Assembly: GCA_963965975.1 (NCBI GenBank)
Contig: OZ014414.1
Location: 558,001-622,000, forward strand
Source: Xestospongia bergquistia
Taxonomy: Eukaryota > Porifera > Demospongiae > Haplosclerida > Petrosiidae
Direction of reading: 5' to 3'
DNA: 64,000 nt
Below are positions 1 to 64,000 of this stretch, one piece after another (within the stretch, counting starts at the first letter, position 1; every line of letters starts with the position of its first letter). Made by a program: the position numbers and the translations under genes. The notes below the pieces were generated by a model that worked only from the letters and a program-made list of their open reading frames with translations, was not told the origin of the DNA and searched no databases.

Positions 1-20
1 CTGTTTATTTCATTATATAG

Positions 21-3752
<3,732 letters not shown>

Positions 3753-5548
3753 TCAGCACCTGTTTGATTGAAATTTATTTATTATGGACTGTAGTAGCAG
3801 TAGTATATTTCAGTGAACATTTCCAATCAATTTTGTTATATTTCCAAACTATTTTGTTAATTTTTAGTCCATTTAGTAGTTAGTAGTAAATTTTTGGTAC
3901 ATATAATTATTGTCAAAAATATTGTAGTTGTTATACTTACATAAAATTAAGAGTTGTCATGTCAATTAATAACATTTTTGTTGGAAAACCTATTGTAAAT
4001 GTAAGTTAAGTCTTCTACTTCATATAGTGCTGGGAAATAGTCTAAAATGGTTGGAATGTATAGTCTCTTGAGGAATAACAGAAGCAACTAAAAAGTTAAT
4101 GTGGTATTAATATGGTCATCATATTTAATTAATTGTGTTTAAAGTTTATGTAATAATAATAATAGTAATTACATAATAATTTTAATAATAATATAATAAT
4201 TTGATGAATTGTTATATTAAATGTATGTTGGTCACTGGATTGAAAGAAATATATCAGAATTTAGAAAATGTCAGTATTGTTAAATACTTTATACATTAAT
4301 TTGTTGTCAATACCATCTCTTTATGGTTACTTATTAACAACTATTTTCATATGATTATAATTAACATCAACTTATAGAAACTTTTCAATGACTTAGAGTG
4401 TTTGAACATAACTATATGATCACTATTATTTATCACATTAAGGTATATAAAATTAAGATCCATATATGATAACATGACTCATCTACAGTTTAGGTGGTGT
4501 AATGTCACAGAACATTGATCTTACAGTACACTCTGCAGACTTTGTGAACACAATTCAAACAGTGATTTGATTAAGTACATGAATTGTTAATTCTATAGTA
4601 ATTATAAAACAATATAGACATCTTAATGTGTCTTGTGTAGGCATGCTTGCAACCAAAGTGACTTTGAAATTAAATAAAACATCTGTTTTTTAATAGTATG
4701 GATTATAATTATGTTATAGTGGGTGTATATTATTATGTCCTTTGAAGACATTTTATATAGTACTATAGACAGTATGTTAGATGGTTATATAGTCACATTT
4801 ATGTCATTACTCAATATTTACATATTGTGGTATTATATATTCAATTTTCCATTTATTACCATTTTAGAGTTCTTAAGAAATCTTTCCTGTCATGTCCAGG
4901 TATATCTTTGTGGTCCTATTTTATTCATACAATCTTTATGACAAATAATAATTATTAAAAGTTCTTCAGCTCTGTAGTACTACCATAAGGCCACATGTCC
5001 TATAGGCACTCTTGTACACTATAAAATATTATGTTATTTTAATAACCAATTTCTACTTTATATTGATGGATTATTATGTAATACAGAATTCATGTCAATT
5101 ACTCACTATATTATTTGTTTGTTTTTTTGAAATATATTAATACAGCAATTGATTAAGTAGGGAAGCACATGTGATAAGTGATGAAAATATGTAAAAAGTC
5201 ATTTTGATTATATTATTTGAATAACTAATGGGGTTTATGATTGAGTACCATTCTGCCCTCATTTTATATTATTTGTTGATATATTGTACTGTTACAAATA
5301 ACAAATTATACAGCAGGTAATTCATATGAACTCTAGATAGCAATCCATCCAGTGAATTGAGTTGTATGTTCATCTCTACCTTGTTTTTTACATAATACAT
5401 TGCAAAATGTGAACCTTGAATGTGAACTTGTTTGTCTAATAGACAAAACAACATGATTGTGACATCAATAGAGTAGGTATAAAGTTGGGACATAATCCAT
5501 TATATTTTAGTTGTTATAATTACACAAAAAATTAGAGGGACTTGTTAT
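3753..5548. other. Intergenic region between convergent genes
   Basis: AT-rich sequence of about 1.8 kb between the stop of the ankyrin-BTB gene and the stop of NUP188, so it should hold both 3' UTRs. The open frames here (near 4723-4941 and 5269-5493) are short, hydrophobic or low-complexity, and have no convincing splice partners. I see no RNA gene or mobile element. Confidence 0.6.
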
Positions 5549-8500
5549 TTATCTAGTTAGTGTTTTACTCCTGGCAAACAAATCCGCTAGTTTAAATAGT
5601 CCTTGTTCAGGGACATCACTAAAGCTATGAGAACTAGCACGTCCTGAAGAACTCTCCAATAAAGTTTGACGAGAACTAGAGAGGGAAATACTTGAAGTAC
5701 GGTGAGCAGATCGAGGGGAAGGAGCTCCTTTACGATGGAAATTAATCAATAAGACCTGACAGAAGTTACCCTGTTATAATATCAAATGAAGAGATGATAT
5801 ATGTATCTTTCTCTGGACATACCAATTCACTGACAAGTTGTTTTTTTAATACTTGTTTTTCATATATATCCACATTATCATCTAAGAGATAGCGTAATGA
5901 TTGTGACATTAGTAGAACAACTGCCTATATAATAGAGAATAAATTGTCATTCTCTCTCTCTCCTCTCTCTCTCTTCTTGACCTGTTCTAACATGAAGAAT
6001 ATTTCTGTTCGTTTTTGATGTCCAGCTGCAGTGTGAACACGAGGTATTCCTGGAGTAATAGGACTCTTCAGTGGAGAGGATTTTGATGGACTACGAGAAG
6101 GAGTACCACTAATACTACTTCGATGAGGATCCAACTAAATCATGTAAAATGTAATAATGAACTAAAGTTTAACATATATTGAACATATGTACTATTAATA
6201 GCTACAATGTGCTATTTATAGTAACTAAACAACAAGTCATAAAATAAGATATCAACTAAACATGTTTAAGAATACAATCACTCAATGTCAACATTACCAG
6301 CTGTTTTTATATATTTTACATGTACTCATGTACCCTTTTTAGTAATTCCAGTCCAACAGTTAAAGTGCTAGTTAAAGTACTAATAGACGGAGGTGATGTG
6401 GGATCTATAACTGGAATCCCAGCACTGAGTTGAAACAATGGAGGCCATTCTGAGAGATCTAAAGGCTGAGTATACTACAAGGGACAAAGGTCAAAGTTTA
6501 AGTGAAAGGTCACAGCACTTACTGAAGACATGTACAGTTCATTTAATGGAGGTGTGTAACGATTGAGTATGACCAAACATGATGTTGCTATGGAAACTAA
6601 CCTACAGTAAAAGTTAAGGGGAATTGAAATCACTATTATAAATAATTCAACATTATATTAATGTGTGGTTACCCTTCCCGAAGCTGTAGGTAGGCGGGGC
6701 TATGTTTAATCCATTCATCATTGTCTCCAGGTGGAAATTGTCCACCTGATGGCCTGCGTTCTCTTGTAGTTTTAGCTTTAATAGCAGTAGATGAATGTTC
6801 AGGAAGAAGTAGACCATGACTGTCCATAGTCTGAGAGAGAGAGAGAGTGAGAGAGATGAGGGTGCAAGTTTCTTAAATTGTTTAAATACTTTTATTAGCT
6901 CTTTAGTTCTTTCTCGACTCATAACAGCAATGACTCCATTAAATAGAGTAAGTAAACGCTCCTAAAAGATATATAACAATAAATGAACTATACTAACTAA
7001 CCACCTGTCCATCTATCATATTATAACTTACAATAGTCATGTGATGATGTTGTACTAAAGTCACTCTCCATTGTTGATTATAATGTACTAATTGTTGTAA
7101 TAATTGACAGACATATTGTGTCTCATTAACTGCATCTAAATGACGTGTTGTTATATATACATCAAGAACCTAAGGAAAAGAAATGATATATTTTTCTCTC
7201 TCTCTCTCACTTACCAATAGCAAGTGATCACAATGAGCTGCTACAAAATCCACAACATGTCCAACAACATAATGTCCAAGAGTCCTAAGGAGACAGGTCA
7301 CCAATTTTAGAGACGTTAACCACACCTTCAACCACTTTGGTGGAGGTAACAACTCTTTATAACTTACACCACCTTGACCCACACCCACCTATGACATCAA
7401 CAAATCAATGAAGTTATTCAGACTGATTCCTATACCTGTCCATCTTGAGAATGAGGATTGAGTTTATTCACTACAACACATAAACTGATATTTAAGATTT
7501 GAAATACATTATTAACAACCAATACTTCAGCACCCTATGAATAATAACAAAAGAGATGAGTGAAGATGATAAATGATGTCACATACTTTTTCACAGTTTG
7601 CTAAAGTTATAAAGAACAACAAAATGGCCGTCACAAAATCAGGATGAGACAGACTCTATAATTACATAAAAACATTTACAACATGTATTGTAAATATATT
7701 AACTATTGTGTGTAACTAATACATACTCTTGTTACTATTAATAGAATATAGACATACTTCCATGTGACCAATACATGCTCTTGTTACTATTAATAGACTA
7801 NNNNNNNNNNNNNNNNNNNNNNNNNNNNNNNNNNNNNNNNNNNNNNNNNNNNNNNNNNNNNNNNNNNNNNNNNNNNNNNNNNNNNNNNNNNNNNNNNNNN
7901 NNNNNNNNNNNNNNNNNNNNNNNNNNNNNNNNNNNNNNNNNNNNNNNNNNNNNNNNNNNNNNNNNNNNNNNNNNNNNNNNNNNNNNNNNNNNNNNNNNNN
8001 GTACCTCAATGTCTGGTCAATATTTCCCATAACTTGTGGTAGATATCCAGTTCTTCCTAATTGACTCCATACTTCCAATGGTTGTCTCTCAGCCATTACT
8101 GCCATACATTCTAAACATGTTGCTATTAATATAGCAGGTGGGTGTGGCAGACCTGAAAACCTACTGACCAATGAGATTACAGTAATCACATGTATAGACA
8201 ATACTTTTGTAGTATTGTAAACAACTGCGATGTCATTGGTTGAAGATCAGTTGATACTGACCAATCAAATTTTAGAACTTCAGTTGCTAGTTTGGTTGCC
8301 ATGACAACAAAGTTGATGAGCGGGTGTGGCGTAGGATCTAAGAGCAGTAAGCCAACATTAATAATAAATGTACATGTACATTGTACCTATTCCAATTCCA
8401 GGGGTGTTCACTAGTTGTATCATTTTGGCTGCAAACAAATTCCAAATGGAATATGGGACCTTCCAACATACTACTTGTCTCTCTCCATTAGCCACACCCA

Positions 8501-9590
8501 ATTCATCTTCATTAGGTGCAGTAATTAAACCAACAGTATCAGTTGATAACATCAACGGAGATAGGCCGAGGGTAAGGTATTCTATAAAAAGGAAGATCAC
8601 ATGACTATCATATGATTACAATATCTACTATCAAAACAAACCTCTTTCAAACAGCACTCTAGGTTGGGTGAGTACCCACGTCCCTTCCTGAGGTCCCACA
8701 TCCAGTTTTCCAGCTAACTCATGAGGTGCTAGGTCCTCAGTATACCAAGTGACCTCCGATAACAAAGTGTGAATATTGTGGGCGGAGACTTCATCATGTG
8801 ACAATGAACAGAGCATTTCAATAACATCTATATCTAGTGGTAGTCTGTGATAAAAATGGACACATAACAACGTTCAATGGATACATAAAGAACAAAGATG
8901 ATACAGACATGATTATATCTATGACTTACTTTTTCAAAGCTGATGTTAGTAGTAAACCTAAATCTGATTCTAACCCCTATATATAAGAAATAACATTCTT
9001 ATTACTAGTATCTTTATAATTCCATACTTACATTCTCCCATAGCACCAGTCTCAGTCTGGGATGAGTCAATAGTTGAGCACTAATCTTCAACAACACCTA
9101 AATACAGACAGAGTTAAAAATAATCTGATTATGTATGTACTTTAGGATCTCCAAGAGATTCTTCACTGAAGAGAGAGACAACAAGAGCTAACAATGTATA
9201 TAACACATTCTTACATACACCAGCTACAGGCTAAAAGAAGTCAATAAAATATAGTTCATCTATTAATCATTTACACACTTACTCTATCTCCAGAAAAGAA
9301 AGAACTCTCTAACATACTTAATAAAAATACAAACACTTTTCCTTTGAGTGCTCTGTCTCCTAGCAACCTCACATGATTTATATTAGTATTGTCATCATCT
9401 GTTGTCATGTAACAGAACAAAGACCATGACAAGAGAAGAGGGGTGTGACAAGGGGTGGAGTCTAAATGTTCAATGATCCCTTCAAGAGTCTACAATATGG
9501 TATACAATAACAATGTTAATAATATCTAGATTATCAGACTTTGTAGTGAGCAGTGATGTCTGGATTTAACATATGATGATGTTGTAATCT

Positions 9591-9664
<74 letters not shown>

Positions 9665-11312
9665 TAAAGAGTAAATAACTGATTTCTTTATTTACATACC
9701 TTTCTTTTCTTTCTTGATTTTGTTGTAACCAGTCTAAATCAAATGATTCTAAAATAATCAATGAACACAAGTGACTGATGTGTTGAGATAAAACATTATA
9801 AGATACTTCAATAGTATATTGTCCTCTAGGTTGATAACCAAACCCTATTTTCTATGAGGACAGAGACAAACAGACTAAATTGTTTTAGTAATATAAACTC
9901 TATTACTTGGAATAGTTTAATTTTCTCAATAATAGATATTACAGGTAGTTCATAGTCTTTATAAAATAACAACAATATCTCTAATAGTTCACACTAAATA
10001 TAAAGAGAAGATATTACAGTTAATATAATAAAGTATGTTTCCATAGTAACAATGTATCTATGGTGATAACTATTAATGAAGACACCATATATGGTAAGTA
10101 TGTGTACCTGTTCTAGTAATAATTGCTGTAGCCACTTCTTTTCTTCTTCAGGACTCTATAAATAGTAACAATAAATATATATATACACAATGTAAGTGTA
10201 CTATAAATAATAACAAGTACTATATATAGTAACATAAATATACAACTTGTTACTATATATAGTAACATATACAAGTACCTCTATAGTAGCTGGTAGTTCT
10301 GTAGTAGTAGTTATCTCAAACTGTTTCCAAATCTATCACAATACAATAAAAGATACAATAGAGTTATAATACTTACTTCTGGTATGAATGTACTTCCATC
10401 AAAATGGAGGACTTCAAGACAATTACTATAAAGTTCCTATATAATAGAGAGAGATATATAAAGATATAGAGAACATTTACTAACTCTATAAGGATGATTA
10501 ACATCTTGCCAGTAACCTAGAAACTGTTTAATACATCTATCAAATGAAAAAATTATCAATTCTTAAATCCAGTAACCAATATGATTGTCCATTTGTCCAT
10601 TAAACTGACCATCCATTGTCTCTTTATACATCCATTTATCAAATCTATTACATTAGTCATTCATCCATACCTTAACAGGTATAGTCTCTCTTTATGATAA
10701 TACTCTTCAATACAAACCAGTAATGCCTGTCGTTCTAACTGGTTTGACAAACGAGTATTAATATCATCAAATGAACCACGATATGATTCCAATAGAAAGT
10801 TTTGAAATAACTGGAGACATTGTATCTGATCTAAATACTAATAGACAATAATAATAAATGATTAATATATAAAGTACTTACTAATCTCTGACTAATTTCT
10901 AATACAAACTCTAACTTCTTTCCTTTTATATCTTTTGATGATTTTAACTTTGTCTCTGATACAGAACTATTGAATTAACAGATAAGATAGGTGTGGTCAC
11001 AAGTACATGTTACCTAGGTGATTTAAAATACAACAGTCCTTCAGTTAATTGAGATTTGTTGGACTTTACTTCAACTAATATCAGCTCCTATGTTGAAAGA
11101 GAGGGAGGGAGAGAGGGAGAGAGAGAGACACACACACACAAAAAAAAACCAGACAGAGGTCAATATTAACAATAACTTGATACATTCTCTACTCACAGTA
11201 TCTTGTATAGCAGAATGACCTGTTATTATTTTCCATAGACTTTGACTGGACCTAGTCATCACAAGTATACAGTCAAATTGACAAAGAGAGAGAGCTCTTA
11301 CCTCTCAAACAT
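5549..11312 (-). CDS. NUP188: Nuclear pore complex protein Nup188
   Basis: A scaffold nucleoporin of the inner ring of the nuclear pore. Exon 2 reads RSSQSLWKIITGHSAIQD, matching the vertebrate N-terminus around RSSRELW. Later exons match in order: LTEGLLYFKSPS, LESYRGSFDDINTRLSNQLE, DVNHPYR, a segment ending VWSQLGRTGYLPQV, and the C-terminal exon with HRKGAPSPRSAHR. More than 25 short exons run to a TAA at 5551-5549. I chose ATG 11312-11310: it gives MFER joined across an intron of about 50 nt to SSQSLW. An alternative ATG at 11259 lies inside that intron. A 200-N gap at 7801-8000 probably hides one exon. This is the intact parent of three partial copies at 19.4, 36.7 and 45.5 kb. Confidence 0.93.
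7715..8000. repeat. Tandem repeat running into a 200-N assembly gap
   Basis: Just before the gap, a unit of about 56 bp containing CTTGTTACTATTAATAG occurs twice (around 7725 and 7770) and then enters N at 7801. The gap is exactly 200 N, so its length is probably a placeholder and the repeat probably broke the assembly. In vertebrate NUP188 a short coding stretch lies between the exons flanking this gap, so an exon may be hidden. Confidence 0.8.
9590..9664. repeat. (GA)n microsatellite in a NUP188 intron
   Basis: On the coding (minus) strand this is a TC run ending in CTCAG directly before the exon that starts ATTACAACATC. The same run sits at the matching place in the three NUP188 copies (near 20155-20188, 37682-37725 and 46612-46640), with different lengths. 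Confidence 0.9.
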
Positions 11313-11360
11313 ATTTTAATATCAAAGCATGCATATGGCGGGAAGCAATGGGCGGAGCAT
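11313..11360 (-). promoter_or_regulatory. Putative NUP188 core promoter with GC-box and E2F-like motifs
   Basis: Directly upstream of the NUP188 start is a GC island in very AT-rich DNA. Read on the minus strand it holds CCGCCC (11355-11350) and TTCCCGCC (11344-11337), resembling a GC box and an E2F site. The block is partly kept in the copies near 21590, 39450 and 48255, with a lost or changed base in the first two. The function is inferred. Confidence 0.45.
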
Positions 11361-11379
11361 AATCACAAATTAATTATTA

Positions 11380-11650
11380 TTATTATTATTATTAATGTTA
11401 ATTAAAATATTAAATACAATATTAGAACTGATTACTATGGAAACAAAGTCTACCACGTAAACATAAGTCTGAGATTCTTTACCAAAAGAAAAAAGACATC
11501 AAGGGAAATTAAAACTAAATTGAATGCAAATATATACAACTACACTGCAACTACACTCAACTCTTCCAGTATGTCCTGTTATAAACAGAGTTAGTATGTA
11601 GATATAGTATACACATATAATATATAGTGTTATAAACTGTACTATATAAA
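11380..11650 (-). pseudogene. Stub of a DL LRR exon with an internal deletion
   Basis: Between NUP188 and the decayed death-CARD fragment lies sequence matching both borders of the DL LRR exon. Around 11560-11590 it matches the exon start (GHTGRVE) and its upstream intron. Around 11430-11475 it matches the 3' flank (TATGGAAACAAAGTCTA) and a trace of the C-terminus. The roughly 800 nt of LRR coding sequence between them is missing. With 12512-13320 it marks a former DL gene upstream of the original NUP188. Confidence 0.6.
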
Positions 11651-12059
11651 ACATACTATATAAAACATCCATTTATTCCATTAGTCCACTCTACAGTCCC
11701 AGACCTACACACAAATCTTTACATATAGGTCTGAGACCATGACTATTCAATGTTATTAATGTAATATTATTAATGATAAATTTATGGACAATTGGAAGAC
11801 TAAATGGATCAATAAGTGATTATATATGAGTAATATTAATCAAGATCATTTAATAATGATGTAATATTATATAACTATTAATAACTCTCAATTATAATCA
11901 TATTATACATCACTCAACAAATCAATGACTTCCATAATAAAATGAATGAGTTAATAATAACAACATCTATATATTAATAAAGTAATATTCACATAAGTAA
12001 CTGTTGTTGACAATAATTCTATAATTCTTGTTCATAAACAATCAGTATTATTATCAGTT

Positions 12060-12290
12060 ATGTATTAATTGTATTTACATGTATTTTGTATGTACAAATA
12101 CAGTTGAGATCATTGTAGGAAAAAGTGTGGTGTCTTCTCTCAACAAAAATGAGAAAATTTTATTTTTGCTGATCTATTAAGGTGTATAGTTGATTGTATT
12201 AACATATATTTTGTATGTATGAATACACTTGAAACCATTGAGGGAGTAGGTGTGGTGTCTCCTCCCAGCAAAAATAGAAAATGTTGAAAC
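12060..12290. repeat. Imperfect direct repeat, two copies of about 100 bp
   Basis: The segments at about 12065-12170 and 12190-12290 share an order of blocks: TTGTATTTACATGTATTTTGTATGTA / TTGTATTAACATATATTTTGTATGTA cores, then a stretch around ATTG-AGG--A, GTGTGGTGTCT and CAAAAAT. They look like a local tandem duplication between pseudogene fragments. Confidence 0.65.
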
Positions 12291-12511
12291 ATTTATTGTT
12301 GCTATAAACATAGTACTTTAATACTTTAACAATAATTTGAGCTGGTTATTTAAATTTAGTACATAAATACTGAGATAGCAAGTTCATTATGGTCATAAAT
12401 AATCTATATGACTTGGGAAAGAAATGTTTGATCTGTGTAACAAAATAGGAAACAACAATAATATAAAAAATAAAACAAAAATAGAAAGTAACAATAAAAT
12501 AATATGTAAAT

Positions 12512-13320
12512 TTATTTACTATATTCCTGGAGTATGTCTTGAGCAATCTCTAGTACTTCTTCTGATTTCAATAATATACTAGCAAACTTCTTTAATTTGT
12601 TTGGATCTTCATACACTGTAGTACATAAAGTTTTTAATGGACCATCTCCTAGTACATCTCCTAATCTATTCACTTCATCTAATGTCTCCTTAGAGATCAC
12701 TCTCTCTGTATGTAACATCTGAACAATCTCCACAGGAAGAGTAAGTGATGAGAGCCTGTCAGTGTGTTTCTGTAACATTTGACAAGGTGGAGTAGAGAAT
12801 TCTATAAGAAAAGAAGAAAATAATAAATGATATTTTCCAACACATCCATCATCACTGAATGCCATTATTTTTTCAGCAGCAAACTTTTCTTCTATTTTGT
12901 GAAGAGCATCACTTAATGAATTCCATGTAGGACCTTCACTCTCAGCAACTTTGTCAGTTTTATTCAACCACAAAATTAAACATTCCTGAAGACATTTCCC
13001 TACATCATCTTTATGGTTTGCTTCAATATCTTTCAGAGTGGATGATAGTTGAGTTGACCCAGTTGTAGACCAAGAGGAAACCATTTATGAATGAAGTTGT
13101 TTCAAAGCATCAAAAATCTCTTTCAAATTGTCAGTGCCTGTAATAAACGAAATTTATATATATATAAACAATTTCAACAATTTAAAAGTGACACAATAAA
13201 GACATATTATGATTATCTATGTTGACAAAACATACATAAGCTATCAAAATTTTTTAGAGAAGGAAAGGACGAGGTACTTTATAAAAATGTATTTTGAAGC
13301 CATAGCATTTCTCAAAGAAA
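12512..13320 (-). pseudogene. Decayed DL paralogue: death domain and CARD-like exons only
   Basis: The death-domain exon is recognisable (GTDNLKEIFDALKQ, then TLKDIEANHKDDVGKCLQE), but a small deletion after DALKQLH breaks the frame and a later small insertion restores it. The CARD-like exon (LPVEIVQMLHTERVISKETL ... AQDILQEYSK) is intact to 12512. Upstream, the short first exon survives only as an ATG followed by altered sequence near 13302 with its donor lost. Downstream, only the first bases of the next exon remain near 12430. The open frame beginning MVSSWSTTGS is this shifted exon, not a new protein. Confidence 0.75.
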
Positions 13321-13670
13321 TATGGGATAGGTCAAGACAGAGTGGGGTTGCATAATATGAAACTATTATTAGAAAGATTGGATAACTCCGTATATTATGA
13401 ATAATTTTATTCGCAACAGTTCAAAGAATATTAATTACATCACTTATGCACTAAAATTGCCAAAGGTACTACTAAATTTTAAACCACATGTTCTGTTTGT
13501 AATTATATTATTGTGATGTTATTAGAAGAGTACTTCTATTCAGGACAACAATATTTGACTGATGCAAAGTCATTAACAAACTAGAATGTTACTTTAAAGT
13601 TTTTACCACAGAGTATTATAAGTGATTAATATATAAAAAAATACTTATTAATTTCTGATACATAAGATAC

Positions 13671-13903
13671 CTATGGAAGCCGAAGGCAGACATTCCAATT
13701 CCAATTCTACTTTCCATTGCTCAATGAAGTGCAGCGCGGACTGCAAGAAGTGAGATGTTTCCAGTTATGTTGGGGATATAGGATTTTAGTTGTTAAATAT
13801 TCCATTGAAGGATAGAAAATAGAATTGGAATATTTTTGGAAAACTTCAAAGTAGAATATGAAATTACAAAGTAGAATTGGATGTCTGCCTTCGGTTTCCG
13901 TAG
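13671..13903. mobile_element. Short foldback (MITE-like) element, 233 bp
   Basis: Terminal inverted repeats of about 40 bp: the left end begins CTATGGAAGCCGAAGGCAGA and the right end, read in reverse complement, begins CTACGGAAACCGAAGGCAGA. Both continue into a shared CCAATTCTACTTT block. ATAC flanks both sides (13667-13670 and 13904-13907), a plausible target-site duplication. There is no coding capacity. It lies just downstream of the DL1 stop. Confidence 0.7.
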
Positions 13904-14022
13904 ATACAGCATGTAAGAAGTGGGCGGGAAAAACATGAGTAATGACATTATAATTACAAATCAGAGAGAAAATAAGAAATAAAATAGTAAAAGTGTAACT
14001 GAAAAGCAGAGATAAGGCTAAC

Positions 14023-17000
14023 TTAATAGAACAGAAACTCAAGTCTGTCTTTAATGTCTTGATAACTATCTAACTTTTCACAATACTCTTCATGTCGTCC
14101 TGGTAAGTGTAGTTTCTCTAACATAGCATTTTTAGTAAGTGCAGTACAAATTGTCTTGATATCATCATCTTTCAGAGAAATATCATAGAGATGTAGTGTT
14201 GTCAGTGATTTGTTTCTTTGTATTAAATCTGCTATTGTACTGGTACTACCTGAAGTAATTAGATGATTACAACTGATGTCCAAAAAAGTCAGTGTTTCAT
14301 TTTCAGTGAGTGCTTTGCAGATACATCGGACATGATTATCAGTGATTTTACAGTTTAGGAGATCTAGACTTTCCAATACCTTATTAACAGTTAACATTTC
14401 AGACAAATGAGTTATATCTTCATCTGTGATACCTTTAGTACCAGACAACAATAACTTCTCAACTGTAGTGTTAGTAACAAGAGCATCAAATATAAGTTTG
14501 ATATCACCAGTAATTTTGCAGTAGTTAAAATGTATTGACCTTATTGTTTTGTTACTAGTGAGTACCTCTGAGAGTTTTGACACACACATACTGTCCAATG
14601 GAGTACTCACTATAAAAAGACTTCTCACTGTACACATATCGAGATTGTCTATAATTATCAGAGCATGTTTAGGAGATGATGACCAAAGACGAATACTCCA
14701 TTTTTTTCCCGTTTGTTGTTCTTTTATCAATTTCTTCATAACATCTTCACATTCTTGAATAGTTGGTGAGTTGAGTTTTACTTCATCATCTCTCCACTTA
14801 ACATTTCCAGTGTCATCTGTTATAAAACAGAGTTAGCATATATAGTATAGTACACACATAATAATAAGTTAGTATATAGTATAGTACACACATAGTAATA
14901 AGTTAGTATATAGTATAGTACACACATAGTAATATATACTATAACAAATAAAGTATGTTCATGTCAACTCATAAATCACTTTATTGAGTTCTTTGTATTT
15001 TGATGCATAAATGCTTTACAGACATACTTTGTTTATGAATAATACCAAAAGATATTGATTGAAGACTAGACTACATTAACACATTAAAGTAATGTGATTA
15101 TAATTGGGAAGTTGAATGAGTAAAAGTAAAATTATGGTCAAAAAATAAATGTGAAGTTAACAGGAAAAGAAACTAGTACTATTCTTCACAGGGACATTAA
15201 GTTATGAAAGATCTTCCAGTTAACTAGTCTCATCCCGGTCTACCATATCCCACATGAGCAGATAAGTGCAACATTTAAGACTCCCTGTCCTAAGAAAATC
15301 AAGCAAAAACACCAGACTACCTTTTGCAATGGGGCATGATAGATTGGGGACGAAACTAATAGTCTACTAAGTATGGTTAACATGACAACAAAGTATACAG
15401 ATATTAACTGTCTACAATATTTCCATCTTCACTACATACCTTTTCCTAACTTTTTATAAGCTATAAAACTGTCAGACTGTTCTGTTTGAGTTTCTATATT
15501 ATAATACAAAGTATTAATAACAATATATATGTTGTTACTAAAGTTATGACAGTTTACCTTTATCAAACTTCTTATGTTCCTTTGATTGCTCTTTCAATTC
15601 CAACATAAGAGACTCTGTAAAATATAGTTAGTAGGTCAATGGCTAAGATTAATATGCACACATTAATTTTGCTATACAGGAGGTAATTTTAGAGGGAGAC
15701 AATTAATTTAAAATACAAAGTAGACTTTAGAGAAATTAAGTTTGGCTAATGACTTCCTCTGAATACTATAATACATCTATATAGTTATAATATTTGAGGC
15801 AAAAATTTTGGTGACTGAAATACAATTTGCTAAATTTGCCCTGATATACAATTATAATTTACCTATATCTTGATCTGACTCTTCTTGCTTCTCATCATTC
15901 AAATTCTCTTTTAGCGACTCTACAAGAGTAATTACAATATATATAATTTAATTTTATGTAAATCTATACCAATATTTTCACTGATAAATGGTATAGACTC
16001 TTCTTGGTTAGACTTTGCTTGGGTCTCTGCAAGTTCCGGATCAGTTAATGATTTATGAGCTTTTTGTATAGATGTTAGATCTAGTGACAATATCATATAA
16101 TGAGAAGAGACAATTACATCTTAATATCAGTTACCTTTCAAAATTTGCTTCACCTTCTCAATCTGTTTATTTCTTTCTTTTAATTGTAATGTCAATGATG
16201 TGATTGTTTCTTGTAGTGTCTCTATCTCTCTTTGTCTTTTGGTAGACAATGACAGTAACTTTTTCTCAAAGACTATATGATATATGCTATGAACATAATG
16301 ATGTGTACATTATTAACAACTTACCTTCTTTTTCCTTTATGGTATTTGTTAACTGTTCTATCTGTAATCTTTTTGCTCTATTCATTTTAGTACTTGCTTC
16401 TAACAATTGTTTCAACTCAGACTCTATATACAAGAGAGAACAAGACAATACATAACATGTGTTGTTATGAATTCACCTTTACTTTCTGTGACACTGGATG
16501 TTTCTAGTATCTTCTTTTTGAGTGTGTCTAGTTCCTCATCAAGAGCTATCAAAAAGAAAAAATTGGTTCATTGTTCATAATAAAATACTAAAATCTAAAC
16601 AATATTATAGCTGTAGTTTTTAGTCAAATAGTTTGTCAGTATAGTTGCATGTAACTGGAATTATTTTGGATGTTTGTGTATTAATGTGTGCAGCAATATA
16701 AAGAGAAAGTCAGGGAAAACTCAAATTTGTGATACAAACATATCCTCACCTTCCTTCATTGTCAGATCATCAATCTCTTTTTGTTTCTGTTCTAACTTGT
16801 GTTTCATTAACCTCAAATCCTCAGTAGTAGCTACAAAAGATTATCACAATCACACATAATTCTTTGTGTTTGGAGATATATTGCTGTGTATAGTACATGA
16901 TGATATTAATCCTAGTAAGTTACATGCAGTTTGTACAATGATATATATTCTTTTATTTCAGCAAATAACAATTAATCCATATATTCAATAATAGATATTA

Positions 17001-19231
17001 TGTCCATTGCACTTCATACCTTGGTGTCTGGATTTCAAATCATTCATTTCTGTATTCAACTTTTTAATTACTGTGTCTCTTGACTCCACTTCGAGTTTCA
17101 GATCCTCTATATCTCTTTGTTTCTCTCCTTTAAGTTCTCTTATATCCTGTAAGTGAAAATGATAATCTTTGTCTAATATACTACATATCTCTTACTTCAT
17201 CACTTTTACGTTTATCATAGATGGTGTGGTAGCCGATAATGAGTTTGATTACTCCCATCTTTTTCAGTAAATCAAGGTTCTCTTTAGCTGATATTAGCAA
17301 AAAGTCCATTAATTTTAGTGGAGCATAGCAGATGATAGTAATGGATTTTTCATCATCAATAGTTCTAACTTGAACAGACTTTGCCATATCCCCAAAGGCT
17401 TTCAATAGCAAGTCTTTAATGTGACGGAGTGTACATTCATTTGTTCTCCATTCTACTAAAAACTCGATAGTCTCACAAATAAGATGATGAGAAGATGAAG
17501 TAGTTTTGAAATTTTGTTTAAGACATATATCAGCTCTGACGTTGTCACAAAATGTATCAACTGTTGTCTTGAATTTTGTGATGTGTGGTTCAGCCTCTGT
17601 GATCTTGTAGTGATCAACAATAGCTTTCAAACAGCAGATGTTAATAATAGTACATGTATCTTGTATAAGATCCATTACATCATCAAAAGATTCAGCTATA
17701 ACCAGTTGGGGTCTTAGATCTTGAAAACATCGGCGAAGGTACAGTTTAAGATCTTCCAACGATGGCATACTTTTAGCAATAAGAGGTGAAACATTTACAA
17801 TAAGCTCTCCAAAGGCTACTCTCATTTCATCAAATTTACCATGATAAGAAGTTGGCAATTTGACATGAGAACGATCTATTAATGAGAAGTCATTATTAAA
17901 TATTATATAATATTATTTACCATATTCCTTGAGTATATCTTTAGCAATTTGTACTGTTTCTTCAGATTTCAACAAGACACTTGCAAACACTTTTAAAATA
18001 TTTGGGTCTTTAGACACTGTAGTACACAGTGCTCTCAATGGACCTTCTCCTAGTACACCTCCCAATCTATTCACTTCATCTAATGTCTCCTTAGAGATCA
18101 CTCTCTCTGTATATAACATCTGAATAACCTCCATAGGAAGAGTAAGTGATGAGAGTCTATCATCATATTTTTGTAGTATTTGACAAGCTGAGGTATCTAA
18201 ATAAAGATATAAAACAATACTTAAATATTTTTACTTGCCTTTAGCCTTTAGGTGGTCACGTATCTCATCAGCTTTCTTCTTATTATCAACAATAGTACCA
18301 CCAATGACAGAGATCACTTTATTCCAGGTAGCGTTATTAGTATTTATCCAGGCATCAATTACTTGTGAGAGTTTGAAAGTATTGCTGTCATTATTAAGTT
18401 TTAGCCCATTCAAAGTATTATGAGGGACTTCAAACCCCAAACCGATCTCATACCACTCATCATTAATATCAGCTAATAACTTGAGTAGTTCATGCTTAGT
18501 AGGAGCCTTCTTTAAGATATCAGAAATATCTAAAACAAGATATAATTATAAAAATTAGACTATAATTGATTTGATGTTAATATTATAACAAAACACTTGA
18601 TGTTTTTATTATTCAGCATACCTTGTACTTCTCGACTTAATTATTATTAACATTGTAAGTCTATATCATAGATGTACCTGATCTTTCTGACATGGTTGAA
18701 GTGCCTGGATGGAGCTCTTCAGTTGATAAATGTCTAATAGATTCTGCACCAATTAAAATTTAAACATAAAGACCATATTATTATGATCTATATATATTCC
18801 CAGTTCTAAATTATTTTAAATATATTTCCTATGCCTATTTCAAGTCCAGCTGTAGGTTGGGTCTTTTTCTCATTCATGATACTCTCTATTATACTAGTTT
18901 TATTACTTACCTTGTACTACTTGACTTAATTGGTTCCTTTTTGGTTTAAACAATTTATCCATACATTGTTTCTGTAGTAAATAACATATATGCAATCAAT
19001 GTTAATTTTATCAATCATTTCTTCAGCAATATCATTCTAACAACTAACCTTGGATTTTTTTAGTTTATCATGGTATCCAAAGAGATCATACCTGTCCAAC
19101 AAACAACAAGTTGACACAACCAGTAACACTACAGTAAATAGTGGTAACAAGATCCAAGCAAAGTCGTTCCAAATAAATGTAACAATTCCTAATAATACTA
19201 GGATAGTCACCCATACAAGATAACAGATCAT
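14023..19231 (-). CDS. DL1: membrane-anchored death domain / CARD-like / coiled-coil / LRR protein
   Basis: I infer an immune-type receptor or adaptor. Exon 1 (ATG 19231-19229) encodes two hydrophobic helices, about residues 2-20 and 27-46, separated by the short WNDFAW loop and followed by a basic tail. Two linker exons follow (18971-18911 and near 18742-18678). Next come a death domain (18530-18239; WYEIGLGFEV, VIDAWINTNNATWNKV), a CARD-like fold (18197-17930; MLYTERVISKETLDEVNRL), the roughly 220-residue module (17880-17181; CTIINICCLKAIVDHYKI, KSITIICYAPLKLMDFLL), then about nine coiled-coil/linker exons (17150-15440). The last exon, about 14820-14023, carries roughly seven RI-type LRRs. 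There is no SH3. The death-domain exon joins the next through a GC-AG intron. The gene model rests on splice phases, not transcripts. Confidence 0.75.
14835..14940. repeat. Tandem repeat of about 35 bp, three copies
   Basis: The unit AGTATAGTACACACATA(A/G)TA plus ATAAGTTAGTATAT repeats three times in the intron before the DL1 LRR exon. The matching introns of DL2, DL4 and DL5 contain a single related copy. Confidence 0.8.
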
Positions 19232-19439
19232 GATGAGTAGTAAACAAAGACACGCCCTTGTTGTTACCTTGACCTTCTAATTGAACATCATGAATTTATT
19301 AATCAAGAATGAAATTCATAACCACACAAAATTCAAAATTAATTGATAATATAATTGTAAATTTGTAATAACCAATTGTTCAACATATATTGTGTCTAAA
19401 TCATTTATCATCATTTACATTAACTTAATCTCAGTATAG

Positions 19440-20153
19440 AATTAATATCTATAGAGGTAGTCTATGAGAGAAATAGACACATAATTAATAGAACTAACTC
19501 AATGGTTGTATAAAGAACAATGATAACATGTACTATGTTAACTACATGTATGTGTTACTGACTTATATCTTTAAAGTTAATGTAATAGTACTAGATCAGA
19601 TTCTATACACAATATTATAATATTATTAATTCATAATTCCAGACTTATATTCTCCCATATCACCAGTCTCAGTCTGAGATGAGTCAACAGTTGAGCACTA
19701 ATCTTTAAAAACACCTAAATACAGACAAGAATTAAAAATAATCTGATTATGTAAGTACATTAGGATCTCCGAGAGATTCTTCACTGAAGAGAGAGACAAC
19801 AAGAGCTAACAATGTATATAACACACTCTTACATACACCAGCTACAGGCTAAAAGAAGTCAATAAAATATAGTTCATCTATTAATCATTTACACACTTAC
19901 TCTATCTCCAGAAAAGAAAGAACTCTCTAACATACTTAATAAAAATACAAACACTTTTCCTTTGAGTGCTCTGTCTTCTAGCAACCTCACATGATTATGT
20001 TAGTATTGTCATCATCTATTGTCATGTAACAGAACAAAGACCATGACAAGAGGAGAGGGGTGTGGTATACAATAACAATGTTAATAATATCTAGTTTATC
20101 AGACTTTGTAGTGAGCAGTGATGTCTGGATTTAACATATGATGATGTTGTAAT

Positions 20154-20190
<37 letters not shown>

Positions 20191-21600
20191 AATAATTGAT
20201 TTCTTTATTCACATACCTTTCTTTAAGAATTTCTTGATTTTGTTGTAACCAATCTAAATCAAATGATTCTAAAATAATCAATGAACACAAGTGACTGATG
20301 TATTGAGATAAAACATTATAAGATACTTTAATAGTATATTGTCCTCTAGGTTGATAAACAAACCCTATTTTCTATGAGGACAGAGACAAACAGACTAAAT
20401 TGTTTTAGTAATATAAACTACTATATATAGTAACACATTGATATTAACATGTTACTAACATTGATATTAAAATATTACTATATATAGTAACACATTATAT
20501 ATTATACATGTTACTATATATAGTAACATATACAAGTACCTAAGTACCTCTATAGTAGCTGGTAGTTCTGTAGTAGTAGTTATCTCAAACTGTTTCCAAA
20601 TCTATTACAATACAATAAAAGATACAATAGAGTTATAATACTTACTACTGGTATGAATGTACTTCCATCAAAATGGAGGACTTCAAGACAATTACTATAA
20701 AGTTCCTATATAATAGAGAGAGATATATAAAGATATAGAGAACATTTACTAACTCTATAAGGATGATTAATATCTTGCCAGTAACCTAGAAACTGTTTAA
20801 TACATCTATCAAATGAAAAAATTATCAATTTTTTTTAAATCCAGTAACCAATATGATTGTCCATTTGTCCATTAAACTGACTATCCATTGTCTCTTTATA
20901 CATCCATTTATCAAATCTATTACATTAATCATTCATCCATTTTCTTCATACCTTAACAGATATAGTCTCTCTTTATGATAATACTCTTCAACACAAACCA
21001 GTAACACTTGTTGTTCTAACTGGTTTGACAAACGAGTATTAATATCATCAAATGAACCACGATATGATTCCAATAGAAAGTTCTGAAATAACTGAAGATA
21101 TTGTATCTGATCTAAATACTAATAGACAATAATAACAAATGATTAATATATAAAGTACTTACTAATCTCTGACTAATTTCTAATACAAACTCTAACTTCT
21201 TTCCTTTTATATCTTTTGATGATTTTAACTTTGTCTCTGATACAGAACTATTGGATTAACAGATAAGATAGGTGTGGTCACAAGTACATGTTACCTAGGT
21301 GATTTAAAATACAACAGTCCTTCAGTTAATTGAGATTTGTTGGACTTTACTTCAACTAATATCACCTCCTGTGTTGACAGAGAGGGAGAGAGAGAGAGAG
21401 AGGTCAACATTAACAATAACTTGATACATTCTCTACTCACAGTATCTTGTATAGCAGAATGACCTGTTATTATTTTCCATAGACTTTGACTGGACCTAGT
21501 TATTACAAGTATATAGTCAAATTGACAAAGAGAGAGAGCTCTTACCTCTCAAACATATTTTAATATCAAAGCATGCATATGGCGGGAGCAATGGGCGGAG
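19440..21600 (-). pseudogene. NUP188 5'-half copy 1 (decayed)
   Basis: Introns and exons match NUP188 positions about 8830-11340 closely, including the promoter-proximal block near 21590 (one base of the GGCGGGAA motif lost). About 330 bp corresponding to NUP188 9900-10240 is deleted near 20420, removing exons, and the segment around 20060 lacks the stretch present at 9440-9495. No 3' half is present, so no NUP188 can be made. It lies directly downstream of DL2, the same relation the other copies have to DL4 and DL5. Confidence 0.85.
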
Positions 21601-21699
21601 CATAATAACAAATTAATTAATATTATTATTATTGATGTTAATTAAAATAATTATTACTGAATACAATAAACAGAAATAAATAAATCAGTAGAAAAACTA

Positions 21700-24600
21700 T
21701 CACCAAAACTTAAGTCTGTCTTTAATAAATTGATAAATGTCTAACTTCTTAAAATACTCTTCATGTTGTTTGGATAAGTGTAGTTCTTGTATTGTAGTAT
21801 TCTCAACAAGTGTAGTACATATTGTCTTGATATCATCATTGTTCAGTGAAGTACCATAGAGACGTAGTTCTGTTAATGATTTAGTTGTATTTATTAGTTC
21901 AGCTATTGTACTGGTACTAACTGAAGTGATCTGAGGATTATCTCTTATGTCCAACAAAGTCAATGTTTGGTTTTTAGTGAGGCCTTCACAGATATATTGG
22001 ACACCATTATCAGTGATGTTACAGTTGATGAGTTCTAGTTTATCCAATGTCTTATTAATACTTAATATAGTAGACAAGTGACTGGTATCTTCATCTGTGA
22101 TAGTAACATTAATCAATATTAACACCTCAAGAGTAGTATTGGTAAAGAGAGCATCACTGATTTGTTTGATACCACCAGTAAGTGAACAGTAGCTAAGAAT
22201 TAGGCCTATCATTGTTTTATTAGTAGTTTGTAGCTCTGTTGATAATGTTGATATACATATACTGTCCAATGGAGTGCTGTGTATATCAAGTGTCATCACT
22301 GCACATTTACTGAGATTACTAATAATTACAAGAGCATTTTCAGGAGATGATGATCTGAGATTAATACGCCATCTACTTCCTTTGGTTTGTTGTTCTTTTA
22401 TTAATCTACTAACAACCTCTTCACATTGTTCAATAGTTGGTGAGATAAGCCAAACAATCTTTATATCATCTCTCCACTCAACTCTTCCAGTATGTCCTGT
22501 TATAAACAGAGTTAGTATGTAGATATAGTATACACATATAATATATAGTGTTATAAACTGTACTATATAAAACATTATAAGTTAAGTTCTAATGAACAAA
22601 TTACAGGGATTACCTCCTAATTTGGGATCATCATGAGATAATTCAGATTTAGCTAGTTGTAGTTCTGTATAATTTAGAGGGAATTGCCCACGGATTCCAT
22701 TCAGAGTCCCCTCACACCATCCTTCTTCAATCTATGAAAATATATAATATGAATAGAAATGCTCTTTAAATAATATGTTGACATAATGAATGGATGGACA
22801 AAAAGGATGTGTCCATACCTTAATGACATCTTTGATAACATCTCCAACATTTAGAGTTAATTCCACAGGATATACTTTGGTGAAAGAACGTTTGACAACA
22901 GCTTCTGTATAGACCACTAATACATTATTATAATGTAACTTTATCAAACATCATAACACAACATACCATAACCTGACTCTTTATCATCAGTTGAACCTTT
23001 TGTCTCATCTCTTAATTCATATATTGAAGACTCTACAATAAGTAATGACAATATAATTTGTATAATATATGTAGTCAGGAGTGTATGAACTAAAGGAGTG
23101 TTGAACATTCATATACTAACATGTACTATCTGTTATGACATGTCCATATCTTAGAATACCATATAAGGTATATGCTTTCATAGGCAAAGTGGTTGCTAAC
23201 TTTTGTGGTTGTACAATTTTATCATGTGATATTAAAAACTACAAGAGATGATCAGGACAAGACTAACAAAGAAAAGGTGAGTGAGACTAATTAAGAAGTA
23301 AATCTGTAAAGTTGTTTAGAAGTCATTGACTTGTTTGTATCTGTCACTAAAATAGTTTATTTGTAAATAACAACATGTGATTACATGGTTTAAGATCAAG
23401 TACCTACTATAATAACATTTCCATATATGGGCAATGGACACATCCTAAGACATAGATATGGTCACTTACCATTGATAGATACTGTGGACTCTTCTTGACT
23501 AGACTTATGAACTCCTTCATCAGTTAATGGTTTCTGAGGCTTTTGGATAAATGCTAAATTTAATAACAATATCATATAATGAGAAGTAACAATTATCTAC
23601 TAATATCAGTTACCTTTCAAACTTTGCTTTAACTCCTCAATCTGTTTGTCTCTCTCTCTTAATTGTAATGTCAATGATGTGATGATTTCTTGTAGTGTCT
23701 CTATCTCTCTTTGTCTCTCAACAGACACTGACAATAACTCCTTCTCAAAGACTATAATGAATATTCCATTAACACAATATAGTGTGTACATTATTAATAT
23801 CTCACCTTCTTTTTCTTTGATAGTATTTGTTAACTGTTCTATCTCTAAAATCTTTGCTCTGTTCATTTTAGTACTTGTTTCTAACAATTGTTTCAACTCA
23901 GACTCTATATACAAGAGAGAACAAGACAATACACAACATGTGTTGTTATGAACTCACCTTTACTTTCTGTGACACTAGACATTTCTAGTATTTTGTTTTT
24001 AAGTGTGTCTAGTTCCTCTTCAAGAGCTATAAAGAGAGATGTATTTATTATTGATATAAAATTTTAAAAGTATAAAAATATAAATAATAAAATATAATAA
24101 TATATAATAATAAAATTTATTATTATATTAGATTTCTCACCTTCCTTCATTGATAACAATGATTTCAAGTCATCAATCTCTCTTTGTTTATGTTCTAACA
24201 TTTGTTTTACTAAATTTAATTCTTCTTCAGTAGCTACAGTATATGATATCAATACAATGATATAAGCTGTGTTACATTAATAAGATATACTACCTTTCTT
24301 TCCTTGATATAGTTCTTTAATCTCCTTTTCTTTCATTAGTTTTTCATCTATAAAAAAATATTTGACAATATGTAGTAAATATAATTAATTATATTATATT
24401 ACAATATATATAATTCTACAAATGGAGCTAATTAAATAACTTTCTATCTCTATAGGACAAAAGTGATCTTATTATACTAAATGGTATATATTCCTTTATT
24501 AACTCAATCTACTAATGGATACATGATGTTTTAATAGTTTATTGTTTAATGTGTAATCATATCAAAGGTACTGTCATATTGTATTGGTCATATTGTACTA

Positions 24601-26625
24601 CAAAGTTAATTTACATGGTGGGTGTGTTATATCATTTCTTTTCTTTGTTTAAAGCAAACTGTTTGTTGATTGTGACATTAATTACTAAAGTCAGGTCTCT
24701 AAGAGTATTAGGATATCAAATGTTGTACCAAATAATAGAAGAGTAAACAATACATGATAAAATGTGTATTAAAAACATTCAAGACATAGTATCTTGTACT
24801 TTATTCCATAATGTTCAGTAATAACACATTACCTATTACGTCAAGATTGGACTGACCTTCACTGTCTCTAAGCTGGGATTTCAAATCATCCATTTCTCTT
24901 GTCATCTCTCTAATAGTTGTGTCCCTTGACTCCATTTTGTGTCTCAGATCCTCTAAATCTTCTTCAATAGCTCTCATCTCCTATAAGTAGTAAGGTAATT
25001 ATTATTTTGAAATGATTACTTCTAACCTTATCATCTTTGTACTTATCAAAAATAATATGATAGCCAATAGTAAGTTTAATGACTCCCATTTCCTTAAGTA
25101 AGTCAAGATTGCTTTTGGCAGCCATTAACAGAAAATCCATCAACCTTAGTGGAGCATAGCAAGTAACAATGATGGAGTTGCCTTCATTTACTGCTCTAAC
25201 TTGGACAGATTTTGCCATATCTTCAAAAGCCTTCGACAACAAACCTTTAATATGACGGAGTGTACATTCATCTGCCTTCCATTCCACAACAAACTCAATA
25301 CTTTCACAAATAAGATGAGAAGATGAACTTGTCTTGAAGTTTTGCTTAAGGCATATATCAGCTTTCACCTTCTCACAAAAAGTATCAACTCTTTTCTTGA
25401 ATTCTGTGATATGCTTTTCAGCTTCAGTGACTTCATAACAATCAACAATGGCTTCTAAGCAGCAAATATTAATGATGGTACATGAGTCTTGAACAATATC
25501 TATGACATTATCGAATGATTTGGCCGTACTCAATTGAGGTGCTAGCTCTTGGAAACACCTTCGAATGTACCTTTTCAGTTCATCAAGTGAAGGAATGGCA
25601 GCTTCAATGAGAGGTGCAACCTTATGAAAGAGATTTCCAAAGGTTACTCTCATTCGATCAAAATCATATTGATGTGTGGCCAGCACTGTGACTTGGGAAG
25701 GAAATGTTTGATCTATGTAACAAAATGAGAAGCAACAATAAAATAATATGTAAATTTATTTACTATATTCCTGGAGTATGTCTTGAGCAATCTGTACTAC
25801 TTCTTCTGATTTCAATAATATACTAGCGAACTTCTTTAATTTGTTTGGGTCTTTATACACTGTAGTAAACAGTGCTCTCAATGGACCATCTCCTAGTACA
25901 CCTCCCAATCTATTCACTTTATCTAATGTCTCCTTAGAGATCACTTTCTCTGTATATAACATCTGAACAACCTCCACAGGAAGAGTCAGTGATGAGAGCT
26001 TGTCAGTGTGTTTCTGTAACATTTGACAAGCTGGAGTAGAGAATTCTATAAGAAAAGGAAAAAAAAGTGAGTTGTCCTAATATATCATTATTGAGTTTCT
26101 TACTGAATTCCATTATTTTTTCAGCAGCAAAATTTTCTCCTATTTTGTAAAGGGCACCAGCTAACGAGTCCCATGTAGGACCTCCACTTTCAGTCACCTT
26201 GTCAGCTTTACTCAACCACAGAGTTAAACACTCTTGAAGACATCTCCCTACATCATCTTTATGGTTTGCCTCAATATCTTTCAGAGTGGGTGATAATAGA
26301 CCCAGTTGTAGACCAAGAGGAAACCATTTATGATTTGGAAAATGAACTTGCTTCAAAGCATCAACAACATCTTTCAAATTGTCAATACCTGTAATAAAGA
26401 CATTTTGTAAACCAATTTAGAAGTGATAATAAAGACATACTATCTATATTGATAGAACATAGATACATAAGTTATCAGACTTTTTCAGAGAAGGAGGAAT
26501 TTAAAATAAAACACACACTCAATAAATGATCCATTATATCAAGTACATTATGTACTTTATAAAAATGTATGAGTTGAGACGATTTTCTTACCTAGTTGAG
26601 GTTGAGAAAGTACTTTTAAAGACAT
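21700..26625 (-). CDS. DL2: death domain / CARD-like / coiled-coil / SH3 / LRR protein
   Basis: About 1,000 residues in roughly 15 exons. Exon 1 (26625-26592) gives MSLKVLSQPQL. Exon 2 (26388-26104) is a death domain (NHKWFPLGLQLGLL, IEANHKDDVGRCLQECLTLW). Exon 3 (26045-25764) is CARD-like. Exon 4 (25712-25027) is the shared module (CTIINICCLEAIVDCYEV, GNSIIVTCYAPLRLMDFL). Exons 24980-24857 and onward to about 23480 are coiled coil, one per small exon, all in phase 1. Two exons (about 22918-22820 and 22733-22615) form an SH3 domain: LTLNVGDVIKDVIK joined to IEEGWCEGTLNGIRGQFPLNY. The last exon (about 22500-21700) has RI-type LRRs. There is no membrane hairpin and no P-loop. Introns are near-identical to those of DL4 and DL5, so the duplication is recent or gene conversion is active. 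Confidence 0.8.
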
Positions 26626-26900
26626 AGCGTTTCTTTAAACTTTAATGAGTCAGGGTGGGGTTGCATACCACATTATGAATTCTATTATCTGAAAGATCAG
26701 ATATAATTATGTACATTATGAACAATTTTATAGAATAGCAACAGAGTACTACTAAATTTAAAACCACATGTTCTGTCTATAATTATTGTGATACTATAGA
26801 GGAGAAGTTCTATTCAGTATAACACAATATTTGGATGATGTAGTCATTAATAATACTATATTTTAAAGTTTAACATTGTGTATTATAAATAATATAAAAT
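26626..26900 (-). promoter_or_regulatory. 5' flank shared by DL2, DL4, DL5 and decayed copies
   Basis: The 275 nt upstream of the DL2 start resemble those upstream of DL4 (44472-44700), DL5 (53345-53560) and the decayed gene near 13320-13620. Shared blocks include GTCAGGGTGGGGTTGCATA and a later ACCACATGTTCTGTCTATAA-type block. Conservation outside the coding sequence suggests a promoter, though recent duplication alone could explain it. Confidence 0.4.
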
Positions 26901-26999
26901 TGTTATAATAAACATTATTAATATGCATACATAGATATTGTTACAAGAAGAGGAGTCTGTCCTGAACGCTCTCTTCAAGTTTCTCACAACTCTCCTTAT

Positions 27000-27180
27000 T
27001 GTTTCATTGTTAAGTGGTTATAAGATCTATTACAAAGAAGGGTTTACTCCTCAAACTGGTCTCATTAGTAGTCACAACTATTCAACTACAGTCTTAAGAA
27101 ATACATCTAGTTTCTTGTCACACATAATCAAAGGACTGACAGCAGGCAATTCATACATCATACATGTACAAGCTTTATAG
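27000..27180 (+). other. Inserted fibronectin type III-like coding fragment
   Basis: Read on the plus strand this encodes GYKIYYKEGF, then TTVLRNTSSFLSHIIKGLTA and GNSYIIHVQAL. That is the C-strand to G-strand pattern of an FN3 domain (Y-I-Y then L-x-x-G-x-x-Y-x-I-x-V-x-A). It replaces about 42 bp of the LRR exon: the LRR sequence is homologous up to CTCTCCTTAT on one side and resumes at TAAGTGTGTGACAAATTG on the other. It lies antisense to the host exon and is probably not translated. Confidence 0.55.
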
Positions 27181-27503
27181 TAAGTGTGTGACAAATTGTC
27201 ATAATATCATCATCTTCTAATGAAGTATTTTGAAGATATAATTCTATCAATGATGTTGTTGTGTTTACAAATTTAACTATTGTACTGGTACTAATAGTAG
27301 TGATCTGAGTGTTATTACCAACATTCAACTTAATAAGTGTTTGGTTTTTCATAAGTCCTTCACAGATATGTCTGAAGCCATTATCAGTGATATCACAATC
27401 AGATAGAACAGCTTCTTTCAGTGTCTTGTTGCTACTGAACATTTCAGACAAGTGAGACATATCTTCATCTGTTATAGTATTGTGTATAATATAGCTCTAA
27501 TCT

Positions 27504-27736
27504 ACCTGATTTGAAAAAAGGGGCCACTTCTGTCAAAACATTTGTGACATGACTTTTGAACAATCTACTGTTAAAACATCTCAAACATCTCAGTTTTGTA
27601 TACATACAGTTGATACATATGCATAACTATTCTACATGTATGTAAAACTGTTTTTTGTTATGTTTTAACAGTGTTTTTTTCACAAATCAGGTCACAAATG
27701 TTGTGACAGAAGTGGTCCCTTTTTTGGAAATCAGGT
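27504..27736. mobile_element. MITE-like element with about 46-bp terminal inverted repeats
   Basis: The left end starts ACCTGATTTGAAAAAAGGGG and the right end, in reverse complement, starts ACCTGATTTCCAAAAAAGGG. Both run into a nearly identical CCACTTCTGTCA-AACATTTGTGAC block. An inner inverted repeat (CTGTTAAAACA / TGTTTTAACAG) extends the foldback. Related intact LRR exons (56850 and 45170) show the uninterrupted target. No coding capacity; no clear target-site duplication. Confidence 0.8.
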
Positions 27737-28547
27737 CACAATTGATCTGTTAACACAGAGAGCATCTGTCAATGGTTTGATACCACCAGTAAGTGGAGAG
27801 GAAATAATATTTAAAACAATTTTGAAACAAGTTTTCTAAATTTAATTTTTTCATTTTATTATAATAATGTCATATTGCAATAAGAAGATCATGTTTATCA
27901 TAGATGGTGTAGTAGCCAATAGTGAGTTTAATTACTCCCATCTCTTTCAGTAAGTAAAGGTTGTCTTTAGCTGACATTAGCAAAAAGTCCATTAATTTTA
28001 ATGGAGCATAACAGATGATAGTAATGATTTTCCATCATCAATAGTTCTAACTTAAACAGACCTTGCCACACCCCTAAAAGCTTTTGAGAATAAACCTTTA
28101 ATATGATGGTGTGTGAATTTATCTGTTGTCCATTCCACTAAACATTCAATAGTGTCACAAATAAGATGAAGACATGACAGAGCTATTTCAAAGTTTTGCT
28201 TAAGGCATACATCAGCTTTAACATTTTTACAAAAATCAGCAACTTGTTTGTTGAATTTTTTGATGCATTGTTTAGCTTCAGTAATTTAATAGTGATCAAT
28301 AATGGTTTCTAAGCAACAAATGTTGATAATTGTACATTATTGAACTAACTTCATGACATCATCAAATAATTTAGCTGTACTCAATGGAGGTGCTAGCTCT
28401 TGGAAACACCATTCAAGGTATCTTTTTAGTTTGTCCAGTGAATAATAATAATAATTATTAAATTATTACTGAGGGTGGAATACAATGAATGAATTATTGG
28501 AACAGAAATGAATGAATTATTGGAACAGATTACTATGGAAACAAAGT

Positions 28548-31500
28548 CTATGACCAGAACATAAGTCTGTCTTTAATTACTTGATAACTTTCTAAGTTCT
28601 TACAATACTCTTCATGATGTTCAGATAGGCGAAATGTCTGTAATGTAGTATTTTCAATGAGTGCAGTACATATCGTCTTGATATCATCATTAGTCAGTGA
28701 AGTATCATAGAGTTGTATTTCTTTTAATGATGTAGTGGTCTTTATAAGGTCCATTATTGTAATGGTACTAGCTGAAGTAACCTGAAGGTTGTGGCTGATG
28801 TCCAATGTAGTCAGTGTTTGATTTTTAGTGAGACCTTCGCAGATATATTGGAGACCTTTATCAGTGACTTCACACTGAGGGAGTTGTAACTTTTCGAGTG
28901 ACTGGTTTTTAGCAAGACCTTCACTGATATGTCGAATACCATTATCGGTAATGTCGCAGGCAGAGAAATGTAGTACTTTCAATGTCTCATTAATACTTAA
29001 TATTACAGAAAAATGAATTGCATCTTCATCTGTGACAGTAATAACTGACATCACTAATTCCTCAAGTGCAGTATTTACAACGAGGGCGTCTCTGATTTGT
29101 TTGACATTGATACTATGAGAAAAACCTTTAAGACTTAATTTCTTTATTGTTTTATTAGATATGAGTATTTTCGACAATGCTGTCATAAATACATCATCCA
29201 ATGGAGTGTTTGTTGTATGAAGTTCTCTCACTGCACATTCATTGAGATTATTAATAATTAAAAGAGAATTTTCAGGAGACAATGACGAGAGAGTGATACT
29301 CCATTTTTTTCTTGCTTGTACTTCTTTCTTTAATCTGCTTACAACATCTTTACATTCTTCAGTATTTGATGATCTGAGATGAATCCAGCTACCATTATCA
29401 TTCCATTTAACTCTTGAAGTATCTCCTTTTAATTATAAAATAGAGTTAATATGTTATATAGTACAATACAGAGTTACAGACTAAAAACTTAAAATATATC
29501 TTAAGATATTTATATATCAGTGAGATACCTGTGTCTGACTTTTTATCATCATCTAAACTGCTTGGCTCTATCATTGAAGGATCTATAAATGTAATACAAA
29601 ATTATTAGCTAGCTACATAATCTTGGACTGTTGTTCACAATGAATTAACAGACAAGGTGCATGTGCTTTAATGTCTATTAGTGGTCTGTGTATGGGTACT
29701 GTATGTCATTTACAAATGAATCTAACTAATGTGTCTCTATAAATATAAACATAAATCAAGGTCAGTTGTATGCTAGCTTTGGTAGGTCAAAAAACTTAAA
29801 ATGCACGACATCTCATATCCCAAGTTATTTATATATCATTCATACCTGTGTCTGACTCTTTATCAACATCTAGAACACTTGACTCTACTTCTGAAGGCTC
29901 TAGACATATGATATAAAAATTATTAATTACGTGATCTTGGACTATTGTTCACTGTACGTTAAAAGATAAGATCTATGTGTAATGTGTAAGTACACACTAT
30001 CTAATTGACCAATGCCTCTGATTTCTTCCTAGTTGCTGCGTATATTGACATTTGTGAAAGAAAAATATCTAATACCTTTAGTCAAATCCTTGGCCTTTAG
30101 GATTAATTGCAATGCAATGTTATAACTATGTTAAACAGACATGATAGAAGACTACAATTACAAGAAAATAATTTGTATTTGTTCTTAATTTGTTATCTAA
30201 CAAACTATCTGTGGCTTAAAATTCCTGTTGCAATGTAAAGAAATTGAAATTGATTGTATGTACAAGACATCCTTTTTACTGATTCAATAAAAGTCACTAG
30301 CTTGAGATTAGAGCAGTAACAATTAAGCCAACCCATACAAATAGAAAAATGATTTATATAAACAGGATAAACAATTAAATTAAGAACCTAATACAAGCAT
30401 ATTTTTCTTAGGCCAATGCAATTGCCCTTTATAAGAACAAAAAGTGACGAATTGAGCTTGCTTCAGGTAATCTTGAAAATTTATCAGAGTTAAATAAAAG
30501 TCAAAAGGCTTAGCTAATGACAAAGAGTTACATTATTATACTTAATGTAAGAATAAAGAAATCATTATATGAGTATTCATGCATGAACAAGATCTTTAAT
30601 TTATATAATTAGCATGCTTATTTTCACCGATAGGTGCAGTGAACTCTTCTTGGGTAGAAGACTTTGTTTGGATTTCCTGAAGTCCCTGATCAGTTAATGA
30701 TTTACGACCCTTTGGTATAAATGCTAGATCTAGTGACAACATCATATAATGAGAAGTGACAATTATATCCTAATATCAGTTACCTTTCAAACTTTGTTTT
30801 AACTCCTCAATCTGTTTGTCTCTCTCTCTTAATTGTCCATTCAACAATGTGATTATCTCTTGAAGTGTCTCTACCTCTTTCTGTCTTTTGGTAGACACTG
30901 ACAATAACTCCTTTTCAATGACTATGAAACAAACACAATAACATAATATCATGTGTACATTATTAATATCTCACCTTCTTTTTTCTTGATAGTATTTGTC
31001 AACTGTTCTATCTGTAAATATTTTGCTCTGTTCATTTTAGTACTTGTTTCTAACAATTGTTTCAACTCAGACTCTATATACAAGAGAGAACAAGACAATA
31101 TACAACATGTGTTGTTATGAACTCACCTTTACTTTCTGTGACACTAGACATTTCTAGTATTTTGTTTTTAAGTGTGTCTAGTTCCTCTTCAAGAACTATC
31201 AATATAGGGATTATGAAAAATTATTAAATTACAAATTTTGTCAATAAAACAGAGATGAGTTGAATCTAAATTAGATTCCTAAAATACTCAATAATATCAC
31301 CAAAACGTCTGTTATTAATATTTTAATTCAGAAATAACAATATGTTAAAAGTTGATTTAGCTATTGGCTTTAAAATGCAATCATCAACATAAAAATGTTA
31401 GTTATCAATTTAAATAGATATTACTTTCTGATGTTTGATGTTCCTCTTTGAGTTTGTCTAATTCAATTTGTCTTTCCTTTTTTTCTAGTTGTAGCAAGTT

Positions 31501-34500
31501 CTTCATTTGGTCTGTTCATCAAAATATACTTTATTGTAAGTAAAATCAATATCTTTCTCACTTTCTTGACTCATAGATGGTTGATATATGTGACAGAAAA
31601 AATCTGAATAAAAAATCAAATCAAAGATCGTCAGGATATTGTTATATATAATAGAAATTAGTACCTGAGAAAAGCAAACCAGCTGCTTCTGAAAGGTAAG
31701 GTATATTATTCTCATCTCCTTGAACCTTTCCCCTCCATTCTATAATAAAGTACATTATAGTTATATCTATATAGATTGTACACTAGCTATTACAAACAGT
31801 CTATAACTGAAATATTTGCCCAAGCTCTATTAGTAAATATAACTTGCTGCGGCTATTTCTTGCAAGTATTATATAAAAATGACAATAATATATGTATAAG
31901 TAATTTTTAGCTTAAGTGCATGTCAGGACCATTTTCTAGTAATCCTTTATATTATAAATGGAAAATTAATCTAGATGTATAGACAAGGCTGAATTTGATT
32001 AGATTTATTTTGAAATTTATTTTATATTATTGATGATGTTTATACTAAATATATGAATGGTATAAAAATTTAACTACTAATATAATGACATTATTATTTT
32101 GATTTAAAACATAACACACTACTTTCTCAAAGTGTAAGAGTATAATGAACTATTCTATTATTCCCACTGACTAACCTTCTTGGTAAGATTTTTTTACAAG
32201 ATCCTTTCTTTCTTTAGACGTCAAACACAATCCTGATGCTACAACATTATACTCATCATCAGTAAAACTGAAACTTAAAAAAGGCTCTTCATAATACTTT
32301 AGACAATAGTCCAGCTTTTTCTCTCTTTTTAAAACTCCTTGAATATTTTCAGAGGCTCTGGCAACCTTACTACCATTTATAGCCCAACTACTCCTGAACC
32401 TTGTAGCTTTCTTTTCTTCAATCAGCTTTATCAAAATTAATGCTTCAGGTTGTTGTGAGTAAGACCTAATAGAATTGTTAAAAATAATGCATCATATACC
32501 TGAAGGGCATATATATTGGGTAACATAAATGTGATGTTTTAAAAGTCAGTAAGTGGTACTAAACCAACTTGCAAAAAATATAAATTTTAACTTACAGTAT
32601 AGTAACTAAATCAGTATTGATCCTGAAAGCTTCTTTTGATGGTACCCATTCCAAAAAAACAGATTTCTGTGGATTGAACACTTCTTTGTTGATAGTAAAG
32701 AATAGTTCTAAGCATCCTTCCTCAAAATGGTCAAAATAAAAAAATAGATCTATTGATCTTTAGCATATTTGCAAGGTTAAACTTGATGGTTTTCAGTTCT
32801 ATACCAGTCAGTGTAATTTTTTCGAATACTTTCAGGAATATGCTAATTCTCTTTGATTGAGAATAACATTGTGAAGATGACTTTAAAGGAATTTCAAAAA
32901 TAGACCTTCTGAGGTAAGGAATAAGGGTGTTAATTTGATATTCTTGCATTAATTTATTCTCTTGTTCAGTGCCAAATTTATTAACAAGAGCTACAAATAT
33001 TTCATCATTGAACCAAGAGCTCCTTTTAGAAATTGCAATAAATACATCCTTCACATTATCATTTCTATTAAACTCAAAAGGAGGATTGTTGCCTACATGT
33101 GTTAGAAGAAACAGTTGTAAATCCTTTGGATCAACACTTCGCTCACTAAAGGATCTACTAAGCTTTAAAACAAGAGATGCAAAGGCTTCAGTAACAAACT
33201 TATATTCATTTAGTAAGTTATTGATTATTGTTTCCTTCTCAATCTCTGACATGTCGTCCCAGTTAGGATAACATCTTTCAGGAAACAGTTGCAAAGTCTC
33301 CTCTTCATCAGGCTTTGTTGAAGCATTCTTTGCATATTTCATAACACATTCTGCCACATCTTGAAGTTTAGTTTTTAAGCAAGCTCTTATAAGTGCTAAA
33401 TATGTTGCATTCTTTCCCATCTTTTTTCTCCAGGTAGACAACACTGCCACCTTTCGCTCTTCATCACAACTCTTGTCTTGTGTAATAGATTTCAGTTCAC
33501 TTTCAGAGAATTGAAGTTGACGACCAAATTCAATGTAGTCACAAATTTTCAAAGGAATTTCAATGATAAAATCTACTTTATCTGAACATGGTTTATTTAT
33601 ATCTGTAATTTTCATTTCATGTTTACTCAATAAGTCTGATAATTCTAAAAGAAGACAATAGTTAATACTTGAAGAATAAATTCTTATGAATAAAAATTAT
33701 TTATCTAATATGTAATAAATTTTAAATTATAATTAAGACAAGTATTCATACTAATAGCTTATTCTGAAGACTATCATGTCAATTCCAAAATCAAGTCTTT
33801 TTAGTTTTTACTTTTTCTGTATTATGTCATAAATTAATTCCAGATAATTAAGTACATAGTTTTTTGTAGTGCATGTTAGCTTAGTAGTGGATTTTGGTAC
33901 ATGGTTCTTTTGGTCTTGTATGATTTGGTACAAAAAGTGTTTTGTTATTGTTGATTCATCTTTATATCATCACTATCTCATGTCTGTTCATCTACAAATA
34001 TCACATTTTTATATATATGTTATATGAACATACTCTCAATGGGACACGTACATATTCATTTATAGGCTTATGTAATATTACAAGGTGACTAATGACTTGT
34101 TGACTGACCTTTTGAGCATTTCATTACTAGCTGACTAGTCAATACAGACAATGTTTGATCTTTCTCAAGGACTTCAATAAACACATAAAGATTGTCTGCA
34201 CTCAATTCTATTTGAGACTGTACACAGCACAATAGTTTACTGACTTGATAGCTATGTTCAATACCAGGACTGGAAATATCTCTATGAACTTGAGAATTGA
34301 TTAAATTAACTTGATGTAACTGTCCAGCAAATGAAATAGGATTCATTATTGCACTGCTAATATCAGCAAAATGTGTAACAAAAGCTTTATATTCTTCACT
34401 TTTACTTGAAGGATGATAATGAACCTATTACAAATATGAAATATAATGATATTAGTGTTAGAAGATTCTAACATTGATAAAGATATTTGAAATTAGCACT

Positions 34501-35080
34501 AAATTTTGCAAACAATTTTGAATCTACCTGTGAAATATAATGAGAGTCAGCTTGTGGTTCCAGTGGTCTGTCCTGATCTGAACAAGTAACTATGTCAGTA
34601 GATTGGGAAGGTAATGTGTCAGCTGTTGTTAGTAATTGATCACTGTTATGTTCTTCATTATATTGCTCAGAATCAGTCTCATGTTCAAGTTCACTTGATG
34701 TATCTGATAAAATACAATCCTTTAATTAATTTCAATTTTATCATTCATCATACCTTGTACTACTGACTTTAATTGTTGTTTTAGCTTAAACAATTTATCA
34801 ATAGATCGTCTCTGTAGTATATATAATATATATATGTGTGTGTGTGTAATTGACTTTTATTGATAATTTCTTCAGTAATATCATTCTAACAACTAACCTT
34901 ATATTTTCTTGATTTATCATGATATCCAAAAAGATCATACCTGTCCAACAAACAACAAGTTGACACAATCAGTAACACTACAGTAAATAGTGGTAACAAG
35001 ATCCAAGCAAAGTCGTTCCAAATAAATGTAACAATTCCTAATAACACTAGGATAGTCACCCATACAGGATAGCAGATCAT
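28548..35080 (-). CDS. DL3: membrane-anchored double death-fold / shared module / coiled-coil / LRR protein
   Basis: ATG 35080-35078 opens a two-helix hydrophobic hairpin almost identical to DL1's. Then come a basic linker (RRSIDKLFKLKQQLK), an acidic Ser/Thr-rich exon (about 34704-34529), a CARD-like exon (34427-34109; ISSPGIEHSYQVSKLLCC), and a long exon (33641-32731) with a death domain (FGRQLQFSESELKSITQDKS) and a divergent shared module (DVFIAISKRSSWFNDEIFV). Coiled-coil exons follow (31515-30620), then acidic linkers near 29900 and 29580, and an LRR exon (about 29425-28548). The long exon hits a stop at 32731; removing one A from the A7 run at 32738-32744 restores HFEEGCLELFFTI and a good donor near 32592. 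So it may be a frameshifted allele, an assembly error or a decaying gene. No SH3. Confidence 0.68.
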
Positions 35081-35213
35081 GATGAGCAGTAAACCACACC
35101 TACTCTTCCAATTCAACAATCACAAATTTATTAATCAAAGAATAAAATTATGCAATATTCAAAATTAATTGATAATAATTATAATTGTAATAACCAATTG
35201 GTCAACATATTAA

Positions 35214-36456
35214 GGTAAAAATATCTGAAATTTTTTTTCAGCTTTTTTTGATGGAATCATGTAAAGATACTTGTTCTAATAATTGATCATGCTTTAAAAA
35301 TTTTTTTAAACCCTAGTACTTTGCAGAAATGTAGTTTGATTCCTTAATATCTGCAATGTTTGGAGACGTCAAATAATAATATTAAAGAACCTAGAGAGCT
35401 GAAACTTTTGAAAATTAAAGATGAAGTCAATTACTACAATTATACGGATGGATTTATTTCTACAATAATATTTGACATTTTTACAAAGGTATAAACCTTG
35501 CTTACTTTAATCACTATTATTATTACATGTTATACAAATCGTACAAAGAAATGCATCCGTAAAAATACTAAAAATTGATCATTTTCGTTCTTGAACTTGT
35601 CAGTAGGTTGTTACATTATCCATAGAATCAAAAATCACAACAACATTATCTAACAGTGCAAAAGTCGCCATCTTGATAATGAATAATCGATTTTCATTAA
35701 TTAAAGCCAATGAATACACTTAGTGTCAGGTTATTGATAAGTGACTTTCGCGGGGTTAAAATAGTTAAATAAAATGTATTAATTATTATTACTATTATTA
35801 TTATTATTATTATTGTTCGTAGTCTTATGTGCCTTCATCTCAAAGCAGACCATGCTTTAATAACAATAATAACAACAATAATAAAAATAGTAATAATATA
35901 TTTAACTATTTTAACCCCGCGAAAGTCACTTATCAATAACCTGACACTAAGTGTATTCATTGGCTTTAATTAATGAAAATCGATTATTCATTATCAAGAT
36001 GGCGACTTTTGCACTGTTAGATACTGTTGTTGTGATTTTTGATTCTATGGATAATGTAACAACCTGCTGACAAGTTCAAGAACGAAAATGATCAATTTTT
36101 AGTATTTTTACGGATGCATTTCTTTGTACGATTTGTATAACATGTAATAATAATAGTGATTAAAGTAAGCAAGGTTTATACCTTTGTAAAAATGTCAAAT
36201 ATTATTGTAGAAATAAATCCATCCGTATAATTGTAGTAATTGACTTCATCTTTAATTTTCAAAAGTTTCAGCTCTCTAGGTTCTTTAATATTATTATTTG
36301 ACGTCTCCAAACATTGCAGATATTAAGGAATCAAACTACATTTCTGCAAAGTACTAGGGTTTAAAAAATTTTTTAAAGCATGATCAATTATTAGAACAAG
36401 TATCTTTACATGATTCCATCAAAAAAAGCTGAAAAAAAATTTCAGATATTTTTACC
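35214..36456. mobile_element. Large foldback element, arms of about 600 bp, TTAA flanks
   Basis: The two halves are nearly perfect reverse complements. The left arm starts GGTAAAAATATCTGAAA at 35214 and the right arm ends in its complement at 36456. The arms meet through an imperfect ATT-rich stem, leaving a loop of roughly 45 nt near 35815-35862. TTAA lies at both borders (35210-35213 and 36457-36460), the target duplication known for piggyBac-type elements. There is no open frame of any size, so it would be non-autonomous. The related locus at 19395-19420 lacks the element. Confidence 0.85.
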
Positions 36457-36699
36457 TTAAATCATTTAATACATACATTAACTTTTAAGTCAGTAACACA
36501 TCCATGCATGCAGTTAATCTAGTACATGTAATTATACATGTCATCTTTGTTCTTTATATATATCCCTTGAGTTAATTCTGTTATGTGTGAATTTTTCCTC
36601 ACAGACTACCTCTATATATTATGCTACAGAGTTTAAGTTAATGTTAGATAATGGTAGTAGTCCTAGATCAGATTCTATACACAATAAGAATTAATATTA

Positions 36700-37680
36700 T
36701 AATGCTATTAATTCATAATTCCAGACTTATATTCTTCCATAGCATCAGTCTTAGTCTGAGATGAGTCAACAGCTGGAGCACTTATCTTTGTGATTACATA
36801 TTTCTTCTTGATATACTTGGAATAGTTGTTTTCTCAATTAAAAGAAGCTATCAGCAGTTAATTTGACTCCAATAGAAAGTTCTGAAATAACTGAAGACAT
36901 TGTATATGACTTAAATACTAAGAGATAATAGTAATAAGTGAATAATAATTATATAAAGTACTTACTAATTTGAACAGCAAACTGTCATGGATAAAGTGGG
37001 TGTGGTCATCATACTTTAGCTATTAAGGTGTTGGGATTTGTCAGACCAATAGAAAGAGATACACACACACTCAGAATACAACAATATCTACTATGTATTA
37101 TGTAGGTAGTTATACTAGATCCTGGACCTGGTCATCATAAACATATATAGTTAAAGTGACAGCAATAGTTGAACATTAATCTTCAACAATACCTAATACA
37201 GACAAGAGTTAAAAATAATCTGATTATGTATGTACTTTAGGATCTCCAAGAGATTTTTCACTGAAGAGAGAGACAACAAGAGCTAACAATGTATATAACA
37301 CACTCTTACATACACCAGCTACAGGCTAAAAGAAGTCAATAAAATATAGTTCCATCTATTAACCATTTACACACTTACTCTATCTCCAGAAAAGAAAGAA
37401 CTCTCTAATATACTTAATAAAAATTCAAACACTCTTCCTTTGAGTGCTCTGTCTCTTAGCAACCTCACATGATTTATATTAGTATTGTCATCATCTGTTG
37501 TCATGTAACAGAACAAAGACCATGACAAGAGGAGAGGGGTGTGACAAGGGGTGGAGTCTAAATGTTCAATGATCCCTTCAAGAGTCTACAATATGGTATA
37601 CAATAACAGTGTTAATAATATCAGTTTATCAGACTTTGTAGTGAGCAGTGATGTCTGGATTTAACATATGATGTTGCAAT

Positions 37681-37727
<47 letters not shown>

Positions 37728-39178
37728 AAGAGTAAATAACTTATTTCTTTATTTACATACCTTTCTTTTCTTTCTTGATTTTGTTGTAACCAGTCTTAAC
37801 CAAATGATTCTAAAATAATCAATGAACACAAGTGACTGATGTGTTGAGATAAAACATTATAAGATACTTCAATAGTATATTTTCCTCTAGGTTAATAACC
37901 AAACCCTATTTTCTATGAGGACAGAGACAAACAGACTAAATTGTTTTAGTAATATAAATTCTATTACTTGAAATAGTTTAATTTTCTCAATAATAGATAT
38001 TACAGGTAGTTCATAGTCTTTATAAAATAACAACAATATCTCTAATAGTTCATACTAAATATAAAGAGAAGATATTACAGTTAATATAATAAAGTATGTT
38101 TCCATAGTAACAATGTATCCACAGTGATAACTATCAATGAAGACACCATATATGGTAAGTATGTGTACCTGTTCTAGTAATAATTGCTGTAACCACTTCT
38201 TCTCTTCTTCAGGACTCTATAAATAGTAACAATAAATATATGTACATGATGTAAGTGTACTATAAATAATAACAAGTACTATACATAATAACACATTGAT
38301 ACATAATATGTTACTATATATAGTAACATATACTAAGTACCTCTGTAGTAGCTGGTAGTTCTGTAGTAGTAGTTATCTCAAACTGTTCCCAAATCTATTA
38401 CAATACAATAAAAGATACAATAGAGTTTTAATACTTACTCCTGGTATGAATGTACTTCCATCAAAATGGAGGACTTCAAGACAATTACTATAAAGTTCCT
38501 ATATAATAGAGATATATAAAGATATAGAGAACATTTACTAACTCTATAAGGATGATTAACATCTTCCCAGTAACCTAGAAACTGTTTAATACATCTATCA
38601 AATGAAAAAATTATCAATTTTAAAATCCAGTAACCAATATGATTGTCCATTTGTCCATTAAACTGACTATCCATTGTCTCTTTATACATCCATTTATCAA
38701 ATCTATTACATTAATCATTCATCCATTTTCTTCATACCTTAACAGATATAGTCTCTCTTTATGATAATACTCTTCAACACAAACCAGTAATGTCTGCCGT
38801 TCTAACTGGTTTGACAAACGAGTATTAACATCATCAAATGAACCACGATATGATTCCAATAGAAAGTTCTGTAATAACTGAAGACATTGTATCTGATCTA
38901 AATACTAATAGACAATAATAATAAATGATTAATATATAAAGTACTTACTAATCTTTGACTAATTTCTAATACAAACTCTAACTTCTTTCCTTTTATATCT
39001 TTTGATGATTTTAACTTTGTCTCTGATACAGAACTATTGAATTAACAGATAAGATAGGTGTGGTCACAAGTACATGTTACCTAGGTGATTTAAAATACAA
39101 CAGTCCTTCAGTTAATTGAGATTTGTTGGACTTTACTTCAACAAATATCAGCTCCTATGTGTGTGTGTGTGTCAGAGA

Positions 39179-39266
<88 letters not shown>

Positions 39267-39460
39267 CAGACAGAGGTCAACATCAACAATAACTCGACAT
39301 ATTCTCTACTCACAATATCTTGTATAGCAGAATGACCTGTTATTATTTTCCATAGACTCTGACTGGATCTAGTTATTATAAGTATATAGTCAAATTGACA
39401 AAGAGAGAGAGAGCTCTTACCTCTCAAACACATTTTGATATGCATGTGGTGGGAAGCAAT
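36700..39460 (-). pseudogene. NUP188 5'-half copy 2 (decayed)
   Basis: From about 37170 to 39460 this follows NUP188 9066-11345 exon by exon. Exon 2 is still readable (SSQSLWKIITGHSAIQD). The first exon is shifted (CACATT in place of the ATG context) and the GC-box block is changed to GGTGGGAA. Beyond 37170 only scrambled pieces remain: a segment near 36720-36800 matches NUP188 about 9028-9080, and one near 36860-37130 matches pieces of 10800-11250. There is no 3' half, so it is non-functional as NUP188. Confidence 0.82.
39177..39258. repeat. (GA)n microsatellite in NUP188 copy 2
   Basis: GT and GA dinucleotide runs lie in the copied intron that is short in NUP188 itself (near 11097-11140) and shorter still in copies 1 and 3. 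The length differences show fast microsatellite change since duplication. Confidence 0.92.
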
Positions 39461-39579
39461 GGGCGGAGCATAATCACAAACTAATTATTATTATTATTAT
39501 TATTATTATTATTGATGTTAATTAAAATAATTATTACTGAATACAATAAACAGAAATGAATAAATCATTAGAAAAACTA

Positions 39580-42500
39580 TCACCAAAACTTAAGTCTGTC
39601 TTTTATAAACTGATAATTGTCTAACTTCTTACAATACTTTTCATGTTGTTTAGATAACAATAGATTTTGTATTGTAATATTCTCAACAAGTGTAGTACAT
39701 ATTGTCTTGATATCATCATTGTTCAGTGAAGTACCATAGAGACGTAGTTCTGTTAATGATTTAGTTGTATTTATTAGTTCAGCTATTGTACTGGTACTAA
39801 CTGAAGTGATCTGAGGATTATCTCTGATGCTCAACAAAGTCAATGTTTGGTTTTTAGTGAGGCCTTCACAGATATATTGGACACCATTATCAGTGATGTT
39901 ACAGTTGGCGAGATGTAGTCTATCCAATGTCTTATTAATACTTAACATAGTAGACAAGTGACTGATATCTTCATCTGTGATAGTAACATTAATCAATGTT
40001 AACACCTTAAGAATAGTATTGGTAAAGAGAGCATCACTGATTTGTTTGATACCACCAGTAAGTGAACAGTAGCGAAGAATTAGGTTTATCATTGTTTTAT
40101 TAGTAGTTTGTAGCTCTGTTGATAATGTTGACATACATATACTGTCCAATGGAGTGCTGTGTATATCAAGTGTCTTCACTGCACATTTACTGAGATTACT
40201 AATAATTACAAGAGCACTTTCAGGAGATGATGATCTGAGACTAATACGCCATCTACTTTCTTTGGTTTGTTGTTCTTTTATTAATCTACTAACAACCTCT
40301 TCACATTGTTCAAAAGTTGGTGAGATAAGCCAAACATTCTCTATATCATCTCTCCACTCAACTCTTCCAGTATGTCCTGTTATAAACAGAGTTAGTATGT
40401 AGATATAGTATACACATATAATATTATAGTGTTATAAACTGTACTATATAAAACATTATAAATTAAGTTCTAATGAACAAATTACAGGGATTACCTCCTA
40501 ATTTGGGATCATCATGAGATAATTCAGATTTAGCTAGTCGTAGTTCTGTATAATTTATAGGGAACTCCCCACGGATTCCATTCAGAGTCCCCTCACACCA
40601 TCCTTCTCCAATCTATGAGAATATATAATATGAATAGAAATGATCTTTAAATAATATGTTGACATAATGAATTGATGAACAAAAAGGATATGTCCATACC
40701 TTAATGACATCTTTGATAACATCTCCAACATTTATAGTTAAATCCTCAGGATCTACTTTGGTGAAAGAATATTTGACAACAGCTTCTGTATAGACCACTA
40801 ATACATTATTATAATGTAACTTTATGAAACATCATAACACAACATACCATAACCTGACTCTTTATCATCAGTTGAACCTTTTGTCTCATCTCTTAACTCA
40901 TATATTGAAGACTCTACAATAAGTAATGACAATATAATTTGTATAATATATGTAGTCAGGAGTGTATGAACTAAAGGAGTGTTGAACATTCATATACTAA
41001 CATGTACTATCTGTTATGATAAGTCCTTATCTTAGAATACCATATAAGGTATATGCTTTCATAGACAAAGTGGTTACTAACTTTTGTAGTTGTACAATTT
41101 TATCATGTGATATTAAATACTACAAGAGATGATCAGGACAAGACTAACAAAGAAGAGGTGAGTGACACTAATTAAGAAGTAAATCTGTAAAGTTGTTTAG
41201 AAGTCATTGACTTGTTTGTATCTGTCACTAAAATAGTTTATTTGTAAATAACAACATGTGATTACATCGTTTAAGATCAAGTACATACTAAAATAACATT
41301 TCCATATATGGGCAATGGACACATCCTAAGACATAGATATGGTACTATGACACTTACCATTGATAGATAGTGTGGACTCTTCTTTACTAGACTTATGAAC
41401 TCGTTCATCAGTTAATGGTTTTTGAGGCTTTTGGATAAATGCTAAATTTAGTAACAATATCATATAATGAGAAGTAACAATTATCTACTAATATCAGTTA
41501 CCTTTCAAACTTTGCTTTAACTCCTCAATCTGTTTGTCTCTCTCTCTTAATTGTAATGTCAATGTTGTTATTATTTCTTGTAGTGTCTCTATCTCTCTTT
41601 GTCTCTCAACAGACACTGACAATAACTCCTTCTCAAAGACTAGAAAGAATATTCCATTAACACAATATCATGTGTACATTATTAATATCTCACCTTCTTT
41701 TTCTTTGATAGTATTTGTCAACTGTTCTATCTGTAAAATCTTTGCTCTGTTCATTTTAGTACTTGTTTCTAACAATTGTTTCAACTTAGACTCTATATAC
41801 AAGAGAGAACAAGACAATACACAACATGTGTTGTTATGAACTCACCTTTACTTTCTGTGACACTAGACATTTCTAGTATTTTCTTTTTAAGTATGTCTAG
41901 TTCCTCTTCAAGAGCTATAAAGAGAGATGTATTTATTATTGATATAAAATGTTAAAAATATAATAAAATTTATTATTATATTAGATTTCTTACCTTCCTT
42001 CATTGATAACAATGATTTCAAGTAATCAATCTCTCTTTCTTTATGTTCTAACATTTGTTTTACTAAATTTAATTCCTCTTCACTAGCTACAGTATATGAT
42101 ATCAATACAATGATATAAGCTGTGTTACATTAATAAGATATACTACCTTTCTTTCCTTGATATAGTTCTTCAATCTCCTTTTCTTTCATTAGTTTTTCAT
42201 CTATAAAAAAATATTTGACAATATATAACAAATATAATTAATTATATTATATTACAATATATATAATTCTACAAATGGAACTAATGAAATAACTTTCTAT
42301 CTCTAGGACAAAGTGATCTTATTATACTAAATGGTATATATTCCTTTATTAACTCAATCTACTAATGGATACATGATGTTTTAATAGTTTATTGTTTAAT
42401 GTGTGATCATATCAAAGGTACTGTCATATTGTATTGGTCATATTGTATCACAAAGTTAATTTACATGGTGGGTATGTTACATTACTTCTTTTCTTTGTTT

Positions 42501-44471
42501 AAAGCTAACTGTTTGTTGATTGTGACATTAATTACTAAAGTTAGGTCTCTAAGATTATTAGGAATTTAGGATATCAAATGTTGTACCAAATAATAGAAGA
42601 GTAAACCATACATGATAAAATGTGTATTAAAAACATTCAAGACATAGTATCTTGTGCTTTATTCCATAATGTTCATTAATAACACATTATCTATGTGATT
42701 GGACTGACCTTCACTGTCTCTAAGCTGGGATTTCAAATCATCCATTTCTCTTGTCATCTCTCTAATAGTAGTGTCCCTTGACTCCAGTTTGTGTCTCAGA
42801 TCCTCTAAATCTTCTTCAATAGCTCTCATCTCCTATAAGTAATAAGGTAATTATTATTTTCAAATGATTATTTCTAACCTTATCATCTTTGTACTTATCA
42901 TAAATAATATGATAGCCGATAGTAAGTTTAATGACTCCCATTTCCTTAAGTAAGTCAAGATTGCTTTTGGCAACAATTAACAGAAAATCCATCAACCTTA
43001 GTGGAGCATAGCAGGTAACAATGATGGAGTTGCCTTCATTTACTGCTCTAACTTGGACAGATTTTGCCATATCTTTAAAAGCCTTCGACAACAAACCTTT
43101 AATGTGACGGAGTGTACATTCATCTGCCTTCCATTCCACAACAAACTCAATACTTTCACAAATAAGATGAGAAGATGAAGTTGTCTTGAAGTTTTCCTTA
43201 AGGCATATATCAGCTTTCACCTTCTCACAAAAATCATCAACTCTTTTCTTAAATTCTGTGATATGCTTTTCAGCTTCAGTGACTTCATAACGATCAACAA
43301 TGGCTTCTAAGCAGCAAATATTAATGATGGTACATGAGTCTTGAACAATATCTATGACATCATCGAATGATTTGGCCGTACTCAATTGAGGTGCTAACTC
43401 TTGGAAACACCTTCGAATGTACCTTTTCAGTTCATCAAGTGAAGGAATGGCAGCTTCAATGAGAGGTGCAACCTTATCAAAGAGATTTCCAAAGGTTACT
43501 CTCATTCGATCAAAATCATATTGATGTGTGGCCAGCACTGTGACTTGGGAAGGAAATGTTTGATCTATGTAACAAAATGAGAAGTAACAATAAAATAATA
43601 TGTAAATTTATTTACTATATTCCTGGAGTATGTCTTGAGCAATCTGTACTACTTCTTCTGATTTTAATAATATACTAGCGAACTTCTTTAATTTGTTTGG
43701 GTCTTTAGACACTGTAGTACACAGTGCTCTCAATGGACCTTCTCCTAGTACACCTCCCAATCTATTCACTTCATCTAATGTCTCCTTAGAGATCACTCTC
43801 TCTGTATATAACATCTGAACAATCTCCATAGGAAGAGTAAATAATGAGAGCTTGTCAGTGTGTTTCTGTAACATTTGACAAGCTGGAGTGGAGAATTCTA
43901 TAAAAAGGAGAAAATAACAAGTGACTATATCATTACTGAGTTTCATACTGAATTCCATAATTTTTTCAGCACCAAAATGTTCTCCTATTTTGTGAAGAGC
44001 ACTAGCTAATGAGTCCCAAGTAGGACCTCCATTCTCATTGACCTTGTCAGCTTTACTCAACCACAGAGTTAAACACTCTTGAAGACATCTCCCTACATCA
44101 TCTTTATGGTTTGCTTCAATATCTTTCAGAGTGGGTGATAATAGACCCAGTTGTAGACCAAGAGGAAACCATCTATGATTTGGAAAATGAACTTGCTTCA
44201 AAGCATCAACAATATCTTTCAAATTGTCAGTACCTGTAATAAAAGACATTTTGTAAACCAATTTAGAAGTGATAATAAAGACATACTATCTATATTGATA
44301 GAACATAGGTACATAAGTTATCAGACTTTTTCAGAGAAGGAGGACTTTAAACTAAAACACACACTCTATAAGTGATCCATTATATCAAGTACATTATGTA
44401 CTTTATAATAATGTATGAGTTGAGATGATTTTCTTACCTAGTTGAGGTTGAGAAAGTACTTTTGAAGTCAT
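39580..44471 (-). CDS. DL4: death domain / CARD-like / coiled-coil / SH3 / LRR protein
   Basis: Same exon plan as DL2. ATG 44471-44469 gives MTSKVLSQPQL. The death domain (about 44234-43950; NHRWFPLGLQLGLL) and CARD-like fold (to about 43620) follow, then the module (43564-42880; CTIINICCLEAIVDRYEV). Coiled-coil exons run from about 42830 to 41370. The SH3 spans two exons (about 40798-40700 and 40613-40500; INVGDVIKDVI, EGWCEGTLNGIRGEFPINY). The LRR exon is about 40380-39580. No stop or frameshift was seen in the exons I followed. Against DL2 and DL5, the LRR differs mainly at variable positions of the strand motif, for example LDRLHLANC where DL2 has LDKLELINC. Confidence 0.8.
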
Positions 44472-44771
44472 AGCGTTTCTTTAAAGAAATACGGGGGAGG
44501 TCAAGTCAGGGTGGAGTTGCATACCATATCATGAATACTATTATCAGATTAATGTACAGAGTACTACTACCTCGTGTACTGTCTATAATTATTGTGATGT
44601 TATCAGAGGAAGTTCTATTAAGTATAACACAATGTTTAGATGGTGTAGTCATTAATGATACTACAATAAATATATTTTAAAGTTTATTATAAAAAAATAT
44701 ATTGTATTATAAACAAAATATAAATTGTTATAATAAATATTATTAATATACATAATAGATGTTGTTACAAG

Positions 44772-45225
44772 AAGAGGAGTCTGTCCTGAATGTTCTCCTC
44801 AAGCTTATCACAACTCTCCTTATATTTCTTGGACAATACTAGTCTATTGTCTTGTTTGTAGTAAGTGTGTGACAAATTGTCATAATATCATCATCTTCTA
44901 ATGAAGTATTTTGAAGATATAATTCTATCAATGATTTTGTGTTTATAAGTTTAACTATTGTACTGGTACTAATAGTAGTGATCTGAGTGTTGTTACCAAT
45001 GTTCAACTTTATAAGTGTTTGATTTTTCATAAGTCCTTTACAGATATGTCCAAAGCCATTATCAGTGATATCACAATCAGATAGAACAGCTTCTTTCAGT
45101 GTCTTGTTACTACTGAACATTTCAGACAAGCGAGTCATATCTTCATCTGTTATAGTATTGTGTAATATCTCTAATCTGTCTATTGATCTGTTAACACAGA
45201 GAGCATCTGTCAATAGAATACTATG
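44772..45225 (-). pseudogene. Truncated LRR exon fragment
   Basis: It reads LTDALCVNRSIDRLEILHN, ITDEDMTRLSEMFSSNKTLK and onward to TTNKTID, then a stop caused by a small deletion near 44838. In a shifted frame the C-terminal KESCDKLEENIQDRLLFL remains. It is most like the DL6 LRR exon. No upstream exons are present; the sequence breaks off near 45215. It sits between the DL4 5' flank and NUP188 copy 3, matching the position of the fragment at 26948-27815 upstream of DL2. Confidence 0.82.
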
Positions 45226-45499
45226 GTATTCACTTATGCTCTAAAGAAATAGCTATAGAGTACTTTTAAACAACATGTTCTGTCTATAATTATTGTGATG
45301 CTATCAGAGGAGAAGTTCTATTCAGTATAACACAATATTTGGATGTTGTAATAGTCATTTATTTAGTTAGTTAAGCTGTAAGGTGTCTCTATAGATACAA
45401 GAGTGAGGAATAACTCTGGGATTTCCTCCTCACCCACAGAAGTTAGTAATACCAACAAATACATTTTGACAATAATATCAGTCCAATACAAACAATACA

Positions 45500-48260
45500 A
45501 ACATCATAGTAACACTGATAACCACACCCAATTCATCTTCGTTAGGTACAGTAATTAAACCAATAGTATCAGCTGATAACATCAATGGAGATAGGCCGAG
45601 GGTAAGGTATTCTATAAAAAAGAAGATCACATGACTATCATATGATTACAATATCTACTATCAAAAAAACCTCTTTTAAATAGCACTCTAGGTTGGGTAA
45701 GTACCCATGTCCCTTCCTGGGGTCCCACATCCAGTTTTCCAGCTAACTCATGAGGTGCTAGGTCCTCAGTATACCAAGTGACCTCCGATAACAAAGTGTG
45801 AATATTGTGGGCGGAGACTTCATCATGTGACAATGAACAGAGCATTTCAATAACATCAATATCTAGTGGTAGTCTGTGATAAAAATGGACATATAACAAG
45901 GTTCAATGGATGCATAAAGAACAAAGATGATACAGACATGACTATATCTATGATTTACTTTTTCAAAGCTGATGTTAGTAGTAAACCTAAATCTGATTCT
46001 AACCCCTATATATAAGAAATAACATTCTTATTACTAGTATCTTTATAATTCCATACTTACATTCTCCCATAGCACCAGTCTCAGTCTGGGATGAGTAAAT
46101 AGTTGAGCACTAATCTTCAACAATACCTAATACAGATAGAGTTAAAAATAATCTGATTATGTATGTACTTTAGGATCTCAAAAAGATTCTTCACTGAAGA
46201 GAGAGACAACAAGAGCTAACAATGTATATAACACACTCTTACATACACCAGCTATAGGCTAAAAGAAGTCAATAAAATATAGTTCATCTATTAATCATTT
46301 ACACACTTACTCTATCTCCAGAAAAGAAAGAACTCTCTAACATACTTAATAAAAATTCAAACACTCTTCCTTTGAGTGCTCTGTCTCCTAGCAACCTCAC
46401 ATGATTTATGTTAGTATTGTCATCATCTGTTGTCATGTAACAGAACAAAGACCATGACAAGAGGAGAGGGGTGTGGTAAGTGTCTAAATGTTCAATGATC
46501 CCTTCAAGAGTCTACAATATGGTATACAATAACAATGTTAATAATATCAGTTTATCAGACTTTGTAGTGAGCAGTGATGTCTGGATTTAACATATGATGT
46601 TGTTGTAATCTGAGAAAGAGAGAGAGAGAGAGAGAGAGAGTAAATAACTGATTTCTTTCACAAACTTTTCTTTTCTTTCTTGATTTTGTTGTAACCAGTC
46701 TAAATCAAATGATTCTAAAATAATCAATGAACACATGTGACTGATGTGTTGAGATAAAACATTATAAGATACTTCAATAGTATATTGTCCTCTAGGTTGA
46801 TAACCAAAACCTATTTTCTATGAGGACAGAGACAAACAGACTAAATTGTTTTAGTAATATAAATTCTATTACTTGGAATAGTTTAATTTTCTCAATAATA
46901 GATATTACAGGTAGTTCATAGTCTTTATAAAATAACAACAATATCTCTAATAGTTCATACTAAATATAAAGAGAAGATATTACAGTTAATATAATAAAGT
47001 ATGTTTCCATAGTAACAATGTATTCACAGTGATAACTATCAATGAAGACACCATATATGGTAAGTATGTGTACCTGTTCTAATAATAGTTGATGTAACCA
47101 CTTCTTCTCTTCTTCAGGACTCTATAAATAATTACAGTAAATATATGTACATGATGTAAGTGTACTATAAATAATAACAAGTACTATATATAGTAACATA
47201 TTGATACATATATGTTACTATATATAGTAACATATACAAGTACCTAAGTACCTCTATAGTAGCTGGTAGTTCTGTAGTAGTAGTTATCTCAAACTGTTTC
47301 CAAATCTATTACAATACAATAAAAGATACAATAGAGTTATAATACTTACTACTGGTATGAATATACTTCCATCAAAATGGAGGACTTCAAGACAATTACT
47401 ATAAAGTTCCTATATAATAGAGAGAGATATATAATGATATAGAGAACATTTACTAACTCTATAAGGATAATTAACATCTTGCCAGTAACCTAGAAACTGT
47501 TTAATACATCTATCAAATGAAAAAATTATCAATTTTTAAATCCAGTAACCAATATGATTGTCCATTTGTCCATTAAACTGACTATCCATTGTCTCTTTAT
47601 ACATCCATTTATCAAATCTATTACATTAATCATTCATCCATTTTCTTCATACCTTAACAGATATAGTCTCTCTTTATGATAATACTCTTCAACACAAACC
47701 AGTAACACTTGTCGTTCTAACTGGTTTGACAAACGAGTATTAATATCATCAAATGAACCACGATATGATTCCAATAGAAAGTTCTGTAATAACTGAAGAC
47801 ATTGTATCTGATCTAAATACTAATAGACAATAATAATAAATGATTAATATATAAAGTACTTACTAATCTCTGACTAATTTCTAATACAAACTCTAACTTT
47901 TTTCCTTTTATATCTTTTGATGATTTTAACTTTGTCTCTGATACAGAACTATTGAATTAACAGATAAGATAGGTGTGGTCACAAGTACATGTTACCTGGG
48001 TGATTTAAAATACAACAGTCCTTCAGTTAATTGAGATTTGTTGGACTTTACTTCAACTAATATCAGCTCCTATGTTGACAGAGAGGGAGGGAGAGAGAGA
48101 TCAACATCAACAATAACTTAATACATTCTCTACTCACAGTATCTTATATAGCAGAATGAACTGTTACCTAGTTATTACAAGTATACAGTCAAACTGACAA
48201 AGAGAGATAGCTCTTACCTCTTAAACATATTTTAATATCAAAGCATGAATATGGCGGGAA
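45500..48260 (-). pseudogene. NUP188 5'-half copy 3 (decayed)
   Basis: This is the longest copy, matching NUP188 from about 8490 to 11345. The exon with LAPHELAGKLDVGPQEGTWV is intact near 45790-45690. Exon 2 near 48180-48130 has lost about 26 bp and reads into a stop (CTATATAAG where NUP188 has CTATACAAG). The exon near 46665 has a damaged donor region. The copy breaks off at about 45520, inside the sequence matching NUP188 8491, with a short unrelated stretch beyond. No full NUP188 can be produced. Confidence 0.85.
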
Positions 48261-48445
48261 GTAATGGGCGGAGCATAACCACAAATTAATTATTATTAAT
48301 GTTAATTAAAATATTAGAATGCAATAAACAGAAATGAATAAATTATTACAATAGAATCAGATTACTATGGAAACAAAGTCTATTAAGATATTAAAAGACA
48401 TCAACAGAAACTTAAACTAAATTGAAAGTAAATGTATAGAACAAA

Positions 48446-51400
48446 CTATTTTATGTCTGGTTGGAACTTAAGTCTGTCTTTTATAAACTGATAATTGTCT
48501 AACTTTTTACAATACTCTTCATGTTGTTTGGATAAGTGTAGTTCTTGTATTGTAGTATTCTCAACAAGTGTAGTACATATTGTCTTGATATCATCATTGT
48601 TAAGTGAAGTACCATAGAGACGTAGTTCTCTCAATGATTTAGTTGTATTTATTAGTTCAGCTATTGTACTGGTACTAACTGAAGTGATCTGAGGATTAGA
48701 TCTGATGTTCAAATAAGTCAATGTTTGGTTTTTAGTGACGCCTTCACAGATATATTGGACACCATTATCAGTGATGTTACAATTGATGAGACCTAGTGTA
48801 TCCAATGTCTTATTAATACTTAACATAGTAGACAAGTGACTGGTATCTTCATCTGTGATAGTAACATTATATAACGATAACATCTTAAGAGTAGTATTGA
48901 TAAAGAGAGCATCACTGATTTGTTTGATACCACCAGTAAGTGAAGAGTAGCTAAAAGTTAGGTTTTTCATTGTTTTATTAGTAGTTTGTAGCTCTGTTGA
49001 TAATGTTGACATACATATACTGTCCAATGGAGTGCTGTGTATATCAAGTAGCCACACTGCACATTTACTGAGATTACTAATAATTACAAGAGCACTTTCA
49101 GGAGATGATGATCTGAGTTTAATACACCATCTACTTCCTTTGGTTTGTTGTTCTTTTATTAATCTACTAACAACCTCTTCACATTGTTCAATAGTTGGTG
49201 AGATAAGCCAAACAGTCTCTATATCATCTCTCCACTCAACTCTTCCAGTATGTCCTGTTATAAACAGAGTTAGTATGTAGATATAGTATACACATATAAT
49301 ATATAGTGTTACAAACTGTACTATATAAAACATTATAAATTAAGTTCTAATGAACAAATTACAAAGATTACCTCCTAATTTGGGATCATCATGAGATAAT
49401 TCAGATTTAGCTAGTCGTAGTTCTGTATAATTTATAGGGAACTCCCCACGGATTCCATTCAGAGTCCCCTCACACCATTCATCATCAATCTATGAAAATA
49501 TATAATATGAATTTTAAATAATATGTTGACATAATGAATGGATGGATAAAAAGGATGTGTCCATACCTTAATAACATCTTTGATAACATCTCCAACATTT
49601 ATAGTTAAATCATGAAAATATACTTTGGTGAAAGATTGTTTGACAACAGCTTCTGTATAGACCACTAATACATTATTATAATGTAACTTTATGAAACATC
49701 ATAACACAACATACCATAACCTGACTCTTTATCATCAGTTGAACCTTTTGTCTCATCTCTTAACTCATATATTGAAGACTCTACAATAAGTAATGACAAT
49801 ATAATTTGTATAATATATGTAGTCAGGAGTGTATGAACAAAAGAAGTGTTGAATGTTCATATACTAACATGTACTATCTGTTATAACAAGTCCTTATCTT
49901 ACAATACCATATAAGGTATATGCTTTCATAGACAAAGTGGTTACTAACTTTTGTGCTTGTACAATTTTATCACGTGATATTAAATACTACAAGAGATGAT
50001 CAGGACAAGACTAACAAAGAAAAGGTGAGTGAGACTAATTAAGAAGTAAATTTCTAAAGTTGTATAGAAGTCATTGACTTGTTTGTATCTGTCACTAAAA
50101 TAGTTTATTTGTAAATAACAACATGTGATTACATGGTTTAAGATCAAGTACATACTAAAATAACATTTCCATATATGGGCAATGGACACATCCTAAGACA
50201 TAGATATGGTACTATGACACTTACCATTGATAGATAGTGTGGACTCTTCTTGACTAGACTTATGAACTCCTTCATCAGTTAATGGTTTCTGAGGCTTTTG
50301 GATAAATGCTAAATTTAGTAACAATATCATATAATGAGAAGTAACAATTATCTACTAATATCAGTTACCTTCCTTTAACTCCTCAATCTGTTTGTCTCTC
50401 TCTCTTAATTGTAATGTCGATGTTGTTATTATTTCTTGTAGTGTCTCTATCTCTCTTTGTCTCTCAACAGACATTGACAATAACTCCTTCTCAAAGACTA
50501 GAAAGAATATTCCATTAACACAATATCATGTGTACATTATTAATATCTCACCTTCTTTTTCTTTGATAGTATTTGTCAACTGTTCTATTTGTAAAATCTT
50601 TGCTCGGTTCATTTTAGTACTTGTTTCTAACAATTGTTTCAACTCAGACTCTATATACAAGAGAGAACAAGACAATACACAACATGTGTTGTTATGAACT
50701 CACCTTTACTTTCTGTGACACTAGACATTTCTAGTATTTTGTTTTTAAGTGTGTCTAGTTCCTCTTCAAGAGCTATAAAGAGAGATGTATTTATTATTGA
50801 TATAAAATGTTAAAAATATAATAAAATTTATTATTATATTAGATTTCTCACTTTCCTTCATTGATAACAATGATTTCAAGTAATCAATCTCTCTTTCTTT
50901 ATGTTCTAACATTTGTTTTACTAAATTTAATTCCTCTTCACTAGCTACAGTATATGATATCAATACAATGATATAAGCTGTGTTACATTAATAAGATATA
51001 CTACCTTTCTTTCCTTGATATAGTTCTTCAATCTCCTTTTCTTTCATTAGTTTTTCATCTATAACAAAATATTTAACAATATATAACAAATATAATTAAT
51101 TATATTATATTACAATATATATAATTCTACAAATGGAGCTAATGAAATAACTTTCTATCTCTATAGGACAAAGTGATCTTATTATACTAAATGGTATATA
51201 TTCCTTTATTAACTCAATCTACTAATGGATACATGATGTCTTAATAGTTTATTGTTTAATGTGTGATCATATCAAAGGTACTGTCATATAGTATTTGTCA
51301 TATTGTATAAAAAAGTTAATTTACATGGTGGGTGTGTTATATCATTTCTTTTCTTTGTTTAAAGCTAACTGTTTGTTGATTGTGACATTAATTACTAAAG

Positions 51401-53344
51401 TTAGGTTTCTAAGAGTATTAGGATATCAAATGTTGTACCAAATAATAGAAGAGTAAACCATACATGATAAAATGTGTATTAAAAACATTCAAGACATAGT
51501 ATCTTGTACTTTATTCCATAATGTTCATTAATAACACATTATCTATTACTTCAAGGTTGGACTGACCTTCACTGTTTCTAAGCTGGGATTTCAAATCATC
51601 CATTTCTATTGTTATCTCTCTAATAGTTGTGTCCCTTGACTCCAGTTTGTGTCTCAGATCCTCTAAATCTTCTTCAATAGCTCTCATCTCCTATAAGTAA
51701 TAAGGTAATTATTATTTTCAAATGATTACTTCTAACCTTATCCTCTTTGTACTTATCAAAAATAATATGATAGCCGATAGTAAGTTTAATGACTCCCATT
51801 TCCTTAAGTAAGTCAAGATTGCTTTTGGCAACAATTAACAGAAAATCCATCAACCTTAGTGGAGCATAGCAGGTAACAATGATGGAGTTGCCTTCGTTTA
51901 CTGCTCTAACTTGGACAGATTTTGCCATATCTTCAAAAGCCTTCGACAACAAACCATTAATGTGACGTAGTGTACATTCATTTGTCTTCCATTTTACAAC
52001 AAACTCAATACTTTCACAAATAAGATGAGAAGATGAAGTTGTCTTGAAGTTTTGCTTAAGGCATATATCAGCTTTCACATTCTCACAAAAAGTATCAACT
52101 TGTTTCTTGAATTCTGCAATGAGCTTTTGAGCTTCAGTGATTTTATAGCGATTAACAATAGCTTCTAAGGAGCAAATGTTAATGATGGTACATGAGTCTT
52201 GAACAATATCTATGACATCATCAAATGATTTGGCTGTACTCAATTGATGTGCTAGCTCTTGGAAACATCTTCGAATGTACTTTTTCAGTTTGTCAAGTGA
52301 AGGAATACCAGTTTCAATGAGAGGTGCAACATCATCAAAGAGATTTCCAAAAGTTACTCTCATTTGATCAAACTCATATTGACATGTAGCTGGTACTATG
52401 ACTTGGGAAGGAAATGTTTGTTCTATGTAACAAAATGAGAAGTAACAATAAAATAATATGTAAATTTATTTACTATATTCCTGGAGTATGTCTTGAGCAA
52501 TCTGTACTACTTCTTCTGATTTCAATAATATAGTAGCAAACTCTTTTAATTTGCTTGGATCTTCATACACTGTAGTACACAGTGCTCTCAATGGACCTTC
52601 TCCTAGTACACCTCCCAATCTATTCACTTTATCTAATGTCTCCTTAGAGATCACTCTCTCTGTATGTAACATCTGAACGATCTCTACAGGAAGAGTCAAT
52701 GATGAGAGCCTGTCAGTGTGTTTCTGTAACATTTGACAAGCTGGAGTGGAGAATTCTATAAGAAAAAAAGAAAATAATACATGAATATATTCAAACATAT
52801 TCATCATTGAATTTCTTACTAAATTCCGTTATTTTTTCAGCACCAAAATTTTCTTCTATATTGCGAAGAGCACTAGCTAATGAGTCCCATGTAGGACCTC
52901 CACTTTCAGTCACCTTGTCAGCTTTACTCAACCACAGAGTTAAACACTCTTGAAGACATCTCCTTACATCATCTTTATGGTTTGCTTCAATATCTTTCAG
53001 AGTGGATGATAATAGACCCAGTTGTAGACCAAGAGGAAACCATTTATGATTAGGAAATCGAACTTGCTTCAAAGCATCAACAATATCTTTCAAATTGTCA
53101 GTACCTGTAATAAAAGACATTTTGTAAACCAATTTAGAAGTGATAATAAAGACATACTATCTATATTGATAGAACATAGATACATAAGTTATCAGACTTT
53201 TTCAGAAAAGGAGGACTTTAAACTAAAACACACACACTCTATAAGTGATCCGTTATATCAAGTACATTATGTACTTTATAAAAATGTATGAGTTGAGATG
53301 ATTTTCTTACCTAGTTGAGGTTGAGAAAGCACTTTTGAAGACAT
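48446..53344 (-). CDS. DL5: death domain / CARD-like / coiled-coil / SH3 / LRR protein
   Basis: Third near-identical member with DL2 and DL4. ATG 53344-53342 gives MSSKVLSQPQL. Death domain about 53105-52820, CARD-like fold to about 52478, module about 52422-51739 (CTIINICSLEAIVNRYKI: a Cys-to-Ser change where relatives have CCLE). The coiled-coil exon near 50365 is shortened in frame, ending ELKE. SH3 exons lie near 49665-49570 and 49489-49375 (DEWCEGTLNGIRGEFPINY). The LRR exon (about 49260-48446) ends KFQPDIK, a few residues longer than DL2 and DL4. Strand positions differ from both paralogues (LDTLGLINC, LTYLNIRSN). Confidence 0.8.
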
Positions 53345-53940
53345 AGCGTTTCTTTAAACTTTAAAGAAATATGGGGGAGGGTCAAGTCAGGGTGGGGTTG
53401 CATACCACATCATGAATACTATTATCTGAAAGGTCAGATATAATTAAGTACATATGAACAATTTAATTTTGAAAAGGGTATTAATTAACGTCCACTTATG
53501 TACTAGAACAACTACAGAGTACTATTAAATTTTAAACAACATGTTCTACCTATAATTATTATGATGTTAATGCTCACTTAGTTGAAGTATTTTTGAAGGC
53601 ATAGCTTTTCTTTATAGAAGGACAAGGTCATGTCAGTCTAGTTAGGGAGGAGGGGCTATTAACATATGATAAAAGTTAATAATTTTGTGCACAATAAAAT
53701 GTAAATAATACATGTAATAATAATATTATTATATTATTAATATTAATGTATGTAATAACATAATTATAGTACTTGTATATCCACACAGAAGTGTTATTAA
53801 ATAATAAAGAACTATTAGTGTAACATGATATTTATTGGAAAGGGGTTAACAACCTGATCTCGTAGACTGGCATATTTAGTAGAAGGTGTGGCCAGTTATT
53901 AATTAAAGCTAAATAATTTAGGCGTGTCTGCAGACTGCAA
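53345..53940. other. Intergenic region with a second, decayed DL first exon
   Basis: After the DL5 5' flank, sequence near 53580-53625 on the minus strand again resembles the DL first exon (ATG near 53613, then PSKILQLS in place of SSKVLSQPQ), followed by a TATAGAAGGACAAGGTCA block like those upstream of other DL starts. It suggests a lost gene or a partial duplication of the promoter. The rest (53650-53930) is AT-rich and presumably includes the DG promoter. Confidence 0.5.
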
Positions 53941-55727
53941 ATGGCGACTCCGAGAGAAGATGTTGCTGAAGGAATATTCAGGAGACATTCTGCTGGTCTA
54001 ATTAATTATTGGAATTCAAATCCATCCTTATATTTATGCATAGCTAATGAATTGTACGCGAAAGGAATGATACCTCAGGAGATGAGAAGTGAAGCAATAG
54101 CAGCTCAAAGAACAGGATCGTGTCTAGCTTCAGCCACAACAGTTACTCAATATCTCGAGCACAAAATACGTGATAACCCGAGTAGTTTTTCAGCAATCGT
54201 ATCAATTTTGTCTGTTTCAGAGGGAACAATTACTGACCAGATGTCAACAGACTATAAAAGAATCTCCACTGCAGTCCAAGAAGTGGTCCATCCATCGTCA
54301 AAATGTCCTTCAGAGCAAGACAAAGAAATCAATGAAGGTTTGCTTTTTGCATTTGTTTGATACACAGATAGTGAACATTGTTCATTGCTTTTCTTTCTTT
54401 TAGATGTAGCTAAATTTCAAGAATATCTAGAAAATAAAATAAAATTTATGGGACAAATTCACTTACTTCGTGATAAGTTCAAAGAACTAGTTGATATGAC
54501 ATGTACTGGCTTACAAAATGGCTGTGTTGGTGAGCTCAAATTGTTTGTTAAATGCTCACTAATAAGTGACTATAGCAACAAAAAGATTAGAGAATATATT
54601 ACTGAACTAGTTCAGCTAAACAAAATTGAAGATATTATCTTATTTCTTGTGTCTCATCAATTCTGTGGATACCTCAATTATCAATTGCTTGGAAAAATTA
54701 TTGAAAAGTATGGTCTTGAGGAAACCAAAAAGGAGATGAAGGAATATGAAGAATTATATAAGGCATTTGCAAAAAAAATTAACCTTAGTTCTTTGCTAAC
54801 TTTATACCTTGAAGAAAATGGACTTGGTCTAGGAGATGTCGTTGGTTTTCCACAGATTGCTTTCACAGTATCTAATGATCTCAGTCTGTACACCTTTGAT
54901 TTCATGATGGAGCACAAATTCACTTCAAAACGATGGCCATATATTTTGTCTAAGCCTGAAGAAAGTTCAATCAAAATGATCTACAGCATTTTTCCACAAG
55001 ATGTTGAGGTTACATTAACATTAGTAAAACAGAATCGCAAGTTCTTTCAAGAGATTGGCATACAAATTTCACTTGTCACCTTTATAAATGACCCTTCCCA
55101 TGTAAGTACAAACCAATCTTATAGGTAAATATTTGTAATAAGTACTTAAATTAATATTTTTATTTATAGGACTCTGATAATCAACCAATTGACGAGGTAC
55201 AAACAAACAACCTTTCAGAAATTAAACAGCTAAGACCATCACAGGAAGAAGTGGAGAACCCAAAATACTCTGCTAATCTAGACTCAAGAAAAGTTCAGGA
55301 AATGGCACCAGTTCTCATAGCAAAACAGTTGATTGACACAGCAGCTGTGTCATCTACTTCTTCTATTGTAACACATGAAAGAGATCAGCTGAAAGTTAAC
55401 AAAGATTCCACCTTCCCACTTATAGTTCATAAAAAGGTAGTTTACACACCTTCTCTTGATACAATACCTTCTAATACAATGGACATTGCAAACGAACATC
55501 ATAGTACTGAGAAAGCAATTGTTCCAATGTCTAAGCCTTGTATGAATTGTCAACCAACATCAAGACCTCTTCATAGTACTCTTAAGAATTCACCATACAG
55601 GAATCCTCCTTCCATTCAAGTACGCCCCAAACTCACTAAGCAAATTAAAGACAAACCAAAGAAGACTAAACGTGTCAAACATGTTAAGAAAAGGAAAAAA
55701 AGGAAAAGAAGTCAACGAAATAAGTGA
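53941..55727 (+). CDS. DG: CARD-like / shared-module protein with a basic tail, no LRR
   Basis: Three exons in consistent phase (53941-54337, 54404-55101, 55170-55727) encode 550 residues. Residues about 1-115 are helical and death-fold-like (HSAGLINYWNSNPSLYLCIA, ELYAKGMIPQEMRSEAI). Residues about 135-365 carry a divergent copy of the module found in the DL proteins (YLNYQLLGKIIEKYGLEETK, KEMKEYEELYKAFAKKI, then FPQDVEVTLTL and NRKFFQEIGIQISLVTFI). The last exon is low-complexity and ends in KKTKRVKHVKKRKKRKRSQR, a likely nuclear localisation signal. It is the only family member on the plus strand. It could be a soluble adaptor or a regulator; neither is shown. Confidence 0.75.
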
Positions 55728-55873
55728 CGCCAGAATAGTTAATATTTAATAATATTAATTTAATAATATGCTTATTATTATGATATCATGGTGTCTTTTT
55801 AATATAATTCATAATGTATGTACCAAGGCCATGAATTGATTTTAAGTGTTTTCTAATTGTTATTGTTAAGAAA

Positions 55874-55879
55874 AATAAA
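55874..55879 (+). terminator. Probable poly(A) signal of DG
   Basis: AATAAA lies 147 nt after the DG stop codon in AT-rich sequence, the expected place for a polyadenylation signal. Confidence 0.45.
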
Positions 55880-55979
55880 TTACAACACTTCTTAAAAGGA
55901 GGTTTAACATAACATGTTATGGTTGCTCTATTAAATGTGATACTTTAGTATCATATCTATTTATTAAACATACATAAGT

Positions 55980-56400
55980 TACCTTATAAGGAAAGGACCA
56001 ATTTAAAATAAAACGCCCACTCCATAAGTGGACCATTATATGACACATAGTAAGTTATTGTATGAGCTGAGATAATTTTCTTATCCAATTGAAGTTGGGA
56101 AAGTATATACTTTTGAAACCATACCATGTCTTCAAGAAATATGGGGTGGGTCAAGTCAGGCTAGGATTATAACACATCATGAATACTATTTCTTAAAGGT
56201 CAGCTAAGTTATGAATCATTTTATTTAAAAGAGTAAATTATGCCACATGTGCATTAAGAGAATAGCCACAGAGGACTACTAAATTTTAAACCATGTGTTC
56301 TACCTATAATTATTGTGATGTTATCACCAGAGAAGTTCTATTCAGTATAAGACCATGTTTGGATGGTTTTAGCACTGTGTATTATATATAAAATATAAAT
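55980..56400 (-). pseudogene. Relic of a DL 5' flank and first exon
   Basis: Just downstream of the DL6 LRR, the sequence matches the 5' flank of DL2/DL4/DL5 in order: the CCACTCCATAAGTGGACCATTATAT block (55999-56041 area), a first exon with ATG near 56129 whose donor GTAAG is lost (GGATAAG), GGGTCAAGTCAGG (56148-56160), and CATCATGAATACTAT. The gene that should follow at lower coordinates is absent; DG lies there instead. Confidence 0.65.
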
Positions 56401-56441
56401 TGTTATAATAAACAATGTTTAACATACATACATAGATATTG

Positions 56442-59400
56442 TTACAAGAAGAGGAGTCTGTCTTGAATGTTCTCCTCAAGCTTATCACAACTCTCCTTAT
56501 ATTTCTTGGACAACACTATTCTCTCTATTGTCTTGTTTGTAGGAAGTGTGTGACAAATTGTCATAATATCATCATCTTCTAATGAAGTATTTTGAAGATA
56601 TAATTCTATCAAAGATGTGGTTGTGTTCATAAGTTTAACTATTGTACTGGTACTAATAGTAGTGATCTGAGTATTGTTACCAACATTCAACTTAATAAGT
56701 GTTTGATTTTTTGTAAGTCCTTCACAGATATGTCCGAAGCCATTATCAGTGATATCACAATCAGATAAAACAACTTCTTTCAGTGTCTTGTTGCTACAAA
56801 ACATTTCGGCCACATGAGTCATATCTTCATCTGTTATAGCATTGTGTAATATCTCTAATCTATCTATTGATCTGTTGACACAGAGAGCATCTGTCAATGG
56901 TTTGATACCACCAGTAAGTGGAGAGGAAATAAAATATATCCTCTTCATTGTTCGATTAGCTTTAAGTATTTCTGACAATGCCGAGACACAAGTGCTGTCT
57001 AATGGAGTCTGGTCGATGTAGAAAGCTCTCATTATACACTCATTGAGATTGTTAATTACGACTAGAGCACTTTCAGGAGATGAAGTAATGAGACGAATAC
57101 TCCAATCTTTTCCTGTTTGTTCTGTTTTCAAGTGATTCATTACATCATCAGCTTGTTTAGTAGTTGCCGAAGATAGATCAACATAATTATAACCCCATTG
57201 GATACTACGAGGATCTTCTATTAAAAGGTAACATGTATTATAACATATAAAATAGACAAAACAAAATGATTATATAGTATATTAATATAAATTAGATACT
57301 ATAGACAAAGTATAAAGAGTAGATAAACTTAAGAGACTGATTTCTTTCCCTATTGTATGTAACTTAATATGGTCTGTAGTATTGGTACAATTAAGTTATG
57401 CTACTAAATAGCTTATTCATTGTGCTTTTGTTAGCTATGCATTGAAATTCCATTATAATTATGTTACAATTAAATATAATGATTGTATTGTAATGTATTG
57501 TGCAGTATTGTATAGACAAGGTACATACATCTACAATGAATATTAATCATTAATAAAGTGACTGCTGACTACAATGAATCTCACAATATGACATTTACAT
57601 TTTTAACTGAGTATTTGTACATGTAATTAGGACTAAGATATAATATGTACCTTCATTAGTCTCTTCATCTGACTGTTTGTCATCAGCTGAATCTGTTAAC
57701 TGATCTCTTAACTCTGATATTAAAGACTCTATGTATTATCATAATTATAATATAATTATGATAATAATTAATATATATCATATTATGTACCTATTTGTTC
57801 ACTGGGATTATCTTGTTGACTAGGCATATTTAGTGTCTCCGGAAGTCCTTGGTCAAATGAAATTGGTTTCCGAACTTTTGATAAGACATCTAAATTAACA
57901 ATGTATAAATAGAAATGACAAATTTAGTAATAGGGATTGTTACCTTTTAAGCTCTCCTTTAATCCTTTAATCTGTTGATCTCTCTCTCTTAGTTGTAAAG
58001 TCAATGATGTTACTATTTCCTGTAGTGTCTCTATCTCTTTCTGATTCTCATCAGACACACACAATAACTTCTTCTCAGTAGCTATATATGAAAAAATTGC
58101 CCATAATTACAGCATATAACAATCTTCACTTTTCCTGACAGTACCTTTTAGTTGTTCTATCTCTAAAGACTTTGCATTATTCATTTTAGTCTTTGCTTTC
58201 AACAATTGTTTCAACTCATCCTCTATAGAAGGTACAATATTAATATAATTATACTTGTCTACAATTATTATTAAATTGCTTGTGCAGTTCCTAAACAAGC
58301 AATAAATTGAAAATTTTTCTATATTAGGTCAGTCAATGTACATGCCCTTTGTACCAGACTATATCAACTCTTGTAGTGCTTTACATAATTCCTTCACTTC
58401 CAGAAACATGTTCTTTACAAATCTATTTCATCATTTTATAATTAGAAAATATATTTCAATGTCTCCCAAATAACTACAACTACAGTATTGCTTTATTAAT
58501 AGATATCTTACCTTGATTACATTTATGTGTAAGTTTTGACTTCAAATCTCTTATTTCTTTTGTCTTCTCTTTAATAGCATTGTCTTGTGAGTTGACTTTG
58601 TGTGTGAGATCCTCTACAATTCTTTGCTTGTCTTCTTCAAGAGCTTGTATATCCTAGACAAAACATGAGCTAGATGCTACTACTTCTTACTTAAATACCT
58701 TATCTTTCTTGCGTTTGTCAAAAATAGTGTAGTAGCCAAATGTTAATCGAATTAGGCCCTCGTGTTTTAATAAGTTGAGATTCTCCTCTGCCATTATTAG
58801 TAGACTCTCCATCATATATTGTGGAGTATGGCAGGTAACCAAAATTGAGTGGCCTTCAGCAATAGCTCTTACTTGTATAAACTTTGCAAAACCTTTAAAT
58901 GCTTTCAAAAGTAACAACTTGATGTCTTTGAGTGTGCATTTATCAGCATCCCAGTCTAGAACAAACTCAATAGTGTCACAGATGAGATGATGAGAAGATG
59001 AGAATATGCTAAAGCTCTGGTTACAGCAGATGTCAGCCCTCGTGTTTTCACAAAATGTATCAACTGCTGTGTTGAATTCATCAATGTGTTGTTTAGCCTC
59101 GGTAATTTTGTAGTGATCAACAATGGCCTCCAAGCAAGAAATATTTATGATGGTACATCTATTTTTTACAATGTACCTTACATTATCAAATGATTCGGCT
59201 GTAGTTAACTGCGGTGTTAGCTCAGGGAAACATGTCTGAACATACTCTTTTAACTCATCTAATGATGGAATGCCTGCTTCAATTAGAGGTCCAACAGTGT
59301 AAATAAGATTTCCAAAGGCTACTCTCATTTTATCAAAATCTTGTTGATAAGTTTCTTGGAGTATGACTTGAGAAGAAAATGTACCATCTATAAAAATGAT

Positions 59401-61024
59401 ATTGAGTACTGTTAATAATAAAAATCTATAACTATTTACTTTTAAGTATGTCTTGACCAATAGATACTGTTTGTTCAAATTTCAGAAAGATGCTGGCAAG
59501 TACCCTCAGCTTGTTAGGATCCTCATACACTGTAGCACATATTGCTCTCAATGGACCATCACCTAGTTTACCTCCTAAACTATTCACTTCATCTAATGTC
59601 TCCTTAGAGATCACTCTCTCAGTATATAACATCTGAACAATCTCCACAGAAAGAACTAGATGTGAGAGCCTATCAGTGTATTTCTGTAGCATTTGACAAG
59701 CTGAACTAGAGAATTCTTCTGTAGGTCCATCATTACCTTAAAAAGATATAATCAAGTCCTATCATTTATTCTTAAGCAAACCTTTCTGTCTAGCATTTTC
59801 GGCAGATTTCTTCTCTCCTAGCTTACTAAGAGTATCAGCTAATGTGTCCCAAGTGGGTACACCTTTCTCATCAACTTTGTCAACTCTTCGTAGCCATAGT
59901 GTCAGACACTCAATAAGACATCGGTTAATGTCTGGTCTATGTTTTGCCTCAATTGTCTCCAGTGTATTCTTTAGTAGACCAAATTTGAGACCAAGATTAA
60001 GCCAGTTTTGTTCTGAGAAACGACTAGTTTCCAACAGCTCTAGTACTTCATCAAGACTATCAATATCTGTAATAATGAGAGGTATATTACAATTAAAGGT
60101 ACAAAATATAGCACAATATGACACATGACTTAATCTTTATGATGTATTTAGTAATATATCATTTCCAAAACTACCATACCATCTTAATGCACTATAAAAT
60201 GGTTAGCGACATCAATAGCAATGCATTGTTAATTACACAATGTATAGCACATGAAACAAACTCTAAAATATTGACAACTACTTATCAGTTATTTACAATA
60301 GCATGCTTTTTATATTGAATTCTGTTGTTAGTTTAATAATATCTCAAATGACATTTAAGTTTGTACCAATGTATATCTTTGGTAATATAGACAACTGTTT
60401 TCATGTTATCAAATAAAATATTTAAACAAAGTGCATACATGACATGTGATCTCATACAAACTATTGTTACTGTTTTTATAAACTATATAAACATAATAAA
60501 GTTCAGAGTGCACTTTGTGGCTTTGAAAGTTCAAATGTTTGAAATAGTTTTTAAAGCACATAATTTGTTATACTAACAGATTACTCCCTTATGAGATATA
60601 TAAATAATGCATTAACTATGATTAACATTGTTGTAGTTTAAGTATGAGTTGTTAAAGTAGAAGTTGTTAACATTGCAATGTCATCATTTTCAAAATTCAT
60701 TTTGTACACACTCTCAATTTATACTTTGTTTACTAAATAATTTGATCACTAACCTAGTTCACTCTGACATGCTGACATAGGACCTGCTTCGACCTCTTCA
60801 GTTGGCACACATTTCGTAGATTCACCTGAACATCATGATAGAAAGTAACATATCATTGTACTACTCAACTAACCATTAGAAACAGCAACAACATTTTCTA
60901 ATTGGTGTTTTCTTTGTTTTTGTTTAAGTTGTAAATCGTCATCTTCTTGTTGTCGCTTTCGTGGGTTTACAAAGCCGTTACGTTTACACATTTGATTGAT
61001 TACATCATCCATCATTTCTGCCAT
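56442..61024 (-). CDS. DL6: death domain / CARD-like / shared module / coiled-coil / LRR protein
   Basis: ATG 61024-61022 begins a hydrophilic Lys/Gln-rich N-terminus (DDLQLKQKQRKHQLENVV; exon to 60874) in place of the membrane hairpin or short peptide of its relatives. A linker exon follows (near 60827-60755), then a death domain (60067-59783; NWLNLGLKFGLL, ECLTLWLRRVDK), CARD-like fold (about 59740-59445), module (about 59390-58700; CTIINISCLEAIVDHYKI, GHSILVTCHTPQYMMESL), coiled-coil exons (58655-57945), an acidic linker (near 57730-57650) and the LRR exon (about 57217-56442). No SH3. It is more diverged from DL2/DL4/DL5 than those are from each other. The LRR exon resembles the fragments at 26.9 and 44.8 kb, so DL6 or a close relative gave rise to them. 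Confidence 0.78.
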
Positions 61025-61301
61025 TTGGGTTTTTGAAGGGAAGTCTATGACGTTCCTCTGTAAGTCTTGCGTATCCAAGCCTCGCGTTTCATGTAAGGGA
61101 GGAGCTGGCTACACAGTTGTGGGTGGGCGTCACGCATCCAAATGATTTTAGTGTCGATATTAGACAGGATTTTTACATTGTATAAGCAATCTAAAATTTA
61201 AATGATAACAAAAGAGAAGATGTACTACAATTATTTTATAGTAATACATCACACAATCCTGGGAAGTTATATAATAATTACTTATAACTTATTATAATAA
61301 G
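61025..61301. promoter_or_regulatory. Short spacer: DL6 promoter region and SLC46-like 3' end
   Basis: Only 277 nt separate the DL6 start codon from the stop codon of the upstream gene on the same strand. The part next to DL6 (61070-61140) is less AT-rich than its surroundings and holds GGGTGGGCGTCACGC, with a CRE-like GCGTCACG core. I infer a compact promoter. Confidence 0.35.
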
Positions 61302-63099
61302 TTAAGTGTCATCAGATAACAAATTGTCCTCTTCTTCAGATGATACTGGGACTCCTTCATTATCACTTTGCTTTGTAACATCCAATTCTTTAAGTTGAGG
61401 AATCTTAGCACCTTTACGAAAAATGAAGAGAATCCTAGAAAGGGTAAAAAATTACATCAAAGTCATAATAATATATTAAATAAAATGTAAGAGTTATGTG
61501 GGAGAGTGGTCTGTACTCACAACATTAGTGGTACTGGTAATAATCCCAGTATTCCCATTAGAATAAAAACAAGTCCAGGACGGAGATGTTGTTGAAGTAT
61601 TTCTCGAAATACAGTATTATATAAAACTGAAGAAAATGCAGCTGATAATACTTGTACAGCTGTTACTATTGCAAATAGAGCTCCTAATAAGGAAACAAAA
61701 GAGACAGGGTAAAAAAGAAGGGTTTGTGGTTCTTACCTTGATCTTTTTGTAAAACAAGCTTAGATAAGATAGCTCTTATAATTGGAGTAATGGTAGGATC
61801 AAGACCAAGTAAGACACCAACTGCAATAGAAGAAGACAAGCATAAAATTAAGATGTATAAATTATTACCTAAATACATTTCCCAGCTCTCTCGTAAAAAC
61901 CCAATAAAGAAATACATACCACTTGTTATAACAAGACCAACAAGAACTATCAAAGGATCTGGAATACGAAAAAACACAACCACTGGCAAAATAAAAAACA
62001 GAGAAAAAGCTTGAGCAAGGGTACTTGCTAACCCGTACCAGCCTATCTCCGCTGGGTCCCAATTCAGTGGCTCATGAACTTGAAATAGAGTAAGTATTTC
62101 AAACATTCCAATTCCATTAATAACTGTAATACTCATTGTTATTAGAGTTAACCATAATCGCCAACGAGAGTAACCACGATATAAAAAAATTTTAAAGCCT
62201 CGAGTCAATAGAGATGCTAACTGTTCCTCTCCCTTGGCTTTCAATTTTGCAAGTCGGGCCTTTCTTGACCAAGGCTCCTTGAGAATAATCAAATAAAAGA
62301 GGACAAGAAGACCAGCACCAGCTGAAAGCCATAGCAATGGATCAAAGAAACAACCTGATCTCTTTAGCCATTGTCCTGTGATAACATCACTTAATGCTTG
62401 ACTTGTATACAGCATAGCTTGAAGGAGAGCAATTCTTAATGTCAGCCATTTTGTTGTGCTGACATCAGCAATATAAGCAACGCAGACAGTCATAACAACT
62501 GAGAATCCGCCAGTAATACCTAATACTAGCCCACTAGCAATTAATGAGTGCATATCCAAATGAAAATACACTATAAATATATTGAGGACAGCTCCAATTA
62601 AGTTACCAGTGAGTGCAAAGAGTAGCATTGGTTTCCGACCATATCTATCAGAGAGCGGACCAGCTACCAGTGCTACAAACACAGAAATCACTTGTCCAGT
62701 TGCAGATATGGTCAGTATTAAAAGTGATGCTTCACTCTCCACACGATCATTGGTACCATTACCAACAACTCGATCTAGGAATGTGGCGTTCACACAGAAA
62801 CTGTGATTTGGCATATTAAAGTTAATATTCTCCAAAGCCTTCAATCCATACTGTTGATATATGTATAGTTCTATTAAAGCAAGGTACAAATATGTTCCGA
62901 ACATGAAGAGGAACATCACAGGCTCTACAGTGATGTTCCGAAGAAGTAACAGGATTGTCTTGTAGACAAATTTGCATCTTCTGGCTTTAGTCACATCTGT
63001 ATCCTTGTTTGTTAGTGATTCCTTACTTGTCAAAATGATATCATCATCTTCATTATCTCCTCGGTTGACGGACCGCCTTGGACGTGTAATACTGCTCAT
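61302..63099 (-). CDS. SLC46-family (proton-coupled folate transporter-like) MFS transporter
   Basis: A polytopic membrane protein of about 530 residues. The start is MSSITRPRRS at 63099; the upstream in-frame GTG is not a likely start. A cytosolic Asp/Glu/Ser-rich head is followed by TM1, an extracellular loop with N-glycosylation sites (PNHSF, CVNATF), then the MFS loop-2 signature GPLSDRYGRKPML and further helices. Four exons: 63099-61869, 61820-61737, 61683-61521 and 61434-61302. The end is acidic (VSSEEEDNLLSDDT). The family moves folates and related compounds, or stromal-type substrates, by proton coupling; which one applies here cannot be read from sequence. Confidence 0.85.
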
Positions 63100-63217
63100 T
63101 AAGACAAAATTATTAGGAGAACAGAGAGACGTGCAATTAAGACTCCATTCAGCCACACCTCCCTCAGTCTCCGTATATTAAGCCTTCAATGACCGTACTC
63201 TTCCGTTTATTTCAACC
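63100..63217. promoter_or_regulatory. Candidate bidirectional promoter, SLC46-like / DOP1
   Basis: Only 118 nt lie between the two divergent start codons, so the promoters and 5' UTRs of both genes must share or overlap here unless there are distant first exons. The stretch is less AT-rich than its surroundings and holds no obvious TATA box. Confidence 0.5.
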
Positions 63218-63653
63218 ATGGCTGAAGCTGATGAAGGAAGCAAAGAAGGCAATCCTGCTTCAGACCCGAAATTTCAAAGATTTGCAGCATCTGTAGAGCG
63301 AGCATTAAAGGGATTTGAATTGAGTCGTGAGTGGCACGATCTCATCTCCTGTTTAGCTAGGCTAAATAAGGTAGGAATAATACACAGCTAAACCTCAGTG
63401 CCGAATGGCCTAGCTAGATGTTAAGAAAGTAACATTAAAGTATTCATATATTATGAAGGGGTTGTATGTCGTACTGGTCCATGAGTACATTATATTTCTA
63501 ATTAAGTGAATATTTCAATTTTTCTTAGGTTCTTCTAGCGTATGTTCATTTTAATGTGTTACCTCATAAACATTTGATATGTAAACGATTAGCTCAATGT
63601 CTTCATCCATCTTTACCTGGTGGTGTCCATCTTAAAGTATTAGATGTTTATAA
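63218..63653 (+). CDS. DOP1: DOP1 (Dopey) homologue, first two exons, 3' partial
   Basis: Exon 1 (63218-63370, 51 codons) contains RFAASVERALKGFELSREWH followed by DLISCLARLNK. Exon 2 (63529-63653) gives VLPHKHLICKRLAQCLHPSL and PGGVHLKVLDVYK. Both match the conserved start of Dopey proteins, where ALRNFE-SSEWADLIS and KRLAQCLHP-LP-GVHLKALE are hallmarks. Dopey proteins are large peripheral Golgi/endosome proteins in membrane traffic with MON2. The donor at 63654 is GTAAGT. From there to the window end is intron-like AT-rich sequence with no exon I can identify. Confidence 0.88.
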
Positions 63654-64000
63654 GTAAGTATATATTCTAGTAAACTACTCAGTATATTTTCTACATGTTT
63701 CAGTAAATTATTAGTAAATGTACTCTGACAGTATCTTAATTACTTGCATACTTTTGTGTATATTTTAGTAAACTACTCAGTATATTTATATCTGTTTACT
63801 TTAGGCAATAAATGGATATGATTAAAATAATGGAAAAAGTATATTGTATTTTTAATATGTAAAATAAACATTTGGAAGAGAGTAGACAGCTGCATGTAAT
63901 GTTTATATATATATTATATATTTGTGTACATGTATGGATATTGTAATATTAGAAATAGTCTATCACTATTGTTAAATAACATTTATAATACAATTATAAT

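Follow-up and report, generated by a model that had tools for sequence, protein, structure and literature searches.

A hypervariable concave face on a near-constant scaffold in a leucine-rich repeat gene family of the sponge Xestospongia bergquistia

Introduction

In lampreys, variable lymphocyte receptors bind antigen on the diversified concave face of a leucine-rich repeat (LRR) domain whose scaffold is conserved. These receptors are somatically assembled, extracellular, and carry LRRNT and LRRCT caps. In plant hvNLRs, entropy peaks at the x positions of the LxxLxLxx motif, on the concave side of the LRR, and these peaks point to the probable binding site (PMC8226289). In Podospora, the repeats of the HET-D/HET-E NWD family, a non-self recognition repertoire, are homogenised by concerted evolution, and a few of their surface residues are positively selected (PMC1805685). 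The zebrafish NLR-B30.2 genes, present in hundreds of copies, show domain-specific conversion histories and positive selection in the recognition domain (PMC4852459). As for sponges, NACHT expansions occur in all species analysed in one report (PMC12909245), and a lineage-specific expansion of Death/TRADD-N/SH3-LRR genes, in which PDZ domains also occur, is described in Amphimedon (PMC8195603). The main text of the latter paper does not use the terms "positive selection", "gene conversion" or "hypervariab-".

The window analysed here is a stretch of 64,000 nucleotides of X. bergquistia (GCA_963965975.1, contig OZ014414.1, positions 558,001 to 622,000). Its DL genes share the domain order of the Amphimedon expansion (PMC8195603), the TRADD-N part being a prediction, hence named TRADD-N-like. 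A preliminary description of the window had proposed that three near-identical paralogues, DL2, DL4 and DL5, differ mainly at the x positions of their LRR strands, as a result of diversifying selection or targeted mutation. We report that this pattern is real and extends well beyond the 64-kb window. Relative to the Amphimedon-type expansion as described in PMC8195603, the additions are the hypervariable LRR concave face and the cassette behaviour of the LRR exon.

Results

Domain architecture of the DL genes

All features described here lie on the reverse strand. The DL genes encode, in this order, a Death domain, a second helical domain, a TRADD-N-like domain, a putative coiled coil, an SH3 domain and an LRR domain, an architecture established in part by Pfam matches. 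The Death profile PF00531 scored 23.7 bits in the DL2 frame (26003..26416), over the cut-off of 22.6, and 21.2 bits, just under it, in the DL4 frame that also contains the second helical domain (43608..44285). Homologous frames were found in DL5 (52466..53156, made of 52791-53156 and 52466-52828). The helical and RRM-like (TRADD-N-like) exon is located at 25030..25713 in DL2, 42882..43565 in DL4 and 51740..52423 in DL5, with a beta-alpha-beta-beta-alpha-beta order predicted for residues 134-223 of the DL4 copy. The model of this block (residues 131-220) had a pLDDT of 54-73, from five sequences only, and produced partial matches to ferredoxin-like folds (such as ribosomal protein S6), none with E <= 0.001; TRADD was absent among the 50 structural matches listed, and the TRADD-N Pfam profile had no match in the DL proteins scanned. 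The exon has a serine at the start of beta3, near the turn serine described in PMC8195603.

Coiled-coil-like exons, with their introns, follow in DL4 (41502..42832, from 42709-42832 to 41502-41639), the boundaries and the coiled-coil call being made by eye. Directly upstream of the DL4 LRR exon, the peptide encoded jointly by a pair of exons (40700-40785 and 40495-40612, within 40495..40785, boundaries by eye) matched the SH3 profile PF00018 with E 2e-8 and 34.1 bits against a cut-off of 22.9. The identity of the DL2 SH3 domain (22614..22904; exons 22819-22904 and 22614-22731, separated by an intron, splice-signal boundaries placed by eye) rests on this match of the DL4 copy. SH3 loops were variable among copies, in a count of 9 of the 13 copies that leaves out C1_1623, C4_4020, C3_3842 and the broken C4_3392, and may form a second diversified surface. 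At locus L022, PDZ-like frames were seen ahead of the LRR exon.

The LRR exons of DL2, DL4 and DL5 are located at 21703..22497, 39583..40377 and 48449..49255. More distant paralogues are present at 14035..14811 (DL1, about 60% identical to DL2), 28554..29426 (DL3) and 56448..57182 (DL6), together with family fragments consisting of partial LRR frames at 27158..27496 and 44839..45240. The DL2 exon encodes N-terminal cap strands and seven RI-type repeats. Its AF2 model had a pLDDT of 94.7, and the best 12 Foldseek matches were RNase inhibitor, NLRP3, NLRP14, a cytoplasmic-lattice chain and NOD2 (E 1.9e-9 to 7.7e-9, TM by query 0.53-0.80). The exon therefore has the RI-type (NLR-like) LRR fold, in which LxxLxLxxC/N strands alternate with helices and one repeat spans about 28 residues. 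PF13516 scored above its cut-off in DL1, DL3 and DL6, and below it in DL2.

An NLR reading, with NACHT and LRR, was dropped because no NACHT was found in the DL genes, the Pfam scan covering 17 window proteins and pieces. Genome-wide, at least 95 NACHT matches were obtained (103 of 156 candidates scored), and none of those listed lies within C4:0.32-0.62 Mb or C4:8.43-9.63 Mb. The genes also depart from variable lymphocyte receptors, which are extracellular and capped: Pfam detected neither LRRNT nor LRRCT in the LRR exons of DL1, DL2, DL3 and DL6, the four that were scanned, and a Death domain lies upstream.

Variation among DL2, DL4 and DL5

The strand strings quoted in the preliminary description (for instance MTLDIHS/KTLDIHS/WLLDIHS) are indeed present in the three exons. 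Among 265 codons compared, 49 were variable, 39 non-synonymously and 10 synonymously. As claimed, differences collect at the strand x positions, since the 35 canonical x codons account for 19 of the 39 non-synonymous changes (hypergeometric P 1.6e-9). This number rises to 22 when seven outward cap-strand positions in the two N-terminal strands are added, giving 42 outward codons; these seven were picked after variability and model were known. The other 17 changes lie outside strand positions, and the last two strands show little variation.

For the three pairs, pN at the 35 x codons was 0.206, 0.273 and 0.317, compared to 0.019-0.023 outside the 42 outward codons. The introns of the 3' part, including 18 bases past the stop, diverged by 2.7%, 4.4% and 4.1%. 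The scaffold is near-constant as described, but the statement that introns hardly change was too strong, as they diverge at approximately the synonymous rate. Non-synonymous change at the strand codons of the trio is above both intron and synonymous change, and its spread over the exon is uneven. In control comparisons with the Death, second helical and TRADD-N-like exons, pN was below pS in 9 cases out of 9. The contrast in N/S ratio between x codons and the rest of the exon is separated by the wider family, and not by the trio alone (Fisher P 0.16 with 35 codons, 0.07 with 42).

A large family with a variable concave face

At least 148 LRR-exon matches were found in the 146-Mb genome, 137 of these 148 being without in-frame stop. 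The count is a lower bound because not every candidate was scored (144 of 418 were), and at least four exons are split over two matches. The fetched loci provided 77 distinct exon sequences, with the identical pairs L068/L069 and L082/L083 counted once each and three partial matches dropped. Twelve close copies, the DL2/DL4/DL5 group, constitute clade A, and 58 copies, 62-70% identical to DL2 and open over more than 255 codons, constitute clade B. The remaining 7 are DL1, DL3, DL6, one L012 exon and three broken copies, so that broken copies are absent from both sets. Half of A and nearly all of B map to C4:0.32-0.62 Mb or C4:8.43-9.63 Mb.

Mean entropy at outward strand residues was 1.13 bits in A and 1.80 bits in B. 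Buried strand residues had 0.23-0.28 bits, helix residues 0.17-0.24 and loop residues 0.30-0.35, and none of 20,000 random residue sets of the same size reached the outward value. Shifting the register by one residue lowered the entropy to 0.25-0.49, whereas a two-residue shift brought most of it back (0.84-1.57). In clade B the scaffold is about 97% constant, and almost all of its roughly 33 hypervariable residues lie on the same face. These sites are enriched in Y (13.6% versus 1.7%), R (11.9 versus 1.5) and W (4.3 versus 1.1). Each strand exists as 26 to 52 distinct haplotypes among the 58 copies.

Pairs of B copies with 0-1 scaffold synonymous differences already differ on average at 18.0 of the 35 x residues, pairs with 9-12 differences at 18.5, and pairs with 13 or more scaffold differences at 21.1 (r 0.25 with scaffold distance). 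Strand-to-strand distance correlations ranged from -0.08 to 0.17, and neighbouring x sites were weakly linked (about 0.1 bit of excess information, at one or two codons). Among the three closest B pairs, two had no x change: L059 and L025 differ by eight non-synonymous codons, 0 of the 8 at x sites, and one synonymous codon, and L095 and L070 by one non-synonymous and three synonymous codons. P0061 differs from the A copy C4_2625, of which it is perhaps an allele, at 3 of 246 residues, one of them outward.

Selection at the outward codons

Over the 42 outward codons, pN/pS was 2.14 in A (1.29-4.49, codon bootstrap) and 3.36 in B (2.39-4.90), compared to 0.57 and 0.64 in the remainder without cap strands and tail. 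A codon model gave an omega of 3.7-5.0 (A) and 7.3-18.0 (B) at outward codons, and 0.5-0.6 elsewhere; omega = 1 was rejected with 2dlnL of 29.5-29.6 (A) and 254-377 (B). This model assumes one tree, although exchange is inferred below, and its branch lengths were scaled rather than refitted. A separate fit on the 35 x codons agreed (3.4-5.0 in A, 6.7-9.1 in B). In the twelve A copies pN at the x codons was 0.279, against an intron divergence of 0.051 in nine copies. These results support diversifying selection at the concave-strand codons. In the pseudogene C4_3392, 5 of 24 private changes fell at outward codons; for the twelve functional copies the count was 31 of 110, a contrast without a clear signal (P 0.61), many-state columns being uncounted.

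The LRR exon behaves as a cassette

In 14 of 21 B gene pairs the TRADD-N-like exons were 37-49% identical, and the LRR scaffolds 96-98% identical. With N-terminal exons diverged and LRR scaffolds near-identical, the LRR exon has the behaviour of a cassette that is exchanged or homogenised between genes. When A copies other than DL2 and DL5 were aligned to DL4 on both sides, 9 out of 10, one of which is a broken copy, were 86-98% identical in the 3' part and, for most of the 5' part, 74-79% identical. The remaining copy, C4_2625, was 94% (3') and 92% (5') identical. PHI-type recombination tests revealed no clear distance effect (P 0.24 and 0.72 for B, 0.25 for A, 0.036 for the A scaffold).

The recent pair L047/L048 differs by 17 substitutions, all in one 104-bp tract over two strands, two of the changes being outside the strands; the other 3.7 kb or so compared contain 0 substitutions and two gap positions. 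An exact donor for the tract was not found in the assembly, and the nearest other copies were 95% and 93% identical over 131 bp (best 40 of 146 candidates each). Whole-genome searches with 33-base patterns for L047 strands R0 and R1 and L048 strand R1 returned each strand itself as sole exact match. The nearest other match had 1 mismatch for L047 R0 and 2 for L047 R1, and there was none within 2 for L048 R1. For L048 R0, compared to the fetched exons only, the nearest had 2 mismatches.

Mutation, age or selection

If mutation were targeted, an active process (retroelement-type mutagenesis, a deaminase or similar) would hit the strand codons and selection would merely filter the products. Diversity at B hypervariable codons is indeed about 15 times the scaffold value at first and second bases (0.435 and 0.394) and about 7 times at third bases (0.168), with an 8-11 fold rise at first and second bases in A. 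The weak linkage between neighbouring x sites and the donorless L047/L048 tract point the same way, but the two non-strand changes in this tract are as in a copied one. Moreover, 92-94% of third-base differences at hypervariable codons alter the amino acid, compared to 18-35% in the scaffold. Among pairs with the same first two bases, silent third-base difference was 0.034 versus 0.021 in the B scaffold (1.7 fold), and 0.026 versus 0.048 in A (0.55 fold). Several B columns keep their third base, with at most one exception, while the first two vary: NNC at 14 and 222, NNT at 47, NNA at 98, 155, 246 and 251. Retroelement-type mutagenesis is adenine-specific, with variation confined to template adenines, and the third-base A kept in the last four columns argues against such an adenine-only mutator, which was dropped on this ground. 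Since silent third-base change is near the scaffold level at these same codons, positive selection fits better than targeted mutation. Of the two processes first proposed, diversifying selection is retained, and targeted mutation is very unlikely.

The x sites might also be older rather than faster, balancing selection keeping old variation and gene conversion homogenising the scaffold. This would agree with the near absence of a rise in x differences up to 12 scaffold synonymous differences, and with B third-base T/C diversity, which is 0.058 in hypervariable columns against 0.017 in the scaffold (P 0.0005). Such 2-3 fold deeper silent diversity is nevertheless insufficient for a 15 fold rise at first and second bases, the other silent measure rises 1.7 fold in B and not at all in A, and the many haplotypes per strand are not a few old shared ones. 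We regard this explanation as possible but rather doubtful. Because T/C diversity is raised, and the rate term for B reached significance on one tree of the two, B hypervariable codons may have a somewhat deeper ancestry or some additional mutation. Relaxed constraint would leave concave residues free to vary, and LRR surface residues are dispensable for the fold. Neutral sites, however, cannot outrun introns and synonymous sites as x codons do in the trio (pN 0.21-0.32 versus 0.027-0.044 for introns), omega is above 1 in A and B, and residue choice in B is skewed. Unless introns are strongly constrained, these rates refute it, and we dropped it as scarcely credible because x sites outrun introns.

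Discussion

We consider it likely that the DL genes belong to a large germline family of intracellular-type receptors, whose concave sheet is varied by positive selection and whose scaffold is homogenised between genes. Each member would present a single-exon RI-type LRR domain with the concave sheet as variable recognition surface. Duplication and, most likely, ectopic gene conversion would spread or homogenise the exon between genes, the unit exchanged in clade B probably comprising the LRR exon, about 120 bp of the intron that precedes it and about 200 bp that follow it. Such exchange would keep scaffolds near-identical, and strong positive selection would keep altering outward strand residues until nearly every copy has its own face. 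A ligand would bind the concave face, perhaps also the groove of the SH3 domain, and a signalling complex would be assembled through the Death and TRADD-N-like modules, possibly in an immune or non-self role.

In contrast to lamprey variable lymphocyte receptors, DL genes are present complete in the germline and encode Death and SH3 domains. Plant hvNLRs resemble them in their x-position peaks and in high-entropy sites that include aromatics such as W, but their variation is allelic, among NLR proteins, and lies in one or two clusters on the surface (PMC8226289), whereas in the DL family paralogues vary, on nearly all strands, and a nucleotide-binding domain was not found. The combination of homogenised frame and positively selected surface residues is also that of HET-D/HET-E NWD genes; these are fungal NACHT-WD40 genes that exchange single repeats (PMC1805685), and the DL genes apparently exchange the LRR exon and parts of it. 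Many copies, domain-specific histories and a selected recognition domain are shared with zebrafish NLR-B30.2 genes, in which, unlike DL, NACHT is present and recognition is attributed to B30.2 instead of the LRR (PMC4852459).

The family offers a candidate, quantified at the molecular level, for the way in which an animal that lacks antibodies could achieve highly specific recognition, and the architecture that carries the variable face (Death/TRADD-N-like/SH3/LRR) is not that of an NLR. It becomes testable which targets are recognised (microbes, symbionts or kin), whether such animals inherit their specificities or generate them somatically, and by what means one gene family homogenises its frame yet diversifies its face. 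More speculatively, and we think this improbable at present, more than 100 LRR faces on a few near-constant scaffolds could be renewed as exon cassettes replace tracts the size of a strand in one another, as seen in the L047/L048 pair. An active process might drive this renewal, and individuals might differ greatly. If true, this would be an antibody-like germline repertoire, anticipatory in nature, in an early-branching animal.

Differences between the LRR exons of DL2, DL4 and DL5

The LRR exons of the near-identical minus-strand receptor genes DL2, DL4 and DL5 were found as the preliminary description had reported them. Over 265 codons, 39 were non-synonymously and 10 synonymously variable. 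Nineteen of the 39 fell within the 35 codons of the outward x positions of the LxxLxLxxC strands (P 1.6e-9), and 22 lay at outward positions once seven cap-strand codons were added. pN was 0.206-0.317 at the 35 x codons, versus 0.019-0.023 outside the 42 outward codons. The clustering at strand positions claimed for this trio thus stands, with 17 of the 39 changes nevertheless lying off them. The introns, which had been described as hardly changing, differ by 2.7-4.4% (counted with 18 bases past the stop). All nine trio comparisons made on the exons for the Death, second helical and TRADD-N-like domains had a pN lower than pS.

Extent of the family

The window is C4:558001-622000 of a eukaryote genome assembly of 146.46 Mb in 21 contigs. 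Searching this assembly at the protein level with the DL2 LRR exon gave at least 148 matching rows, 11 with an in-frame stop; 144 of 418 candidates were scored for this count, and at least four exons were split over two rows each. At 90% DNA identity or more, at least 14 copies were found, DL2 included (40 of 220 candidates scored). A second clade is large and lies mainly at C4:8.43-9.63 Mb. From the fetched loci, 12 intact close copies (group A, that of the trio) and 58 distinct second-clade copies (group B) were retained, 7 of the 77 distinct exon sequences being excluded from both. A protein database search yielded 539 relatives, of which the best 120 were listed. Among P0004-P0067, 54 of the 64 proteins were compared, after own copies and sequences below 285 residues were dropped (P0061 was kept, though nearly identical to the genomic copy C4_2625). 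Their mean entropy was 1.33 bits at x positions versus 0.27 elsewhere, and x positions made up 22 of the 35 top-entropy columns.

Variability on the predicted structure

The AlphaFold2 model of the DL2 LRR (alignment of 49 sequences) had a pLDDT of 94.7 and eleven strands, and its Foldseek matches included ribonuclease inhibitor, NLRP3 and NOD2. Residues were classed by their place in this model together with hydrophobic parity. Mean entropy in groups A and B was 1.13 and 1.80 for outward strand residues, 0.28 and 0.23 for buried residues, 0.24 and 0.17 for helix, and 0.30 and 0.35 for loop; the automatic class rule counted V67 among the outward residues, although it is a first position and buried, and put the x position at residue 68 among the buried ones, which biases against the result. 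Moving the outward register by one residue gave an entropy of 0.25-0.49, and by two residues 0.84-1.57, a fall and rise that is the two-residue period of the predicted beta-sheet.

Selection or mutation at the hypervariable codons

Over all pairs, pN/pS at the 42 outward codons was 2.14 (1.29-4.49) in group A and 3.36 (2.39-4.90) in group B. Outside the 35 x codons it was 0.66 and 0.99, and 0.57 and 0.64 when cap strands and tail were also removed. A custom MG94-type codon model, with FastTree trees held fixed and branch lengths scaled, gave an omega at outward codons of 3.7-5.0 (A) and 7.3-18.0 (B), and of 0.49-0.61 elsewhere; each of the four fits rejected omega = 1 (2dlnL 29.5, 29.6, 253.6 and 377.3). 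An added rate term at outward codons took values of 1.25-1.81, significant in one fit of the four (P 0.48, 0.24, 0.004, 0.11). Some group B pairs were extreme: in L091/L085, all 23 codon differences were non-synonymous. Two other pairs had no x change: L095/L070 (one non-synonymous, three synonymous) and the close pair L059/L025 (eight and one), whose non-synonymous changes are the reverse of the family pattern.

A mutator acting on whole codons would also shift silent bases. In the 33 hypervariable codons of group B, the first, second and third bases had diversities of 0.435, 0.394 and 0.168, versus 0.026, 0.028 and 0.025 in the scaffold, the near-constant positions. Third-base differences altered the amino acid in 92% (B) and 94% (A) of hypervariable cases, against 18% and 35% in the scaffold. 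Among pairs with identical first two bases, silent third-base difference was 0.034 at hypervariable versus 0.021 at scaffold codons in B, and 0.026 versus 0.048 in A. The T/C third-base measure was 0.058 versus 0.017 in B (ratio 3.3, interval 1.5-6.5; 0.038 versus 0.017 when weighted) and 0.050 versus 0.044 in A. The silent rise in B is therefore at most two- to three-fold, compared with about 15-fold at the first two bases, and the codon-wide mutator is disfavoured. Some additional age or mutation may nevertheless contribute at the group B hypervariable sites. The large first- and second-base rise with a small silent one is the signature of selection on amino acids.

Cassette behaviour of the LRR exon

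The TRADD-N-like exon could be compared in 7 of the 9 group B loci fetched with 6 kb (L021 gave no hit, and in L026 it was split). In 14 of the 21 pairs it was 37-49% identical, whereas the LRR scaffold was 96-98% identical. In pairs with distant TRADD-N-like exons, x likeness was 0.34-0.63; two pairs with exons 93-95% identical were not above that (0.54 and 0.57). In group B, the number of differences at the 35 x positions changes little with silent distance in the scaffold, averaging 18.0 at 0-1 silent differences, 18.5 at 9-12 and 21.1 from 13 upwards (r 0.25). Group B strands vary nearly independently of one another, and the 58 exons carry 56 different 35-residue faces. In the 20 group B copies compared with their flanks, sequence similarity tails off roughly 120 bp 5' and roughly 200 bp 3' of the exon. 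Of the 10 group A copies that were aligned with DL4 in both their 5' and 3' parts, 9 were much more alike 3' than 5'. As a PHI-type recombination test was not decisive, it is from these contrasts of identity and distance that we infer a probable exchange of the LRR exon between genes.

Loci L047 (C4:8.872 Mb) and L048 (C4:8.795 Mb) differ over 3792 aligned columns by 17 mismatches plus two gap positions. Every mismatch lies within a single 104-bp tract of the LRR exon spanning two strands, where ten codons are changed, all non-synonymously, two of them between strands. Because the neighbouring exon pairs L068/L069 and L082/L083 are identical, their members 73,989 bp apart, the region has either arisen by recent duplication of a segment or represents two haplotypes placed in tandem. 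No exact donor for the tract was found in searches of the assembly, and the simplest reading is conversion from a copy missing from it; an active process may instead have made the tract.

Gene architecture and neighbouring features

The upstream exons encode, in order, a Death domain, a second helical domain, a helical and RRM-like domain, a coiled-coil-like stretch and SH3; the third is likely TRADD-N. The SH3 domain (window 40495-40785 and 22614-22904, and the group A loci) is also variable on its likely binding side, at the RT loop, the n-Src loop and the residues preceding FPxN. Across nine copies pN/pS was 1.72 (P 0.03 by one-sided bootstrap), the 95% interval for pN-pS barely reaching zero, and SH3 may be a second diversified surface. 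Among the L017/L016 SH3 regions, C4_4020 has a stop within the SH3 stretch and C1_1623 a first SH3 exon one base shorter, both with the LRR exon open. At L022 (C4:9112360-9118300), two open frames at about 3657-4089 in gene orientation resemble a PDZ domain by eye and stand where SH3 would be, before the LRR exon.

On the minus strand, between the DL genes, window 32731-33696 holds a gene distinct from them whose Death domain is clear (PF00531, E 4.5e-11). Between DL5 and DL6, plus-strand open frames occupy window 53917-55727; Pfam, run on two of the three, gave no match above cut-off. Window 7801-8000 consists of 200 N, owing either to masking or to a gap in the assembly.

NACHT matches are abundant in the genome, at least 95, and among those listed none is in the two main LRR clusters. 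One family LRR exon with a single stop (C4:8005276-8006040) has NACHT matches on either side (C4:7.998 and 8.009 Mb), so that this type of exon may be found close to NLR genes too.

Relation to known systems

The DL domain order agrees with that of a Death-like/TRADD-N/SH3-LRR family expanded in the sponge Amphimedon, a family whose C-terminus is variable and frequently fast-evolving according to PMC8195603. The host of the DL genes is probably a sponge as well. A similar combination of homogenised frame and selected surface is known from the NWD genes of Podospora (PMC1805685) and from the NLR-B30.2 genes of zebrafish (PMC4852459). Plant hvNLRs (PMC8226289) vary on the concave face, as do the DL LRR exons. 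No earlier description of the hypervariable LRR pattern in the DL family was found among the titles and abstract openings surveyed, largely outside subscription journals. We conclude that the LRR repertoire is strongly diversified, positively selected and cassette-like, in a non-NLR family; a recognition function, and with it a ligand, would be its presumed role.
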